This document shows, one piece after another, positions 1-64,000 of a DNA stretch of 64,000 bases. Origin of the DNA: Arcicella rosea (GTDB lineage Bacteria; Bacteroidota; Bacteroidia; Cytophagales; Spirosomataceae). The DNA lies in NCBI RefSeq assembly GCF_014204325.1, contig NZ_JACHKT010000008.1, positions 1-64,000 on the forward strand. The letters run 5' to 3'. Below the pieces are notes generated by a model. It searched no databases, was not told where the DNA came from, and worked only from the letters and a program-made list of their open reading frames with translations. The stretch's first letter is position 1. Every line of letters starts with the position of its first letter. Both the position numbers and the translations under genes were made by a program.

Positions 1-1
1 C

Positions 2-82
2 GATAAAGAAAGCATTAAAAGTAGAAGGAAATTGGCAGGTTGGAATGACCAATATCTAATCGAAATGCTCTTTAATATTTAA
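2..82 (+). CDS. Partial CDS tail, possibly a transposase C-terminus
   Basis: An open frame enters from the left edge and stops at 80-82, giving 26 residues that include RRKLAGWNDQYL. Basic residues followed by an AGWND-type segment recall the C-terminal ends of some IS4/IS5-type transposases, but this is a recollection of style and not a firm match. Another frame stays open to about 59, so even the reading frame is uncertain. No inverted repeat that could mark the end of an insertion sequence was recognised just downstream. Confidence 0.22.
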   Translation, partial: DKESIKSRRKLAGWNDQYLIEMLFNI

Positions 83-238
83 ATGCGTTTAACCTATTTA
101 AACTGTTAAAGAAGCACAGAATATCTGAAAAAATATATCAATCAAGGAGTTTCTTTTGAGAAGAATGAATTTTCCAAAATTTTGTATGGAAAAACAGAGA
201 GGCAATCTATTTTTATTCAAATATCTAATCAAAAAAAT

Positions 239-265
239 ATGGCGAACCTCAAAGAGATTCGCCAT
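239..265 (-). terminator. Terminator downstream of the GNAT gene
   Basis: The hairpin ATGGCGAA...TTCGCCAT is extended inward by CTC/GAG around an AAA loop. On the minus strand it is followed by ATATTTTTTTG. It lies about 130 nt beyond the stop of the acetyltransferase gene, so that transcript would have a longish 3' tail. Apart from this hairpin I see nothing gene-like between 83 and 391. Confidence 0.55.
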
Positions 266-391
266 ACTGCCACTAACACACCAAAATATAAATATTAGTC
301 CGCTAAAGACTAACATTTTACTTCTTAAAATGTATTTACGAGAATTTTGACAAAAAGGATTCGTCCAATCTCAATTATTTTTTATTTATTT

Positions 392-1336
392 TTAAAACTG
401 TACTAAAAAACTTTTTTTAAGCGACTGTTTTGCCCCTAAACGTTGTTTAAATTGAGCCAATCCTTTGTTTAAAATCCCTTTTTCAGTAGCAATTCCAAGG
501 TCTAATAATCTAAAATTATTTCTTTGGCAATATTCGTAAATACCTGAAATTAAATAAATGGTAGGACTATATTTTAAATAATCTTCATCATCTGCCAAGT
601 AAAAAGTATAAAGTATTTCGTCTGTAATTTTAACGGTTACTCCAACAGCAATTATTTTTTGTTCGTGCGAGACTGAAAAAAAATTAAAATTATCTGGAAA
701 TAGCTCAACACTTTGCCTTAAATCCACGAAAGTCATTGTCATTTTTCTATTTTTCCTCACTCTTGATTGAGTAATAAAATTATGAATTAATGCTAAATCA
801 GGCTCTTTTTCTTCCCGAAAGAAAAAACTATTCTTCAGCGATTTCCGTAAAAGTTGTTTATGTCGCTGAGATTTTAGTGTTTCGTAAAAACTCAAATCAG
901 TTATCACTATTTCAAAATTTTGGTCAACAGTACAATGCTTGAAGGCTAATTTCTCAAAACAAAAATCTAGTGCTTCTCGCTGATTGATGTTAAAATAACT
1001 TTCTGGACAAAAAGTGATTTGTAAACTTTCAAGTTTTAGCAAAGTATTGAAAGCTAATTCAATAAATCTAAAAAGTGATTCTTTAGGAAGTACTTCACTA
1101 AATTCTATTCCACCAAAAGTTGCTCGTAAAGGACTAAAACCTTTTCCAGCTAAGATAATGACCGAAAAACGAGCTTCAAGCAATTGATTTTCAATATTTT
1201 TCCAGTAAAAAGTATATACTTCTTCCCCACCCTGTTGTTGCAAATGTTCGGGTTCATTAAAGAAAAATCGAGTAAAATTGAACTCGGATGTTGGAATGAA
1301 AGAAAAATTACAGGAAGAGATGAATTGATAAGCCAT
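392..1336 (-). CDS. GNAT/FemAB-like acetyltransferase
   Basis: This 314-residue protein has no signal peptide or membrane segment. Its second half (about 160-300) reads like a GNAT fold of the FemAB-like kind: a basic KSQRHKQLLRKSLKN stretch, then FFSVSHEQKIIAVGVTVK, and near the end LDLGIATEKGILNKGLAQFK. Such proteins transfer acyl or aminoacyl groups to amines, and the substrate cannot be read from sequence. The gene is divergent from the PorU2-like gene, with only 38 bp between the two start codons. The family is fairly likely; the exact role is unknown. Confidence 0.55.
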   Translation of the reverse strand: MAYQFISSCNFSFIPTSEFNFTRFFFNEPEHLQQQGGEEVYTFYWKNIENQLLEARFSVIILAGKGFSPLRATFGGIEFSEVLPKESLFRFIELAFNTLLKLESLQITFCPESYFNINQREALDFCFEKLAFKHCTVDQNFEIVITDLSFYETLKSQRHKQLLRKSLKNSFFFREEKEPDLALIHNFITQSRVRKNRKMTMTFVDLRQSVELFPDNFNFFSVSHEQKIIAVGVTVKITDEILYTFYLADDEDYLKYSPTIYLISGIYEYCQRNNFRLLDLGIATEKGILNKGLAQFKQRLGAKQSLKKSFLVQF

Positions 1337-1374
1337 TTTTTTGTATTTTAGGGTAGAATTCTACTAATAAAAGT
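1337..1374. promoter_or_regulatory. 38-bp divergent spacer with a 12-bp palindrome
   Basis: The spacer between the divergent acetyltransferase and sortase genes holds a perfect palindrome, GTAGAATTCTAC, at 1353-1364, eleven bases before the sortase ATG. No full TTTG...TAnnTTTG promoter fits here, so the promoters must overlap the coding regions or be non-canonical. The palindrome could be an operator acting on both genes; this is inference. Confidence 0.3.
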
Positions 1375-4300
1375 ATGAGAAAATTAGCTACAATCTACAA
1401 GACAGTATTAATATTTTTGATACTTCTTTTAAATCTTCTCGATTCAACCATTTCTGCACAAGTAATTGGCAATGAATGGATTAATCCTCAACAACAATAT
1501 TTCAAGTTCAAAATTACTCAAAAAGGTATTCATCAAATTAGCTTTGAAGCACTACAAAAAGTAGGTTTTCCAGAAAACATCCATCCTGAAAAAATACAAA
1601 TATTCAGACATGGAAAGGAAGTAGCTATTTCAGTTAGGCACGCCAATGATACAATATTTCAAGCAAAGAATTATCTGGAATTCTATGCTGAAAATAATGA
1701 TGGTTCTTTAGATTCTCTTTTGTATCAACCCAGAAATGCTCAACCGCATTTGAATTATAGTTTATTTACAGATACAGCTTCTTATTTTGTTACTTATCGC
1801 ATTGATAATCAGAAAAATAAAAGAATATTTATTCAAGAAAAAAATCCTTTCAAAAACTTAAAACCAGAAGAATTTCATTTAGAAGAAGATTTACAAATAT
1901 TTACTTCTTCCTTTTCTGAAGGTCAACCAGAACCTGTTGGCTCTTCGCTTTCCACGGGTATTTTAAACAGTAATTACAGCTTTGGCAAAGCTTGGACAGG
2001 TGAAATTCAAAAGCCAAACAGTAAACTCATCCTTGATTTTGAACTTAAAAATTTTATAAAAAACAGTTCGTCCAAACCAAAGATTGAGATACTCTTTTCA
2101 GGACGTTCAGAAGGAAAACATCGTTTACAAATCAGTCTTAATAATAAGCTTGTAGATAGTTTATTTTTCGATAATTACTTTACTCAACTTTATAAAAAAG
2201 AAGTAGCTTTTAAAGCGGATAAAAATCAAATATCTATACTTTCTAGCCAATCAAATGACCAGTATTCAGTTTCATTTTTGAAAATTACTTATCCACAAAG
2301 CTTCCAGATGAAAGGTTTGAATGAAAAGGTTTTTCATTTTCTACCTAACGCATCAACAGAAAGATTGATTATCGTTCAAAATCCGCCAAAAAATGCTTTT
2401 GTTTATGACATTTCTGATAAATTCAATCCTATCAAAATTGATTTTCAGCAAAGTGATTCTACTCTTACTTTTCAAACCAATGGACAACATATTTTGATAA
2501 GTAATCAAATCAAAAAACTTGATGCCATCGAACAAATATCCTTTAGAGAATTGCCAAAAACTAAAGCCAATTTCTTGATAATTACACCTCAAAAATTACT
2601 TCAATCGACTCAAGAATATGCCAATTATAGAGCTTCTGAAAAAGGTGGAAAATATGATACTTTATGCGTAACGACAGACTTTTTATATAACTATTTTACT
2701 TATGGGGATAAAAATTCACTGGCAATTCAGCGGTTTTTAGCTTTTATGAAAAACACGGAAAAATCACAATTCTGTTTTATCATTGGAACGGCTACTTATC
2801 CACAAAAAGCCAGAAAAAATTCTTTAGATTATCAATTAGATTTAGTGCCTACTTGGGGTTTTCCTTGTGGAGATATTCCTTTTGGGATGAATTCCAACGC
2901 CCCTCAATTAAACATTCCAGTTGGGCGTTTAGCTACTAACAATCCCCAAACAGTTTTAGATTATTTGGAGAAAGTGAAAGAACATGAAGCCCAACCAATG
3001 AATGAACTTTGGCGAAAAAAATCCTTAATGATGTCTGGTGGAAGGAGTGTTTTTGAACTCAACACGTTTAAAGATTATGTTATTGATTTGAAGAGAATTA
3101 GTGAGAATGGACTCCTTGGGCAACAAATACAATTACTTGCAAAAAAGACTGATAATCCCACTGAATTTATCAATGTTACGGAACAAGTAAATCAAGGCGT
3201 GGGAATGATTACGATGTTTGGTCATTCGGCTTCACAGCAAACCGATATGGATATTGGTTATGTTTCTAATGATTTATTTGGCTATAAAAATCAAGGAAAG
3301 TATCCTTTCATTTTGGTGAATGGCTGTAATGCGGGTGATTTATTTGCTTCACAAAATTCTTTTGGAACCGACTGGATAAACACACCCAAAAGAGGTGCAA
3401 TTTTGTTTTTAGCACACAGCTATCTGAGTTATTCTTTTAGCTTAAAATCATATTCCGACGAATTATTTCAAACGCTTTTTCAAGACAGTATTTATGTTGA
3501 TAAAGCCTTTGGAACAATTATGCAAAACAGCATTAATCGTTATTTGAAAAAATTTCCAAACTCAGCTTTTGAACTAGCGAATGCACAGCAATTCACTTTA
3601 CAAGGCGACCCTGCTATTGTACTTTTCCCTGCAAACAAACCAGATTTTGCCCTTGATAATACTGCTATTTTATTGGATAAACATAAAGAAAATCCAAGGC
3701 TATTTTCAGACTCATTAACCATTGGAATTATCATCAAAAATTTAGGAAGAGTTTATATAAACCCCTTGAATATTCAAGTAAAAAGAACATATCCAAACGG
3801 GAAAACAGTACTTTTTGAAAATACGTTTTTGAAAGAAATTTCATTTCAGGATACTATCTATTTTAACATCCCAAACGACAAATTAGCAAGTGTTGGCAAC
3901 AATCGATTTGAAGTAATATTAGATTACAATAATTATATTTCAGAACTCCAAGAAAACAATAATACTTCCGTACTAGAATACAATTTTCCAGCACAAAACA
4001 TCATTATTTTATATCCTCAAAACTTCAGTATTAAAAACAAACAAGTCATTGATTTTCAAATACAAATACCTTATAATTTAGAGAATTCTAATATTATTTT
4101 CGAAATAGATACTAATCATTTATTTCTTTCTGTTTATAAAAAAAGTATCATTTTACCTTATCAAAACTTCTTATCTTTCAAACATAACATCTTAGAAAAA
4201 GACAGTACTGTATATTATTGGCGAGTGAAAAAAGAAGGTGATAATTGGATAGAAAACTCTTTCCTATTTCTTAAAAATAGCCCTGAAGGTTTTGCTCAGT

Positions 4301-6210
4301 TTAGCTTTCCACAATTATCTAAATCCGTGACTGACGAACGTCTTTATTTGGAAAATACTCAATGGAAATTCCATACTTCATCACTTACATTATCCGCTAA
4401 AATCTATGGAACAAACAGCGGAGTTCCACGTTCTCACAGAGCAAATTCCATAATTCTGAACGATAAAATTTTGATTAGCGATGGCGTTTGTTATCCTTGG
4501 TATAACCTCAATGCTGTGGCTTTCAATCGGGCTTTACGCCCCTACGCTGTTATTCCAAGTTTGGTTTGTGGCTATACTCCTTATGCCGTCAATTATCTTT
4601 CAATGGAAGAATTTTCAAGTGATTTAAAAGATTATTTTACGGCTACAGAGTATGGAAATCATGTAATGCTTTGGAATTCTGGACATGTAGAATATCAAAA
4701 TTGGACGAGTGAATTCAGGAAAAATTTTATTGAAATTGGGGTTGATACCAATAAAATTAAGCGTTTAACAAAAGGTTCACCCTTTTTAGTTATCGGTAGA
4801 AAAGGGGCAAAAAAAGCTTTATTAGAACTGTTTCCTGATGTCAATAAGCGTGGCGACACACAGATTTTAAGCTTAGAAAATTATACCATTAACGATAATT
4901 TTGATACTGGAACAATTACTTCGCCACTTATTGGTGTAGCTTCAAAATGGGAAGAAATTTTGATTGATGTCGAAAAAAATGAGTATCAAACATTTTCTTA
5001 TGATATTTTGGGCGTCAATTTAAAAGGAGAAGAACGTATTTTAGCAGAAAATATTCAGCGAAATCCCTTTAATATCAGTGCCATCAATGCAAAGGAATTT
5101 CCTTTCTTAAAAATCAAATTTCACTTAAAAAACACTGATTTCTCAGGGAAATCACCACAGCTAAAATCCCTGATTGTGCATTATCAAAGTCCGCCCGAAG
5201 GAATTCTTTCAGAAGTAGAAAACATCAAACTCTCTGATAAACAAGAATATGAAAATTTTAAGATTCAGGCTACTTTAAAAAATATTTCTAATAAAGACTT
5301 TAGTGATTCAATCAGCGTCAAACAAGTAATTACAAACACATTTTTGAATAAAAAGGAGGTGAAAAGTTTTAAAGTAAAACCACTAAAAAGTCAAGATTCT
5401 GTTAAGGTAAATTTGCCAATTCAAACTGCGGGCTGGTTAGGAGAAAACACTTTTAGTCTTACTTTTAATCCCGAAATTTTACCAGAAAAATCTTATCTAA
5501 ATAATTCCATTTATCATACTTTCAGAGTAATTCCTGACGAAATAAACCCCATTTTATCCGTCACTTTCGATGGTCGACAAATTCAACAATATGAAGTTAT
5601 TTCTGCTAAACCTTTCATCAAAATTGCCTTGAAAGACGAGAATATTTTTCGTTTAAAAAAAGATACAAATGGTATTGATTTAAAGATAAAGTACTGTTCA
5701 AGTTGTGCATTCAAAAAAGTTTATTTCAGTCAAAATGATATTACTTGGCGAACAGATAGTTTGACAAATACTTTCTTGATTGACTATTTTCCACAAAATT
5801 TACCTAAAGACACGCTAAGTATTTCCGTTCAAGCACAAGATGTTGCTGGAAATTTTGCGGGTAATCGTCCTTATCAAATTTCTTTTAGAATACTTCCAAA
5901 AGATACTTTGATGGCTTTTAAAGTATTTCCTAACCCATTTCAGTTGTTTACCAAGTTTGTCCTTGAATTAGCTGGAGAAAGCATTCCTGATGAATTTTAT
6001 ATTGAAATTTTCAACCTTCTTGGCAAACAAGTAGCCTTGGTAAGACCTGATAATTCCATCAAAATTGGCATTAACGAAATCATTTGGGAAGGTAAAGATT
6101 TTACAAGCAATTACTTGCCTTCGGGAACGTATGTTTATCGTTTAATTTTAAAAAATAAAGCAGTAGATTTGGCGTTAAGAACTAGTGGAAAATTGATTAT
6201 TTCACGCTAA
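1375..6210 (+). CDS. PorU2-like C25 (gingipain-type) sortase of the type IX secretion system
   Basis: This 1611-residue secreted protein starts with a signal peptide (about 1-28, ending STISAQ). The middle carries a C25 peptidase domain with the expected dyad: His617 in FGHSAS and Cys651 in NGCNAGD. In PorU the same dyad cleaves T9SS sorting signals and attaches cargo to the surface. The last ~100 residues form a T9SS type A sorting domain (FKVFPNPF..., ILKN near the end). The length and layout match the large proteins known as PorU2 in Cytophagales rather than the ~1100-residue PorU. A histidine kinase follows 23 bp downstream. It could instead be a secreted C25 protease; sortase-like is the better call. 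Confidence 0.75.
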   Translation: MRKLATIYKTVLIFLILLLNLLDSTISAQVIGNEWINPQQQYFKFKITQKGIHQISFEALQKVGFPENIHPEKIQIFRHGKEVAISVRHANDTIFQAKNYLEFYAENNDGSLDSLLYQPRNAQPHLNYSLFTDTASYFVTYRIDNQKNKRIFIQEKNPFKNLKPEEFHLEEDLQIFTSSFSEGQPEPVGSSLSTGILNSNYSFGKAWTGEIQKPNSKLILDFELKNFIKNSSSKPKIEILFSGRSEGKHRLQISLNNKLVDSLFFDNYFTQLYKKEVAFKADKNQISILSSQSNDQYSVSFLKITYPQSFQMKGLNEKVFHFLPNASTERLIIVQNPPKNAFVYDISDKFNPIKIDFQQSDSTLTFQTNGQHILISNQIKKLDAIEQISFRELPKTKANFLIITPQKLLQSTQEYANYRASEKGGKYDTLCVTTDFLYNYFTYGDKNSLAIQRFLAFMKNTEKSQFCFIIGTATYPQKARKNSLDYQLDLVPTWGFPCGDIPFGMNSNAPQLNIPVGRLATNNPQTVLDYLEKVKEHEAQPMNELWRKKSLMMSGGRSVFELNTFKDYVIDLKRISENGLLGQQIQLLAKKTDNPTEFINVTEQVNQGVGMITMFGHSASQQTDMDIGYVSNDLFGYKNQGKYPFILVNGCNAGDLFASQNSFGTDWINTPKRGAILFLAHSYLSYSFSLKSYSDELFQTLFQDSIYVDKAFGTIMQNSINRYLKKFPNSAFELANAQQFTLQGDPAIVLFPANKPDFALDNTAILLDKHKENPRLFSDSLTIGIIIKNLGRVYINPLNIQVKRTYPNGKTVLFENTFLKEISFQDTIYFNIPNDKLASVGNNRFEVILDYNNYISELQENNNTSVLEYNFPAQNIIILYPQNFSIKNKQVIDFQIQIPYNLENSNIIFEIDTNHLFLSVYKKSIILPYQNFLSFKHNILEKDSTVYYWRVKKEGDNWIENSFLFLKNSPEGFAQFSFPQLSKSVTDERLYLENTQWKFHTSSLTLSAKIYGTNSGVPRSHRANSIILNDKILISDGVCYPWYNLNAVAFNRALRPYAVIPSLVCGYTPYAVNYLSMEEFSSDLKDYFTATEYGNHVMLWNSGHVEYQNWTSEFRKNFIEIGVDTNKIKRLTKGSPFLVIGRKGAKKALLELFPDVNKRGDTQILSLENYTINDNFDTGTITSPLIGVASKWEEILIDVEKNEYQTFSYDILGVNLKGEERILAENIQRNPFNISAINAKEFPFLKIKFHLKNTDFSGKSPQLKSLIVHYQSPPEGILSEVENIKLSDKQEYENFKIQATLKNISNKDFSDSISVKQVITNTFLNKKEVKSFKVKPLKSQDSVKVNLPIQTAGWLGENTFSLTFNPEILPEKSYLNNSIYHTFRVIPDEINPILSVTFDGRQIQQYEVISAKPFIKIALKDENIFRLKKDTNGIDLKIKYCSSCAFKKVYFSQNDITWRTDSLTNTFLIDYFPQNLPKDTLSISVQAQDVAGNFAGNRPYQISFRILPKDTLMAFKVFPNPFQLFTKFVLELAGESIPDEFYIEIFNLLGKQVALVRPDNSIKIGINEIIWEGKDFTSNYLPSGTYVYRLILKNKAVDLALRTSGKLIISR
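4528..4545 (-). repeat. GTAG-headed mini-hairpin inside the PorU2-like gene
   Basis: On the minus strand the sequence reads GTAG, then GGGC, a GTAAA loop and GCCC. This is a GC-rich patch in an otherwise AT-rich gene, and it has the GTAG-plus-hairpin layout of REP elements. It is translated as RALRPY. It may be chance. Confidence 0.2.
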
Positions 6211-6233
6211 AACCCTTCGCTTAACACATTTTT

Positions 6234-7418
6234 ATGATTTTATCCGTAGATATTTATAGCCGTAATACTTGGTGGAAAGTAGCTTTTTTGGGCTTTTGTT
6301 TAATTGTGGGTATATTTTCTTTGTACTTCACCGATAAAATTGTTTCAAAACTTGAAGAACGTGAAAAACAGCAAATTGAATTGTATGCTGAGTCTTTGAA
6401 ATATACCATGACCAGCGACCCGAATCAAGATGTAAATTTCTTCTTTGAAAAAATTAAAAAATCAAATGAAAACAATACGATTCCTATTATTCACAAAGAC
6501 GGAACTGGCTATTTAACGGCAAAAAATATCGAAATGCCAGAAGGGTTGAGTTCTGAAGGAAAACAGACTTTCCTACAAAAAGAACTACAAGAAATCATCA
6601 GAGACGATAATCCCCCGATTGAGCTTGATATGACACTCCACAAAGAATATATTTATTTTGGGAATTCACGCTTACTTGATTTACTTCGTTACTATCCACT
6701 TTTTCAATTGGCTGTGGTATTGGTTTTTGGTTTGGCGGCTTATTTATTTTTTGATGCGTCGAGACGTTCAGAACAAAATCAGGTTTGGGTGGGTTTGGCG
6801 AAAGAAACGGCTCATCAATTAGGCACTCCTCTCTCATCGCTTACCGCTTGGGTTGAATACTTCAAAAGCGACCCACAATACGACCCAGAAATTGTAAAAG
6901 AATTAGAAAAAGACGTTATCAGGCTCGATATTATCACTACTCGTTTTTCAAATATTGGCTCAATTCCTGTATTGAAACCTGAAAATATTATTGAAACCAT
7001 CGAGACTTTTATGTCGTATTTACAAAAAAGAATTTCGACAAAAGTTGTTTTTTCGCTTGATAATCAACTCAATCAACGTAATACTGTTAATGTAAATCGT
7101 TATTTATTTGAATGGGTTATTGAAAATATTTGTAAAAATGCGGTAGATGCAATGGGTGGCGTTGGTTCATTAAAAATCACTTTGAGCGAAACCAAAAATA
7201 ATAAAATTGCCATCGACATTAAAGACAGTGGTAAAGGCATTTCTAAACAAAATCTAAGTAAAGTATTCGACCCAGGTTTTAGTACAAAAAAAAGAGGCTG
7301 GGGCTTAGGTTTAACGCTTGCCAAACGTATCATTGAAAATTACCATGATGGAAAACTATTCGTAAAACAATCTGAATTAAATAAAGGAACTACTTTCAGA
7401 ATCTTACTAGATGCTTAA
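6234..7418 (+). CDS. Sensor histidine kinase, membrane-bound
   Basis: Two membrane helices (about 16-36 and 150-172) bracket a periplasmic region of ~110 residues. A cytoplasmic kinase follows: the H-box is ETAHQLGTPLSSL with the phospho-acceptor at His194, the N-box ENICKNAVDAM, then DSGKGIS and GWGLGLTLAKRI (G boxes). It would autophosphorylate and pass phosphate to a response regulator. None is encoded next to it, so it is an orphan here; the NtrC-like regulator at 37 kb is one possible partner in the window but nothing ties them together. It follows the PorU2-like gene by 23 bp and may share its transcript. Confidence 0.85.
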   Translation: MILSVDIYSRNTWWKVAFLGFCLIVGIFSLYFTDKIVSKLEEREKQQIELYAESLKYTMTSDPNQDVNFFFEKIKKSNENNTIPIIHKDGTGYLTAKNIEMPEGLSSEGKQTFLQKELQEIIRDDNPPIELDMTLHKEYIYFGNSRLLDLLRYYPLFQLAVVLVFGLAAYLFFDASRRSEQNQVWVGLAKETAHQLGTPLSSLTAWVEYFKSDPQYDPEIVKELEKDVIRLDIITTRFSNIGSIPVLKPENIIETIETFMSYLQKRISTKVVFSLDNQLNQRNTVNVNRYLFEWVIENICKNAVDAMGGVGSLKITLSETKNNKIAIDIKDSGKGISKQNLSKVFDPGFSTKKRGWGLGLTLAKRIIENYHDGKLFVKQSELNKGTTFRILLDA

Positions 7419-7420
7419 TC

Positions 7421-7455
7421 TTGTTTCATTTTTGCCTGTAAAATGTTTAATTTTG
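7421..7455 (+). promoter_or_regulatory. Candidate promoter of the glycosyltransferase gene
   Basis: A TAATTTTG box (7448-7455) fits the Bacteroidota -7 form TAnnTTTG. TTG at 7421-7423 could be the -33 element, with a slightly long 24-base spacer. The ATG lies 25 bases further on. Confidence 0.25.
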
Positions 7456-7480
7456 CAAAACATTTTTAGGTGATTACATT

Positions 7481-8989
7481 ATGCAACAATACTTAGAGTC
7501 TTTAAATCTCAGAAAAATATTATTGATTGGTCTTTTTTTTAGAGTATTATCAATCATTTTTTCAAAAGGTTATGCTTTCACTGACGACCACTACGAAGTA
7601 GTTGTACTTGCCCAAAATTTACTGGATAAAGTTGATTCTCCTTTTACACAAGACTTTTTGGTGAATGGCGAAGCCTATCTTTTCAGCTTAATTTATCCTT
7701 ATATTCATTATTCGATTTTTGGAATTTGTGAATGGTTTGGCACAACCAACCCAGAAACAAAAATGTTGTTCGCAAGAATTGTCAATAGTTTATTTTCACT
7801 TCTTAGCATATATTACGGTTACAAACTGACGGAACGATTAAGTAATCGCAAAAACGATGCAAAAATCGTAGGATTGTTACTGGCTGTATTTTGGGTTTTC
7901 CCTTTTATGTCTGTACGAAATTTAAGAGAATTTGTTTGTATTCCACCACTCTTAATAGGCTGTTATTATGCTGTAAATCAAAAACTTAACAACAAATCCG
8001 TTCTTCTAGCAGCTTTTTGGTTTGTCATCGCTTTTGTATTTCGTTATCAAATCGTTTTTATTCCTTTTACTGTAGGTTTGACATGGCTATTAAGCAAAAC
8101 AAATTGGCAAAAAGCCATTTTATTTGGTCTCGGCTGTGTTGGTTTTTACTTACTTACACAAGGAATTTTCGATTATATCTATTGGGGAAATCCGATTGCT
8201 TCTATTAAAGCTTATTTTACCTTCAATGCAGATGCTAAAAATATAGAAATTTATCCTAACGGCCCATGGCATCGCTATATCGGCACAATGGCTGGTTTGA
8301 GTTTAGGATTATCTTCTCTCCTATTTTTTGCAGGATATTTCAAAACAGCCACACAAGCTGGAAATAGACGAATGTTATTCTTAGCTTCCTTGTTCTTCTT
8401 CGCCTTTCATTCATATTATCCAAACAAGCAAGAAAGATTCATCCTGCCTTTTATTCCTTTCTTTTTAATTTTAGGAGTAATTGGTTTCCGAGATATTTAT
8501 GAGACGTTACAGATTAAAACTTGGTTTAGAACTACGACCAAAGTATTAGTCTATTGGTTTATTGTATTGAATACAATTTTACTTTGTATTCTTTCTGTAA
8601 CTTATACAAAGCGTTCAAGAGTAGAAAGTATGAACTATTTCAGAAAAAAAGGCGATTTACAAAATTTTGTTATTCAAAATTTTCAAGCATCTCAACCAGT
8701 TGCTATTTTCTATTTAGATAAACGATTAGACTATTATGAAGTAGATAGTCCTGAAAAACTGGCAGCATTGCCCAATGAATTAAAATCAGGTAAAAAAGTA
8801 TATCCAAATTATTTAATCATTGTAGGTTCTGCAGATTTGGAAGCAAGGCTTGCTATGATGAAAAAAATATTTCCAAAACTACAACACGATACCAATATTG
8901 AGCCAAGCTTTATAGATAACATTGCTTATGTATTGAATCCATCACATAATCATAACGAAACATGGTTTATCTATAAAATTATCAGATAA
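7481..8989 (+). CDS. GT39/ArnT-like polyprenyl-linked glycosyltransferase
   Basis: This 502-residue protein has about ten hydrophobic helices. The first extracytoplasmic loop contains FTDDHYEVV, the place where GT39/PMT/ArnT-type (GT-C fold) enzymes carry their catalytic acidic residue. A LREFVC segment and a soluble C-terminal part of ~120 residues follow. Such enzymes move a sugar from a polyprenyl-phosphate donor to lipid, glycan or protein on the outer face of the inner membrane. The neighbouring acyltransferase 3 gene suggests envelope-glycan decoration. The acceptor is unknown. Confidence 0.65.
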   Translation: MQQYLESLNLRKILLIGLFFRVLSIIFSKGYAFTDDHYEVVVLAQNLLDKVDSPFTQDFLVNGEAYLFSLIYPYIHYSIFGICEWFGTTNPETKMLFARIVNSLFSLLSIYYGYKLTERLSNRKNDAKIVGLLLAVFWVFPFMSVRNLREFVCIPPLLIGCYYAVNQKLNNKSVLLAAFWFVIAFVFRYQIVFIPFTVGLTWLLSKTNWQKAILFGLGCVGFYLLTQGIFDYIYWGNPIASIKAYFTFNADAKNIEIYPNGPWHRYIGTMAGLSLGLSSLLFFAGYFKTATQAGNRRMLFLASLFFFAFHSYYPNKQERFILPFIPFFLILGVIGFRDIYETLQIKTWFRTTTKVLVYWFIVLNTILLCILSVTYTKRSRVESMNYFRKKGDLQNFVIQNFQASQPVAIFYLDKRLDYYEVDSPEKLAALPNELKSGKKVYPNYLIIVGSADLEARLAMMKKIFPKLQHDTNIEPSFIDNIAYVLNPSHNHNETWFIYKIIR

Positions 8990-9044
8990 ATGCTTAACAT
9001 CATCGAAAGCATGAATCTTGAAAACCCATTAATTAATAACCCAA

Positions 9045-10196
9045 ATGATGCAAAATTCTCATCAACCAGTTTACTTTCCTAATTTGAATGGCGTTCGTTT
9101 TATTGCCGCATTTTCAGTACTAATTCACCATACCGAACAAATAAAATATATGATGGGCTTAGAACATTTCTATGGTTTTTACATCATTAAAAATATGGGA
9201 AAATTGGGTGTAGGCTTATTTTTTGTACTGAGTGGTTTTTTGATTACCTATTTGTTATTAAGTGAAAAAAGTAGAAGAGGGGATATTTCAACCAAGAATT
9301 TTTACGTCAGAAGGATTCTAAGAATTTGGCCTTTGTATTATATTATTGTATTGCTTGCCTTTTTTGTTTTCCCTGAAATTCCTTTTTTCAATGGTCCATT
9401 TCGTGATGATTTCTACTACGATGCTAATTTTTATAAAAGACTTCCATTCTTTTTACTTTTCCTTCCCAATATAGGTTTTGTCTTTTTCAGAGCACCATAT
9501 TTATGTGCCCAAACTTGGTCTATAGGTATTGAGGAGCAATTTTATGCTATTTGGCCTTGGATTATCAAGCGAAAAAACCCCTTTAAATCATTCTTAATTG
9601 TAGTGGCTGTATTTGTAACAATTGTAGGAAGCACGTCTTTTTATTTCTTAAAAATCAGCGATTTGCCAGTAGCGACTAAAGATAAAATTTATGAAAACTT
9701 AGCCTTATTTTTTAGTCAATTCAGGATTCTAACAATGGTAATTGGCGGAATTGGTGCGTATTTAGTTTTTAGTAAACAAGAAAGGATTTTATCATTTCTT
9801 TTCAAGAAAAGTACTCAGGTTATCGTTTACACGATTACTGTTTTAATAATTGGCTCTAATGTGTATGTTCCGGGTTTCAACCTTGAATTTCATGGTATTT
9901 TCTTTTGCTACTTCATTATCAATGTAGCGGCAAATCCAAATACAATTTTAAACCTTGAAAAACCGATTATTCATTACTTAGGAAAGATTTCATACGGAAT
10001 TTATATATATCACTCAGCTGTAATAGTTTTTTGTATTAATGCAATACATTACTTTATTGGCGATACAATAAGTCTTCCTGTTTTTAACGTCCTTCTATAC
10101 ACGTTGGTGATTGCTTTAACAATATTGGTTTGTGAATTATCATTCCGCTTCATAGAATCTCCTCTTTTACGATTGAAAGATAAATTCAATAGATAA
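9045..10196 (+). CDS. Acyltransferase 3 (OafA/YrhL-like) membrane protein
   Basis: This 383-residue protein has about ten membrane helices. It opens with FPNLNGVRFIAAFSVLIHH, the hallmark of acyltransferase 3 proteins (RxxA followed by the catalytic-type His), then GKLGVGLFFVLSGFLITYL, NFYVRRILRIWPLYY and QTWSIGIEEQFYAIWP. Members O-acylate sugars of lipopolysaccharide, exopolysaccharide or peptidoglycan. A 55-bp spacer separates it from the GT39-like gene, and both probably act on the same envelope glycan. It starts with two consecutive ATG codons, and either could be used. Confidence 0.85.
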   Translation: MMQNSHQPVYFPNLNGVRFIAAFSVLIHHTEQIKYMMGLEHFYGFYIIKNMGKLGVGLFFVLSGFLITYLLLSEKSRRGDISTKNFYVRRILRIWPLYYIIVLLAFFVFPEIPFFNGPFRDDFYYDANFYKRLPFFLLFLPNIGFVFFRAPYLCAQTWSIGIEEQFYAIWPWIIKRKNPFKSFLIVVAVFVTIVGSTSFYFLKISDLPVATKDKIYENLALFFSQFRILTMVIGGIGAYLVFSKQERILSFLFKKSTQVIVYTITVLIIGSNVYVPGFNLEFHGIFFCYFIINVAANPNTILNLEKPIIHYLGKISYGIYIYHSAVIVFCINAIHYFIGDTISLPVFNVLLYTLVIALTILVCELSFRFIESPLLRLKDKFNR

Positions 10197-10199
10197 ACA

Positions 10200-10241
10200 A
10201 TTAGTAATCAGAATATTGAATTCAATATTCTGATTACTAAT
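10200..10241. repeat. Perfect loopless 42-bp palindrome between convergent genes
   Basis: Bases 10200-10241 are a perfect inverted repeat with no spacer, centred on GAATTC. One arm reads TTAGTAATCAGAATATTGAA. It sits three bases after the acyltransferase stop and faces the convergent XRE gene. RNA copied from either strand would form a long hairpin, so it can act as a bidirectional terminator, although neither side has a clear U tract. Confidence 0.7.
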
Positions 10242-10264
10242 ATTAGAAGGATATTACTTTACAT

Positions 10265-10627
10265 TTAATCCTTCGGCGTATTAAGTGTAAGCAATTTGCT
10301 CTGTAGTTCTATAATTTGTTTTTGCATTGCTATTACGTCACCAGCTTTCAAGGCAACATATCCAGCTTCAGATTCATGAACTACCGACATTGAAGGTAAG
10401 TCTGTTTCTCCTGTCAGATAAGCAACTTTAACACTCAAAGTCTCAGCCATTCTTCTTAATTGAGAATACTTCGCATCATTTCTATTTAAGATAGCATGTA
10501 AAGTAGCCTCTGTAATTTTTGATTGAGTTGCCAATTGTAGTAATGTCATTCCTCTTTCTACAATAAGTACTCTTACTCTGTCTTCAATTCTTTTCATTTC
10601 TCTGGGGTTAAATAATCTAATGCTCAA
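10265..10627 (-). CDS. XRE-family helix-turn-helix regulator
   Basis: This 120-residue protein has an XRE/Cro-type helix-turn-helix at about 14-72: RVRVLIVERGMTLLQLA, then ITEATLHAILNR and LRRMAETLSVKVAYLTGE. A short C-terminal helix (about 90-115, MQKQIIELQSKLLTL) looks like a coiled coil for self-association. It would bind DNA as a dimer. No toxin, phage gene or other obvious target is adjacent. The gene is isolated, facing the acyltransferase gene across the 42-bp palindrome, with a 410-bp upstream region. Confidence 0.75.
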   Translation of the reverse strand: MSIRLFNPREMKRIEDRVRVLIVERGMTLLQLATQSKITEATLHAILNRNDAKYSQLRRMAETLSVKVAYLTGETDLPSMSVVHESEAGYVALKAGDVIAMQKQIIELQSKLLTLNTPKD

Positions 10628-10788
10628 AAAGTATTAGTATTTATCTTTTAGTTGACTTATTTTAGGATATTTTAATTGTGTTAAATTCCAAGTTATACTC
10701 TTATAGTTTTAGTTTTTCGCATTTCAATAATAAAACTATATGTGTATTCAATTACTAACAAATTATGACTAACTAAATTTGTAGGGTA

Positions 10789-10822
10789 CAAATATAAATG
10801 CTTTGAAAATATTTGCTACAAA
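10789..10822 (-). promoter_or_regulatory. Candidate promoter of the XRE gene
   Basis: On the minus strand TTTG (10822-10819), a 22-base gap and TATATTTG (10796-10789) match the Bacteroidota promoter form. Transcription would start near 10783 and leave a leader of about 155 nt before the XRE start codon. The remaining bases between 10628 and 11039 are AT-rich, and I see no gene or RNA structure there. Confidence 0.4.
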
Positions 10823-11039
10823 ATGCCTTAAAAAAAATATCTGAATTACTTAAAAGCAGGATATAAGCTTGCAAAGGCTCTTTTTCAAATAATTGTAGGT
10901 AGGTATTTATAATAATAAGGATTAAATAGAGACAAAACAGTTGTTTTTATTACATTATCTAAAACGCTTATCTAAAGAATTTGTTTGTCAAATTATATAA
11001 TTCTTTAAATAAACGTTCTATCTAATAAAAAATATTTCG

Positions 11040-12230
11040 TTAACTGTTTGTCTGTTTTTTATCGTGAAAGAAAATGACAAATAATACTAGCACTACGGCT
11101 GCAATACCTGCTGGAACCATCCAAACAGAAGTCCAGTCATGTACTTCACCATTTGTATAATTTGACAATACTTTTCCAGAAAGAATAGAGCCAATTCCCA
11201 TTCCAATACCATAAGTTGCCAAAGTAATTAAACCTTGTGCCGAATTCTTAATCTTCTCTCCTGCTTTATTATCAGTATAAATCTGACCAGTTACAAAGAA
11301 AAAGTCATAACAAACACCGTGAAGTACAATGGCTAAATATAACATCCATTCTGACGAAATTCCATCACCATAACCAAAACATACAAATCTAATAATCCAA
11401 GCTATTAAACCAACAATCAGCATTTTCTTAATTCCAAATTTCTGCAAAGCAAAAGGAATTAAAAGCATAAACAACACTTCCGAAACTTGCCCTAATGACA
11501 TCTTATTTTCAACATTTGTCATGTGCGATTCCGTCAATGACAAATTTGCATGTGCATAATAAAAAGCCAAAGGAATACAAACCAACACAGAAGAAACAAA
11601 GAAAATTGAGAATGAACGGTCTTTGAAAAGCACAAAAGAATCAGTTCCTAAAATCTGTGAAACAGAAGCTGTACCCGTAGCTTTTGGTGGTGTATTTGGC
11701 AAAGTAAAAGCATAAATTCCCCAAGCCACAGAAGTAAACATGGCTATTTGGAAGATTGTTACTTTATCGCCAATCTCATAATAGCCAACAATATTAGTTA
11801 CCACAATCCAAGCAACCGTTCCTAATACTCTAATTGGAGGGAACTCCTTACCTGGGGCTCTCATTTGATTCATGGCTATTGAACTAGACAAAGCCAAATT
11901 CGGAGCGAAAGTCAAAGTGTAAGCCAAAATATACCAAAAGAAAGTATCAGGGTCTTTTGTTTGAATCAGAAAATATAAAATTACAGCACCTAATAAATTT
12001 AAAACACCCATTACTTTCTGAGCTGAAAAGTAGCGGTCTGCGATTAACCCTACAAAAAAAGGTGCAAAAATAGAGGCAATTGAAAAAGTAGCATAGGCAC
12101 TTCCTATTTGGTCGCCATTTGCGTGTAAAGTAGTAAAAAGATATTTACCCATTTGACCGTACCAAGCTCCCCATGTGCTAAACATTAGGAACATCATGAA
12201 CATCAGCTGAATTCTAGTAGTAATACGCAT
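11040..12230 (-). CDS. Nucleoside:H+ symporter, NupG/XapB-like MFS permease
   Basis: This 396-residue protein has twelve membrane helices. It closely tracks E. coli NupG along its length: an N-terminal STWGAWYGQMGKYLF, IASIFAPFFVGLIADRYFSA, EFPPIRVLGTVAWI, LGTDSFVLFKDRSFSIFF, ALQKFGIKKMLIVGLIAWI and HGVCYDFFFVTGQIY. Members import nucleosides with protons across the inner membrane. No nucleoside catabolic gene is next to it, so the substrate is inferred from family only. No operon partner is seen. Confidence 0.85.
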   Translation of the reverse strand: MRITTRIQLMFMMFLMFSTWGAWYGQMGKYLFTTLHANGDQIGSAYATFSIASIFAPFFVGLIADRYFSAQKVMGVLNLLGAVILYFLIQTKDPDTFFWYILAYTLTFAPNLALSSSIAMNQMRAPGKEFPPIRVLGTVAWIVVTNIVGYYEIGDKVTIFQIAMFTSVAWGIYAFTLPNTPPKATGTASVSQILGTDSFVLFKDRSFSIFFVSSVLVCIPLAFYYAHANLSLTESHMTNVENKMSLGQVSEVLFMLLIPFALQKFGIKKMLIVGLIAWIIRFVCFGYGDGISSEWMLYLAIVLHGVCYDFFFVTGQIYTDNKAGEKIKNSAQGLITLATYGIGMGIGSILSGKVLSNYTNGEVHDWTSVWMVPAGIAAVVLVLFVIFFHDKKQTNS

Positions 12231-12407
12231 AATTTATAATATTGAGTAAAAGTAAGAATTGATAGTTTTTAATATTCAGAAACGCTTAATTTAGCATTTA
12301 TCTCAATAAATTCTATCATGGTTAATGGCAAAAAACACATTTGTCCCATTAAATATTTAAAATACAAGCTTTTATAAACTCAAAGTTTTTTTGGGTATTT
12401 TAAAAAA

Positions 12408-12593
12408 AGTAAAATATCAAAAAATATTTTACTTTTACATACTTTTTTGAATTACCACTAAATCGTTCATTCGATACAATCATCAACCAAACTATTGGTT
12501 AACTTAAAAGCTCAGTATTATTCTGGGTTTAAGTCTGTAGCAGAAAAAATTAAGTTGAAGGATACTCTGCCGAAGCATTGTATCCTTTTTTTT
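12408..12593 (+). ncRNA. Candidate small RNA with three hairpins
   Basis: The gene-free stretch 12231-12591 holds three structured blocks on the plus strand: a 10-bp stem at 12408-12433 (AGTAAAATAT/ATATTTTACT), an 11-bp stem with a two-base bulge at 12503-12533 (CTTAAA..CTCAG / CUGGG..UUUAAG), and a terminator at 12558-12593. No plus-strand gene lies upstream within 2 kb, so the plus-strand terminator suggests an unannotated transcript. A near -7 box (TACTTTTTTG, two bases too long) lies at 12440-12449; if used, the RNA would be ~140 nt and the first stem would be promoter DNA. No known RNA family was recognised. Confidence 0.35.
12558..12593 (+). terminator. Intrinsic terminator, strongest on the plus strand
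   Basis: The stem AAGGATAC/GTATCCTT encloses TGC-CGAA-GCA and runs straight into eight T residues on the plus strand. In the minus direction the same hairpin lies just beyond the hybrid-kinase stop, but the U tract there is interrupted, so it may serve both strands. Confidence 0.7.
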
Positions 12594-15500
12594 ATAGCTT
12601 TTTGTAGGCAATTTTAAAGGATTCAAATTCTTCCTGTAAAATCAGTACTTCTTTTTCAAAGAAAGTAAAATCGCAATGTTTAGCTTTCTCTTCAATAATT
12701 CTAGTGATTTCGTGTAATCGTGCCGCTCCTAAAGTACCTGAATTTCCTTTCAGCGTATGTAATTCACTTTGTACTTGTTTGCAATTACTTGCATGAAAAC
12801 CTTCAATAGCCAATTGAATTTGCTCGGTGGCTTCTTCTTCAAATCCTTCAAGAATTGAACTGACAAAAGTCATATCACCGCCAACACTATTCGCCAATTG
12901 CTTGATAATTTCTTGGTCAAGTACAGGAAAAGCATCCAAAGAAATGGCGGTTTGAGTATTTTCCTTTGGCTTTTCAATAAGCGTAGAAGTACTTTCTGGT
13001 TTAGAAAGCTCTGATTTTGTTACAGTTTTAACAGCATGTTTTTTATGTGAATTTCCTCTTTCAATCCATTCTCGTACTTTTCTAACCAAAATTTCAGCTC
13101 TGATTGGTTTCGGAACATAATCGTTCATACCATTTGCCATAAAACGGTCACGGTCTTCACGCATGGCATAGGCCGTCATAGCAATGATTGGCGGAAGATT
13201 ATCCGATAAAGCTCTTAAATGATGCGTCGTTTCTACGCCATCCATTTCAGGCATTTGAATATCCATGAAGATCACATCAAATGGTTTTTCAAGCAAAGAA
13301 GTTTCAACCAAAGCAATTGCTTTTTTGCCAGAATCGGCTGTAATTACTTCACAACCTGATTTTCTCATGATTTCACTGGCTACTTTTCGGTTAGTCGCAT
13401 TATCATCAACCAATAAAATATATGGCGTAATATCACTAAAATGACCAAGTACTTGGAACGCTACTTCGTCTTTTTTAGCCATCATTGGGCTAATATCGGT
13501 TTGTTTGATTTCGATGATAAACCAAAAAGTAGAACCTTTGCCCCAATCAGAATGCACACCAATTTCACCTTTCATCAAACGACAAAGCTCTTTAGAAATC
13601 GCTAAACCTAAACCTGTTCCTCCGAATGATTTCTTCGTTGAATTATCAACTTGTTGAAAAGCATTGAAGAGCATTTTCAAATTTTCTTCGGTGATGCCAA
13701 TGCCTGAATCTTTAATTTCTACTTTAATTCTATTGAATTTCCCTCTTTTTTCTACCAAATTCACTTTGATTTCTACTGTTCCATTTTCAGTAAATTTCAA
13801 AGCATTTGAGGTAAGATTTGACAAAATTTGTAACAAACGAGTTTCATCTGCAATCACAAATTCGGGTAAATTTTCGCCAAATTCACAAATAATTCTATTG
13901 CCTTTATTGGCTGCAATTTGTGAGAAAAGTGCTTGTAACCTATCAAAAACATCTTTGAAAACGATTGGAGCTTCATGCAAAGCCATTTTCCCTGCTTCGA
14001 TTTTTGCTAAATCTAAAATGTCGTTCAGAATATGTAAAAGCGTTTCTGAAGATTTTTTAATGGTTTGAACATAATCTTTTTGTTCAATATCTAAAACGGT
14101 ATCGTTCAATAAATCAATCATACCGATTACTCCGTTCATCGGTGTTCTGATTTCGTGACTCATATTCGCCAAAAATCTTTCTTTTACTTTCAACGAACGT
14201 TCTGCTTCATCTTTTGCTTTTACAATATCTTGCTGATATTTCTTCAAATCAGTAATATCACGCCCAATACCAGATACTTCTTCAATCATTCCATTGTTCA
14301 GAAATATCGGATTGAGATAGATTTCAATCCAATTAGGATTACCATCGTCCGAATCTAATTTTACTTCAAAATGCTGTTGCTCACCTCTAAAAGCAGCTTT
14401 ATATTTTTCTTCAAGTACTCTCCTGTCAGCTGATGAAACCATTCTAAAACCTACTTTTTCAGTACTTAACATCAATTGTGGTTTTACGGCTAGTTGTCTT
14501 TCAATTAATTGAGAATACTCTTTATTGAAAGAAGTCAACAACATTTTTCGGTTTACCGACCACATTAAGTGCGAACTCCCTTCGATAATGGCATTTAAAC
14601 GAGCGGTTTCACGAGCTAAAATATCTTCGGCTTGTTTTCTGGCAATAGCCAAAGCTACTTGTCCAGAGATAAAGTCCAATAATTCTAAATCTCGTTGCTC
14701 ATACTTATTTTGGCGTTCATACGATTTCAAACCGATGATTCCTGTTACTTTATTGCCAATCCGCAAAGGCACGCAAATCATTACTTTTGGTACTACGCCA
14801 TAGAGATAAATCGTTTTGTCTTCCGCCAATTTAAAAATGTCTTCATCTCGCAAAATCAATGGTCTGTTGGCTGCAATGGCGTATTCTGTCAGTCCATTTC
14901 CCAATTTTCTTTTGGTAAAATGCACCCGATTATCAAAATACTCATCTACATAATATGGGAAGTACAGGAAAGATTTTGCTGAGTCGTACTGAGCAATAAA
15001 GAAGTTTTTCACATCAATTACCTCGCCCAATTCTTTATGAATGTTTACGAATAAATCATCTAAATTGGTAGAACGAATCGTTGCCTGAGCAATACTTGAA
15101 TATAATTTAGAAGCACGCTCAGCTCTTACTTTTGCAGTTGAGTTATGAAAAATACAACGAAAAGCTGTTGGGACATCTTTTTCAAATCGACAGTTAACAG
15201 AGCCTGCCAAGTAAAGTCGGCGACCGTCTTTTCTTCTAAAAACGACCTCGAAGTCGGGCATATTTGCTCCGCTTTTTACTTTCTCAAATTTTTGAAGAGC
15301 ATCATTGGCAAAATCTGGATGCAGAATATCTTTCAAACGCAAAGAAGCTAATTCGTTCGATTCATACCCCATGGTTTCTAACCATGATTTATTGACGTAC
15401 AAAAACCTTCCAGAAATACTTGTGATTTGAATTAAGTCGGTTGTATTGGTAATTAAATCTTGCAATTGTGCATTTGAACGAGCCAATGCTTCTGCTACTT

Positions 15501-15972
15501 TTCTTCGTTCAGTAACGTCTTCACCAATGATGGTTAAATATCTAATATCTTCTCCAGCGTCGTTGAAAATGGTAGAATTTAATTCAACATATTTTAATTG
15601 ACCAGATTTGGCAAGCATTGTTCTTTCCTTTTGGTCGAACAAGCCTCCTTTTTCCATAGCGTCTTGAAAAGAAGTAATTCTTTGTACTTTTTCTTCACTC
15701 GGCACTAAAACGTCAAAAAAGTTTTTCCCAATCAATTCATCTAATTGGTAGCCCAACATCCTGATTGAAAAAGGGTTACAATACACAATCGTCCCATTAT
15801 CCTCCAACACCATTCCCACCAAATTAAGATTCTCTACTGCTTTTTCAAGTTCAGATGCCATTGAAGGTCGCATTTCGCCTGCTCTTTCATTGACTTCTAA
15901 TACTCTTAATTCTTTTTTGAGGTGACGAATTTCTATGATTAATTCTTCTTTAGTTTTATGAGACCAACGCAT
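12592..15972 (-). CDS. Hybrid sensor kinase: PAS-PAS-GAF-PAS-HisKA-HATPase-REC-Hpt
   Basis: This 1126-residue protein has no membrane segment, so it is probably a cytoplasmic sensor. In order: a short coiled coil; two PAS domains (about 45-165 and 170-285); GAF (about 290-450); a third PAS (about 455-580); HisKA with FLANMSHEIRTPMNG; an ATPase with LTSNALKFTENG, DSGIGI and GGTGLGLAISKELC; a receiver with VDDNATNR and FMDIQMPEMDG; and a C-terminal Hpt with LHTLKGNSGTLGA. All four phosphorelay sites are therefore intact in one chain, which needs only an external receiver as output. The ligand is unknown. It is a lone gene, divergent from rsmA. Confidence 0.88.
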   Translation of the reverse strand: MRWSHKTKEELIIEIRHLKKELRVLEVNERAGEMRPSMASELEKAVENLNLVGMVLEDNGTIVYCNPFSIRMLGYQLDELIGKNFFDVLVPSEEKVQRITSFQDAMEKGGLFDQKERTMLAKSGQLKYVELNSTIFNDAGEDIRYLTIIGEDVTERRKVAEALARSNAQLQDLITNTTDLIQITSISGRFLYVNKSWLETMGYESNELASLRLKDILHPDFANDALQKFEKVKSGANMPDFEVVFRRKDGRRLYLAGSVNCRFEKDVPTAFRCIFHNSTAKVRAERASKLYSSIAQATIRSTNLDDLFVNIHKELGEVIDVKNFFIAQYDSAKSFLYFPYYVDEYFDNRVHFTKRKLGNGLTEYAIAANRPLILRDEDIFKLAEDKTIYLYGVVPKVMICVPLRIGNKVTGIIGLKSYERQNKYEQRDLELLDFISGQVALAIARKQAEDILARETARLNAIIEGSSHLMWSVNRKMLLTSFNKEYSQLIERQLAVKPQLMLSTEKVGFRMVSSADRRVLEEKYKAAFRGEQQHFEVKLDSDDGNPNWIEIYLNPIFLNNGMIEEVSGIGRDITDLKKYQQDIVKAKDEAERSLKVKERFLANMSHEIRTPMNGVIGMIDLLNDTVLDIEQKDYVQTIKKSSETLLHILNDILDLAKIEAGKMALHEAPIVFKDVFDRLQALFSQIAANKGNRIICEFGENLPEFVIADETRLLQILSNLTSNALKFTENGTVEIKVNLVEKRGKFNRIKVEIKDSGIGITEENLKMLFNAFQQVDNSTKKSFGGTGLGLAISKELCRLMKGEIGVHSDWGKGSTFWFIIEIKQTDISPMMAKKDEVAFQVLGHFSDITPYILLVDDNATNRKVASEIMRKSGCEVITADSGKKAIALVETSLLEKPFDVIFMDIQMPEMDGVETTHHLRALSDNLPPIIAMTAYAMREDRDRFMANGMNDYVPKPIRAEILVRKVREWIERGNSHKKHAVKTVTKSELSKPESTSTLIEKPKENTQTAISLDAFPVLDQEIIKQLANSVGGDMTFVSSILEGFEEEATEQIQLAIEGFHASNCKQVQSELHTLKGNSGTLGAARLHEITRIIEEKAKHCDFTFFEKEVLILQEEFESFKIAYKKL

Positions 15973-16117
15973 AGCTTTTAGTTCTTGGTTATTTTCCTTT
16001 TCGATTTTAACGAAATTTTATCTTAAAAGTACAAAAAACGGCGTAATTTTAAGGAATAAAAGCAATTCATTAGTCTTTTTAACATTATTTATCATCCAAA
16101 AACCAACGACAGAATCA

Positions 16118-16900
16118 TTGAAAGACGTAAGAGCTAAAAAAAGTCTAGGGCAACATTTTCTAAGAGATTTAGAGGCAGCACAGAAAATTGTAGAGTTGAT
16201 GTCGCTTCATGGCGGTTATGACCAAGTACTGGAAATTGGACCAGGAATGGGCGTACTTACTCAATATTTATTACAACATACCGAATACCAAACTTCCGTT
16301 GTTGAATTAGACAGAGAATCAGTTGAATACCTCAATATACATTATCCAACATTAAAAGGCAGAATTCATTCAGCCGATTTCTTACATTTAGATTTATCGA
16401 CTTTTTTCGGTGGAAAAAAATTCGGAATCGTTGGAAATTTCCCATATAATATTTCATCTCAGATTTTATTCAAAGTACTTGATTATAAAGATTTTGTACC
16501 AGAAATCGCAGGAATGTTCCAGAAAGAAGTAGCAGTAAGAATTGCCTCAAAACCTGGCAATAAAGATTACGGAATTTTGAGCGTATTACTGCAAGCTTTC
16601 TATGATATTGAATATTGTTTTTCATTAGGGCCAGAAGTATTTTCGCCACCACCAAAAGTGAATTCTGGTGTAATTCGCCTGAAAAGAAATAATGTATCTG
16701 ATTTAGGCGTATCAGAAAGTAAGTTTAAAGCCATTGTAAAAATGGGATTTAATCAACGCCGCAAAACACTCCGAAATGCTCTGAAAGCATTACAATTACC
16801 CGAAAACCCGTTTTTGAATAAAAGAGCCGAACAATTATCTGTAGCTGATTTTCTAGAATTAACTCGTTTGGCAGAAGCAAACAGTCCAATTATTGAATAG
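16118..16900 (+). CDS. rsmA: 16S rRNA (adenine1518/1519-N6) dimethyltransferase
   Basis: RsmA (KsgA) dimethylates two adjacent adenines in helix 45 of 16S rRNA late in 30S assembly. The 260-residue length is normal. Seen motifs: KKSLGQHFLRD at the N-terminus, the SAM site VLEIGPGMGVLTQYL, and the catalytic NFPYNISSQILF. The C-terminal region includes FSPPPKVNSGVIRL. The start is a TTG at 16118, chosen because the conserved KSLGQHFL block lies only eight residues in and no ATG fits. It heads a plus-strand run with mgtE, dtd, a membrane protein and a MazG-like gene. Confidence 0.93.
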   Translation: MKDVRAKKSLGQHFLRDLEAAQKIVELMSLHGGYDQVLEIGPGMGVLTQYLLQHTEYQTSVVELDRESVEYLNIHYPTLKGRIHSADFLHLDLSTFFGGKKFGIVGNFPYNISSQILFKVLDYKDFVPEIAGMFQKEVAVRIASKPGNKDYGILSVLLQAFYDIEYCFSLGPEVFSPPPKVNSGVIRLKRNNVSDLGVSESKFKAIVKMGFNQRRKTLRNALKALQLPENPFLNKRAEQLSVADFLELTRLAEANSPIIE

Positions 16901-16954
16901 AAGCCTATAAATTATATAGTCAAATCAAATAGCATTATTTGTGACGACAAAATC

Positions 16955-18337
16955 ATGGAACCAACTAATCAACAACCTTTTGAACTTACTCCTTTTGAAC
17001 TCACAAAGGAATATTTAGAGAAAATACAAACTGCCATCAATCAGCAAGAAAATGATTTAATCATTGCTGAAATGGAAGAGTTATATCCAGCAGATATAAC
17101 CAATATTTTGTATGAATTGGAAGGCGAAGAAGCTCATTATTTGGTAAGATTATTGGATAAAAAGCTTGGTGCTGAAATCATCACAAATCTTGACGCTGAT
17201 GACCGTAAAAAATTCCTCAAGAATTTTACGGCAATGGAAATTGCAGAGTATGTTGATGTGTTGGATTCTGATGATGCCGTTGATATTCTGAACGAACAAC
17301 CCAAAGATATTTCTGAAGACATTATTGGTTTGTTGAAAGACAGAGAACAAGCTCGTTTTGTTAACGATTTGATGCACTATGATGAAGATTCTGCGGGTGG
17401 TTTGATGCAAAAAGAGTTAATCAAAATCAACATCAAACAGTCGATTACTGAATGTATTGAGGAAATCAGAAGACAAGCCGAAGATGTTGAAAATGTATCT
17501 TCTGTTTATGTAGTCGATGATGAGAGTATTTTACTTGGCAGAGTTTCTTTGAAGAAAATAATTCTTGCTAAAAGAGGTGCAAGAGTGGCCGATATTTATG
17601 ATGAAAATATTGTTTCTGTAAAAACAACAGCCAAAGGTGAGGAAGTAGCCGATGTCATGCAGAAATACGATTTAGAAGCAGTACCAGTTGTGAATATCCA
17701 AGGACGATTATTGGGTAGAATTACGATTGATGACGTGGTCGATTTTATCACAGAATCGGCTCAAGAAGACGTACAAGCGATGACAGGTATTTCGGAAGAT
17801 GTTGAAGAAGATGACAGCGTTTGGCGTTTGGTTCGTTCACGTTTACCTTGGCTACTTGGAGGAATGGTTGGGAGTTTCTTTGCAGCAAGATTAATCCATA
17901 ATTTTGAAGATTTGCTATCAAAAATTCCAGCAGTAGCTTTTTTCATTCCTTTAATTGGCTCAACAGGTGGAAATGTTGGCGTTCAGTCATCTTCAATCAT
18001 TGTACAAAGTTTGGCTGATAAATCGGGTATTGATATATCCCTTAGCGAACGTCTCTTGAAGGTTCTAAAAGTAGCTTTTTTCAATGCTATCATTGCTGGT
18101 ATTTTTGCGTTTTTCGGTTCACTAATTGTTGATAGTGCCAATGTACAGTTATCCATAACGGTATCGCTCTCTATCTTTTCTGTGGTACTCTTAGCTTCAT
18201 TTATGGGAACATTAACGCCATTGGTATTGAACAAATTCGACATTAATCCTGCTATAGCTTCAGGGCCATTTATTACAACTACCAATGATTTATTGGGATA
18301 TGGGGTGTATTTATTGATTGTTTATTTATTGATGTAA
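16955..18337 (+). CDS. mgtE: Magnesium transporter MgtE
   Basis: MgtE is a dimeric Mg2+ channel of the inner membrane gated by cytoplasmic Mg2+. The 460-residue protein shows the three expected parts: an acidic N domain (about 20-135, with repeated helices such as ADITNILYELEGEEA), a CBS pair (about 140-265, with VYVVDDESILLGRVS and YDLEAVPVVNIQGRLLGRIT), and a transmembrane domain of five helices (about 285-460) containing FIPLIGSTGGNVGVQSSS and the closing GYGVYLLIVYLL. Mg2+-responsive gating acts within the protein itself. It is 54 bp after rsmA and 2 bp before dtd, so they are very likely cotranscribed. Confidence 0.93.
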   Translation: MEPTNQQPFELTPFELTKEYLEKIQTAINQQENDLIIAEMEELYPADITNILYELEGEEAHYLVRLLDKKLGAEIITNLDADDRKKFLKNFTAMEIAEYVDVLDSDDAVDILNEQPKDISEDIIGLLKDREQARFVNDLMHYDEDSAGGLMQKELIKINIKQSITECIEEIRRQAEDVENVSSVYVVDDESILLGRVSLKKIILAKRGARVADIYDENIVSVKTTAKGEEVADVMQKYDLEAVPVVNIQGRLLGRITIDDVVDFITESAQEDVQAMTGISEDVEEDDSVWRLVRSRLPWLLGGMVGSFFAARLIHNFEDLLSKIPAVAFFIPLIGSTGGNVGVQSSSIIVQSLADKSGIDISLSERLLKVLKVAFFNAIIAGIFAFFGSLIVDSANVQLSITVSLSIFSVVLLASFMGTLTPLVLNKFDINPAIASGPFITTTNDLLGYGVYLLIVYLLM

Positions 18338-18339
18338 TT

Positions 18340-18792
18340 ATGATTGCAGTAATACAAAGAGTTTCGGAAGCTTCTGTAAAAATTGAAGAAAAAATAAAGG
18401 GCAGTATTCAAACAGGATTTTTAATCTTGTTAGGCATTACTCATGACGATACACTAGAAGATGTAGAATGGCTTTCTAAGAAAATTATTGGCATGAGGAT
18501 TTTTTCAGATGAAGATGGAAAAATGAATCTTGACCTAAAATCTGTAAATGGTGATATTCTATTAATCAGTCAATTTACTTTACACGCAAGTACTAAGAAA
18601 GGAAATCGTCCAAGTTTTATTGATGCCGCCCGACCAGAAATTGCGATTCCTTTGTACGAGCAAATGATTAAGCAATTATCCAAAGACTTAGATAAAGATA
18701 TACAAACAGGAGAATTCGGTGCCGATATGAAAGTATCGCTTGTTAACGATGGCCCAGTTACTATTCTTATCGATTCAAAAAACAAGATTTAA
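18340..18792 (+). CDS. dtd: D-aminoacyl-tRNA deacylase
   Basis: Dtd hydrolyses D-amino acids (and glycine mischarged on tRNA-Ala) from tRNA as a proofreading step. The 150-residue length is standard. The N-terminal MIAVIQRVSEASVKIE, the catalytic-pocket motif SQFTLHASTKKGNRPSF and the C-terminal NDGPVTILID (cross-subunit Gly-cisPro motif) are all present. Its ATG lies 2 bp after the mgtE stop. Confidence 0.93.
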   Translation: MIAVIQRVSEASVKIEEKIKGSIQTGFLILLGITHDDTLEDVEWLSKKIIGMRIFSDEDGKMNLDLKSVNGDILLISQFTLHASTKKGNRPSFIDAARPEIAIPLYEQMIKQLSKDLDKDIQTGEFGADMKVSLVNDGPVTILIDSKNKI

Positions 18793-18802
18793 GTATTTTA
18801 TA

Positions 18803-19123
18803 ATGATACGAAATACCATCTTCACACTAATCGCTACCATCATTATTGTTGTGGTAAATCTGAATGCTGATGTGGTACATTGGCCACTTTTTGTCATACT
18901 TCTTTCAGCTTTGTTATTGGGTTATTTACAACCACAAAAAGGTTGGATTTCTGCCATACAATTGACGGCTGGCATTTTTGCGGGTTTCTTTATTGCACAA
19001 TTATTGGGTATGTCAGCCAAATTTCCAAATATCAATCAATTCTCTACTTATATTTCGCCATTACCTTGTTTATTTGGTGGATTTATGGGTAGTTTTTTTA
19101 ATAAAACCATTCATCAAAAATGA
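18803..19123 (+). CDS. Small membrane protein of unknown function
   Basis: This 106-residue protein has three or four hydrophobic helices (about 5-22, 26-44, 50-70, 82-100). The frame is also open upstream to 18740 inside dtd, but the ATG at 18803 puts the first helix right at the N-terminus and avoids a 53-bp overlap. The stop overlaps the next start as ATGA, so it is translationally coupled to the MazG-like gene. I do not recognise a family. Confidence 0.7.
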   Translation: MIRNTIFTLIATIIIVVVNLNADVVHWPLFVILLSALLLGYLQPQKGWISAIQLTAGIFAGFFIAQLLGMSAKFPNINQFSTYISPLPCLFGGFMGSFFNKTIHQK

Positions 19124-19446
19124 CCATAGAAGAAGCACAAAGTACCGTTGATAATTGGATAAAGACTATTGGTGTTCGTTATTTCAATGAACTAACGAAC
19201 ATGGCAATGCTTACAGAAGAAGTTGGAGAAGTAGCCAGAATTATCGCTCGTCGATACGGAGAACAATCTGAAAAAGAATCTGACAAAGCCAAAGATTTAG
19301 GTGATGAGATGGCGGATGTTTTATTTGTGCTGATTTGTTTGGCTAACCAAACGGGCATCAATCTCACAGAAGCTTTACAAAAAAACTTAGATAAAAAGAC
19401 CAAACGAGATGCTACTCGACATTTGGAGAATGAAAAATTAAAGTAA
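19120..19446 (+). CDS. MazG-like nucleotide pyrophosphohydrolase
   Basis: This 108-residue all-alpha protein carries the MazG/dUTPase-superfamily metal-binding pattern: MLTEEVGEVARIIARR (ExxE) followed by KDLGDEMADVLFVLICLA (ExxD). Such enzymes cleave (d)NTPs to (d)NMP and pyrophosphate, often to clean damaged nucleotides. It is a single short MazG domain, as in many Bacteroidota, and not the double-domain E. coli MazG. It is the last gene of the rsmA-mgtE-dtd run and overlaps the preceding stop by 4 bp. Confidence 0.85.
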   Translation: MTIEEAQSTVDNWIKTIGVRYFNELTNMAMLTEEVGEVARIIARRYGEQSEKESDKAKDLGDEMADVLFVLICLANQTGINLTEALQKNLDKKTKRDATRHLENEKLK

Positions 19447-19560
19447 AGACTGTAAGACTTGAGGACTAAAGGGCTTAAAGATTGAATGGGTTGAAGACTT
19501 TCAACATTATAAATTCAAGTTTCTTTTAGTCGTCTAGTCTTCAAGTCCTTCTGTCCATAA
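19447..19560. repeat. GACT-word inverted repeat element (copy 1)
   Basis: The spacer between the convergent MazG-like and lipoprotein genes is built from short GACT-containing words (GACTTGAGGACTAAA on the left; the complement of TTTAGTCGTCTAGTCTTCAAG on the right). These form an imperfect long hairpin. A second element with the same word style but different sequence lies at 46511-46618. It probably acts as a bidirectional terminator and may be a dispersed repeat. Confidence 0.45.
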
Positions 19561-19563
19561 AAT

Positions 19564-20364
19564 CTACTTTTTCATCTGCTTTGCCTCTACTTCTTTCACC
19601 ATTTTTTGACCTAAATCTTTACTGATTTCTGGCTTGATAAAAACAGAAACTTGATCAACTAAAGGATTTAACTTTTTGATAGAAGCATGTAAAACATCAA
19701 ATTCCAATTCTCCTGAAATCGCAGTAAATTCTGCATCAGTTAATCCACCATTATTATCAGAAAAATCGTTGAAGCGAAGATTAATATTTTTATTGGCCAA
19801 CTTTCCACCTTCCCAACTCACAACACTTCCACCTAAATCCCAACCAAAACCAGTAATGGTGAATGTTTTTCCATTTAGCTGAACAATCTCAGACAATGGC
19901 ATACCAAGATGAATTCCATCTTTTGAAGACCAAGGTGAACTCAAATCCGTTTTTTCATCCTTTGTAAATCTAACTCTAATAATTACATCCTGAATTTGCT
20001 GATACTCTTTACCATCTTTCCAATAGATTTCTACTTCTTTTTCTGTATCAGGAAAAAGCTTTGTTACTTTAAACTGTCCTTCTCCAGTTTCTATCATTAC
20101 TTCTTTTTTGATATTCGCTTCACCATATTTTTTGACTAATCCATCAAAACTTACACAAGCTAAAATATCTTCCAGAAACATCCCTTCACTTTTTTCAGTA
20201 CTGTTTCTGGTAATAACTTCTTTCTTAGCTTTCTGAATAACGACTGAAGAATCTGCCTTACTTTCTTGATTTGGCTTGGAAGAACAAGCATTCAAAAATA
20301 AGGTTACCACAAAAAGAAACGTGTATTTATAAAAGGAAGTGAAATTTAAAGATGATTTTTTCAT
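19564..20364 (-). CDS. Lipoprotein of unknown function
   Basis: This 266-residue protein has a lipoprotein signal: a hydrophobic stretch followed by the lipobox LNAC, making Cys27 the likely lipidated residue. The mature part has VLFPDTEKEVEIYWKDG-type beta segments and a region (LGMPLSEIVQLNGKTFTITGFGWD) repeated in style in Bacteroidota lipoproteins of unknown role. Subcellular place is an envelope membrane. It lies beyond the lpd terminator and is probably transcribed separately. Confidence 0.65.
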   Translation of the reverse strand: MKKSSLNFTSFYKYTFLFVVTLFLNACSSKPNQESKADSSVVIQKAKKEVITRNSTEKSEGMFLEDILACVSFDGLVKKYGEANIKKEVMIETGEGQFKVTKLFPDTEKEVEIYWKDGKEYQQIQDVIIRVRFTKDEKTDLSSPWSSKDGIHLGMPLSEIVQLNGKTFTITGFGWDLGGSVVSWEGGKLANKNINLRFNDFSDNNGGLTDAEFTAISGELEFDVLHASIKKLNPLVDQVSVFIKPEISKDLGQKMVKEVEAKQMKK

Positions 20365-20395
20365 GATTATTTTTGGTTAATTTCCTCAAAGCTAA

Positions 20396-20431
20396 CAAAA
20401 AAGGCTTGGAGGGACAACCCTCCAAGCCTTT
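20396..20431 (-). terminator. Terminator of lpd
   Basis: A perfect 14-bp stem (AAAGGCTTGGAGGG with its complement) around an ACAA loop lies 24 bp beyond the lpd stop. On the minus strand it ends in a run of T. Confidence 0.9.
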
Positions 20432-20454
20432 GATTTTTATCATTTATTCTTAGA

Positions 20455-21855
20455 TTACGAATGAATCGCACGGTTTTCAGTAGCTGCTAAACAAGCTTCT
20501 TTCATCGCTTCTGTATAAGTTGGGTGCGAGTGCGACATTCTTGCTACATCTTCAGCACTTGCACGGTACTCCATCGCAACTACTGCTTCGGCAATCATAT
20601 CGGCTGCTCTTGCTCCAATGATATGAACACCCAAGATTTCGTCTGTTACTTTATCTGCCAATACTTTTACCAAACCATCAGTATCACCAGAAGCCGTAGC
20701 ACGACCTAAGGCTTTGAATGGAAACGAACCTACTTTATACGCTTTTCCAGCAGTTTTCAATTCTTCTTCTGTTTTACCAACCGATGCCACTTCTGGCCAA
20801 GTATAAACAACACCTGGAATCAAATTATAATTGATGTGTGGTTTTTGTCCTGCGATAGTTTCTGCGACAAAAACGCCTTCTTCTTCAGCTTTATGTGCCA
20901 ACATTGCACCACGAATTACATCACCAATGGCATAAATTCCCGGTACTTTTGTTTGTAAAGTATGCTCATCTACTTCAATCTTGCCACGCTCAGTTGTTAA
21001 ACCTGCTGCTTCAAGATTTAAACCTTCTGTAAATGGACGACGACCAATACAAACCAATACATAATCACCTGTGATTTGGACTTCTTCGTCTTTTGAATTT
21101 CTTGCTGTTACTGTTACATCATCTCCATTGTTTACAACACCAGTAACTTTATGAGAGAAGTAATATTCAGCCCCTAATTTCTTGATAGATTTTTGCAATT
21201 CTTTACCCATCGTTTTGTCCATTGTAGGAATCATCGAATCAGCAAATTCAACAAAACTTACTTTTGCACCCAAACGAGCATAAACCGAACCTAATTCAGC
21301 ACCAATTACTCCTGCACCAATTACCACTAAGTGTTTTGGTACTTCTTTCAAATTCAAAGCTTCTGTTGAAGTAATGATTCTTGTTTTATCTACTGGAATA
21401 AAAGGTAAAACAGTTGGTTTTGAACCCGTCGCAATGATGATATTTTTACCAGTAATTTGTTCTGAAGTTCCATCTGCCTTAGCAACGTTCACAGTACTTT
21501 TATCAACGAAAGAACCAAGACCATTATAAACAGTAATCTTGTTTTTCTTCATTAAGAAATTGATACCGTCGTTCATTTTCTTCACCACTCCAGCCTTACG
21601 GTTAATCATTTGCTCGATATTGATTTTCGGAGCAGAGATTTCGATACCGTGGTCAGCAAAAGTATGAGCAGCATTATGAAAATGCTCAGAAGAATCTAAA
21701 AGTGCTTTTGAAGGAATACAACCTACATTAAGGCAAGTACCGCCCAAAACTGAATATTTCTCAATGATGGCAGTTTTGTTGCCTAATTGTGCGGCACGGA
21801 TTGCAGCTACATAGCCACCCGGCCCAGAACCGATTACTATTACGTCGTATTGCAT
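20455..21855 (-). CDS. lpd: Dihydrolipoyl dehydrogenase (E3)
   Basis: E3 reoxidises the dihydrolipoyl groups of 2-oxoacid dehydrogenase complexes using FAD and passes electrons to NAD+. The FAD-binding VIGSGPGGYVAAIRAAQLG, the redox disulfide GGTCLNVGCIPSKALL, the NAD-binding VVIGAGVIGAELGSVYARLG, IYAIGDVIRGAMLAHKAEEE and the catalytic HSHPTYTEAMKEA are all present. The usual start MQYDVIVIG is used; an ATG six codons upstream (21873) is also possible. It lies near sucB and sucA, so it serves the 2-oxoglutarate complex and probably others. Confidence 0.95.
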   Translation of the reverse strand: MQYDVIVIGSGPGGYVAAIRAAQLGNKTAIIEKYSVLGGTCLNVGCIPSKALLDSSEHFHNAAHTFADHGIEISAPKINIEQMINRKAGVVKKMNDGINFLMKKNKITVYNGLGSFVDKSTVNVAKADGTSEQITGKNIIIATGSKPTVLPFIPVDKTRIITSTEALNLKEVPKHLVVIGAGVIGAELGSVYARLGAKVSFVEFADSMIPTMDKTMGKELQKSIKKLGAEYYFSHKVTGVVNNGDDVTVTARNSKDEEVQITGDYVLVCIGRRPFTEGLNLEAAGLTTERGKIEVDEHTLQTKVPGIYAIGDVIRGAMLAHKAEEEGVFVAETIAGQKPHINYNLIPGVVYTWPEVASVGKTEEELKTAGKAYKVGSFPFKALGRATASGDTDGLVKVLADKVTDEILGVHIIGARAADMIAEAVVAMEYRASAEDVARMSHSHPTYTEAMKEACLAATENRAIHS

Positions 21856-21951
21856 ATTATTAGCTTCTGGCATTCAGGTATTCACTAATTGCCATCATTT
21901 ATAAGTTGATTTACTTTATTATAAAATGGGTAATCTTATTTTACTTTCATA

Positions 21952-22000
21952 AAAAGATAGCTAAAAACTCTTTATAGAATAAAGAATCTTTAGCTATCTT
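21952..22000 (-). terminator. Terminator of sucB
   Basis: A 10-bp stem (AAGATAGCTA/TAGCTATCTT) encloses a second stem (CTTTAT/ATAAAG). On the minus strand it runs into TTTTTAT. It separates sucB from lpd. Confidence 0.8.
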
Positions 22001-22037
22001 CTCTGATTGCTGATAACTGTAAGCCATCAGCCTTTAT

Positions 22038-23573
22038 CTATACATCTAACAATAAACGTGTTGGATCTTCAAGTAATTGTTTTACTCTTACCAAGAATGA
22101 AACTGATTCTCTACCATCAATAATTCTATGGTCATAAGAAAGAGCAAGATACATTATCGGACGAACTACTACTTGTCCACCAACTACTACAGCACGCTCA
22201 ACGATGTTGTGCATACCTAAAATTGCTGATTGTGGAGCATTAATAATTGGCGTTGATAACATTGAACCAAATACACCACCGTTAGTGATAGTAAACGTTC
22301 CACCAGTCATTTCTGGTAAAGTCAATTTATTATCTCTTGCTTTTAAAGCTAAACGAATTACTTCTGATTCAATTCCTGCTAAAGATAATTGTTCAGCATT
22401 TCTAATAACTGGAACAACCAATCCTTTTGGAGCAGAAACCGCAATTGAAATATCACAATAATCATGGAAGATAATTGAATCGCCATCAATTGAAGCATTT
22501 ACTGCTGGGAATTCTTTTAAAGCTACACAAACTGCTTTTGTAAAGAACGACATAAAGCCTAAACCAACACCATGTTTCTCTTTGAATTTATCTTTGTATT
22601 TTCCACGAAGATCCATGATTGGTTTCATATCTACTTCGTTGAAAGTCGTTAGCATCGCTGTTTCGTTTTTCACTTGAACCAAACGACGAGCTACTGTTTT
22701 ACGCAAAGAAGTCATTTTCTCAGCTCTATCAACTCTATTTCCTGAAGCAGAAGCTACTGGTGCTGGCTCTGCTGCTTTGGCAGGTGCAGCCGCTGGAGCT
22801 GGTGCTGGTTTTTGAGCTGATTGTGCATCTTCTTTTGTAATTCTTCCACCTACGCCTGAACCTTCAACAGTTGCAGGGTCGATTCCTTTTTCAGCTAATG
22901 CTTTCGCAGCTGCTGGTGAAGCATGACCTGCCGCATAGCTTGATGAAGATGCTACTGGTGCTGATGCTGCTGGAGCTGGAGTAGATGCTACTGGAGCTGC
23001 AACTGCTGAACCTGCACCTACGGTAATCGTAGCTACTAAGCCACCGATTGCTAATGTTGTACCAGCTTCGGCTACAATATGTAATGTTCCTGTTGCTTCA
23101 GCAGGAAGTTCAAATGTTGCTTTATCAGATTCTAGTTCACATAGTACTTCGTCCATATTTACAGAATCTCCTTCTTTTTTGTTCCAAGAAGATACTGTTA
23201 CTTCTGTGATTGATTCACCAACAGCTGGAACTTTGATTTCAATCGTTTTTGCAGGTTCTGCACTGGCTACTGGTGCGGCTGCAGGAGTTGCTACTGCTTC
23301 AACAACTGGAGCTGAAGGAGCAACAGCAGTTTGTCCACCAACTGTTTCTATTGTACAGATAACAGCACCGATAGGCAAAGTTTCACCTTCTTTTGCAACG
23401 ATTTTCAAGACGCCTTCTGCTTCGGCAGGGAGTTCAAAGGTCGCTTTGTCTGATTCTAGTTCACACAAAACTTCATCCATTTTAACAACATCTCCGTCTT
23501 TCTTATTCCAAGCGGCGATAGTTACCTCTGTTATTGACTCGCCCACTGGCGGTACTTTCATTTCAATTGCCAT
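22038..23573 (-). CDS. sucB: 2-oxoglutarate dehydrogenase E2 (dihydrolipoyl succinyltransferase), two lipoyl domains
   Basis: E2 forms the core of the 2-oxoglutarate dehydrogenase complex and transfers the succinyl group to CoA. The 511-residue protein has two near-identical lipoyl domains (about 2-77 and 110-185), each with [11 protein letters not shown] and lipoyl lysines at 43 and 151. Ala/Pro-rich linkers, an E1/E3-binding domain ([15 protein letters not shown]...GGRITKEDA) and the catalytic domain with [19 protein letters not shown] and [16 protein letters not shown] follow. The succinyl-type features ([22 protein letters not shown]) separate it from pyruvate E2. Two lipoyl domains are more than the single one in E. 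coli SucB. Confidence 0.93.
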
Positions 23574-23669
23574 ATTCTGATTTTATAATTTAGAATTTAG
23601 ATTTTAGAATGCTGATACCTCTAAAAACCAAAACTATATGATTAAAATACTTAGATAATATAAAAAAGA

Positions 23670-23705
23670 ATGTAGATTACTCATCCTAGAATCAGTAATC
23701 TACAT
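23670..23705 (-). terminator. Terminator of sucA
   Basis: A perfect 12-bp stem (ATGTAGATTACT with its complement) sits just beyond the sucA stop. On the minus strand it is followed by TCTTTTTTAT. It lies between sucA and sucB. Confidence 0.85.
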
Positions 23706-23714
23706 CGGTTAAAT

Positions 23715-26462
23715 TTATGAGAATGCTCTTTCTACTAAAGCTGCTTGTTCTTCATTATGAATTTTCAAGAAACCTGTTGCTGGTGAAGCTGATTTTTTAC
23801 GAGCTACTAATCCTTCAAATGGTTTCCAACCAAATTCACGAATTACAAACGACCAATATCCCATGTTTTCTGGTTCTTCTTGTACCCAGAATACTTTTGC
23901 TTTTGGATATTTATCTAATTCTGACTGAACTTTTTTAGCAGGGAAAGGATGTAATTGTTCTACACGAACAATCGCTACATCTGTACGGCTATCTTTGGCT
24001 TGTTTTTCCAACAAATCAAAATATACTTTACCTGTACAAAGCAATACTTTCTTCACTTTCTTAGCATCTACAAAAGTATCTCCGTAAACTTCTTCAAATT
24101 TTCCATCGGTGAATTCGCTGATTGGAGAAACTACTTTAGGATGACGGAATAAAGATTTCGGAGACATCATCACCAATGGCTTACGGAATTCCCAAGCTAA
24201 TTGACGACGCAAAGCATGGAAAAGGTTTGCTGGTGTGGTAAGGTTAGTTACTACGATGTTCTCTTCTGCCGCTAATTGTAAATATCTTTCTGGACGAGCA
24301 TTTGAATGTTCTGGGCCTTGTCCTTCATAACCATGTGGCAATTGCATCACCAAGGCATTCATTGTTCCCCATTTAGATTCACAAGAAGCAATAAATTGGT
24401 CAATCATTGTTTGGGCTCCATTCGAGAAATCACCAAATTGAGCTTCCCAAATCACTAAAGCATTCGGATTTGCCAAAGCATAACCAAACTCAAAACCTAA
24501 TACTGCATACTCTGAAAGTAATGAGTTATAGATTTGTAATTGCTCTTGTCCTTCTTCAATATAATTCAAAGAAGTATATGATTCATTCGTATTGGCATCA
24601 TGTAAAACAGCATGACGATGAGAGAAAGTACCTCTCTGTACATCTTGCCCAGATACTCTTACAGTATTTCCATCTAATAAAATAGAACCATAAGCCAAAG
24701 CCTCCGCAGTTGCCCAGTTCAATACGCCATTATCAAAGAATGCTTTTCTATCTGCTAATACTTTTTCAATTTGCTTCAAGGCACTAAAACCAGTAGGCAA
24801 TTTTGAAAGTGCCACCGCAATTTTATCAATTGTTTCTTTGGCAATTCCTGTATTTGGAGAATTATCAAAATCAGCTAATTCAGCAAAACGTAATTCAGCC
24901 CAACGGTTATCCAATTTTAATGGATGGTATTCTGGACGAATCTTTTGTTTTACTAAATCTAAACGAGCTTGTAATTCACTTTTGAATTCTGAATCCATTT
25001 CAGAAGCCAATTTTGCATCAATATCACCACGAGCAATTAATTTTTGAATATAAAGCTCTCTTGGATTTAAGTGATTCGTAATATTTGCGTAAAGTGTTGG
25101 CTGAGTAAAACGTGGTTCATCAGATTCGTTGTGTCCATTTCTACGGTAACAAACCATATCAATAAATACATCACGGTTGAATTGCTGACGGAACTCTGCT
25201 GCCATTTTCGACACGAAAACTACTGCTTCTGGGTCGTCTCCATTTACGTGGAATACTGGTGCATCAATGATTTTAGCAACGTCTGTACAATAAATTGACG
25301 AACGTGCATCTTCAAAATCTGTAGTAAAACCTACTTGGTTATTAATCACAAAGTGGATTGTTCCACCTACTTCATAACCTTTTAGTTTTGCCATTTGTGT
25401 TACTTCATAAACGATACCTTGTCCAGCAACGGCGGCATCTCCATGAATCAAAATTGGCAATATTTTATCATAATCTCCTTCGTAATGAGCATCAGCTCTG
25501 GCACGACAGAAACCTTCTACTAATGGATTAACAGCCTCTAAGTGTGAAGGGTTTGGTGCTAATTTCAAAGAAATTTCAACACCTGAAGGAGAAATATGTT
25601 TTGATGAATATCCTAAGTGATACTTCACGTCACCATCGCCATGAATTTGGTCTGGAAGATTTCCTTCAAAACCATCAAAAATAGCATCGTAAGATTTGTG
25701 CATGATGTTAGCCAACACATTCAAACGACCACGGTGTGCCATACCAATCATGGCTTCTTTTACGCCTAATTCAGCAGAACGATTGATAATTGCATCTAAA
25801 GCAGGAATAGTACTTTCGCCACCTTCCAAACCAAATCGTTTTTGACCTAAATACTTTGTTCCCAAGAAGTTCTCGAAAACTACGGCTTCATTCAGTTTCG
25901 TTAAGATTTGTTTCTTTTCATCTAAAGAAGGATTAAATGCTAAAGCCTCTCTTTCGATTTTAGCACGTAACCATTCTTTTACTTCTGGCTCACGGATATA
26001 TGCATATTCAAAACCTACTGAACCTGCATAAATCTTGTTCAAAGATTCAAGAATTGTACGCAATGAAACTGCACCAATACCCAAGAAGTTTCCAGCTTGA
26101 AAATTTGTATCTAAATCTGCTTCTGAAAGAGCATAATCTTTCAAATCCAAACGTGGCTGACGGTTTTTACGATTACGGATTGGATTGGTTTTTGCGAGAA
26201 GGTGTCCACGTGAACGAAAGGCTTTGATTAAGCTAATGACAGCCATTTCCTTCTGAACCGTTGAACTATCTGGCGAAGAAGTGCTTCCGCTTTTTATGCC
26301 GTCGGATACGCCTTCAGCGTTGTTCCAACTTGCGTGAAAATCAAAACCTTTGAAAAAGTTTTGCCAACTTGTATCTACCGAATTTGGGTCTTTTAAATAT
26401 GACTCATAAAGGTCAGAAATCGCTGCCGTATCAGCATTGGCAATGTATGAAAATTGATCCAT
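23715..26462 (-). CDS. sucA: 2-oxoglutarate dehydrogenase E1 component
   Basis: E1 uses thiamine diphosphate to decarboxylate 2-oxoglutarate and succinylate the E2 lipoyl group. The 915-residue length is typical. Seen: an N-terminal E2-interacting segment (FSYIANADTAAISDLYESYL), IGMAHRGRLNVLANI, IHGDAAVAGQGIVYE, HFVINNQVGFTT, CYRRNGHNESDEPRFTQP and, in the C-terminal half, SGQDVQRGTFSHRHAV and LPHGYEGQGPEHSNARPER. The gene is first in the run sucA-sucB-lpd on the minus strand, but each gene is followed by its own terminator. Confidence 0.95.
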   Translation of the reverse strand: MDQFSYIANADTAAISDLYESYLKDPNSVDTSWQNFFKGFDFHASWNNAEGVSDGIKSGSTSSPDSSTVQKEMAVISLIKAFRSRGHLLAKTNPIRNRKNRQPRLDLKDYALSEADLDTNFQAGNFLGIGAVSLRTILESLNKIYAGSVGFEYAYIREPEVKEWLRAKIEREALAFNPSLDEKKQILTKLNEAVVFENFLGTKYLGQKRFGLEGGESTIPALDAIINRSAELGVKEAMIGMAHRGRLNVLANIMHKSYDAIFDGFEGNLPDQIHGDGDVKYHLGYSSKHISPSGVEISLKLAPNPSHLEAVNPLVEGFCRARADAHYEGDYDKILPILIHGDAAVAGQGIVYEVTQMAKLKGYEVGGTIHFVINNQVGFTTDFEDARSSIYCTDVAKIIDAPVFHVNGDDPEAVVFVSKMAAEFRQQFNRDVFIDMVCYRRNGHNESDEPRFTQPTLYANITNHLNPRELYIQKLIARGDIDAKLASEMDSEFKSELQARLDLVKQKIRPEYHPLKLDNRWAELRFAELADFDNSPNTGIAKETIDKIAVALSKLPTGFSALKQIEKVLADRKAFFDNGVLNWATAEALAYGSILLDGNTVRVSGQDVQRGTFSHRHAVLHDANTNESYTSLNYIEEGQEQLQIYNSLLSEYAVLGFEFGYALANPNALVIWEAQFGDFSNGAQTMIDQFIASCESKWGTMNALVMQLPHGYEGQGPEHSNARPERYLQLAAEENIVVTNLTTPANLFHALRRQLAWEFRKPLVMMSPKSLFRHPKVVSPISEFTDGKFEEVYGDTFVDAKKVKKVLLCTGKVYFDLLEKQAKDSRTDVAIVRVEQLHPFPAKKVQSELDKYPKAKVFWVQEEPENMGYWSFVIREFGWKPFEGLVARKKSASPATGFLKIHNEEQAALVERAFS

Positions 26463-26535
26463 TATAATATGACGTAACCAGAATTGGGACTATCGTTATT
26501 TGTTTACTTTATTGTACCTAATTTTATTCCAATGG

Positions 26536-26543
26536 CAAAGTTA
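26536..26543 (-). promoter_or_regulatory. Candidate -7 box upstream of sucA
   Basis: TAACTTTG on the minus strand fits TAnnTTTG and lies 73 bases before the sucA start. No TTTG at the expected -33 distance was seen, so support is weak. The rest of the gap 26463-26771 shows no convincing gene. Confidence 0.25.
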
Positions 26544-26771
26544 AGCTATGCTTTCAAATTAAAACATAAAAATTATTTGTTTTTTATTGAAAGAATGCCA
26601 AATTTATATAGCACAGCTTTTAATGCTTTCAAAAGGGTATCTTTCTTTACAAAGTACAATAATAACTTCAAAAGTTAATTATTTTATACAATTCGTTCAG
26701 CTTTTTTAGGATTCCCGTACTTTCCTGAGTTATAAAGCTTCATTATTATAATTTAGTGGATACTTTCTGGC

Positions 26772-27713
26772 TTAGAAATACCTAAATACGCCCGATTTCC
26801 CATTGCCTGAATCAAATTCATAACGTAACATGATTTGATGAAAGCCTTCCTTCGCTCCTACTGCTCCATTTGGATTACCTTTAAAGTCATAAGCATATCC
26901 TAATTGAATTTTACTGAATTGAATCTGCAAAGAACCTAAAAAGGCATTCTCCGAAAATTCCGAACCTGTGTTCTGATACCAAAGCCCTAAACCAAATCGC
27001 TTATTAAACCATGCTGTTGCGTTAAAGTCAACATCCGTTTGGGTATTATACGCATTGGAAAGTCGTCTGACTAATACGCCTGTTTTTAGTTGTACTTGGT
27101 CGTCGAAATGAAAAACATAACCTGCCGTGAGAAAAGTAGGCTGACTAAATTGGGTTTTATCAGCATTCAAATTCATCATAGAAAGTCCCGCATAATAATC
27201 ATCGTTATGATAATACACACCCAAACCAAGGCTTGCATTAAAATTAGTACTGCCAATTCCTCCACCAGTTGAAGTAATAAAAGCAGGTACTTGGGTTACG
27301 CCTGCTTGCACGCCCAAAGCCAATTTACCATCATTGGGTAAAACAAAACGATAGGCAAAGTCGCCATACAAACCCAAATTCCCGATAATTCCTCCTGTAT
27401 TTGTACCAATCAATTGTTCGGCATTATAGGCTTGAAAACCAATTCCCATTTTATCTTGGGCAATGGGCATATCGAAATTAAAATATTGTTGATTGGTTGA
27501 AGCCGCACCAACAGTACTAAAAAGTGGACGACGACGATACAAAGCAGCCACACTCACTACTTCACGACTACCCGCATAAGCTGGATTGACGTTCAGAGGC
27601 ATCATTGGATAAGTAATATAGAGTTGATCTTGTTGAGCAACAATGTCAAAAGAAGTAATCAATGAAACAACCACTACAAAACTAAGAAATAGACGATGGT
27701 TTAACTTTTTCAT
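26772..27713 (-). CDS. PorP/SprF-family type IX secretion outer-membrane protein
   Basis: This 313-residue protein has a signal peptide ending near IVAQQ and the family signature TYPMMPLNVNPAYAGSREVVSVAALYRRR. Alternating beta strands continue to the C-terminus, as expected for an outer-membrane barrel. PorP/SprF proteins work with T9SS cargo: SprF is needed for SprB export, and PorP-like barrels bind surface-delivered substrates. Many paralogues sit beside a giant adhesin gene, but none is adjacent here, so its partner is unknown. It is a lone gene with a 940-bp upstream region that holds the first 21-bp array. Confidence 0.85.
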   Translation of the reverse strand: MKKLNHRLFLSFVVVVSLITSFDIVAQQDQLYITYPMMPLNVNPAYAGSREVVSVAALYRRRPLFSTVGAASTNQQYFNFDMPIAQDKMGIGFQAYNAEQLIGTNTGGIIGNLGLYGDFAYRFVLPNDGKLALGVQAGVTQVPAFITSTGGGIGSTNFNASLGLGVYYHNDDYYAGLSMMNLNADKTQFSQPTFLTAGYVFHFDDQVQLKTGVLVRRLSNAYNTQTDVDFNATAWFNKRFGLGLWYQNTGSEFSENAFLGSLQIQFSKIQLGYAYDFKGNPNGAVGAKEGFHQIMLRYEFDSGNGKSGVFRYF

Positions 27714-28016
27714 AGATGATATAAGGAAGAATAATGTATTATGAATGATGCGTTTTGAATGTTAGCGATTAATATAACTCAGTTCTTTAACCGACATAAC
27801 AACCTCATTTATTTTACAGTGCTTAATATTTTTTTTTCGAAGTTACAAAAAAGCCTTATTGACTAATTGTTTTTATGTTTTTAAAAGGGAAATATTCACC
27901 ATAAATATTATTGGATATGGATGGAGTGATTAACTATCATCAATGCTCCTAAAAAATTAGTGTTTGAGATTTAGGTACTCAGAAATGTAATTTTTCTTGT
28001 TTACGGACTAAAATTT

Positions 28017-28435
28017 CCTACCTGCTTTAGTTTTTATGCTATACGAAAAAGTTTTTTTCGTATAGTGTTTACAATTTTTCCTATACACTTTAAAATTTTT
28101 CCTGTAGGAAATAATAATCGCTTATATGCTTTAAAGTTTTTCCTACAAGAAAAAGTCTATTACTTATACGCTTCAAAGTTTTTTCTACAAGAAAAAATTT
28201 ATCACTTATATGCTTCACAGTTTTTCCTATAAGAAAAAGTTCATCGCTTATATACTTTACAGTTTTTCCTATAAGAAAAAGTCTATCGCTTATATGCTTT
28301 ACAGTTTTTCCTATAAGAAAAAGTCTATCGCTTATATGCTTTACAGTTTTTCCTATAAGAAAAAGTCTATCGCTTATATGTTTTACAGTTTTTCCTATAA
28401 GAGAAAAAACTTCTTCTATTAGCGGGAAAATATTT
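28017..28435. repeat. 21-bp tandem array with 42-bp higher-order unit (array 1)
   Basis: About twenty 21-bp units run without spacers through the gap 27714-28657 (one unit at 28101 is 20 bp). From 28121 two types alternate: A begins CTTATATGCTTTACAG and ends TTTTT; B begins CCTATAAGAAAAAG and ends CTATCG. The central copies (28268-28372) are nearly identical and the edges diverge, as expected for arrays growing from the middle. Because 42 is a multiple of three, both strands stay open and give artificial 14-residue repeats. No spacers, so not CRISPR. The rest of the gap holds no recognisable gene. Confidence 0.9.
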
Positions 28436-28657
28436 CCGAACAAGGGCATTTTAGGGCAAGCATCTCAATTGCAAACCATTATTTTACCGTATAATAAATA
28501 AATCAGATAATTTGCTGAATTGTAGGTATTTGACTTGCTTTTGAATTATTTTTTTTATTAAATTCAAACATTAGAACAAGTACTACGCTCACTTACACCT
28601 TGTTTTAATATCTCAGTAGTTAGTCGATAGTTTAACACAAAAAAACCATCTATTACC

Positions 28658-29278
28658 ATGTCAGTAATTAGAATCATCATTAGCTTCACAAAATTAAGAG
28701 ATGACGATTTAGACACTAAAAGTCTTGTCATCATCAACAGCTTGACGGGAAATACCAATTTCCCAAATCCACAACCTTCTTTAGCAGAAATTGTAGCAAG
28801 CAGAAATGCTTATATCAATGCACTTTCAGCCAATGAAACAGGCGGAAAACAACAAACTTTAGTTAAAAACGAAGCCCGTAAGGATTTGGAAGCCAAACTA
28901 AGGTTATTAGGACTGTATGTGCAGGCAAACTGCAATAATAATGAAGTCATTGCCCAAGGTTCGGGTTTTGATATTCAGAAAAGTAGAGCACCTATAGGCA
29001 TTTTAGAAAGACCAAGCAATTTTAAAGTAGAGAATGGTCCAGCTTCTGGGACTTTGATTGCTAGTTCTGATAAAATAGATGGTGCAAAATCTTACGTTTA
29101 TCAAATAACGACAGCACCCGTGAGTAACACTAGCATTTGGCAGACGGAATTTGCCAGCACCAAAACACACATGTTTGTTGGGCTAACTCCGGGAACACAA
29201 TATGCTGTAAAAATGGCAGGAATTGGTGTCGAACCCATGTTGATATATTCAGATATACTCATGAGGTTTGTTTCATAG
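28658..29278 (+). CDS. Fibronectin type III domain protein of unknown role
   Basis: This 206-residue protein has no signal peptide. The first ~110 residues are helical (LAEIVASRNAYINALSANE, RKDLEAKLRLLGLYVQANCNNN). A fibronectin type III-like domain follows (about 117-205: LERPSNFKVENGP, GAKSYVYQITTAP, FVGLTPGTQYAVKMAGIG). Small proteins with this helical-plus-FN3 layout are common in Bacteroidota with no assigned function. A clear terminator follows, so it is a single-gene unit. Confidence 0.6.
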   Translation: MSVIRIIISFTKLRDDDLDTKSLVIINSLTGNTNFPNPQPSLAEIVASRNAYINALSANETGGKQQTLVKNEARKDLEAKLRLLGLYVQANCNNNEVIAQGSGFDIQKSRAPIGILERPSNFKVENGPASGTLIASSDKIDGAKSYVYQITTAPVSNTSIWQTEFASTKTHMFVGLTPGTQYAVKMAGIGVEPMLIYSDILMRFVS

Positions 29279-29306
29279 CAAAGGTGAGATATTAAAGCAG
29301 TAGTAC

Positions 29307-29340
29307 CAGCCCAAGCGAAAGTTTGGGCTGTGGTGTTTTT
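29307..29340 (+). terminator. Terminator of the FN3 gene
   Basis: A 10-bp stem (CAGCCCAAGC/GTTTGGGCTG) with a GAAA tetraloop is followed by TGGTGTTTTT. Confidence 0.85.
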
Positions 29341-29452
29341 GGGGAGAGAAAGGGAAAATGACATTCCATTTGATAAAAAATGAATGATGTAGTGGTAATG
29401 GTAAGATTGTTTTTTTACTTTTGATAAAATGTGACAATTGAAACAAAGATTA

Positions 29453-30382
29453 ATGAATAATAAAAAAGACCATATTGCAAAACCCTTTTTAAAATGGGCA
29501 GGGGGAAAAACTCAATTAATAAGTGAGATTAAAAAGTCGCTTCCTTATAATATTACTAAATCAAAATTCACATATATTGAACCTTTTGTTGGAAGTGGAG
29601 CGGTGTTATTTTGGATGCTTGACAACTTCCCAAACTTAAAACATGCAGTCATTAACGATATTAATGAAGATTTAATAAATAGCTATAAAATTATAGCATC
29701 AAAACCTCATGAACTTATTTCAACCTTACGAGTTCTTCAAAATGAATTTCATGATTTAGAAAGTAAGCCAGAGGATAAAAAGCTCTATTATTATCAAAGA
29801 AGAGAGATGTATAATAATAGAGAAGAAGAGAAAAGTGTTCAAGCGGCTCTATTTATCTTTTTGAATAGAACTTGTTTCAATGGATTATATAGAGTGAATA
29901 AAAACAATGGGTATAACGTACCAATGGGTAGTTATAAGAAACCTACAATTTGTGATGAGACAAACATTTTAGCCGTTAGTAATGCTTTACAAAGAGTAGA
30001 AATTCTTTGTGGTGACTATGAACAAACGTTAGAGCAAGCCAATACAAAATCTTTATTCTATTTTGATCCTCCATACAAACCCCTTAGTGAAACATCAAGC
30101 TTTAACTCATATTCTAAAGATGTTTTTAATGATGATGAACAAATTAGATTAAGAGACTTTTGCTCAAAATTAGATTCATTAGGACACAATTGGATACTCA
30201 GTAATTCAGATGTAAAAGGGAAAGATATTAATGATAATTTCTTTGATGATATTTATGCAAATTTTGCTATCACAAGAGTAAAAGCAAGAAGAAGTATTAA
30301 TGCTAATCCCGAAAAAAGAGGAGAGTTAAACGAACTATTAATTACAAATTATAAATATGAACAAGCTTTGCAACCTGCTTAA
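29453..30382 (+). CDS. DNA adenine methyltransferase, DpnM/MboA-like (GATC)
   Basis: This 309-residue N6-adenine methyltransferase belongs to the D12/Dam class. Motif I is PFLKWAGGKTQL, the catalytic motif IV is YFDPPYKPL, and NRTCFNGLYRVNKNNGYNVP is the Dam-class loop. It would methylate GATC and protect host DNA from the nuclease encoded next. The ATG at 29453 is preferred over an upstream in-frame TTG (29438). A lone TACTTTTG box at 29416-29423 lies upstream without a -33 partner. The 3' end overlaps the nuclease gene by 26 bp. The order methylase-nuclease-methylase recalls the MboI system. Confidence 0.9.
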   Translation: MNNKKDHIAKPFLKWAGGKTQLISEIKKSLPYNITKSKFTYIEPFVGSGAVLFWMLDNFPNLKHAVINDINEDLINSYKIIASKPHELISTLRVLQNEFHDLESKPEDKKLYYYQRREMYNNREEEKSVQAALFIFLNRTCFNGLYRVNKNNGYNVPMGSYKKPTICDETNILAVSNALQRVEILCGDYEQTLEQANTKSLFYFDPPYKPLSETSSFNSYSKDVFNDDEQIRLRDFCSKLDSLGHNWILSNSDVKGKDINDNFFDDIYANFAITRVKARRSINANPEKRGELNELLITNYKYEQALQPA

Positions 30383-31256
30383 TCTTAAAAATGAAGATGA
30401 ACTTTTTGATAAAATAAAACACTCTTTTAAAGAAAAAATCACTAAATGGGATTACTTTGTTAATTGGCTGAAGGTATTTAGCAACATCAAGCCTATTGAA
30501 AAAGAGCTAAACCTATTAAACTTCCTTATCGGTAAAGAAGATATTGAAAAAGAGGCATTCGATTTAATCAAACAATATCCAGAAGTAGTAAAAGCTTTTC
30601 CAACACTTATTGCTATTCGAGAAAAATCTGTAGATATTCTCATTGATACTAAAAAATTCATCTACAAAAACTATTCTTTTACTCGAAAGAAACTCACAGA
30701 TGAGGAATGTAAAGAGTTAGCCTATTTCGTTGTTAATTCTGGTATTGGTGAAATTCTAAGAGATAAAAAAGTAAAAAACTTAGTTGATTATGCTACTGGT
30801 ATAGAAGTTGGATTAGATAGTAACGGTAGAAAAAACAGAGGTGGTACATTAATGGAAAGCTTAGTTGAAGAGTTCGTTGCTGATACTTGTCAAAATCTTG
30901 GTTTACAATACTTAGCACAAGCGACCTCAAAAAAAATTAAACAGCATTGGGGATTAGATGTCATTGTGGATAAGTCATCCCGACAATTAGATTTTGCCAT
31001 TAATAAAAATGGAAAACTATTTTTTATTGAATGTAACTTTTATGGTGGTGGTGGTTCTAAATTAAAATCAACAGCTACTGAATATATTGAGATGAATCGT
31101 TACTGGAATAAACAAGGAATTGAATTTATTTGGATAACTGATGGTGCTGGATGGAAATCTACATTAAAACCATTGAGAGAATATTTTGATAAAGCGGATT
31201 ATTTGTTGAATTTAGAAATGTTAAAAAATAATATTCTAACTGAAATTTTAAAATAA
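30357..31256 (+). CDS. DpnII/MboI-family type II restriction endonuclease
   Basis: This 299-residue protein has the DpnII-family layout: a helical N-terminal half and a PD-(D/E)xK-like core with RQLDFAINKNGKLFFIECNFY, where the Asp and Glu would bind metal and the ENFY-type end is a family mark. KNRGGTLMESLVEEFV and WITDGAGWKSTLKPLRE are further DpnII-like blocks. It should cut unmethylated GATC. It overlaps the upstream methylase and is followed 4 bp later by an unknown gene. Confidence 0.85.
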   Translation: MNKLCNLLNLKNEDELFDKIKHSFKEKITKWDYFVNWLKVFSNIKPIEKELNLLNFLIGKEDIEKEAFDLIKQYPEVVKAFPTLIAIREKSVDILIDTKKFIYKNYSFTRKKLTDEECKELAYFVVNSGIGEILRDKKVKNLVDYATGIEVGLDSNGRKNRGGTLMESLVEEFVADTCQNLGLQYLAQATSKKIKQHWGLDVIVDKSSRQLDFAINKNGKLFFIECNFYGGGGSKLKSTATEYIEMNRYWNKQGIEFIWITDGAGWKSTLKPLREYFDKADYLLNLEMLKNNILTEILK

Positions 31257-31260
31257 AGCT

Positions 31261-31815
31261 ATGTCTATTTTACCTCACATGATAGTTAAAAAGGAAGAAC
31301 CTTTAGCAATTATTCAAGTAAACGACACATATATTCTTGGTATTTATCAAGGCTCATTATCACATTTTGATTTATTATTACGATACAGACAAAAAGACCC
31401 CAAAAGTAAATCTGGTTGGTCAAGAATAAGAACACCAAAGCATATTCATTGGGCTGTGGATGTAATTATAAAAATGCACTATAATGAGGAAGAGACAAAA
31501 ACATTTCTTTCTTTTCTCATTAACTTATGGGATACCCAAATAAGACCCTTAGCAACTGATGAAGACAGAAATATTCTTCTGAATGTTGAAGGTCTAATGA
31601 AAGAGGCGAATAATGAAGCTTCTAAATATCCTCAATTAGCGAATAAAGGGGAGTACAGTATTAAGTTTCTATACTTAATTGCTAAATTATTGATGGTACA
31701 AGAAAAGACCAATTTGTCGAGTGCTTTTATGTTTAAGTCGCTTTTGAAAGCCCTTGAAGCACATGAAGATATTTATAAAATTGTTTCTATTGCTACCCAT
31801 AATAGGAAAAGCTAA
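31261..31815 (+). CDS. Unknown protein inside the GATC restriction-modification operon
   Basis: This 184-residue protein is soluble with no signal peptide. An N-terminal beta-rich part (EEPLAIIQVNDTYILGIYQG) leads to SHFDLLLRYRQKDPK and a Trp-containing SGWSRIRTPKHIHWAVD, then mostly helices. I do not recognise a family. The gene begins 4 bp after the nuclease stop and ends in a TAATG overlap with the second methylase, so it is part of the operon by design. A helper of the nuclease, a controller or a DNA-binding factor are all possible; none is shown. Confidence 0.7.
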   Translation: MSILPHMIVKKEEPLAIIQVNDTYILGIYQGSLSHFDLLLRYRQKDPKSKSGWSRIRTPKHIHWAVDVIIKMHYNEEETKTFLSFLINLWDTQIRPLATDEDRNILLNVEGLMKEANNEASKYPQLANKGEYSIKFLYLIAKLLMVQEKTNLSSAFMFKSLLKALEAHEDIYKIVSIATHNRKS

Positions 31816-33104
31816 TGCTAAACACATATTTCAAATCCTCAGATAAAAACTTTTATCTCCTTCATGGTGATACAATGAAGCTTTTACCCGAATTTGAACA
31901 TAAGTTTGATATGGTTTTTGCAGATCCTCCATATTTTCTTTCTAATGATGGGCTTTCTATTCAAAGTGGAAAAATTGTGAGTGTTAATAAAGGTACTTGG
32001 GATAAATCACAGGGCTTTGACTATCTAAACGACTTCAATCGTCAATGGCTTTCATTAGTTCGAGATAAAATGAAAGATGATGCTACGATTTGGATTAGTG
32101 GGACTATGCACAATATATTTTCAGTAGGTCAGATACTCACAGAACTTGGTTTTAAAATTCTAAATGTAATTACTTGGGAAAAGACAAACCCTCCTCCTAA
32201 TTTTTCTTGTCGATATTTTACATATTCAACAGAACAAATCATTTGGGCAAGAAAAAATGAAAAGATTCCTCATTATTTCAATTATGAGTTAATGAAACAA
32301 TTGAATAATGACAAACAAATGAAAGACGTTTGGAAACTTCCTGCTATTGCACACTGGGAAAAAACTTGTGGAAAACATCCTACACAAAAACCTCTCTCAG
32401 TACTAACTCGATTAATTCTAGCTTCAACAAAACCAAATGCTTGGATACTTGACCCTTTTACAGGAAGTAGCACAACTGGAATTGCAGCAAACTTGGTAAA
32501 TAGAAGGTTCTTAGGAATTGACCAAGAAGAAACTTTTTTAAATATTAGTCAAAATAGAAAAATAGAAATAGAAAACCCTAAAATTGCAGAATTTTACAAA
32601 AATAAAATAGCAGATTTTATAAATACCAGAAGGCTGACGGAGTTTCTCGATAATGAAAAAGCAAACGAAACAATCAAAGTTGTACTTGGGTTTTGTCAAG
32701 CAAAAGAAATAAAAAAACTAAATTGTACTAATAAGTTTTATTTCCATGCTATTGAAAATAAAAATACTATAAGAGATTTTCCTATTAACTTGTTCGATGC
32801 AAAAAGGTTAATACTCTATTCAGGTGGAAGAAGTAAACCAATTAAATTGAATGGCTTTTACGGTGAAATTAGCTCAATAACATTAAAACATAAATCTGAC
32901 ATTGAGGGTAAAAGTAATTCTAAAACTGAGTTCTATTATGAAGTAACTTTAGCACAAAACTTTATAGAATCTATTGATTTAAAATTCACTTTAAATACTA
33001 AAAAATTATTTGAAAAAATAGATGACATAAATCTCAAATTATTTCAACAGTATTTACCTGCAATAACAACTTGGGAAAGAGTGATAGAGGCAAATATTCA
33101 ATAA
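31815..33104 (+). CDS. Second adenine methyltransferase, DpnA/MboC-like with C-terminal extension
   Basis: This 429-residue methyltransferase has FDMVFADPPYFLSNDG (motif IV), almost the DpnA signature, and PFTGSSTTGIAANLVNRRFLGID (motif I) further on, as in the beta-class order. DpnA-type enzymes methylate GATC also on single-stranded DNA, protecting incoming DNA. DpnA and MboC are about 270 residues, so the last ~160 (after about 265) are extra; they include GFCQAKEIKKL and LYSGGRSKPIKLNGFYGEIS and were not recognised. Its start overlaps the previous stop (TAATG). Confidence 0.85.
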   Translation: MLNTYFKSSDKNFYLLHGDTMKLLPEFEHKFDMVFADPPYFLSNDGLSIQSGKIVSVNKGTWDKSQGFDYLNDFNRQWLSLVRDKMKDDATIWISGTMHNIFSVGQILTELGFKILNVITWEKTNPPPNFSCRYFTYSTEQIIWARKNEKIPHYFNYELMKQLNNDKQMKDVWKLPAIAHWEKTCGKHPTQKPLSVLTRLILASTKPNAWILDPFTGSSTTGIAANLVNRRFLGIDQEETFLNISQNRKIEIENPKIAEFYKNKIADFINTRRLTEFLDNEKANETIKVVLGFCQAKEIKKLNCTNKFYFHAIENKNTIRDFPINLFDAKRLILYSGGRSKPIKLNGFYGEISSITLKHKSDIEGKSNSKTEFYYEVTLAQNFIESIDLKFTLNTKKLFEKIDDINLKLFQQYLPAITTWERVIEANIQ

Positions 33105-33136
33105 TATTAAATATTGTAATTTCTCATTCTGTTCAT

Positions 33137-33406
33137 ATGCTAAGTTTAACCGAGAAAATATCCTACTTAGAAAACTATTTGAATAGTATTCAAGATAATT
33201 ATGCTGATAGTTTTAAAACTGACATACTCTTTTTCTTTGATGAATTGAACGAGAGCAATCAACATTTAACATTCCTAAACAAATTAGAAAGCTTTGTTGA
33301 AATTGAGGATTGGGTTGATAGATTAACATCAAGAATCGTCTTGAAATTTGATGAAGAAACCGAACAATTAAATGATTTGATTAATTATTTTATACAGATA
33401 GGTTAA
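33137..33406 (+). CDS. Small acidic protein of unknown function
   Basis: An 89-residue helical acidic protein (LENYLNSIQDNYADSF, FDEETEQLNDLINYF) starts 32 bp after the second methylase. The frame is open upstream from 33071 via TTG, but the ATG at 33137 avoids overlap with the methylase. No family was recognised. Position suggests it may belong to the restriction-modification operon. A small acidic helical protein could be a regulator or inhibitor; this is a guess. Confidence 0.5.
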   Translation: MLSLTEKISYLENYLNSIQDNYADSFKTDILFFFDELNESNQHLTFLNKLESFVEIEDWVDRLTSRIVLKFDEETEQLNDLINYFIQIG

Positions 33407-33444
33407 TTTGATTAGAAAATTCATCAACACAATCCTTATTCGCT

Positions 33445-33726
33445 ATGATACAACTACAAGCTCCTGCTTTTACATTCAATATTTTTCCACATCAGGAAAA
33501 ACTTAGATTAGTTGTTTTTACTAACGACGAAGAATATGTCTGTAGAATTGAAAGTAAGAAAAAGTTGCATCATTTTCTGGAAGAGTATGATACAAGGCTA
33601 TTTAAAGGAAGACTTCAATTAATCAAAAATCAGGATGATATTGCTATTCAAGTAAAGGGAAAAATAGTAGGGGAATTAAGCATTGATGTTTTCACAGAAT
33701 TATTGAATGTTCAGAGTACTCTATAA
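33445..33726 (+). CDS. Small conserved-looking protein of unknown function
   Basis: This 93-residue soluble protein reads as two beta-rich halves around a helix (APAFTFNIFPHQEKLRLVVF, KKKLHHFLEEYDTRLF, LIKNQDDIAIQVKGKIVGEL). No family was recognised. Its last 16 bases overlap the end of the convergent NRDE-family gene. Coding is supported by the regular strand/helix pattern and by tight packing. Confidence 0.55.
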   Translation: MIQLQAPAFTFNIFPHQEKLRLVVFTNDEEYVCRIESKKKLHHFLEEYDTRLFKGRLQLIKNQDDIAIQVKGKIVGELSIDVFTELLNVQSTL

Positions 33727-34424
33727 CGCAATGCTTGTTCGGAAAGTAAATCATGAAAAGAAAATGATAAATAATGATTTTGTTTCACTACCTGAAAAAC
33801 GCATTGTGTCACCAATTCATTATTTCGGTTTACTCGCATATCATTATGATTATCTCCAGTTCCTCCGTTCAAATGAAAATTAAGTAAATCTTCAGCACTA
33901 CATGCTGGAAATTGTTCCTGAAAAGTAGTAAACCATTGCTCTCTTTGATGCCTAATTTCATCACTATACAAAGTAGCCGACGACCAAATATGTGGCAAAA
34001 GACTATCTTTCTCGGCACGATATAATACTTCACCATCCCAACGAATCTCAGTTAAATTTACTTCATCATTAACATTTTGAATAATAATCAATGTAAAGTT
34101 TTCAATTCCTTCAAAATTGTAGGCTTCTAAAAAAGTATCGAGCGCATCGTATTGAAAGAAATCAAGGATGATTTGTCCCCTGCTTTGTCGATACGGAGGA
34201 TTAGATTGATGTTTTTCAAAAGCACCATTTAATAAACACAATGTAAAATCATCAGAAGTAGCCAACCAAGTACCTCCCGCTTGTGCGTCTTTCGGAAAGT
34301 ACACTTGTTTCCCATTTAATATGTATTTCTTGGGTGGAATGGCTTTTGGACGAGCAAGGGTTTCATCTCGATTATTCGTCAAAAAGAAACCGTTTTGCTT
34401 GGGTAAATAAGTAAGTACGCACAT
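33711..34424 (-). CDS. NRDE family (TANGO2-like) protein
   Basis: This 237-residue protein starts MCVLTYLPKQNGFFLTNNRDE, matching the family start in which Cys2 directly follows the initiator Met and NRDE closes the first block. GGTWLATSDDFTLCLLNGAF and SRGQIILDFF are further family features. An ATG 14 codons upstream exists but would bury the conserved N-terminal Cys. TANGO2-like proteins have an Ntn-hydrolase-like fold; haem handling has been proposed for some members. The bacterial role is not settled. Confidence 0.85.
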   Translation of the reverse strand: MCVLTYLPKQNGFFLTNNRDETLARPKAIPPKKYILNGKQVYFPKDAQAGGTWLATSDDFTLCLLNGAFEKHQSNPPYRQSRGQIILDFFQYDALDTFLEAYNFEGIENFTLIIIQNVNDEVNLTEIRWDGEVLYRAEKDSLLPHIWSSATLYSDEIRHQREQWFTTFQEQFPACSAEDLLNFHLNGGTGDNHNDMRVNRNNELVTQCVFQVVKQNHYLSFSFHDLLSEQALRYRVL

Positions 34425-34576
34425 TATATTAAGAGTGATGAATTGTGAATTATGAATGATGAGCAACCCGACACTACGAATTAAAACATTGAAATACCTT
34501 TATTTAATTCGAAAAGTACCCTCCCTTATTTTCCATCGACTACTCATAATGGTGATAAAGGTCTTTAAAATTATGT

Positions 34577-35077
34577 TCAGGCATTCTGCATGTTGCGGTG
34601 CTTGATGGTGGAATGAGCTACACCAAAATCTGGAGCAATCTGGATTTCAGGATATACTTCATTCAAACCAATTTTGATAATTGCCAAATGGTGAATGGTA
34701 TGTTCTATCAAATAAGTAAGTTCACGGAAAAAACTACTAGGGATGGATATTGCGTCCTCTAAACCAAAAGCTGTTTGTAATATTAATTGTTTATCGTTTT
34801 GATAAAAGTTCAAGCGACTTTTTACAGCTGTTATCACTTCCAATGCAAAAGTTTTATCTACTTCAATCCTCAGATTTCGTTCACGAGCATCATAATTTAC
34901 TTCGCCTGTTTCATAACCTTTCAATAAACATTGATAAAACTCTGTGATGTGCCTAACATGTTGCCCTACCGAATGATAGTGTAAAGGTGCTAGGCTTTCT
35001 TTATACACTACATCTTCTAAATCTTCCAGCAAATACCTTAGCTGTTCGATAATTTCAATGTTAATTTTCTGAAGCAT
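34577..35077 (-). CDS. DinB-like (four-helix, metal-binding) protein
   Basis: This 166-residue all-helical protein has His residues placed as in the DinB/YfiT superfamily: LHYHSVGQHVRHITEFYQ early and EHTIHHLAIIKIG late, which together make a three-His metal site. Family members include thiol-dependent transferases, and others are of unknown function. No regulatory site was seen. It is a lone gene on the minus strand between the NRDE gene and the YceI group. Confidence 0.75.
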   Translation of the reverse strand: MLQKINIEIIEQLRYLLEDLEDVVYKESLAPLHYHSVGQHVRHITEFYQCLLKGYETGEVNYDARERNLRIEVDKTFALEVITAVKSRLNFYQNDKQLILQTAFGLEDAISIPSSFFRELTYLIEHTIHHLAIIKIGLNEVYPEIQIAPDFGVAHSTIKHRNMQNA

Positions 35078-35158
35078 ATTTTATATATTTTCTGAATTGA
35101 TTTCTTGAACGTTAAGCTTGAGCGTTTGAGGGGTTTTATTTTATTTCACAACTCAAAA

Positions 35159-35692
35159 TTACTGAGCAACAGCATTTACTAAAATGGTAAAGGTTACATC
35201 GCTACTTAATCCTAATGTTCCTCCTCCTACTGCCCAATCTCTTCTGTTGATGGTAGTACTTCCTGAAAAAGTAGCGTTGTTTCCTTCTTGTTTAAAAGTA
35301 AAAGGGACTTTAATATTTTTAGTAGTTTCTTTCATCGTCAAATCAAAATAGCCAATGTAAGACTCTCCTACTTTTTCTATTTTGGTTGATTTCATTTTGA
35401 TAGTAGGATATTTGGCTACATTGAAAAAATCTTCTTTTTCTTTCAAATGCCTATTTCTCAAATTGTTGTCGGTATCTAAAGTATTAACTTCAACGGATGC
35501 GACGAAACTTGCATTACTTAAATCTTTGGTATCGAATTTAATTGCACCCATAAAGCCCTTGAATTTCCCATCGACGGTAGAACCTAGCATTTTTATCTTA
35601 AAAGAAACACCAGCAGTTACTGGTCGCCATTGTTGTGCAAAACTGTTCGTGATGATATTTACGAAGAGTAAACAAATCAAGATTTTTTTCAT
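35159..35692 (-). CDS. YceI family periplasmic protein
   Basis: This 177-residue protein has a signal peptide ending SFAQQ and a full YceI lipocalin-like domain: VSFKIKMLGSTVDGKFKGF, SVEVNTLDTDNNLRNRHLK, DFFNVAKYPTIKMKST and TINRRDWAVG. YceI proteins bind polyisoprenoid lipids or amphiphiles in the periplasm. Genes for a beta-barrel protein (5 bp) and a DM13 lipoprotein (33 bp) lie immediately upstream on the same strand, so the three form one operon. Confidence 0.9.
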   Translation of the reverse strand: MKKILICLLFVNIITNSFAQQWRPVTAGVSFKIKMLGSTVDGKFKGFMGAIKFDTKDLSNASFVASVEVNTLDTDNNLRNRHLKEKEDFFNVAKYPTIKMKSTKIEKVGESYIGYFDLTMKETTKNIKVPFTFKQEGNNATFSGSTTINRRDWAVGGGTLGLSSDVTFTILVNAVAQ

Positions 35693-35697
35693 ACTAT

Positions 35698-36429
35698 TTA
35701 AAATTTAAAAGAAACTGCCACCATTGGCAAAAGGCTTTTATAACGCCATCGGTCGTTTTGTTCGTTTGCTACTGCCACTTTTTTGTCGGAAGTATATTCA
35801 GCAAAAAAGAAACTCAAACCTCCACGAATCCCGATTTTATCATTCAGCCAATAACGAAGAAATACTTCTGAATTTAAGCTTCCTAAATCAGAATCACTCA
35901 CTAATAATAAATTAAAGTTTGTTGGCTTTGCTTCCGAAACGGTGCTCCCATCAGCAAATGTGCGTTTGGATGCATTAGCAATTAAATCTCCTGATTGTTT
36001 ACTTCCGAAAGTAAAACCGATTGCATCAATATTAATCCCTGCTTCTAATTTTTGAGAAAGTGAATATTGTAAATTAATAGACAGGTTTAAGGCATTTACT
36101 TGTACTTTTTTAAAAGAAAAAGTGTCAATATTAGCTATAATATCATCAGAAACGAGTGCAGCAAAACTAGCTTTCCCAGATGTTAAACTGGCTGGTGCGG
36201 TTCTTGTTTGAATATCATTAACCCAAAAAGAAGTAAGCCGAACGCCATATCCAATTTTGAAACGGTAAGATTTACCAACACCAAACATTTGGGTAAAAGA
36301 CAGTGCTGGGGAAAATCCTTTGCCCGCAGCCAAAGCTAAATCAGTTGTTTTATAAGAGGTTTCATAGCCTTGCGAAAAACCATTGATGGTAGCAAGACTC
36401 AACAATAAACATACAAATATTTTTTTCAT
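35698..36429 (-). CDS. Outer-membrane beta-barrel protein of unknown function
   Basis: This 243-residue protein has a signal peptide (ends TINGFSQG). Alternating strands then run to a C-terminal Phe (PMVAVSFKF), the usual end signature of outer-membrane barrels. Strand-like segments such as YRFKIGYGVRLTSFWV and LNLSINLQYSLSQKLEAGINI support this. The ligand is unknown. It is the middle gene of the DM13-barrel-YceI operon. Confidence 0.7.
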   Translation of the reverse strand: MKKIFVCLLLSLATINGFSQGYETSYKTTDLALAAGKGFSPALSFTQMFGVGKSYRFKIGYGVRLTSFWVNDIQTRTAPASLTSGKASFAALVSDDIIANIDTFSFKKVQVNALNLSINLQYSLSQKLEAGINIDAIGFTFGSKQSGDLIANASKRTFADGSTVSEAKPTNFNLLLVSDSDLGSLNSEVFLRYWLNDKIGIRGGLSFFFAEYTSDKKVAVANEQNDRWRYKSLLPMVAVSFKF

Positions 36430-36462
36430 TTTGCTTCAATTTAAGTGTTTCATTAAAAGATT

Positions 36463-36891
36463 TTACTGAGAAAGTTTTGCACTGCCAAAAAGTACGCTAA
36501 ATCGTTTGCACCAAACCAATACATATTGTTGTTTGTCGAGCCTAGCTTCTTGAGGAATTTCCAAGACGAATGTGCCTGTTTTATCTAATTTTATCACCTT
36601 CGTGAAATTGGTAGAGCGAGTATCTTCTGCCAGATAAATGTATAAATCTGGGCCTTCATCGGTTTTAAAATTCTCAAAAGAAAGATATTTCTTATCAGGC
36701 ATTTTACTGTCGCTGATTACTTTTACCGTTCCTGATACTGCATGTACACCGTTCATAAATACGCCTGTGGCTTCTTGTTTACCTTCTTGGACTACAGGAC
36801 TTGGAACATTATTTACGGGAACAAGTTCTATATCTTTCACACAAGAACTCAATAGCATAATACCTAGACAAGAAATAAGTATTTTTTTCAT
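36463..36891 (-). CDS. DM13-domain lipoprotein
   Basis: This 142-residue lipoprotein has the lipobox LLSSC. The mature part is a DM13 domain (about 38-140): HAVSGTVKVISDSKMPDKKYLSFENFKTDEGPDLYIYLAED in pieces, ending VWCKRFSVLFGSAKL with the conserved Cys. DM13 domains have been proposed to take part in extracytoplasmic redox or electron transfer. It is the first gene of the operon with the barrel and YceI genes. Confidence 0.85.
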   Translation of the reverse strand: MKKILISCLGIMLLSSCVKDIELVPVNNVPSPVVQEGKQEATGVFMNGVHAVSGTVKVISDSKMPDKKYLSFENFKTDEGPDLYIYLAEDTRSTNFTKVIKLDKTGTFVLEIPQEARLDKQQYVLVWCKRFSVLFGSAKLSQ

Positions 36892-37067
36892 TGCTTTTGT
36901 TTTTTGATTACGCTACAAATTTGAAAATCTTTATACAATCACATTGTCGGCTAGGTGACTGAAAACAGAAAACAATATTTTTTTTTAGGAAAGAAATCCT
37001 TAATCGAATGGAATTGATTGTAACTGACGCAGAAAATTAAAAGAAAAGGATACACCAAATTTAATTC

Positions 37068-37102
37068 TTTGTGCAAATTCATCAATTTTATTAATAAATT
37101 TG
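37068..37102 (+). promoter_or_regulatory. Candidate promoter of the NtrC-like regulator
   Basis: TTTG (37068-37071), a 23-base gap and TAAATTTG (37095-37102) match the Bacteroidota promoter. The start point would be near 37109, with a leader of about 110 nt. The rest of the 330-bp gap 36892-37220 shows no supported gene. Confidence 0.45.
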
Positions 37103-37220
37103 ATGTAAATAGCGAAGTAAAGAGGGCTTTTCTAACTATTTGTAAGGATTTCCTTATTAAATTCACAACAAAATATCCCTTACAAATTAAGACTGCTTAA
37201 AATATCCCCCAATACAATTC

Positions 37221-38384
37221 ATGGCGAAATTATTAATTATTGATGATGAAAAAGCAATTCGAGGTGCGCTAAGAGACATTCTGGAATATGAAGGCTATAA
37301 CATCGACGAAGCAAGTGATGGTGAACAAGGATTAGAAATGTTCAAACAGAACGACTACGATGTCGTTCTTTGTGATATTCGTATGCCTAAAGTAGATGGA
37401 CTAGAATTATTGCAAAGAGCAACAGAAATGGGTCGTTCTACACAGTTTATCATGATTTCAGCTTTTGGAAACGTAGAAACAGCTGTTGAAGCAACCAAGC
37501 GTGGTGCTTTTGATTTTATCTCGAAACCACCTGATTTGAATCGCCTTTTGGTAACCGTAAAAAATGCCATTGAGCGTGGGAAGATGATTGTGGAGACAAA
37601 AGTGTTGAAGAAAAAAGTTTACCGTTTGAATGAAATTGTGGGGGAATCAATCGCTATTCAAAAAGTAAAAGATATTACAGATAAAGTTGGCCCTACAGAA
37701 GCAAGAGTATTGATTACTGGACCCAACGGAGCAGGTAAAGAAATGGTGGCTAAACGTTTACACGAAAAAAGTACACGTGCAACCATGCCATTAATTGAAG
37801 TAAACTGTGCAGCAATTCCTTCTGAACTGATAGAATCGGAATTGTTTGGACATGAAAAAGGTTCGTTTACTTCTGCCGTTAAGCAAAGAATTGGGAAGTT
37901 TGAACAAGCAGATGGTGGAACACTTTTCTTGGATGAAATCGGTGATATGTCGCTTTCGGCACAGTCTAAAGTATTGAGAGCTTTACAAGAAAATAAAATT
38001 ACCAGAGTAGGTGGTGACAAAGAAATCAAAGTAAATGTGCGAGTTTTTGCAGCGACCAATAAAAACTTACACGTTGAAATTGCAGAAGGACGCTTCCGTG
38101 AAGATTTGTACCATCGTTTAAGTGTAATTCCGATTTATGTGCCACCACTTAAACAACGTCCAGACGATATTCCATTATTGGTGGATAAATTCCTTGACGA
38201 CGTAGCAAATGAATACGGACAACCAAGTAAGCAAATTGACAAAGCAGCCATGGAATACTTACAAACTTTACCTTGGACGGGGAATGTTCGTGAACTTAGA
38301 AACGTAGTAGAAAGATTGGTAATTATGTGTAATGATTTGATTACGTTAGAAGACGTAAGAATATATGCTACTCCAGTGATTTAG
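37221..38384 (+). CDS. NtrC-family response regulator lacking a DNA-binding domain
   Basis: This 387-residue protein has a receiver domain (about 1-120, LLIIDDEKA, phospho-acceptor Asp52 in CDIRMPKVDG, Lys in FISKP) and a sigma-54-type AAA+ domain (about 140-380: ITGPNGAGKEMVAKRLHEKS as Walker A, ADGGTLFLDEIGDMS as Walker B, WTGNVRELRNVVERL). Two things are odd. The sigma-54 contact loop is GSFTSA instead of GAFTGA, and the chain ends right after the AAA+ domain, with no Fis-type helix-turn-helix. It may act from solution or not through sigma-54. A nested palindrome element follows it. Confidence 0.88.
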   Translation: MAKLLIIDDEKAIRGALRDILEYEGYNIDEASDGEQGLEMFKQNDYDVVLCDIRMPKVDGLELLQRATEMGRSTQFIMISAFGNVETAVEATKRGAFDFISKPPDLNRLLVTVKNAIERGKMIVETKVLKKKVYRLNEIVGESIAIQKVKDITDKVGPTEARVLITGPNGAGKEMVAKRLHEKSTRATMPLIEVNCAAIPSELIESELFGHEKGSFTSAVKQRIGKFEQADGGTLFLDEIGDMSLSAQSKVLRALQENKITRVGGDKEIKVNVRVFAATNKNLHVEIAEGRFREDLYHRLSVIPIYVPPLKQRPDDIPLLVDKFLDDVANEYGQPSKQIDKAAMEYLQTLPWTGNVRELRNVVERLVIMCNDLITLEDVRIYATPVI

Positions 38385-38409
38385 AGAGCTTTTAGTTATC
38401 AAATTTCGG

Positions 38410-38672
38410 ACATAAACATGAGTCATCCCGAATTTTTTCTTTGAATAATGAGGTTTAGGACAATTTGAACAGTTTTTATATTTATTATTGTATAGTCCTT
38501 ACTTTTCTTGTCTTGAAACAAGAAAAGTAACAAAAGAAATTCAAGAATTCCTAAACTCGCTTCGCTCAAACAGTAGGAATTCATTACCCATCAATCATAA
38601 AAAAGTGGTCAAAAAATTAGTTTTGACCGCTTTTTTATGATTTTAAAATTCGGGATGACTCATGTTTTATGT
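38410..38672. repeat. 263-bp nested-palindrome element with 27-bp terminal inverted repeats
   Basis: The ends (38410-38436 and 38645-38672) are inverted copies that differ by one A, each containing CATGAGTCATCCCGAATTTT. Between them lie three further hairpins: 38501-38528 (ACTTTTCTTGT stem), 38545-38582 (GAATTCCTA stem) and 38596-38639 (19-base arms, one mismatch, with T tract). It has no ORF and no clear target-site duplication. The layout is that of a MITE-like or structural repeat. The third hairpin can serve as terminator of the upstream regulator. Confidence 0.7.
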
Positions 38673-38710
38673 ATCTTAACAAATCTTAATAAAATCTTTA
38701 TTAACACTTC

Positions 38711-38740
38711 TTTGTAATATTTCTGATTTACTTATCTTTG
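38711..38740 (+). promoter_or_regulatory. Strong candidate promoter
   Basis: TTTG (38711-38714), an 18-base gap and TATCTTTG (38733-38740) match the Bacteroidota promoter closely. The start point near 38747 would give a 72-nt leader before the ATG at 38819. The gap 38385-38818 otherwise holds only the palindrome element. Confidence 0.6.
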
Positions 38741-38818
38741 CTGGTACTTCTAAAAGCCAGTGGGAGACAAATTATTATACTATTACCTATAACATACAAT
38801 CATAAAATTTCACTAACT

Positions 38819-39310
38819 ATGAAAAACATTACTTTAATTCTATTACTTTGTTTATTTACTAGCAATTCATTTTCACAGGATTTTTTAGCACCAAAAGATA
38901 CTGTGGCATATCAAAAAGGAGGTATTCTTTACAAAGGCGTTCATTATTCTAAAATAGAAGATATGCAACGAATTTTGCTTACTACTCCCAACCAAGAGAT
39001 TTCTCAGCTTTTCTCTTCGTATCAATCAAGCCTAAGTACTGCCAAAGTATTTTCTTTTATTGGCGGCTTTGCTGTGGGTTGGCCAATTGGTGGGGCAATC
39101 GCAGGAAGAAAATTTGATACGGGTCTTTTTGCAGGTGGAATTGGAGTTTCGCTTATTGGCTTGCTGATTAATGGCGGTGCCAATGCTAAACTAAAACAAG
39201 CAGTGTCAACATTCAATAAAAATACCGACAATGGTAAAATATCATTTCGCCCAGTTTTTTATCAAAACGAATATCAACAACTCAGTGCTGGACTAACTAT
39301 CGGTTTTTAA
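38819..39310 (+). CDS. Secreted or membrane-associated protein of unknown function
   Basis: This 163-residue protein has a signal peptide ending NSFSQD. The ATG at 38819 is chosen because it gives a standard signal and lies after the promoter; the frame runs further up to 38738. A Gly-rich hydrophobic pair (VFSFIGGFAVGWPIGGAIAG and FAGGIGVSLIGLLINGGA) looks like two short membrane helices. Its C-terminal YQQLSAGLTIGF could be a barrel-like end. No family recognised. Confidence 0.6.
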   Translation: MKNITLILLLCLFTSNSFSQDFLAPKDTVAYQKGGILYKGVHYSKIEDMQRILLTTPNQEISQLFSSYQSSLSTAKVFSFIGGFAVGWPIGGAIAGRKFDTGLFAGGIGVSLIGLLINGGANAKLKQAVSTFNKNTDNGKISFRPVFYQNEYQQLSAGLTIGF

Positions 39311-39407
39311 ATAATAGCATAATGTTTTCTTCTACTGGCTTTTAAACAATTCCGATTCTTTCTATTTCTGTTATGAGAAATGTATCTGCTAGACCGTTCA
39401 TTCTCAT

Positions 39408-39479
39408 CATTAGTTTTACGTAAACAATTAAAATAACATACACATGAAACAATTAACTTTATTACTCTTAGTAGTTCTA
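39408..39479 (+). repeat. 72-bp direct repeat, copy 1
   Basis: These 72 bases are identical to 41663-41734, which cover the leader and first twelve codons of the lipoprotein gene at 41699. The two copies are in direct orientation, 2255 bp apart, and flank the YidD-fusion gene and the 175-aa gene. Confidence 0.95.
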
Positions 39480-39485
39480 ATTTAA
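39444..39485 (+). pseudogene. Truncated duplicate of the lipoprotein gene start
   Basis: The copy-1 repeat carries an ATG at 39444 and twelve intact codons of the signal peptide, then one new codon and a TAA at 39483. No similarity to the rest of the lipoprotein gene follows. It is a gene remnant, or possibly a very short leader peptide. The rest of 39486-39735 shows no gene. Confidence 0.7.
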
Positions 39486-39735
39486 AAACTTCATAATTCT
39501 AATTTAAAAATATGGATAAGACCACGACTAAACTTAAAACTAATATCTCCATTTCTAGTGAAAGCCCTTTATTCCTTTCTTGTAATAAACCTTTACATAA
39601 CACTATTTAATTAAATATTAACACACAAACTAATAGTTGAAAGACTCATGAAAATCCTATTCATCTACCTTGCGTACTGAAAACCCTTCATTTGTCAATT
39701 TACTATTGGCTGTAAGCATCCCAAATACAGACTCT

Positions 39736-40953
39736 ATGAATAACTATTTACTTTTTCTACTGATTATATTTAACTGTTTTATTTGCTCAATATCTGATGG
39801 TCAATCCTTTACTGAACAGGTTGACGGAAAATCAGTTGCTACAAAACACACTTATTTTAGTGCTTCAATCAATAAAAAAGAATCTTCAACGACTGATTAT
39901 ATCGGTTTTTACCAAAAGTATATAAGTGGTATTCGTGGACAAGAATGCCCAATGTATCCAAGCTGTTCAAACTATGGTTTAAAAACATTTAGCGAAACAA
40001 ACTTTGTGAGTGCCTTCGTTATGACTTCCGACCGCCTATTGAGATGTGGACATGACCATAACAATTATGCACTAACATTAAGAAGTAACGGTTTTAGATT
40101 ACTTGACTATCCAGCATACGATACTCCACCATCAGAACTTTATTACCAGCGTAATTCATATCATTTTGCTTATTCGGATACGACTCGTGATGAATCTAGT
40201 TTTGTATTTATCAAAAAGTTAATCAACAACCAGTATTATCAAGAAGCATTGTTGGAAATCATGAGGCTTGAATTTCAAACAAATTCCTTCAACATAGACC
40301 TTTTTATCAATAAAATAATCTGCTTGAAAGCCTTAGGTGAATACGAAAAAGCGCTATTTGAGTATGAAACCAAATGCCCCACAGCTTACAAATTAGATAC
40401 TGAATTAATTTATCAGATAGCACTTATTCAATTCAAACTACAGAATTATCAGGAAGCCCTACAAAAAAATGCTTTGGCTTTAGCATCAAGTAGAGACCAA
40501 TTTAGCAAAGCTAAAATCATTTTATTGAATGGATTATTATACGCTAATCAATACGAATGGCAAAAAGCCAAACTTTCGTATGAATCATTAGCAATGTTTG
40601 ATTCACACAAACAAGTATCGGCAGCTAACCTATTACTTTCAGAAGGAGCGATGCAATTAAAAGACAAAAGCCCTTTTTGGGCAGGAATGTTCTCTATAAT
40701 TCCTGGTGCTGGGTATGCTTATACTGGTCATAAACAAACTGCTCTCTCAGCTTTCCTTGTAAATGGTTTATTAACCTATGCTACCTATTCTAGTATTCAT
40801 AAAAAAAACTATGGAATGGCTCTTTTAACAGGTGTTTTCAATATAAGCTTTTACGTTGGCAACATTTATGGTGCTAGTAAAAGTGCCAAGCGTTTCAATG
40901 AACAACAGCGAAAATCAATCATAAATAAATTAGCTTTTAATTCTAACTTTTAA
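39736..40953 (+). CDS. YidD-domain / TPR / membrane-domain fusion protein
   Basis: This 405-residue protein joins three parts. Residues ~45-125 match YidD: YQKYISGIRGQECPMYPSCSN (split here for clarity at GQ), with Cys71 and Cys77, then SDRLLRCGHDH. Residues ~140-310 are TPR-like helices (ALGEYEKALFEYE, QNYQEALQKNALALA). Residues ~310-390 hold membrane segments (AGMFSIIPGAGYAYTGHKQT, SAFLVNGLLTYATY). The ATG at 39736 gives a signal peptide or membrane anchor (NNYLLFLLIIFNCFICS). Stand-alone YidD (~80 residues) helps membrane protein insertion from the cytosolic side, so a leading signal is odd. It is flanked by 72-bp direct repeats. Confidence 0.75.
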   Translation: MNNYLLFLLIIFNCFICSISDGQSFTEQVDGKSVATKHTYFSASINKKESSTTDYIGFYQKYISGIRGQECPMYPSCSNYGLKTFSETNFVSAFVMTSDRLLRCGHDHNNYALTLRSNGFRLLDYPAYDTPPSELYYQRNSYHFAYSDTTRDESSFVFIKKLINNQYYQEALLEIMRLEFQTNSFNIDLFINKIICLKALGEYEKALFEYETKCPTAYKLDTELIYQIALIQFKLQNYQEALQKNALALASSRDQFSKAKIILLNGLLYANQYEWQKAKLSYESLAMFDSHKQVSAANLLLSEGAMQLKDKSPFWAGMFSIIPGAGYAYTGHKQTALSAFLVNGLLTYATYSSIHKKNYGMALLTGVFNISFYVGNIYGASKSAKRFNEQQRKSIINKLAFNSNF

Positions 40954-40963
40954 ACAAAAAACA

Positions 40964-41491
40964 ATGATTAAGAAAATCCAACAATCAATTTATGTAAAGC
41001 ATACTGCTTTACTTTTAGTAGTATGTATCTTCTGCATGTCGTTCAGAATGCGTGGTACAGGAGAAATAATGTTGAACGCCGGAACAAACATTCCACTAGA
41101 AACAGTATCAACCATTCAGTCAGATTTAGTATCAGTTGGGCAAACGATTGATTTTAGAGTAAGATATGATGTTAAAGTAGATGGTAAAGTAGTAATTGCC
41201 GCAGGTTCTACAGCTAAAGGACAAGTATTAAGAGCGCAAAAAGCAAAAGGACTAGGCAAAGAAGGTTTTGTTGAAATTCAGATTAAATCTGTTACTGCTG
41301 CTGATGGTCAGGAAGTATTCTTGACTGGAGGAAACGTATATCAAGAAGGTGATGACAAACAAACATTATCTATTGTACTAGGAGTACTTGTTTGTATTCT
41401 TTTCTTAACGATGAAAGGAAAAAATGCACAAGTTCCTGCAGGTTTTCAAGTAACACCTTCAGTGGCAACAAATATGAGTATCAAAGTATAG
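40964..41491 (+). CDS. Membrane-anchored protein of unknown function
   Basis: This 175-residue protein starts with a hydrophobic segment (TALLLVVCIFCMSFRMRG). A beta-rich region follows (GEIMLNAGTNIPLETVSTI, YDVKVDGKVVIAAGSTAKGQV), then a second hydrophobic segment (LSIVLGVLVCILFLTMKG, about 132-150). The middle resembles beta-barrel conjugation-type (TrbI-like) domains in style only. It starts 10 bp after the YidD fusion, so the two are probably cotranscribed and may work together. Confidence 0.6.
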   Translation: MIKKIQQSIYVKHTALLLVVCIFCMSFRMRGTGEIMLNAGTNIPLETVSTIQSDLVSVGQTIDFRVRYDVKVDGKVVIAAGSTAKGQVLRAQKAKGLGKEGFVEIQIKSVTAADGQEVFLTGGNVYQEGDDKQTLSIVLGVLVCILFLTMKGKNAQVPAGFQVTPSVATNMSIKV

Positions 41492-41553
41492 TAGATTATC
41501 CTATAATTGATTTTCGCTCTTGCAGTACTAATATATTGAAGCATTATTATCAA

Positions 41554-41599
41554 AATTCACTGTTTTTAAGTCTTTGGATCAAAACAGTGAATTCTTTTT
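41554..41599 (+). terminator. Terminator after the 175-aa gene
   Basis: A 13-bp stem (AATTCACTGTTTT with its complement) is followed by CTTTTTC. A second short hairpin, TGTCTGGTA/TACCAGACA around GAGCA, lies just beyond at 41603-41625. Confidence 0.75.
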
Positions 41600-41662
41600 C
41601 TTTGTCTGGTAGAGCATACCAGACAAGGAAAATCCCCATTGGTTATGCTTCTAGGGCATTCT

Positions 41663-41734
41663 CATTAGTTTTACGTAAACAATTAAAATAACATACACAT
41701 GAAACAATTAACTTTATTACTCTTAGTAGTTCTA
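41663..41734 (+). repeat. 72-bp direct repeat, copy 2
   Basis: This copy covers the leader and first twelve codons of the intact lipoprotein gene and is identical to 39408-39479. Confidence 0.95.
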
Positions 41735-42124
41735 TTTACAATATCTGGCTGTAAAAAAGATGATGAACCTACGCCAGATTACACAAGTACTTTCGTTGGC
41801 ACTTGGAAAGCTACCACAGTCGTTGAAGACGGACAAACCGTTAGTTTAATTGGCGACCCTGAATTTGCTTATTATTTAAAATTCAAAGCAACTGGTGTTA
41901 ATAAAGTTAGCGCTATTTTAAAAACAGTAATCCTTACTGATACACTTGATTCAGAAAGTGGTGAGCTTAATATAACAAAATCGGGAGATACTTATAATCT
42001 TATTGAAGTAGGTACAACAAGTAGCCCACAAAATGGATACTTGAGATATACCAGTAGCAATGGAGAATTGAAATTTGGAAGTGTTGAGAATGGTAAAACG
42101 TCTGAATTTACTTTTAAGAAATAA
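41699..42124 (+). CDS. Lipocalin-like lipoprotein
   Basis: This 141-residue lipoprotein has the lipobox ISGC followed by KKDDEPTP. The mature part begins FVGTWKATTVVEDGQTVSL, the usual start of small lipocalin-like Bacteroidota lipoproteins, and has regular beta strands to the end (LKFGSVENGKTSEFTFKK). The ligand is unknown. Its first 36 coding bases and leader are duplicated 2.3 kb upstream, so this is the intact copy of a recombining pair. Confidence 0.7.
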   Translation: MKQLTLLLLVVLFTISGCKKDDEPTPDYTSTFVGTWKATTVVEDGQTVSLIGDPEFAYYLKFKATGVNKVSAILKTVILTDTLDSESGELNITKSGDTYNLIEVGTTSSPQNGYLRYTSSNGELKFGSVENGKTSEFTFKK

Positions 42125-42167
42125 AAAATGCCATTGTTGGTGCCGAAACACCCGCAATGGCAAAAAA
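42124..42167 (-). terminator. Hairpin with T tract on the minus strand only
   Basis: TGCCATTG/CAATGGCA encloses GGTG/CACC. On the plus strand it is flanked by runs of A, so only minus-strand RNA would have a terminator-like U tract, yet no minus gene is upstream. It may block antisense transcription into the lipoprotein gene. Confidence 0.4.
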
Positions 42168-42215
42168 GATAAAGTGTATCTGGCATTATTTCGATAAGTA
42201 TGCTTCATCTTTTGC

Positions 42216-42242
42216 ATGATACGAGTTAGAAACTCGTGCTAC
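42216..42242 (-). repeat. REP-like element with GTAG head
   Basis: On the minus strand GTAG is followed by the hairpin CACGAGTT..AACTCGT and then ATCATG. This matches the REP layout of a GTAG tetranucleotide plus imperfect palindrome. Its sequence differs from the other copies. Confidence 0.45.
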
Positions 42243-42331
42243 TGCTTTTAAAAAAATCAGCCCATGATAAGTCTTCTCTGATGAAATTCCCTTATTTTTA
42301 TAAGAATCTAATTTCATTAACATCCTTCATC

Positions 42332-43690
42332 ATGAATAAATTTACTTTTACCTTTATTGCCTTACTTTTTACGATTCATTCTCTTTTTGCACAGGATATT
42401 CCTAAAATTTTAGCATTAAAAGACAGAGCTGTTCTGCAAGACCAATTGCTTGAAGAACGCTTTAAATCACTTTTGCCTTCTTTGATGCGAAAGCAAGGCA
42501 TCGATATGTGGCTAATTATTGCCCGTGAATACAACGAAGATCCTATCATCAAAACGATGCTTCCTTCTACTTGGCTGAATGCTCGCCGAAGAACAATTCT
42601 GTTGATTTATGATAAAGGAGAAAAAGAAGGCTTAGAATGTTTGGCGGTAGCTCGCTATAATGTAGGCACGATTTTCAAATCGGCATGGAAACCCGAAGAA
42701 GAACCAAACCAATGGAAACGTCTTTCTGCCTTAATTGAAGAGAGAAATCCTAAAAAAATTGCGATTGATGTTTCTGAACAGTATGCACATTCTGATGGGC
42801 TTTCGCATTCAGAACACGAAACTTTGATAGAAAACTTATCTCAGAAAAGTAAAGAGAAAATTGTTTCTAGCGAAAAACTAGCCGTTGGCTGGTTGGAAAG
42901 TAGAACGCCAAGAGAAATTGCACTTTATGAAACCCTTGACCGTATTACGCACCAAATTATTGCAGAGGCTTTTTCTGATAAAGTAGTTGTTCCGGGTGTA
43001 ACCACTACCGAAGATGTAGTTTGGTATTTGCGTGAAAGGGTGGCTGAATTAAAATTAGATACTTGGTTTCATCCAACAGTTGATGTGCAACGTCCTGACC
43101 CAGACAAAACCAATTGGCCTTACGACCGTCGTCCCGCTGAAGATGTGATTCTCCCTGGCGATTTACTTCATTGCGATTTCGGCATTACTTATCTTCGTTT
43201 GAATACTGATGTACAAGAATTAGCTTACGTACTTCGTCCCGAGGAAAAAGAATTACCTGAATATTTACGAAAAGCCTTAGCGGCAGGCAACAAAGTACAA
43301 GATATTATGACGGGTTTCTTTAAAGTGGGCATGACGGGCAATCAAATTTTAGCACTTTCTCTTCGCAAAGCAGAGCAAGATGGTTTGGTGGCTCAAATTT
43401 ATTCGCATCCAGTAGGTTATCATGGTCATGCTGCTGGGCCAGCAATTGGTATGTGGGATATGCAAGGGGGCGTGCCGGGCAATGGCGAATACCCTTTGAA
43501 CGAAAATACTGCTTATGCCATTGAACTGAATGCTAAAGTAAAAATCCCAGAATGGGGAAATAAGGAAATAAGAATCATGCTTGAAGAACAAGGTCTTTTT
43601 ATCAACGGAAAAGTACATTATATAGACGGGCGACAAAAGCAAATTTTAACCATTCCTAGAAGAAGTACGATTCAACATTTGGGACAGTGA
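42332..43690 (+). CDS. Secreted Xaa-Pro aminopeptidase-like M24 peptidase
   Basis: This 452-residue protein has a signal peptide (ends SLFAQD). The ATG at 42332 is preferred over an in-frame codon 32 residues upstream because it places the signal at the N-terminus. The C-terminal pita-bread domain shows the M24 metal ligands: LHCDFGITYLRLNTDVQEL (two Asp), HPVGYHGHAAGP (His), AIELNAKV (Glu) and MLEEQGLF (Glu). It would cleave N-terminal X-Pro bonds or dipeptides in the periplasm. No operon partner is seen. Confidence 0.85.
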   Translation: MNKFTFTFIALLFTIHSLFAQDIPKILALKDRAVLQDQLLEERFKSLLPSLMRKQGIDMWLIIAREYNEDPIIKTMLPSTWLNARRRTILLIYDKGEKEGLECLAVARYNVGTIFKSAWKPEEEPNQWKRLSALIEERNPKKIAIDVSEQYAHSDGLSHSEHETLIENLSQKSKEKIVSSEKLAVGWLESRTPREIALYETLDRITHQIIAEAFSDKVVVPGVTTTEDVVWYLRERVAELKLDTWFHPTVDVQRPDPDKTNWPYDRRPAEDVILPGDLLHCDFGITYLRLNTDVQELAYVLRPEEKELPEYLRKALAAGNKVQDIMTGFFKVGMTGNQILALSLRKAEQDGLVAQIYSHPVGYHGHAAGPAIGMWDMQGGVPGNGEYPLNENTAYAIELNAKVKIPEWGNKEIRIMLEEQGLFINGKVHYIDGRQKQILTIPRRSTIQHLGQ

Positions 43691-43785
43691 TTTATTGAGT
43701 GAATTGTGATTGAGTGATTTTCTTTAATTGTGAATGAGCGAATTGTGAATGAGGAATTAGAAATCTGCTTTAAAATTAGTACTTC

Positions 43786-43815
43786 GTAGCGGCAACTCTT
43801 GCTTTGCCGTTTCAT
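43786..43815 (+). repeat. REP-like element with GTAG head
   Basis: GTAG is followed by CGGCAA, a CTCTTGCT loop and TTGCCG, then TTTCAT. It is about 90 % identical to the left arm of the inverted pair at 60202-60260. Upstream (43690-43760) short GTGAATGAG-type words recur. Confidence 0.65.
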
Positions 43816-43937
43816 GTAAAAATCAGCGAATTGTTGATAGTAATTATTAATTACCTTATAACCCAAAAGTAAAAAAGCCTAGAGCTAAAAAATAAAAACT
43901 GTCCGATTCCCGACATCCACCATTTCCCGATTCTCCG

Positions 43938-43945
43938 TAAGTTTG
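43938..43945 (+). promoter_or_regulatory. -7 box 4 bp before the ATP-grasp ATG (possible leaderless mRNA)
   Basis: TAAGTTTG matches TAnnTTTG and ends four bases before the ATG at 43950. Transcription would begin at or beside the start codon. No -33 TTTG at good spacing was recognised. Confidence 0.4.
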
Positions 43946-43949
43946 CAAC

Positions 43950-44975
43950 ATGAACAAATTACAATTACCGCTCTGGCTTATCAAACTTACGCATTTTGAA
44001 TATTGGACGTGGTGGATGTTTTACATTCCGCTTCTCCCCTATTGGTTGTATCAAGCCGCTCGTACTCGCTCGCTTACTTTTTTCACCAATGCTGACCCTT
44101 GTATAGACTATGGTGGTTTCTTCGGTGAAAGTAAAATAGATATTCTAAAACAGATTCCTTCGAGTTTTTTACCGACTTATTTCTTTGTAAAAAAAGAAAC
44201 TTCTTTAGCCATAATCCTTGAAAGGCTGGCAGAAAAACAGCTTGAATTCCCCATTATTTGTAAACCCAATGTAGGTGAAAGAGGCTCACAAGTAGAAAAG
44301 ATTATTGACAAAATTACTCTTGAAAAATATTTACAAAACCTTCAAGAAGATTTTATTATTCAAGAATTTATCACTTTTGAGATTGAATTGGGCGTACTCT
44401 ATTATCGTTATCCAAATCAACTGAAAGGACAAGTAAGTTCAGTGACGAGAAAAGAGTTTTTGTCGGTAACGGGCGATGGGAAGTCCAGCATTGAAACATT
44501 AATGCAAGCCGATACTCGTGCAAGATTTCAACTTGAAACGATGCGTTTACGTTTGCGAGAAAAGATTCACGAAGTAATTCCAGCAGGAGAAAAAAGATTA
44601 TTAGAACCGATAGGAAATCATTGCAGAGGTACAAAATTCTTAGATAACAATTTCTTGATTAATGAAAAATTGAATCAAGTATTTGATAAAATTGCGCTAC
44701 CGATTGAGGGTTTTCATTATGGAAGATTCGATATGAAAATAAAGTCAATCGAAGATTTATATGAAGGAAAAAATATCAAAATCATGGAATTGAACGGCGT
44801 TAGTTCTGAACCGGGACATATCTATGACCCGAAAAACACCGTTTGGAATGCCTACAGAGATTTAGCTCGTCATTGGAAAATCATTGCAGACATTTCAATT
44901 CAGCAACAACAAAAAGGCATCATGCCGATTGAACCCAAAATCATTTGGCAAGTAGCCCGTGAGCATTTTGCTTAG
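43950..44975 (+). CDS. ATP-grasp enzyme, D-alanine-D-alanine-ligase-like
   Basis: This 341-residue protein starts with a hydrophobic segment (about 20-38, WWMFYIPLLPYWLYQAA) that may anchor it to the membrane. ATP-grasp features follow: PIICKPNVGERGSQVEKI (ATP-binding Lys), DFIIQEFITFEIELGVLYY, and RFDMKIK...IMELNGVSSEPGHIYD (Mg2+-binding Asp/Glu/Asn). Such enzymes ligate a carboxylate to an amine using ATP, and the substrate cannot be told. A 21-bp array begins 8 bp after its stop. Confidence 0.75.
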   Translation: MNKLQLPLWLIKLTHFEYWTWWMFYIPLLPYWLYQAARTRSLTFFTNADPCIDYGGFFGESKIDILKQIPSSFLPTYFFVKKETSLAIILERLAEKQLEFPIICKPNVGERGSQVEKIIDKITLEKYLQNLQEDFIIQEFITFEIELGVLYYRYPNQLKGQVSSVTRKEFLSVTGDGKSSIETLMQADTRARFQLETMRLRLREKIHEVIPAGEKRLLEPIGNHCRGTKFLDNNFLINEKLNQVFDKIALPIEGFHYGRFDMKIKSIEDLYEGKNIKIMELNGVSSEPGHIYDPKNTVWNAYRDLARHWKIIADISIQQQQKGIMPIEPKIIWQVAREHFA

Positions 44976-44983
44976 GGATATTT

Positions 44984-45109
44984 CATCTCTTACATGAGAT
45001 AGAACAACATTCCGAAGACTTCAAATATCTCGTCGATGACACAAAACATCTCATCCGAGACATATTTTGTCTCTCGCATCAGATAAAATATGTCTCAGAA
45101 ATCCCTTTT
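44984..45109. repeat. Degenerate 21-bp tandem array (array 2)
   Basis: Six consecutive 21-bp units fill the spacer after the ATP-grasp gene. A common pattern is CATCTC or TATCTC at the start, GAGA or GATGA in the middle and AAA or TTT at the end. Units are much more diverged than in arrays 1 and 3 and share no sequence with them. No unit boundary shifts over 126 bp. Confidence 0.7.
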
Positions 45110-45175
45110 ACAGACAAGTCTTTTTACCCAGTTGTTCAAAAATCCATCAAGTCCAATTAAACAGATATTTTGTTT

Positions 45176-45183
45176 TACCTTTG
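45176..45183 (+). promoter_or_regulatory. -7 box 4 bp before the helicase ATG (possible leaderless mRNA)
   Basis: TACCTTTG matches TAnnTTTG and ends four bases before the ATG at 45188, the same spacing as at 43938. Confidence 0.4.
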
Positions 45184-45187
45184 TACT

Positions 45188-46510
45188 ATGGAAACCAATC
45201 AAACAACAGCACAAATCCTTCAAAACTTAGGGATTGAAACTTTAAATCCGATGCAAGAAGCGGCTTTAAAAGCCATTTCAGAAGACAGCAACGTACTTTT
45301 AATTTCTCCTACAGGTTCAGGAAAAACCATTGGTTTTTTATTGCCCATTTTACAATTGTTAAAGCCCGATGTACCTTTTGTACAATGTTTAATTCTTACG
45401 CCTTCTCGTGAATTGGCTTCACAAATCGAACAGGTTTGGAAGAAAATGTCCACAGGTTATAAAGTAAATGTATGTTATGGCGGGCATGATGTGGCTACCG
45501 AAATCAAAAACCTAAGCAATCCTCCAGCAGTACTTATTGGTACACCTGGACGAATTGCCGACCATATTACTCGTAGGTCTTTTAATTTGGATGGCATCAA
45601 AACTTTGGTGTTGGATGAATTCGATAAATCGCTAGACCTTGGTTTTCACGACCAAATGTCGTTTATCATTGGCGGTTTACGCAAACTCAACAAAAGAGTA
45701 TTGGTTTCTGCTACCAAAGGCATCAAAATTCCAGAATTCACAGGTGTTTCTTCGCCAACTTTATTGAATTTTATTCCAGAAGATAAAGTAGCAGAAGGCT
45801 TGGTGATGAAAGTGGTGATTTCAGAACAAAAAGATAAAATAGACGCTTTGTTTAATTTGATTTGTTCATTAAATTCTGAATCTGCTATCATTTTCCTGAA
45901 TCACAGAGATGCCGCAGAACGTACTTGTGAATTATTGCAAGAAATGGGTATTTATGCGATTTTCTATCATGGAGGAATGGATCAAGATGACCGAGAACGA
46001 GCTTTGATTCAATTCAGAAATGGAAGTGTTCGCTATTTAGTTACAACAGATTTGGCGGCTCGTGGTTTGGATATTCCAGCAATGAAGCATGTAATTCATT
46101 ATCATTTGCCATTGCAAGCCCATGAATTTATTCATAGAAATGGCAGAACGGCACGTATGAATGCAGAAGGAACATCGTACTTGATTTTTCATCGCAACGA
46201 ACATCGTCCAGCTTATGTAGATGATAATTTAGAAGAATTGGAAGTTGCAGAAAACCTCCCATTGCCGAAAGCACCAGACTTTTTAACGATTTATATTAGT
46301 GGTGGAAAGAAAAATAAATTGAATAAAGTTGATATTGTAGGTTTTTTCTCGCAAAAAGGCAAACTCGAAAAAGGCGATTTAGGACTGATAGAAGTAAAAG
46401 ATTTCACTTCATTTGCTGCTGTAAGAAAAGAAAAAGTAAAAGAATTACTCCAAACCATTCGTGATGAAAAAATGAAAGGAAAGAAGTATAAAATTGAAGT
46501 GGCGAGATAG
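45188..46510 (+). CDS. DEAD-box RNA helicase with DbpA-type RNA-binding domain
   Basis: This 440-residue helicase has the Q motif NPMQEAAL, motif I SPTGSGKT, TPSRELA, GTPGR, motif II DEFD, SAT, TTDLAARGLDIP and HRNGRTAR. The C-terminal ~80 residues (TIYISGGKKNKLNKVDIVGFF...LIEVKDFTSFAAV) match the DbpA RNA-binding domain, which in E. coli binds 23S rRNA hairpin 92 during 50S assembly. Motif II is DEFD and not DEAD, and motif VI has Asn for Ile. ATG 45188 is chosen over an ATG six codons earlier because of the -7 box. Confidence 0.88.
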   Translation: METNQTTAQILQNLGIETLNPMQEAALKAISEDSNVLLISPTGSGKTIGFLLPILQLLKPDVPFVQCLILTPSRELASQIEQVWKKMSTGYKVNVCYGGHDVATEIKNLSNPPAVLIGTPGRIADHITRRSFNLDGIKTLVLDEFDKSLDLGFHDQMSFIIGGLRKLNKRVLVSATKGIKIPEFTGVSSPTLLNFIPEDKVAEGLVMKVVISEQKDKIDALFNLICSLNSESAIIFLNHRDAAERTCELLQEMGIYAIFYHGGMDQDDRERALIQFRNGSVRYLVTTDLAARGLDIPAMKHVIHYHLPLQAHEFIHRNGRTARMNAEGTSYLIFHRNEHRPAYVDDNLEELEVAENLPLPKAPDFLTIYISGGKKNKLNKVDIVGFFSQKGKLEKGDLGLIEVKDFTSFAAVRKEKVKELLQTIRDEKMKGKKYKIEVAR

Positions 46511-46618
46511 GTTTAAGGAGATTTGTGGACTTTAGGACTGAAAGACTTTAAGAAAGCTTCATTCTTTATCAATAATTCCTTCAGTCTTAAAGTCTAATAT
46601 CTTTTAGTCCTTCCCAAA
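46511..46618. repeat. GACT-word inverted repeat element (copy 2)
   Basis: The spacer after the helicase gene is made of words such as GGACTTTAGGACTGAAAGAC on the left and their complement (CCTTCAGTCTTAAAGTC) on the right. Together they form a long imperfect hairpin. It has the same style as 19447-19560. Confidence 0.45.
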
Positions 46619-46631
46619 AATCAACCAACCA

Positions 46632-48833
46632 TTGAACACTCAAAAAGTCTTTCTAATAACCCCTCCTTTTACGCAACTGAATACACCATATCCAGCTACG
46701 GCTTATATTAAGGGGTTTTTGAATACTAAAAATATACTTTCCTATCAGGCTGATTTGGGAATTGAAGTAATATTAAGCCTTTTTTCTAAAGAAGGTTTGT
46801 TGAATCTGTTTGCTCAAATTGAAAGTCTGGAATTAGATTTAACGGAGAATGCCCAAAGAATTGTAGCCCTCAAAGAGCATTATATTCACACGATTGATGC
46901 GGTGATGCTTTTCTTACAAGGTAAAAATCCTACTTTATCACATCTGATTTGTCAGGAAGATTTTTTGCCAGAAGCCAGTCGCTTTGCTCAATTAGAAGAA
47001 TTGGATTGGGCTTTCGGAACAATGGGAACGCAAGATAAAGCCAAGCATTTTGCTACGCTTTATCTCGAAGATATTTCTGACCTTATCGTCGAATGTGTCG
47101 ATTCACATTTTGGTTTTAGTCGCTATGCCGAGCGTTTGGGTCGTTCTGCCAATAGTTTTGATGAATTGTATGAAGCCTTATCGCAAGATTATACTTTTAT
47201 TGATGAATTACTCATCAAGATTTTAGCGGCTAAAATGCAGGAAGTAAATCCTACTTTGGTGGCAATTACTGTTCCTTTTCCCGGCAATTTATACAGTGCT
47301 TTTCGTTGTGGACAATGGATTAAAAAGCATTTCCCAGCAGTAAAAGTAGCAATGGGCGGAGGTTTCCCGAATACAGAATTACGTTCACTTTCAGATGAAA
47401 GAGTATTTGAGTTTTTTGATTTTATCACTTTAGATGATGGTGAAGCTCCGCTCGAAAACTTGCTTGAACATTTGGATGGAAAGAGAAAACTGGAAGAGCT
47501 AAAACGTACTTTTACTTTAGTAGATAAGCAAGTAAAATACATCAACCATAGTCAGACGCACGATTATAAACAGTCGGCAGTAGGTACGCCCGATTATGCA
47601 GATTTGCCTTTAGACCAGTATATTTCTGTGATTGAAATCGTGAATCCGATGCACAGAATGTGGAGTGATGGGCGTTGGAATAAGCTCACGATGGCTCATG
47701 GTTGCTATTGGGGAAAATGCACTTTCTGTGATATTTCTTTAGATTATATCAAACTTTACGAACCGATTTCTGCCAAAATTCTATGTGATAGAATGGAAGA
47801 AATGATGGCTCAGACGGGTCAGAATGGTTTTCATTTTGTGGATGAAGCCGCTCCGCCTGCTTTAATGCGTTCCTTGGCTTTGGAGATTCTTAGAAGAAAA
47901 CTGACTGTTACTTGGTGGACAAATATTCGTTTTGAAAAAAGTTTTACCGCAGACTTATGTTTGTTACTGAAAGCCTCTGGTTGTATAGCCGTTTCTGGTG
48001 GTTTAGAAGTAGCTTCTGACAGACTTTTGGAATTGATTCAAAAAGGCGTAACCGTTGCCCAAGTAGGCAGAGTAACTCGCAATTTTACGGAAGCGGGAAT
48101 TATGGTACATTCGTATTTGATGTACGGATTTCCCACACAAACGGCTCAGGAAACGATTGATTCGTTGGAAATGGTACGTCAAATGTTTGAATTGGGCATT
48201 TTACAATCAGGCTTTTGGCATCAATTTGCAATGACGGCTCACAGTCCTGTCGGGATGTATCCAGAACAATTTAAAGTACAAAAAGAAAGTGCTAAAATTG
48301 GCACATTTGCCAATAACGATATTTTTCACCTCGACCCAACGGGAACAGACCATAGTTTGTTTAGTGATGGTTTGAAGAAATCACTTTTTAATTTTATGCA
48401 CGGCATTGGTTTTGATATGAACCTAAACCAATGGTTTGATTTTAAAGTACCAAAAACAAAAGTGCCGAAAAATTATATCGAACAAGCCATTAATCAAGAA
48501 GAAGATTATACTTTAAAACCAAGTAGTAAAATCGTTTGGTTAGGAACAAAGCCGATGACGAAACTGATTTCTAAAAATCAAAAAGGAAGAGTATTAAATC
48601 TGCTCAGTTTATCTTTTCACGATAAAAAAGAAAGTTTCAATATTTCAGTCGAACAAAAACAGGGAGAATGGTTAGTTGAAATTTTGAAAGAAATTGCAGT
48701 TTCAAACAACAAAGTTTATACTTTTCAAGAAATAAAAACGCATTATGAAAAAGCTGGATTAGAAGACTTTGAATTATTTTGGTTCAATAAACCTGTGAAT
48801 AGTTTGCAGAATTTTGGTTTGTTAACACTTTAA
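46632..48833 (+). CDS. B12-binding radical SAM enzyme of unknown substrate
   Basis: This 733-residue protein has an N-terminal B12-binding-like domain (KVFLITPPFTQLNTPYPATA, LVAITVPFPGN, KVAMGGGFPNTEL). A radical SAM domain follows with the cluster motif HGCYWGKCTFCDIS: Cys358, Cys363 and Cys366, that is CX4CX2C where CX3CX2C is canonical. VSGGLEVASDRLLELIQKGV is a SAM-barrel strand. Enzymes of this group perform methylations, ring contractions or other radical steps on lipids, cofactors or peptides. The TTG start at 46632 is required to keep the first strand. A UbiA-like gene follows 55 bp later. Confidence 0.8.
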   Translation: MNTQKVFLITPPFTQLNTPYPATAYIKGFLNTKNILSYQADLGIEVILSLFSKEGLLNLFAQIESLELDLTENAQRIVALKEHYIHTIDAVMLFLQGKNPTLSHLICQEDFLPEASRFAQLEELDWAFGTMGTQDKAKHFATLYLEDISDLIVECVDSHFGFSRYAERLGRSANSFDELYEALSQDYTFIDELLIKILAAKMQEVNPTLVAITVPFPGNLYSAFRCGQWIKKHFPAVKVAMGGGFPNTELRSLSDERVFEFFDFITLDDGEAPLENLLEHLDGKRKLEELKRTFTLVDKQVKYINHSQTHDYKQSAVGTPDYADLPLDQYISVIEIVNPMHRMWSDGRWNKLTMAHGCYWGKCTFCDISLDYIKLYEPISAKILCDRMEEMMAQTGQNGFHFVDEAAPPALMRSLALEILRRKLTVTWWTNIRFEKSFTADLCLLLKASGCIAVSGGLEVASDRLLELIQKGVTVAQVGRVTRNFTEAGIMVHSYLMYGFPTQTAQETIDSLEMVRQMFELGILQSGFWHQFAMTAHSPVGMYPEQFKVQKESAKIGTFANNDIFHLDPTGTDHSLFSDGLKKSLFNFMHGIGFDMNLNQWFDFKVPKTKVPKNYIEQAINQEEDYTLKPSSKIVWLGTKPMTKLISKNQKGRVLNLLSLSFHDKKESFNISVEQKQGEWLVEILKEIAVSNNKVYTFQEIKTHYEKAGLEDFELFWFNKPVNSLQNFGLLTL

Positions 48834-48888
48834 TTTGAAAATGGATATTTCCAATGTCTTTACTTTAAAATATACAAGAAATTAAACC

Positions 48889-49740
48889 TTGAAAGTCGTT
48901 CATTTCTTAATCAATACCAATATTTACATTTCGTTGGCAGCGGTTGCTCTGACGGTGGAAACACAATTGCAATTAGGGATGCCTCCGCAATGGCATCCTT
49001 ATTTGTTTATCATCTTTTTTGCTACTTTGTTCGACTATAATTTGCATCGACTTGTTACGGTTCTAAGCAATAAAGAAGCCTTGAATAGTGATAAACATAA
49101 ATGGCTAAAGGAGTATTTGAATCTGTTTTATGCTTTGGTAGCTTTTTCGGTAATGGGTTTTCTTATTGCTGTTTATTTCGCTAAAAAAGAAGTATTGATT
49201 ACACTTTCGCCTTTTGCGTTCATTACACTTTTTTATTCACTACCAGTTTTTAAAAATCAAAAATATTTATTCCGATTAAGAGAAATTCCAATCTTAAAAA
49301 TCTTCCTCATATCCATTGTTTGGTCGGCTACTACGATTCTTTTGCCAATTGTTCAATCTGGAAAAAGCTTTGATTTTCTTCATGTTTCACTGATGTTAAT
49401 AGAAAGGTTTTTATTCGTTTTTGCTATTGCAATTCCATTTGATATTCGAGATATGCAAGGCGATGAACAATCTGGACTCAAGACAATTCCATTGGTAATT
49501 GGTGTTAAGAAATCTATGAATTTAGCCAATGCTTTAATAATGCTGTTTCTTATTGTAAGTCTTCTGCATTATTACGATTCTGTTTCCTTCATTTTATTAG
49601 CTTTCGCACTTTCAGCAATCAGTACTTTGTTTATTTTAAATAGTAAAAGCCTTCAAAAATGGTCATTTTATCATTATGGTATTTTGGATGGAACGATGCT
49701 TTTACAGGGGGCTTTGGTTTTAATTTTTCATTTTTTATAA
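48889..49740 (+). CDS. UbiA-like prenyltransferase family membrane protein
   Basis: This 283-residue protein has about eight membrane helices. The second Asp-rich motif of UbiA enzymes is intact (IPFDIRDMQGDEQSGLKTIP, which binds the prenyl diphosphate through Mg2+). At the first motif the usual NDxxDxxxD is replaced by LFDYNLHRLV, with a single Asp. The start is TTG at 48889. It may use the product of the upstream radical SAM enzyme, or be a lipid enzyme with changed chemistry. A strong terminator closes the unit. Confidence 0.7.
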   Translation: MKVVHFLINTNIYISLAAVALTVETQLQLGMPPQWHPYLFIIFFATLFDYNLHRLVTVLSNKEALNSDKHKWLKEYLNLFYALVAFSVMGFLIAVYFAKKEVLITLSPFAFITLFYSLPVFKNQKYLFRLREIPILKIFLISIVWSATTILLPIVQSGKSFDFLHVSLMLIERFLFVFAIAIPFDIRDMQGDEQSGLKTIPLVIGVKKSMNLANALIMLFLIVSLLHYYDSVSFILLAFALSAISTLFILNSKSLQKWSFYHYGILDGTMLLQGALVLIFHFL

Positions 49741-49744
49741 TCTT

Positions 49745-49796
49745 CAAAAGAAAAGAGGTTGAATCTACAAAAGTAAATTCAGCCTCTTTTCTTTTG
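49745..49796. terminator. Bidirectional terminator between convergent genes
   Basis: The 20-bp stem begins CAAAAGAAAAGAGGTTGAAT, and the complementary arm has one G-T mismatch. It lies between the UbiA-like gene and the convergent secreted-protein gene, with T-rich sequence on both strands. Confidence 0.85.
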
Positions 49797-49807
49797 ATTT
49801 ATTTCAA

Positions 49808-52306
49808 TTAATCTGTTGTACGAATCAATTCTTTTTTGATTGCCGATTTAGTTTTTGTGACAGTATATGGAATACACCTAGCCACACCACAATCACAGAC
49901 AACTTGCTGAATAGCAACTACATGATCAGTAAAACAGTCATTGGCATTGAATACTCGAACTGTATATTGCTGAAGAACAATAGTTGGATTCGGAACATCA
50001 GCCCTAAGTACACCATTTACAGGTATTGCCGTTGAAGTAGCATATAATTTCCCGCCAGTGTATGTAGTACCTAGGCTAATATCATATCTTAAATTTGAAC
50101 CAAACCCCGTCAGCTTTATGGTACCATCATTTTTAACCAAATCTTGGTCGCAAGTAGCATTTGTAGCAGTAGCAGTTATTCCTAATGGTCTGTCAAACAC
50201 AACCAAATTAATCAATGTATTAGCAGAACATAAACCATTACTTACTTCTACTTCATAAATACCTCCTTGATTAGCTTGAATATTATTAAACTGAATATTT
50301 TGTAAGGATGAAGTAAAACCATTTGGTCCCGTCCACGCATAAGTAGCATTAGCTGGAGTAACAGAAAGAGTAACATTTGTACCAGCACAAACTGGAGAAG
50401 TAGAAGTGGTAATAATTGGATTAGGAACTGGATTAAAAGTAGCCGTTGCTGAAGCTCTACTTCCAGCAGGCGATTCACAACCGCTTATTAAATCTTTACA
50501 AGCAACAAAGTAGGTTTTAGTAGCAGTTACAGGTACATTAAATGGGCTTCCTGTACGCAAAACTGTTGATGAAATCTGTGAGTCATACCATACTGGCACA
50601 AACCCAGCCGCACAAGTTGCTTTTAAACCAAGGCTTCCAGCACCACAAACTAAGCCACCAGCCACCGTTGATTGCGAAGGCGCAGCAGGAGTTGTATTAA
50701 CAGAAATGGTTACAGCAGTACGATTTGCAGGAAATACACCACAGCTATTTTCTATTGGCTTACAACCTACAAAAAAAGTAATGGTAGAAGAGGCATTGAA
50801 TGAAAATGTATTTCCAGAACCTATTACCGTATTAGATGTCAATGAATTATACCACTGAGGAACCCCAACTGCACAAGTAGCCGACAATGAAGTAATTCCA
50901 GGGCCGCAAAGTATTGAACCCGTTGAACTTGATACCTTAGAACTAAAAGCAGGAGTTGTAAAAGTAACATCATTAAAACAAACATCTGAGCCACTCCAAA
51001 TACGAATTGTATATTTTGTAGCAGGCTTTAAACCCGTAAACGTTAATGATGTTGCTCCAGGCGTTAATAAGAGGTTTGCTCCTGCTCCAAAAATAGGGGC
51101 AGTTCCGAAAGTTTCACCTTCTTTGATACTTGCTTCAATAGTTTTTGTTGCATTATATAGAAGGTTAGAAAGCGTTGCCGTTCCGTTATTGTTTGGTATA
51201 AAGTTAGTACAAGTACCAAGCGTTGTAGTTATATCATTAATACTTATCGCTGGGGCATCACAGTCACTACATTTTAAATTACCACAAACAAAAGCAATAG
51301 ATTTACCCTGAACGCCAGGATGATAAGGAATAAAGGTGCTAAATCCTTTAGTGGTTAAATCAAACTTTGTAACACAATCACCCTTGTAACTTGTAATATA
51401 GAGATTTCCGTCTGGACCAAAAGCCAAATCAAAAGCATCGACTGCCCCACTTATTATTCCTGCGTTTAAAGTCGGTCTTGGAAATGCATAAGATTCAATT
51501 ATGGCACCCGTTAAACTATTATAATGAACCATACGGTCAGCTATATTTATGTTATCACTCGCCAAGATAGCCCAAATACTACCATCATTTGCAAAGTTTA
51601 TTCCTCTATAATTAAAACCTGCAGGAGCAGTTGCCAATAATGTAGCAGCACCTGTAAGTGAAGGTGATACATATTCAATTGTACTTGCTTGACCCGTTAT
51701 ATTCCAGTTCTTACTTACATAAACATTTCCTGTAGTTGGATGAATTGCAATTCCCCATAATCCAGCCGTTTTGTTATTGAAACTTGGCGATTCATAATAA
51801 TCTACTACAGTATTTGTGATAGTACTTACTTTTGATATTCCGTTATAGCTTGTAACATACAAAAAATTCTTATCGGGAGACATCACAAGATCTAATAAAT
51901 CTTCCCCTGCAATTGGTATAGGAGCTAGAAAAACTCCTTTTGAAAAATCATAAATTACAATCTCTGACTGTCCACAACAAGTAGCCATGTAAGCAATGTT
52001 CTTGTCTGGATCTACTACAATCCCTTCTGCACCACCTCCCTGAATTGAACATGTTATTGCCCCAGTATTTGGATTACTTGTACTACCACTTCCAAATTCA
52101 AATACTTCAGAACGTGTTAAAGCTTTATCCCCTGAAACTGGTACAACACCCACAATCATATATGTTTTATCACATCCGATTGGGGCATTTTGAGCTTTCA
52201 GGTATAATGAAGAAAAACTTAAAAACAACAGCATCAAAAAGGTAAGAATATTTCTAAACACACTCACTGATGGCATTTTTTCAAGAAAACGTAAAGGCAT
52301 TATCAT
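49808..52306 (-). CDS. Large secreted protein: beta-propeller plus Ig-like domains
   Basis: This 832-residue protein has a signal peptide (FRNILTFLMLLFLSFSSLYL, then KAQ). The frame extends 38 residues upstream, but 52306 gives a more normal N-terminus; 52276 is also possible. The N-terminal half (about 60-330) reads as an NHL/SMP-30-like beta-propeller (KNFLYVTSYNG, DGSIWAILAS, DGNLYITSYKGD). The C-terminal half has Ig-like repeats (VPQWYNSLTSNTVI and VPVWYDSQISSTVL are parallel; VTLSVTPANATYAWTGPNGF). It ends with a Cys cluster, VVCDCGVARCIP, and a basic tail and shows no T9SS sorting domain. Confidence 0.7.
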   Translation of the reverse strand: MIMPLRFLEKMPSVSVFRNILTFLMLLFLSFSSLYLKAQNAPIGCDKTYMIVGVVPVSGDKALTRSEVFEFGSGSTSNPNTGAITCSIQGGGAEGIVVDPDKNIAYMATCCGQSEIVIYDFSKGVFLAPIPIAGEDLLDLVMSPDKNFLYVTSYNGISKVSTITNTVVDYYESPSFNNKTAGLWGIAIHPTTGNVYVSKNWNITGQASTIEYVSPSLTGAATLLATAPAGFNYRGINFANDGSIWAILASDNINIADRMVHYNSLTGAIIESYAFPRPTLNAGIISGAVDAFDLAFGPDGNLYITSYKGDCVTKFDLTTKGFSTFIPYHPGVQGKSIAFVCGNLKCSDCDAPAISINDITTTLGTCTNFIPNNNGTATLSNLLYNATKTIEASIKEGETFGTAPIFGAGANLLLTPGATSLTFTGLKPATKYTIRIWSGSDVCFNDVTFTTPAFSSKVSSSTGSILCGPGITSLSATCAVGVPQWYNSLTSNTVIGSGNTFSFNASSTITFFVGCKPIENSCGVFPANRTAVTISVNTTPAAPSQSTVAGGLVCGAGSLGLKATCAAGFVPVWYDSQISSTVLRTGSPFNVPVTATKTYFVACKDLISGCESPAGSRASATATFNPVPNPIITTSTSPVCAGTNVTLSVTPANATYAWTGPNGFTSSLQNIQFNNIQANQGGIYEVEVSNGLCSANTLINLVVFDRPLGITATATNATCDQDLVKNDGTIKLTGFGSNLRYDISLGTTYTGGKLYATSTAIPVNGVLRADVPNPTIVLQQYTVRVFNANDCFTDHVVAIQQVVCDCGVARCIPYTVTKTKSAIKKELIRTTD

Positions 52307-52470
52307 AACTTGATTATTTATGTTTTGTCGGGGAAATATGCCAACCATTTTTGTTGATAGGCAAAGGTCAAACAAAGTGTTGAATACTTTTATTAACCAT
52401 GAGTTAAGATTTTTCATCATTTTATGATTGTATTTGTTCCCTCAATATGTTTAATTAATACAGTTAAAGC

Positions 52471-53946
52471 TTATTTTTTGATGATATTCCAAGGTAATGA
52501 ATTTATATTACTACCTATTTTTTTCCCTTCTATTAAACCTACTTCATTATCTTGACGAGTATGAATTCCTCCATATAAGCGTGACATGGCAGATTCTTGA
52601 GCCGCTTCCCAAAATGAGTTAAAACTTCTTGCTTTATATTCTACCAACCTTTCTTCATCTCTTGGTCTGCCAACGTGTGAATCATCAATGAATTTAAAAC
52701 TTGTTCCGTATAATGCTGTTAAAACAGTTGCTGTAGCTGCACTTTGTACTGCATGCCCTGAATAATAGGCTGGAAACGGTGGTTCTGGCCAATACAAACT
52801 CCAATTTCTATCAATATTGTAATAAATAAAAGAAAAAGGTCTTTCTGCATTATAAATAAACTTTATTTTCCAGCAATTAATAAAAGCATCTGCTACTGCC
52901 ATTCCTACTTTGGCATAAGTTTCAGCAGCTTTGAACAAATCTGGTTTAGCAGTTTTTACAGCTAAATTAGCTAGATTATAAGAGTGTCCAGGAGGTGAAA
53001 ATGTTTGAGAAGGATCATCTCCCCACCAATTGGCAATTTCTTTTTCCTCTTGCGTTAATGTTTTACGTTTAGTATAAACTTCGTACATATAAGCATAATA
53101 TTTAGAATCAGGCTTAAAGTCGTATTTAATCATTTCAGGTATTGGCAACACACTATTCGAGGGTGCAAAAGTTCTGTTTTTCCCCCAATGTGGATGCAAT
53201 GGCATCGCCACTGCCGATTGTCCTCTAGTAGGAGCTTTCCATAATCCTTTTCCTACGGGCATTTTATAAGTACTATCAAAATTTCTTTTATATCCTTCAA
53301 ATCCTCCATCCGTTTTTGACCACTCAAAAATCGCTTCTGCGATTGACTGACCAAATAATTTTGAATGTACAGCTACTTTCTCATCTGTTGTTTTAAGTTC
53401 ATTTTGATAGATAGCTTCTTCAAGAGAATCTATTCTACTAATATTTTGGGGGTCAGATTGCTGATAAAGTTTTTTCAAAAGAAAAGCTTGCCCTGCATTC
53501 AATGAGAGTACCCAATTATAAACTTGTCCTTTTACTGGCTTGGGTAATTCGTTTAATCCTTTTAATGTTCCTGCTAAAGATTTTTTCTTTGTAATTCCTG
53601 CTACTACACATTCATACATCGTTAAACCCAAATATCCCAATGAACGAGAACCATAAGTTGGAGAACCTCCAGGCGTGTCTTTCATTGTTTTTAAAGACAT
53701 TTCTCCCCATTTCAAAGCTACTTCAGAGGGAACAGCCTCACTTTTAGCGTTATACTTTGGAGTATTAGAATTAAAATATCTTATGCCACTAAATGATGCT
53801 TCACTTCTATTAATCAATAAAAAAAACAATAGCAAAACAATGATGCTCGTAAAAACACTATTACTGAGCAAAATCTTCTCAAAAAAGGTATTCAACAACC
53901 TTTTTTCGAATACTTTAGCTTTTTTTATCAAATTGAAAAATATCAT
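52471..53946 (-). CDS. Vanadium haloperoxidase-like PAP2-superfamily protein
   Basis: This 491-residue protein has one hydrophobic segment (about 33-48) that acts as a signal or anchor. The PAP2/vanadium-haloperoxidase active-site motifs are present in order: KIKFIYNAERPFSF (KX6RP type), YYSGHAVQSAATA (SGH) and SRLYGGIHTRQDNEVG (SRX5HX3D). The family uses vanadate for halide oxidation, or acts as an acid phosphatase; sequence does not settle which. A cytochrome lipoprotein gene is divergent 487 bp away. Confidence 0.8.
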   Translation of the reverse strand: MIFFNLIKKAKVFEKRLLNTFFEKILLSNSVFTSIIVLLLFFLLINRSEASFSGIRYFNSNTPKYNAKSEAVPSEVALKWGEMSLKTMKDTPGGSPTYGSRSLGYLGLTMYECVVAGITKKKSLAGTLKGLNELPKPVKGQVYNWVLSLNAGQAFLLKKLYQQSDPQNISRIDSLEEAIYQNELKTTDEKVAVHSKLFGQSIAEAIFEWSKTDGGFEGYKRNFDSTYKMPVGKGLWKAPTRGQSAVAMPLHPHWGKNRTFAPSNSVLPIPEMIKYDFKPDSKYYAYMYEVYTKRKTLTQEEKEIANWWGDDPSQTFSPPGHSYNLANLAVKTAKPDLFKAAETYAKVGMAVADAFINCWKIKFIYNAERPFSFIYYNIDRNWSLYWPEPPFPAYYSGHAVQSAATATVLTALYGTSFKFIDDSHVGRPRDEERLVEYKARSFNSFWEAAQESAMSRLYGGIHTRQDNEVGLIEGKKIGSNINSLPWNIIKK

Positions 53947-54433
53947 AAAAATGTATCAAGCAGAAATTATGAATACTATTAAATAAGATTTTTTATATGC
54001 TGAATACATACTTCGTTCTAAGAAATCTTTGTACTTTCAAGACGAAACTAATCTATTAATCTTTAAAAACTAGCCAAAACCATGCCAAATTGATTCAAAA
54101 TAGCCTTACTGTTTCAATCTAATACGTATTCCAAAGAATTTTTCTAAGAATGAAGTATTCTGTTGATAGATGATAGAATACTATAGCTTTTGTAAAATTT
54201 GTATCAAATAATCCTAAAACTTTTGGTGCAGCAATAGATTTTACCCATAATGCTTCATTTTGGATTGAACCCAACTATAATAAACGGTAGATAGCTTTGT
54301 GCTTGATTTACCTTTAAAGCAGTATATCCTTAACTTGAAACCTGAAATAAAGTGGCATTTTTAATCTATTCTTTTAACTCTGAAAAAACTTAAAATAAAT
54401 GCGTATTATTAATTTAAGTTATAAATTTACTTT
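53947..54433. other. 487-bp divergent spacer without a recognised gene
   Basis: It lies between the PAP2 and cytochrome genes. AACTTAAA/TTTAAGTT arms at about 54388-54421 could form an operator or hairpin close to the cytochrome start. No clear TTTG...TAnnTTTG pair, RNA structure or ORF was seen. Confidence 0.4.
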
Positions 54434-55189
54434 ATGAAAAATTTGAAATTTATCCTGATATTTTGTGTGTTTAGCATGTACATAGTTGCATGTAAAAACA
54501 CAAAAGGTGACCCTTCACCAACAGCTATTATAACACCGACAAATCCAACTGATAATACTTCAGGCAATACTACAAATCCAAGTACCAATAATTGTGGAAA
54601 TGCAACCTCCAATGTTGCTAAAGGAGATTCAGTTTGTTTCAATACACAAATTCTTCCTTTTTTTGTAAGTAATTGTGCAACTAGTGGCTGTCACGATGCT
54701 AAAACACGTGCAGATGGTTATGAATTTACCTCATACGCCAAGATTGTGCAAAAAGGAATTACCGCTGGCAGTCCTAGTAAAAGTAAACTTTATACTGTAA
54801 TGATTAAAACGGATGAGGATAGGATGCCACCAGCTCCTTCCCAAGCTTTATCCAAAGTTCAAACAGATATGATAGCCAAATGGATTACTCAAGGAGCAAA
54901 AAATGTAGATTGTGCTGTTGTAGTTGATACTCAAAATGTTACTTTTTCAAAAACAATTTTGCCTTTACTAGCTACTAATTGTTTAGGATGCCACAAAACG
55001 GGTTCTATTTCTGGAGGAGTAAATCTTGAAAGCTATGCCAGCGTAAAGATTTATGTAGATAATAAAAGACTATCTGGAGCAATCAATAACTTAACGGGCT
55101 ATTCGCCAATGCCACCCATCGGAAAACTAACAGATTGCCAATTAGCTGTTGTAAAAAAATGGATTGATGCGGGTGCAAAAAATGATTAA
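54434..55189 (+). CDS. Cytochrome c-type lipoprotein with two haem-like sites
   Basis: This 251-residue lipoprotein has the lipobox IVAC and a Thr/Asn-rich linker (about 30-60). Two similar halves follow, each with a haem c-type site: FVSNCATSGCHD (CX4CH, a spacing seen in related Bacteroidota proteins) and LATNCLGCHKTG (CXXCH). Each half ends with an MPP motif (MPPAP, MPPIG) that may hold the axial Met. It probably moves electrons at the envelope. Confidence 0.8.
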   Translation: MKNLKFILIFCVFSMYIVACKNTKGDPSPTAIITPTNPTDNTSGNTTNPSTNNCGNATSNVAKGDSVCFNTQILPFFVSNCATSGCHDAKTRADGYEFTSYAKIVQKGITAGSPSKSKLYTVMIKTDEDRMPPAPSQALSKVQTDMIAKWITQGAKNVDCAVVVDTQNVTFSKTILPLLATNCLGCHKTGSISGGVNLESYASVKIYVDNKRLSGAINNLTGYSPMPPIGKLTDCQLAVVKKWIDAGAKND

Positions 55190-55190
55190 A

Positions 55191-55238
55191 AATAATACCC
55201 AAAGTCAACATGAATAATTGTTGGCTTTGGGTATTATT
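55191..55238. terminator. Bidirectional terminator between convergent genes
   Basis: A 20-bp stem begins AATAATACCCAAAGTCAACA and its complement has one mismatch; the loop is TGAATAAT. T-rich sequence follows best on the minus strand, so it serves the PorE-like gene as well as the cytochrome gene. Confidence 0.8.
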
Positions 55239-55259
55239 TCAAGGGTAAAATCAATAAAA

Positions 55260-57509
55260 TTACTTCACCGATAAAATCTTAAACTCTGTTCTTCTGTTTT
55301 CTTGATGCTGTTCTTCGCTACAAGAAACGCCATCTACACATTCGTTAATTGGCTCAGTTTCGCCATAGCCTCTAGCCATTAATCTACTCGTATCTATCCC
55401 ATTTTCAACTAAAAAATCTACTACAGCTTTAGCTCTTTTTTGTGATAATTCTAAGTTGTAACTCGCACTTGAACGTGAATCTGTATGCGAACGAATCTCA
55501 ACTTTCATACTTGGATATTTTTGTAAAATTGGCAAAATCGTCATTGCTAATTCATGAGCAGCATCTGTTCGAATGAAGAATTTATCTCTATCATAATAAA
55601 TATTTTTAAGTCTAATCACATCTCCTTTTGCGTACATTTTCTGTACATTCGGAAGTGGAGAAGCACTTTTAATTACTTCATTATTGGTAGCATAATCGTC
55701 CTTTTCAGCGATTAATTTATTTTCTGTATCAGGCTTTACTGCAAATTCATAGCCACCATCTTCTCCTGTAATTACGGTTTGTCTGGTTTTATCTTTCTGG
55801 TTTTCTAAGGTTACTTGTACGCCTGCAATCGGTTTTTGATTTACTTCAGACTTCACTATTCCTTTCAAAACAGAAGTATTCGATTTTTCAAGATAAATAG
55901 CTAAAGTTGTATTTTGAGCCGTATTACTCCTAGTAGAAAAAGTAATTGCATTCATCAAATAGCCTTCTTTAATGGCTTTAAATTCATATTCAGAAAGTGA
56001 TTGTAAACAGATTGACATCAAACCTTCTGAATTGGTCATTTTCAATTCTTGATTCTCTCCGTTGATTACACTTCTAATGTCCACATCTGCCAAAGGCAAT
56101 TTGGTCAAAGCATCATAAACGACGATATTGAGTGGATGACATTCTTTTTTGAAACTATAAATATTATCGTCATGAATTCCCTTTTTTCGGTTAGAAGAGA
56201 AGTAACCTGAGTTTCTACCTCCATCTGTAATCAGTCCGAAATCGTCTTTTTCAGAGTTCAAAGGTGCGCCAACATTCACAACATTTTCACTGAATTTTCC
56301 ATCTTTGTATTCGGCAAAGAAAATATCCAAACCGCCTAAACCTTCATGACCATCTGAGGCAAAGTATAAATTATCGTTTTCATCCACAAATGGAAACATT
56401 TCATTGCCTTCGGTATTGATTTCTCTGCCCACATTCACAGGTTTTCCCCACTTACCATTATTGTATTCAACAACATAAATATCAGTTCCGCCAAAACCTC
56501 CTGGCATATCCGAGACGAAGTACATTTTTGTATTATCTGCATTTAAAGCAGGATGCCCACACGAAAATTCGTCATTATTAAAGGGTAATTCTTTTACTTC
56601 ACTCCAGCTTTCCTTGTTCAAATTAGCTGAATATAATTTCAAGCGATTTGTACCATCTTTTGATTCTCTGGCTCTGCCTTTGTTGTAATTATTTCGGGAA
56701 AAAATGATTTTCTTGCCATCTTTGAAAAAACTTACTGGCCCTTCGTGATACTTTGTGTTTAGAATTCTACTAAAATCCTCAATCTTGGATAAAGGCGATT
56801 CCTGCACAAGTATTTCATTATTACTTGCAGACATTCCACCCAAAGCTGCAGCAGATTGTAAACCCATTTTGGAAGATAAAAGAGCAGTATCTGGAACAAA
56901 ATACAGATTCAAAAATGGTGTTTGATTCCAACCAAAAACACGTTTGATAATTCCTGCTTCATCACGAGCAGAGGAAAAAACCAAACCGCCATTGTAGTAC
57001 ATCGGGCTAAAATCTGCTTGACGAGAATTAATAGATAAGTATTCTACTTTGTAAGAAGATGAATCACGGTAGAAGTGACTCATATCCATGTACGAAATTG
57101 TAAATCGTTTACCTCTTAAATCGGCTTTTTGTTTTTCTCCGTACAAAGAGTAATATTTTTGCGACTCACGATATTTTTGATTGGAAGCCAATGCCTGAGC
57201 ATAATACAAATATTGCTCACTTTCAACATCAGGAAAATCTTTGATTAAATTTGAAAATACTCTTTCTGCATTACGAGTATCCTGTATTTTTCGGTAGGAA
57301 AAAGCTAGTTTTTTTAAGACTTCTAGTTTGACTTTGGGGTCTTTATTTTCTTTTAAAAAATCCTCATATTGTCGAATGGCTTCCAGATAACTCAGTTTTT
57401 CAAACTGATAATTAGCCGCTTTAAGTTTAGTTTGAGCATACAAATTCCCAAATGTGAAAATAAAAAACACAAATAAAAGCAAACGTATTTTAGGGATTTG
57501 GTTGTTCAT
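55260..57509 (-). CDS. PorE-like OmpA-family protein (TPR, PD40 propeller, CarboxypepD-like, OmpA)
   Basis: This 749-residue protein has a signal peptide (ends NLYAQ). The domains in order are TPR-like helices (about 30-130, EAIRQYEDFLKENK, QDTRNAERVFSN), a PD40/WD40-like propeller (about 170-440, MYFVSDMPGGFGGTDIYVVE, LYFASDGHEGLGGLDIFFAE), carboxypeptidase-regulatory-like beta domains (about 455-610), and an OmpA peptidoglycan-binding domain (about 635-749, VEIRSHTDSRSSASYNLELS, ENRRTEFKIL). This is the PorE architecture. PorE is an OmpA-type T9SS component that links the machinery to peptidoglycan. It is a single gene. Confidence 0.8.
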   Translation of the reverse strand: MNNQIPKIRLLLFVFFIFTFGNLYAQTKLKAANYQFEKLSYLEAIRQYEDFLKENKDPKVKLEVLKKLAFSYRKIQDTRNAERVFSNLIKDFPDVESEQYLYYAQALASNQKYRESQKYYSLYGEKQKADLRGKRFTISYMDMSHFYRDSSSYKVEYLSINSRQADFSPMYYNGGLVFSSARDEAGIIKRVFGWNQTPFLNLYFVPDTALLSSKMGLQSAAALGGMSASNNEILVQESPLSKIEDFSRILNTKYHEGPVSFFKDGKKIIFSRNNYNKGRARESKDGTNRLKLYSANLNKESWSEVKELPFNNDEFSCGHPALNADNTKMYFVSDMPGGFGGTDIYVVEYNNGKWGKPVNVGREINTEGNEMFPFVDENDNLYFASDGHEGLGGLDIFFAEYKDGKFSENVVNVGAPLNSEKDDFGLITDGGRNSGYFSSNRKKGIHDDNIYSFKKECHPLNIVVYDALTKLPLADVDIRSVINGENQELKMTNSEGLMSICLQSLSEYEFKAIKEGYLMNAITFSTRSNTAQNTTLAIYLEKSNTSVLKGIVKSEVNQKPIAGVQVTLENQKDKTRQTVITGEDGGYEFAVKPDTENKLIAEKDDYATNNEVIKSASPLPNVQKMYAKGDVIRLKNIYYDRDKFFIRTDAAHELAMTILPILQKYPSMKVEIRSHTDSRSSASYNLELSQKRAKAVVDFLVENGIDTSRLMARGYGETEPINECVDGVSCSEEQHQENRRTEFKILSVK

Positions 57510-57636
57510 TACTTCAAAGTAAACATTGTCTGTTGAATATATTAGTCGATTTTGTCTATGTAATATTCACCGCAGAAAAGACAAATAGCGTGCCAAAACT
57601 AATACAAGATTTTTAGCTTTTCAGCTTAAAGTCAAT

Positions 57637-57670
57637 AAAAAAGGTTTAGACTTCCATCCAAACCTTTTTT
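57637..57670 (-). terminator. Terminator of the SnoaL/GH105 unit
   Basis: A stem AAAAAAGGTTT/AAACCTTTTTT around AGACTTCCATCC follows the 142-aa gene by 24 bp, with a T tract on the minus strand. Confidence 0.85.
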
Positions 57671-57694
57671 TAACAGTAAAACTTATTTTATGGA

Positions 57695-58123
57695 TTAAAT
57701 CTTCACCGCTTGACGAGCGATTAATTTCCAATCATTTTTTGTTTTTTGAAATACCAATAAAATCCCAAGTTTCACAGTTCCAGCAACACCACGATTGTTA
57801 GTTTCTGCATATAATTTATGACGAACAATAGCAGTTTTTCCAAATACTTTAATGGTTTGTTCTGTCAAATCCATCGTTTTAAAGTCTGAGTCTCCATTCA
57901 TCAACGTTTCGATTAAATGGGCTTTTCCTTCTAAACTTCCGCCTGAATGCCCGTAGCTCAAGTCTTCATCAAGTATTTTCTCTAAAGTAGCTTTGTCAGC
58001 ATCAACCACAGCTTTTCTGAAAGTTTCTACCGCAGCAGCAACTTTAGCATCTTCGTCAGATTGTGCTTGACTAAGCCCAACAGTTCCCAATAAAATGGTA
58101 CTCAACATCAATAATGTTTTCAT
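57695..58123 (-). CDS. Secreted nuclear-transport-factor-2-like protein
   Basis: This 142-residue protein has a signal peptide (ends LSQAQSD). An NTF2/SnoaL-like cone fold follows (AAVETFRKAVVDADKATLEKILDEDLSYGHSGG, KTAIVRHKLYAETNN, VFQKTKNDWKLIARQAVKI). Such proteins bind small molecules, and some are enzymes. The gene begins 18 bp after the GH105 gene, so it is cotranscribed with it and may assist glycan breakdown. Confidence 0.75.
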   Translation of the reverse strand: MKTLLMLSTILLGTVGLSQAQSDEDAKVAAAVETFRKAVVDADKATLEKILDEDLSYGHSGGSLEGKAHLIETLMNGDSDFKTMDLTEQTIKVFGKTAIVRHKLYAETNNRGVAGTVKLGILLVFQKTKNDWKLIARQAVKI

Positions 58124-58141
58124 TAGTTCAAGGTTTATAAA

Positions 58142-60097
58142 TTACTTTTTTATACTATCTTTTTTTAATAACCAAACGGCCAAGTTTTTTGCCGCTTTGA
58201 AGTTCTCAAACTCCATTGGTAAACGTTTTCCGTTTAAGTATTCATTGTAAATCCAAGGGTCTCCGATGGCAAAAACAGTTCCTTTACCAACTTTAGCAAC
58301 CGCCATAATATTATCATTTCCTTCGGTTACAACAGCTTTTGCAGGTGCTTTTACCGATAAAACTGATAGCTCTTTCACAAATACTTTGCTAACATCTTTA
58401 AAAATACTGTGATCCGCAGGAATCGTTACTTTGCCTTGTTCATACACATTATTTTTCACCATGTTAATACTCTTTCCAGTAAACTGAATACCAAATCTAG
58501 CGGCTAATTTATTGAAATGAGGTAATTCTACATTGGCAGAATCGTTTGCCATTAATACTAAATTTCCACCAGCTTTTACCCAATTTTCAATGGCTGCAAT
58601 GTCTTGTGCATCTACAAAATTAGGATTTGGTGTTTCTTTTTTAGTATCTGGGTCAACGATGATATATACATCCAAACCTTTCAAAGTATTGGCTCTTGGT
58701 GCAGTTGAAACTGTTTTTAATTCAGCACCATAGTTTTCAAAAATACTTCCTAATAACGAGAATCCAGAGTCTTTTCCATCATACCAAGTATAGTGATAAG
58801 GTTCTGTGATACCTTCACGAGTAGTACGCATCTCGTGATTGAAGTAATTATCTAAACCTACTTTTTTACCTTTTCCAACCGCTAAATCATCAGCAATTTC
58901 CATTTCAACACTTGCCATGATAAATGGAGCCATTCCTTTTAAATCATCACGACGAATTGGTTCTTTCAAGTAATATTCATAACTACCATCACGGTACGGG
59001 TTTCCGCCCAAACCACTTACTAACACTACTTTTTCTAAGTGATTGATTCCGTTACTTTCTGTTGAAATAAAGTTTCTTAAAATTCCATCATATCCTTTTT
59101 TGGCATTCAAAGAGTATGATTTATCGATATAACCCATTCTAACACCTTTTGCCAAACCATAAACCATCATTGAAGAACCCGAAGCTTCTAAATAATTACC
59201 TTTGCCATTCAGTTTATCCACAACTTGATACCAACAACCTTCTTTAGGGTCTTGGAATTTCACAATTGCAGCAACCAATCTTTGATAAATTCCTATTAAT
59301 TCATTGCGTTTTGGATGCTCTTTCGGAAAAGTATCCAACACATCAGCTAAGGCCATGATGTACCAACCGATTGATCTTCCCCAGAAATTTGGCGAGCGAC
59401 CAGTAGTTTTATCTGCCCATTTTTGTTCACGGCTTTCGTCGTATCCATGATAGAGTAAACCCGTTTTTGGATCACGGGCATTTCTCTCCATCCAAATAAA
59501 TTGGTTAGCTATATCATCAAAATTCTGAGGCTGATTAAAGGCTGCACTGTACTCAGCATAGAAAGGTTCTACCATATACAAACCATCTAACCACATTTGG
59601 TTTGGATAAATTTGTTTATGCCAGAAACCACCTTCTTTAGTACGAGGTTGTTCCGAAATTTGTTTTCTTAATAAATCTGCCGCCAATTTGAATTTTTCTT
59701 TGCCAGACTCACGGTAAAGCATTACCAAAGAACGTCCACCCGTAATATTATCAGAATTAAAATTATCGTATTTATAAGTTTTGATTTCGCCTTTATCGTT
59801 TACATAAGAATCCATATTGTTTAAAATGAAACGATAATATTTAGCATCACCAGTACGATACCATACTCTTTCAATGGCTTTTAAAATGATGGCTTGTTCA
59901 TAATCCCAACGAGCACGTTTTCCTTCTTCTTTATAAGTGATAGAATCTTTATGAACATCTAGCATAATATCCGCCATCCTTTCCGACCACTTCATTTGTG
60001 CCAAAGAAGTATTCGATAGAAAGAAAAGACAAATCCCAGCAAGAATTACAAAGTACTTGCTAAAAATTGGAAGGGTAAAAAAAGGTTTTCTTTGCAT
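58142..60097 (-). CDS. GH88/GH105-family unsaturated glucuronyl or galacturonyl hydrolase
   Basis: This 651-residue protein has a signal peptide (ends TSLAQMK). An (alpha/alpha)6-barrel (about 30-390) has GH105-type blocks (WDYEQAIILKAIERVWYR, DNITGGRSLVMLY, PNQMWLDGLYMVEPFYAEY, GRSPNFWGRSIGWYIMAL, LEASGSSMMVYGLAKG). The last ~220 residues form a separate domain that resembles DUF4350/ThuA-type flavodoxin-like folds (LDVYIIVDPDTKKE, WVKAGGNLVLMAND). Family members cleave unsaturated uronic acid residues left by lyases acting on pectin or ulvan. Confidence 0.85.
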   Translation of the reverse strand: MQRKPFFTLPIFSKYFVILAGICLFFLSNTSLAQMKWSERMADIMLDVHKDSITYKEEGKRARWDYEQAIILKAIERVWYRTGDAKYYRFILNNMDSYVNDKGEIKTYKYDNFNSDNITGGRSLVMLYRESGKEKFKLAADLLRKQISEQPRTKEGGFWHKQIYPNQMWLDGLYMVEPFYAEYSAAFNQPQNFDDIANQFIWMERNARDPKTGLLYHGYDESREQKWADKTTGRSPNFWGRSIGWYIMALADVLDTFPKEHPKRNELIGIYQRLVAAIVKFQDPKEGCWYQVVDKLNGKGNYLEASGSSMMVYGLAKGVRMGYIDKSYSLNAKKGYDGILRNFISTESNGINHLEKVVLVSGLGGNPYRDGSYEYYLKEPIRRDDLKGMAPFIMASVEMEIADDLAVGKGKKVGLDNYFNHEMRTTREGITEPYHYTWYDGKDSGFSLLGSIFENYGAELKTVSTAPRANTLKGLDVYIIVDPDTKKETPNPNFVDAQDIAAIENWVKAGGNLVLMANDSANVELPHFNKLAARFGIQFTGKSINMVKNNVYEQGKVTIPADHSIFKDVSKVFVKELSVLSVKAPAKAVVTEGNDNIMAVAKVGKGTVFAIGDPWIYNEYLNGKRLPMEFENFKAAKNLAVWLLKKDSIKK

Positions 60098-60201
60098 TTT
60101 TTATTAAATAATTATGTTTGAGGAACGCTACTGAATTTTGAGTTAATACTGTACGAAGGATTAAATATATGTTCAAAATGTTTTTTAACTAATAATTTGC
60201 G

Positions 60202-60260
60202 GTAGCGGCACCCCTTGCGGTTGCCGTTTCATTCGAGGCAACTGCAAGAGTTGCCACTAC
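60202..60260. repeat. Inverted pair of GTAG-headed REP-like elements (REPIN/BIME-like)
   Basis: Left arm GTAGCGGCACCCCTTGC... (60202-60225) and right arm (60237-60260, ending CACTAC) are inverted copies, identical at 20 of 24 positions, joined by an 11-base loop GTTTCATTCGA. The left arm nearly repeats 43786-43815. The rest of the 326-bp spacer 60098-60423 shows no gene. Confidence 0.7.
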
Positions 60261-60423
60261 ATTTTATTTGAGATAAACAACAAAACATTTTGGTCTATTA
60301 AAACAGTTTTGTTCAGTAATCAGTCAAACGACAAAATTAAAATGAGTAATTAATTGATTTATAAATTATTAACCGCTAAACCACTCATTCACTAAATCAC
60401 CATTCGTCCAATTCCTCCATTAC

Positions 60424-61704
60424 TTAAATTTCAACTTGTTCGTTCTTTGGTGCGAAAAAGTGCATAATAGCCCACGCTAAAATATAAGCACTTCCACAAA
60501 GTAAAAAGATAATATTATAACCTGAATTAATATCGCCAACGGCTTTATAAGAATCAAGTAACGAACCTACAATAATCGGGAAAATCATTCCTCCTACTGA
60601 ACCCGCCATTCCACCAATACCAATCACTGAACTAATTGCTTTTTTAGGAAACATATCCGAAGCCACCGTGTAAATATTGGCACTCCAAGCCTGATGTGCT
60701 GCTGCCGCAATACTGATTAATGCGACGGCTTCCCAAATATTTGTTGCATAACGAGCAGCCATAATTGGCACCACACAAAGAGCAAAAATAAACATTGATA
60801 CTTTTCTAGCTTTCGGAATTGCCCAGCCTTTTTTGATAAAGTAACCAGATAAATACCCGCCGCCAATACTTCCGATAGTTGTTGCTGTATAAACCAAAAT
60901 CAAAGGCAAACTTGGTTTTTTCAAATCCAGATTAAAGGTTGTTGAAAAATACGAAGGCAACCAGAACAAGAAAAACCACCAAATTGGGTCAGTCAACATT
61001 TTTCCAAATACAAAAGCGTAGGTTTGTCTGATTCCAAAAAGTTTCAACCAAGCTACAGGCTTTTCATTGGCATTTACTTGTTCGGCATCACTATGAATAT
61101 ACTCATATTCTGCCTTTTCTAATTTCTTGTGTTTCGATGGAATTTCATAATAAATAATCCAGAAAACCAACCAAACAAAGCCTATTCCACCAGTAATGAC
61201 AAAAGCCATTTCCCAACCATAAGCACCCAAAATCCAAGGCACCATGATGGGTGCAACTACTGCACCAATGTTAGCACCAGAATTAAAAATTCCTGTTGCT
61301 AAAGCCCTTTCTTTTTTAGGAAACCATTCAGCTGTTGCTTTGATTGCCGCTGGAAAGTTTCCTGCTTCACCCAAACCCAAGGCAGCTCTTGCTAAACCAA
61401 AACCAAAAGTACTTTTGGCAAAAGCATGTGCAATGGCTGCGATACTCCACATAATTACCGAAATAGTATAGCCTAATTTTGTACCAATTTTATCAATAAT
61501 CCCACCAAAAACCATCAAACTAAGTGCATAAGCCGCCTGAAAGGCAATTACTATTCTGCTATAATCAGTTTCTGTCCAACTAAATTGTTTTTCTAAAGTT
61601 GGTTTCAAAAGACCAATCACTTGTCGGTCTAAATAATTGATGGTAGTAGCAAAAAAGAGTAGAGCCACTATTTGCCAACGGTATTTACCAATCGTCTTGT
61701 TCAT
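60424..61704 (-). CDS. MFS transporter, ExuT-like hexuronate permease
   Basis: This 426-residue protein has twelve membrane helices and follows the ExuT/anion:cation symporter pattern: INYLDRQVIGLLKPTLEKQF, RAALGLGEAGNFPAAIKATAEWFPKKERA, TGIFNSGANIGAVVAPIMVP and ASDMFPKKAISSVIGIGGMAG. ExuT imports galacturonate and glucuronate with protons. It lies beside GH105, which releases unsaturated uronates, and opposite a LacI regulator. Confidence 0.85.
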   Translation of the reverse strand: MNKTIGKYRWQIVALLFFATTINYLDRQVIGLLKPTLEKQFSWTETDYSRIVIAFQAAYALSLMVFGGIIDKIGTKLGYTISVIMWSIAAIAHAFAKSTFGFGLARAALGLGEAGNFPAAIKATAEWFPKKERALATGIFNSGANIGAVVAPIMVPWILGAYGWEMAFVITGGIGFVWLVFWIIYYEIPSKHKKLEKAEYEYIHSDAEQVNANEKPVAWLKLFGIRQTYAFVFGKMLTDPIWWFFLFWLPSYFSTTFNLDLKKPSLPLILVYTATTIGSIGGGYLSGYFIKKGWAIPKARKVSMFIFALCVVPIMAARYATNIWEAVALISIAAAAHQAWSANIYTVASDMFPKKAISSVIGIGGMAGSVGGMIFPIIVGSLLDSYKAVGDINSGYNIIFLLCGSAYILAWAIMHFFAPKNEQVEI

Positions 61705-62050
61705 GTTTTTGGGATTAGACTGTAAAAACTTTGATTAACATGCACTGTTTCATCTGAAAAAGGACATTAATCATGCTTTCCATTAAAGAGAAAAACACTT
61801 TACTTTTACTTGATTTCAAAAAAATGATTCTCAACGTATAAGTAACTTTAGGCTATTTTTACCTTATGGTATCAGATAGATTTTTGAAAAAATTATCCTC
61901 AAAAAACAAATTCGAGAAAATAGATAACTAGATTATTTCAAGAATTAGCATTTTATATTATTTCTTGCTAAGTATAAAGGCTTAGTTAAACATATCTCTT
62001 AAAGTAGAAGGATACAAACATTTTATTGAATATTTTTCCCAAATCTTTTC

Positions 62051-62062
62051 GGGAACGTTGCC
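62051..62062. promoter_or_regulatory. Candidate LacI-family operator
   Basis: GGGAACGTTGCC is a near-palindrome centred on AACGTT, like many LacI/GalR-family operators. It lies in the 485-bp divergent spacer (61705-62189) between the ExuT-like and LacI genes, so it could control both. No second half-site was recognised, and the rest of the spacer shows no gene or RNA. Confidence 0.3.
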
Positions 62063-62189
62063 ATTAATGTAAATTTATATTTAGTTGATAAGAAGCCATT
62101 GCTTTTTACCAACAAGATTTAAGTAAAAACAGAAAAGTAGCAGCAGAAAAAGGGAAGAAAAAATTTGTACAATTCAAAGAAACAGCATT

Positions 62190-63221
62190 TTGGAACATAT
62201 AACAATTAAAGATATTGCCAAAGCCTTAAATCTCTCGACTTCAACCGTTTCGAGAGCATTAAGAGGAAGTCATGAAATTAATCCTGAGACTAAACGTTTG
62301 GTGATGGAGTATGCCGAAAAATTCAATTATCAACCCAACCCAATTGCATTAAGTTTAAAGGAAAATAAAAGTAGGTCTATTGGTGTAATCGTTCCTGAAA
62401 TTGATAATCCATTTTTCTCGCAAGCCATTAACGGCATTGAAGACATTGCTTATAACAAAGGTTATCAAGTAGTTATCTTCCAAAGTCATGAATCTTATGA
62501 ACGAGAAGTAATTAATACACAGCATATTACTTCAAGACGTGTGGATGGTTTATTGATTTCGCTTTCAGGACAAACGACCAATGTTGAACACCTAAAAAAC
62601 TTGCATGACAAAGGATTGCCCATTGTGCTATTCGACCGTATTTCAGATGAAATAGATACCCATAAAGTGATTTCTGATAATTTTGAAGGTTCGTTTAATG
62701 GAACAGAACATCTAATTAAAACAGGAAGAAAAAGGATTGCACATATTGCTGCGTCGCCTTATTTATCTATCACAAAAGAAAGAGTAAAAGGGTACTTGGC
62801 AGCTTTAGAGAAGTATAATATTCCTGTAGATGAATCTTTGTTGAAATATTGTAATTATGGTTTACAAGATATTGAATTTGTGATAGACCAACTTTTCTCC
62901 AACGAAACGCCTCCTGATGCCATTTTTACCGCAAGTGATAGATTGGCTTTGGGTTGTTTAAGTACATTACAAAAAAGGAGTATCAAAATTCCAGAAGATA
63001 TAGCATTGATAGGTTTTACTAATTTAAAAGTAGCGTCCCTTTTAGCACCATCGCTCAGTACCATTGTACAACCCGCTTTGGATATGGGCAAACGTTCAGC
63101 AGCATTATTATTTGATTTAATTGAGAATACTTCAAAACTGCCTAAAAGCTATCAAACTTTTAAATTATATACAGAATTGATTGTTCGAAATTCATCTGTG
63201 GTGAAGCGTGGTGAGGACTAA
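62190..63221 (+). CDS. LacI-family transcriptional regulator
   Basis: This 343-residue regulator has the LacI helix-turn-helix at the N-terminus (TIKDIAKALNLSTSTVSRAL) with the hinge helix region NPIALSLKENKSRSIGVIVP. A periplasmic-binding-like sensor domain follows (about 62-335: DNPFFSQAINGIEDIAYNKG, RRVDGLLISLSG, PDAIFTASDRLALG). The sugar or uronate inducer is unknown but is presumably a product of the neighbouring glycan genes. The TTG start is needed to keep the DNA-binding helix. Confidence 0.9.
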   Translation: MEHITIKDIAKALNLSTSTVSRALRGSHEINPETKRLVMEYAEKFNYQPNPIALSLKENKSRSIGVIVPEIDNPFFSQAINGIEDIAYNKGYQVVIFQSHESYEREVINTQHITSRRVDGLLISLSGQTTNVEHLKNLHDKGLPIVLFDRISDEIDTHKVISDNFEGSFNGTEHLIKTGRKRIAHIAASPYLSITKERVKGYLAALEKYNIPVDESLLKYCNYGLQDIEFVIDQLFSNETPPDAIFTASDRLALGCLSTLQKRSIKIPEDIALIGFTNLKVASLLAPSLSTIVQPALDMGKRSAALLFDLIENTSKLPKSYQTFKLYTELIVRNSSVVKRGED

Positions 63222-63269
63222 AACATTTAGTTTTAACCCAAAATACTGTCAAGCTTTTTTAGGATGTGA

Positions 63270-63605
63270 CAAGATGGCAATTACATCAAACAAGATGACA
63301 ATTGCATCGAACAAGATACTAATTCTATGAAACAAGATGACCATTTCATCAAACAAGATGCTCGTTCAATGAAACAAGATGACCATTACATCAAACAATA
63401 TGCTCATTCAATGAAACAAGATGACCATTACATCAAACAATATGCTCATTCAATGAAACAAGATGACCATTACATCAAACAATATGCTCGTTCAATGAAA
63501 CAAGATGACAATTGCATCAAACAAGATGCTCGTTCAATGAAACAAGATGGCTATTACATTAAACAAGATGCCCGTTCAATGAAACAAGTTGACCATTACA
63601 TCGAA
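63270..63605. repeat. 21-bp tandem array with 42-bp higher-order unit (array 3)
   Basis: Sixteen 21-bp units run without spacers. All begin CAAGATG or a one-base variant and end ATnAAA or close. Two types alternate from 63333: A has ACCATTACATC in the middle, B has CTCATTCAATG. A 103-residue frame (63327-63638) reads through as 14-residue repeats, but the twelve base differences I tallied against the A/B consensus fall at codon positions 1, 2 and 3 as 4, 6 and 2. This argues against selection on a protein. No spacers. Confidence 0.9.
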
Positions 63606-63647
63606 AATTTGGGAGAAGAATCTAAGGAAAGGCTTTAAAATAAAACA

Positions 63648-63674
63648 GCAGGCATGATTTAGTTTCATGCCTGC
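63648..63674 (-). terminator. Terminator of the GH95-like gene
   Basis: A 10-bp stem GCAGGCATGA/TCATGCCTGC lies 16 bp beyond the stop, with TTTTATTTTA following on the minus strand. Confidence 0.75.
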
Positions 63675-63689
63675 CATATTAAAGATTAC

Positions 63690-64000
63690 TTACAAACTTT
63701 TTAACACATAAACGCCGCCTTTAACAGTTTGGAACTCATAAGCATCAAATAATTTAGCTTTTTTCAAGCTTTGGTTTCCTACTAACTTTAGGCTATTTGG
63801 TGTTTTGATAATGCAATTTCCGCCTATCGACGAACGAATTACTAATTGCGTTACTTGTTTATTTTTCCAAGTAATGTCTATTTCAAAACCTCCACGGGCT
63901 TTCATTCCTTTGATTTCACCATCTTGCCAATCGTCTGGAATAGCTGGCAAAATATTAACCAAACCATCATGACTTTGAACTACCATTTCTGAAATGCCAG
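63690..64000 (-). CDS. Partial CDS: GH95-like alpha-L-fucosidase, C-terminal end
   Basis: Only the last ~103 residues are inside the window; the gene runs off the right edge. GISEMVVQSHDGLVNILPAIP followed by DDWQDGEIKGMKARGGFEID is the C-terminal beta-domain pattern of GH95 alpha-L-fucosidases and alpha-galactosidases. With GH105 and the uronate-type permease it suggests use of fucose- or galactose-bearing pectic or hemicellulosic oligosaccharides. The catalytic domain is not visible. Confidence 0.75.
   Translation of the reverse strand, partial: GISEMVVQSHDGLVNILPAIPDDWQDGEIKGMKARGGFEIDITWKNKQVTQLVIRSSIGGNCIIKTPNSLKLVGNQSLKKAKLFDAYEFQTVKGGVYVLKSL

Follow-up and report, generated by a model that had tools for sequence, protein, structure and literature searches.

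The RAYT transposases are encoded by chromosomal genes that adjoin their own short REP/BIME repeats, which are also dispersed in the genome, and the Rep iteron, ParR-parC and TubR-tubC systems each combine a protein gene with direct repeats spaced by about one or two turns of DNA. The arrays analyzed here resemble both: as in RAYT-REP systems, a gene stands beside its own repeats, copies of which are dispersed in the genome, and as at iterons and partition sites, a protein gene adjoins phased direct repeats, with repeat and protein apparently diverging together. In contrast to RAYT-REP systems, however, the array-linked proteins show no PF01797 (Y1_Tnp, IS200-like) match among the matches listed (one table, giving 25 of 30 families), and the arrays are long, tandem, of near-constant 21-bp period and mostly non-palindromic (dyad in 2 of 17). 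Unlike iterons and partition sites, they occupy many loci per genome (eight in G000, the genome of the window), and the protein has no match to the Rep or partition families, its fold being unmatched as well. They also differ from CRISPR arrays, consisting of contiguous degenerate units, with no unique spacers and no near-identical repeats.

The TAACTGA heptamers are intergenic direct repeats found in some Bacteroidota spacers, with a 7-bp unit of a single sequence that, in the main host, mostly stands just before start codons (MacGregor 2015, PMC4679880). The present arrays differ from them in the 21-bp unit, the many sequences and the lack of a positive signal at lags 7 and 14; a heptamer origin was considered and rejected (pooled autocorrelation of -0.017 and -0.019, respectively). 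The Borg elements carry many fast-evolving arrays of different sequences within one genome, spacers included, with varied unit lengths, near-perfect copies and 43-65% of the arrays inside genes; in the part of that account used here, they neither share one period nor come with a protein family linked to them, unlike the arrays described below (PMC9879509). Among the open-licence papers listed by literature searches, none was recognised as describing Bacteroidota arrays of 21 bp or this protein family next to arrays.

The window, that is, the whole stretch of 64,000 nucleotides that was analyzed, contains three arrays, at the sites where 21-bp repeats had been noticed:

28014..28439, no strand: array A1, family F6, period 42 composed of two 21-bp units, about 10 copies
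28090..28449, minus strand: ORF across A1, judged spurious, with no codon-phase signal (p 0.81)
44984..45108, no strand: array A2, about six 21-bp units, degenerate and belonging to family F7
63246..63271, minus strand: solo insertion-sequence terminal inverted repeat at the edge of A3
63260..63607, no strand: array A3, family F1, period 42, an orphan member
63327..63638, plus strand: ORF across A3, judged spurious, with no codon-phase signal (p 0.61) and no Pfam match

A1 and A3 are strong arrays (Tandem Repeats Finder scores 456 and 490, respectively). Self-identity is 0.78 at lag 42 and 0.43 at lag 21 in A1, and 0.90 and 0.70 in A3, in agreement with the 42-bp A/B super-unit of two related 21-bp units proposed for two of the arrays. 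The left end of A1 consists of more diverged copies; this array lies between divergent genes, a PorP/SprF-type gene on the left and a 206-aa ORF on the right, and A3 separates a gene for a LacI-type regulator from an ORF on the minus strand. A2, located between a gene with a sub-threshold ATP-grasp match and a DEAD-box helicase gene, is weak, since 1.15% of 2000 sequences from a Markov model reach its lag-21 identity of 0.47 at one or another lag between 8 and 60, yet it aligns with family F7 with a score of 42, compared to a maximum of 16 among 200 column-shuffled controls. The ORFs through A1 and A3 are judged to be spurious; the whole-protein GerE match of the A1 ORF (E 1.5e-11), in which no single stretch passes, is taken as repeated weak matches added up. 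The three arrays had been described as unrelated, and they are indeed unlike one another, but each belongs to a dispersed family (F6, F7 and F1, respectively) that is copied elsewhere in the genome: A1 has relatives at C33 (78% over 328 bp) and C1 (72% over 106 bp) of G000, and F1 occupies six more loci in G000 besides A3. The A/T runs noticed at the unit ends do not amount to a general rule, given that ten families lack strong/weak-base autocorrelation at lags 10-11.

A period census was performed on the window and 60 further stretches, 1,257,367 bases (1.26 Mb) of G000 altogether, with periods of 20-22, 41-44 and 62-66 counted as the 21-class. At a score of at least 24, this class comprises 40 of the 84 segments (33 at exactly 21, 42 or 63); at a score of at least 100, it comprises 22 of 23, with 20 exact and two of period 41. 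Nine of these 23 come from stretches chosen after an earlier match and two from the window; the remaining 12 include 11 of the 21-class (nine exact, two at 41) and one of period 51. Markov-random sequence contains no such strong repeats. Instead of the broad spread of periods named in the original prediction as the contrary outcome, the strongest arrays are thus almost all of the 21-class, and a single period with many consensus sequences recurs across G000 and stays at 21 beside one protein family in distant genera. The arrays of two same-genus relatives are mainly of 7, 8, 14 and 15 bp, so that period 21 does not characterize spacers in general. The proposed convergence on the period holds in one respect, the maintenance of 21 across many sequences, but because A1, A2 and A3 belong to dispersed families, part of the common period appears to reflect common descent.

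The piece missing from the original prediction is a partner protein family, found outside the window. An F1 array at locus C4 of G000 lies 126 bp from a gene of this family. When loci are taken to include up to 1.5 kb on either side, a 21-class array with a score of at least 40 is present at 27 of the 30 scored loci of full-length members, whereas only 3 of the 27 loci of control genes have one (Fisher p 9e-10); the corresponding counts for background tiles are 4 of 188 in other genomes and 25 of 298 in G000. The link was first noticed in G000 and G076, and 18 of 21 loci retain it when both genomes are removed. Of 12 new members chosen by rule, nine lie no more than 500 bp from an array, and each of these nine arrays has a period of 21, 42 or 63; the array is missing or unclear for three of the 30 and three of the 12 members. 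Thus, the iteron-type arrangement of tandem, helically phased repeats adjoining the protein gene is found at 27 of 30 and 9 of 12 loci, and gene and array are linked in scattered genomes across Bacteroidota. Beyond G000, the period is an exact multiple of 21 at 16 of 19 positive loci and 43-44 at the other three (units of about 22 bp), and the near-exact 21 period is found at loci spanning 32% to 51% G+C. The array is located 3' of the gene at 10 and 5' at 12 of 22 loci, so that it has no fixed operator position; the ten 3' arrays start no more than 170 bp after the gene. Orphans form the majority of the sampled G000 arrays, and no partner gene of the protein family was found for F3, F6, F7, F9, F10, F11 and F13.

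The array-adjoining genes encode one undescribed family of basic, helical proteins of about 235-250 aa (pI 8.3-10.1 in 21 aligned members), which consist of two homologous halves of about 100 residues each (hhalign probability 98.5, E 2.3e-15). The predicted structural model (pLDDT 87) is nearly all helical, and its comparison with PDB and a viral library yields no matches at E <= 0.001. There is no accepted match to DNA-binding, nuclease, transposase or recombinase families; PF19775 (DUF6261) is matched weakly by 3 of 21 members (best E 0.0022, in a table without a cut-off). A weak PDB sequence match to a phage coat protein (E 0.0024) was dropped because the model is nearly all helical. One member was queried against each of the plasmid records, phage records and viral contigs, with no match. 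The family is spread patchily, with 14 of 390, 10 of 395 and 38 of 395 genomes positive in three overlapping draws; in a first set of 11 genomes, it is present in G000 and G076 only, the same two that alone contain matches to the F2 array among 121 family genomes. G000 encodes eight members, each with a different array.

Array sequences differ widely between loci at near-constant period. Over 22 gene-linked loci, the more alike two proteins are, the more alike are their arrays when read in the orientation of the gene (rho 0.30, a value reached in 0 of 3000 permutations); the value for the other strand is 0.17 (p 0.01), and the reversed and complemented controls give 0.005 and 0.02. Judging from these sequence comparisons, related proteins go with related arrays in the same orientation, a co-divergence that is also expected from mere joint descent of gene and array. 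Seven gene-linked arrays, one of them beside a gene fragment, match a gene-less array, each beyond 200 of 200 column shuffles; six of the matching arrays belong to the same genome and one (F4) to the other genome. The gene-linked families that recur without the gene are F1, F2, F5, F8 and F12 in G000 and one family in G128. Beside the polynucleotide phosphorylase gene, gene and array are both retained in three genera of one family, with diverged units. In comparisons between array families, 35 of 253 pairs lie above the 99% point of the null, 16 within families, 11 involving L087, a pure 21-bp array that inflates pair scores, and 8 other pairs across families. Single linkage at the 99.8% point places 14 of 23 arrays (F1, F2, F4, F5, F8 and F12) in one group, so that common descent of several array families is possible.

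These observations tentatively point, at somewhat less than an even chance, to a helical DNA-binding protein with its own helically phased array of sites. Such a two-part system would comprise the gene for the basic, all-helical, two-half protein and the adjoining array of 21-bp units, which the protein would bind as double-stranded DNA, with one pseudo-dimeric molecule per two helical turns and each unit presenting the same face of the helix. Same-face presentation would fix the period at 21 and leave the sequences of protein and unit free to co-evolve. Slippage or unequal exchange that locally adds and removes 21, 42 or 63 bp at a time could produce the A/B dimers, and orphan arrays, such as A1, A2 and A3, would be either scattered sites for proteins of this kind or remnants of genes since lost. 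Chromosome organisation, gene regulation and selfish spread are candidate cellular roles. A more far-reaching version, in which a pseudo-dimeric protein reads and maintains its own two-turn repeat throughout the phylum and each paralogue owns private phased arrays, is doubtful; it would imply one array beside the gene, others scattered along the chromosome as addresses, and only the period fixed while protein and repeat sequence co-evolve fast. Alternatively, the protein, or an IS200-type transposase, could copy and spread its cognate array as a selfish RAYT-REP-like system with no host role. The recurrence of gene-linked families without the gene and the patchy distribution of the protein are in line with this scenario, as are the IS200-type (Y1_Tnp) transposase genes located 31 bp from an F13 array and about 360 bp from an F3 array, two families that may be of the REP type. 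Nevertheless, we consider it unlikely, given the lack of nuclease, transposase and recombinase matches, the lack of matches in the plasmid, phage and viral-contig queries, and the position by the polynucleotide phosphorylase gene, the conservation of which in three genera suggests vertical upkeep.

A neutral satellite would have no partner protein and would arise in spacers through slippage and unequal exchange, with the machinery of replication or repair favoring 21 bp. It would account for A/B dimers and 63-bp trimers that diverge more at their edges (seen by eye) as outcomes of unequal exchange, and insertion sequences found inside or at the edges of arrays fit insertion-tolerant DNA. This explanation is disfavored, being already weakened by the gene-array linkage, and is improbable, since neither the excess of arrays at member over control loci, nor the near-exact period across the G+C range, nor the upkeep of the array at an orthologous site is explained. 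The proximity of the 3' arrays to the gene and the dependence of array similarity on orientation would suit arrays acting as RNA, in which the repeats, once transcribed, would fold or be bound by the helical protein. However, the folding energy of 26 arrays shows no excess over column-permuted ones (mean z +0.13 sense and +0.33 antisense, with only two sense values below -2), and 12 of 22 loci have their array on the 5' side, so that this mode of action is improbable too. That the arrays encode heptad-repeat peptides, 21 bp being seven codons, is hardly credible: open frames cross A1 and A3, the former with its GerE match, and one or more frames are free of stops in about half of 17 arrays, but such frames often occur by chance in short periodic units, codon-phased substitutions give no signal in 16 of the 17 arrays (one at p < 0.05), and another multiple of 3 (51) is found in only one of the 23 strongest arrays although frame-keeping alone allows many. 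The coding, RNA-hairpin and heptamer explanations thus find no support, and the lack of both RNA-fold excess and, in 16 of 17 arrays, codon phase makes duplex DNA the likelier form, as the DNA-binding reading would have it.

An element conserved in period but not in sequence is missed by ordinary homology searches; here, the protein family serves as the handle that leads to the arrays. The repeats of Bacteroidota spacers are not exclusively heptamer microsatellites. If binding is real, these loci would be a set of naturally co-evolved protein-DNA pairs that carry their own helical ruler, in which birth, phasing and spread of repeat arrays become testable.

A candidate array leader turned out to be an insertion-sequence end, associated with integrase-core domains, and was ruled out; a full copy of the insertion sequence contains an integrase-core ORF, and the one whose terminal repeat edges A3 is presumably of the IS3 type.

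Within the units, per-unit hairpins appeared convincing by eye in F1, F3 and F4, but 15 of 17 arrays fall within shuffles at p < 0.05, and the two with a dyad beyond shuffles both belong to F3. A search for a conserved core of about 10 bp per unit gave p < 0.05 in 2 of 32 arrays and a Fisher p of 0.085, short of significance. Purine autocorrelation is negative near one helical turn, clearly so in the pooled arrays, and a purine-pyrimidine wave of period 21, weak in individual families (3 of 10 at p < 0.05; Fisher p 0.006 over the ten), is suggestive.

Spacer arrays with a common 21-bp period were the starting observation. A1 and A3 have a 42-bp period built from two related 21-bp units; A2 has period 21 and is weak:

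28014-28439, array A1 (family F6), period 42, two related 21-bp units
44984-45108, array A2 (family F7), period 21, weak array
63260-63607, array A3 (family F1), period 42, two related 21-bp units

The flanking genes are ordinary: a PorP/SprF-type gene, a gene whose ATP-grasp match stays below threshold, a DEAD-box helicase and a LacI-type regulator. For the PorP protein, the closest named relatives found belong to Arcicella (58-66% identity) and Flectobacillus (55%). A D12-class adenine DNA methyltransferase is encoded at 29438-30382, 1 kb from A1.

When the window and 60 sampled stretches of the source genome, G000, are scanned lag by lag (matches scored +1 and mismatches -0.77), 84 segments reach a score of at least 24, of which 40 are of the 21-class (periods 20-22, 41-44 and 62-66) and 33 have a period of exactly 21, 42 or 63. 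At scores of at least 100, 22 of 23 segments are 21-class (20 exact). Nine of the 23 come from stretches fetched after an earlier search match and two from the window; among the other 12, 11 are 21-class. The same scan of Markov-random versions of twelve of these sequences (284 kb) gives no segments. Profile comparison delineates seven array families that occur more than once in the sample (F1, F2, F3, F5, F7, F8, F12) and several singletons, with some weak similarity across families. Tests of the arrays for codon phase, RNA hairpins, unit palindromes, a heptamer sub-period and a conserved 10-bp core reveal no general signal; purine autocorrelation is negative near one helical turn in the pooled arrays and weak per family. 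The arrays are considered non-coding because codon phase is missing, and not on the basis of the ORF map, from which ORFs with more than 30% of their length inside an array were discarded beforehand; on this map, the spacers of 20 arrays are convergent (6), tandem (9), divergent (4) or of undetermined type (1).

The two same-genus genomes sampled (G005 and G007, 200 kb each) contain mainly 7, 8, 14 and 15-bp arrays; the 21-class accounts for 1 of 18 (period 63) and 2 of 22 (21, 42) segments, and the single 21-bp segment looks heptamer-like. The heptamer-type arrays of these genomes (L044-L063) are long, with periods of 7, 14 and 15 bp, and some of them resemble TAACTGA repeats. Matches to F2 are found in 2 of 121 genomes of the taxonomic family, G000 and G076 from another genus, and matches to F3 in five, three of them short. 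The G076 stretches chosen for these matches show periods 42 and 63; in eight not so chosen, the 21-class segments (41, 22, 22) look heptamer-like.

The left flanks of the F2 arrays at G000:C54 and G076:C23 are homologous and correspond to the end of a gene. This gene encodes a protein of 244 aa. Counting this one, its family has eight members in G000; G076 has two, of which one is a fragment of 61 residues, and none is detected in nine other genomes searched. A period-42 array lies alongside all 10 of the 10 loci returned. Profile searches in three overlapping genome draws, from the order, the phylum and the class, identify members in 14 of 390, 10 of 395 and 38 of 395 genomes, respectively. 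The loci of 27 of the 30 scored full-length members contain a 21-class array with a score of at least 40 (18 of 21 without G000 and G076), the exceptions being G696, G752 and G310, where a 42-bp trace below the threshold follows the gene on its 3' side. Among the fragments and weak matches excluded before this count, 21-class arrays are present at G076:C23, G128:C23, G280:C30, G014 (two pieces of one site) and G584, and absent at G128:C27, G280:C5, G197, G235, G573:C4, G573:C23 and G696:C9. Of 27 control loci, chosen around relatives of LacI, Y1_Tnp and helicase, 3 have a 21-class array (one heptamer-like array and two longer repeats), as do 4 of 188 control tiles in other genomes and 25 of 298 in G000. 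Twelve further members from the class-wide draw, taken with 500-bp flanks, include nine with an array scoring at least 40 and a period of exactly 21, 42 or 63, two with a weak 63-bp trace and one without any. The two weak-trace stretches (L260 and L261, from G860 and G1042) differ at 2 of 1720 bases and the genomes are placed in different families, which suggests contamination or very recent transfer. The link between period-21 arrays and an undescribed protein family is well supported and, in our judgment, very likely real.

Searches of NCBIfam, PHROGs, PADLOC and Pfam with the members tried produce weak matches at most, the commonest in a Pfam scan of 21 members being DUF6261 (3 of 21, best E 0.0022). 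All 21 aligned members are basic. An AlphaFold2 model based on nine members (mean pLDDT 87.4, pTM 0.72) is nearly all helical, with two short strands within a low-confidence loop, and Foldseek finds no match to it at E <= 0.001. The protein consists of two homologous halves (hhalign probability 98.5, E 2.3e-15), and both contain a Y-x-P motif and a conserved arginine. Given that the protein is a fused pseudo-dimer and the repeat spans two helical turns, one molecule might occupy each 21-bp unit. At four loci from one family (L215:2223-2933 and relatives in G280 and G325), the gene adjoins a DUF4230-type gene (domain from one copy scanned).

Across 22 gene-linked arrays read in gene orientation, protein identity correlates with array similarity (rho 0.30, reached in 0 of 3000 permutations), more weakly on the opposite strand (0.17, p 0.01) and not at all with reversed or complemented arrays; example pairs are two members in G291 (76% identity) and two at G000:C4 (69%). 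The correlation is compatible with co-evolution and also with simple co-inheritance. One family includes three genera in which the gene neighbours that for polynucleotide phosphorylase and the array fills the spacer between them; here the units have diverged and period and place are kept. For gene-linked arrays of F1, F2, F5, F8 and F12, G000 contains matching arrays at other sites that lack the gene; the G076:C51 gene has an array alongside that matches the F4 array of G000, and a G128 array next to a gene fragment matches another in that genome; each of these seven comparisons has a score reached by 0 of 200 column shuffles. The sampled G000 arrays that touch a family gene are only those in L032, L033, L076 and L178. 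The F1 copy at G000:C4 sits 126 bp from a family gene, and no partner gene was found for F6 or F7; therefore, the window arrays are orphans, that is, arrays without such a gene alongside.

Binding of the array by the protein would be the simplest account of these observations. The arrays could instead belong to a known kind, as an iteron-like site or as a RAYT-REP-like parasite. Neither the protein family nor an array conserved in period only and accompanied by its own protein was found in the libraries and papers searched.

By eye, the arrays are most divergent at their edges, and the copies in the middle form uniform dimers or trimers; unequal exchange, or slippage by whole higher-order units, would be expected to leave this pattern. 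On our own reading, with contig ends paired by inference, one insertion sequence type, presumably IS3, occurs in or at arrays in 5 of 7 independent places, with full copies within F4 and F5 arrays and solo ends by F1, F2 and F12 arrays:

window 63246-63271, insertion sequence site
G000 contigs C2, C5, C9, C11, C19, C27, C34, C40 and C55, insertion sequence sites

F13 and F3, two families without a partner gene found, have arrays near IS200-type transposase genes:

L167:14258-15227 (G000:C34), F13 array with an IS200-type neighbour
L129 (G000:C22:41387-42333), F3 array with an IS200-type neighbour

The F3 units are palindromic and REP-like, and several arrays are flanked by dispersed REP-like palindromes of the GTAGCACGGGTTTCCAACCCGT type:

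L033:10331-10507 and 15614-15754, REP-like palindromes
L010 and L012, REP-like palindromes
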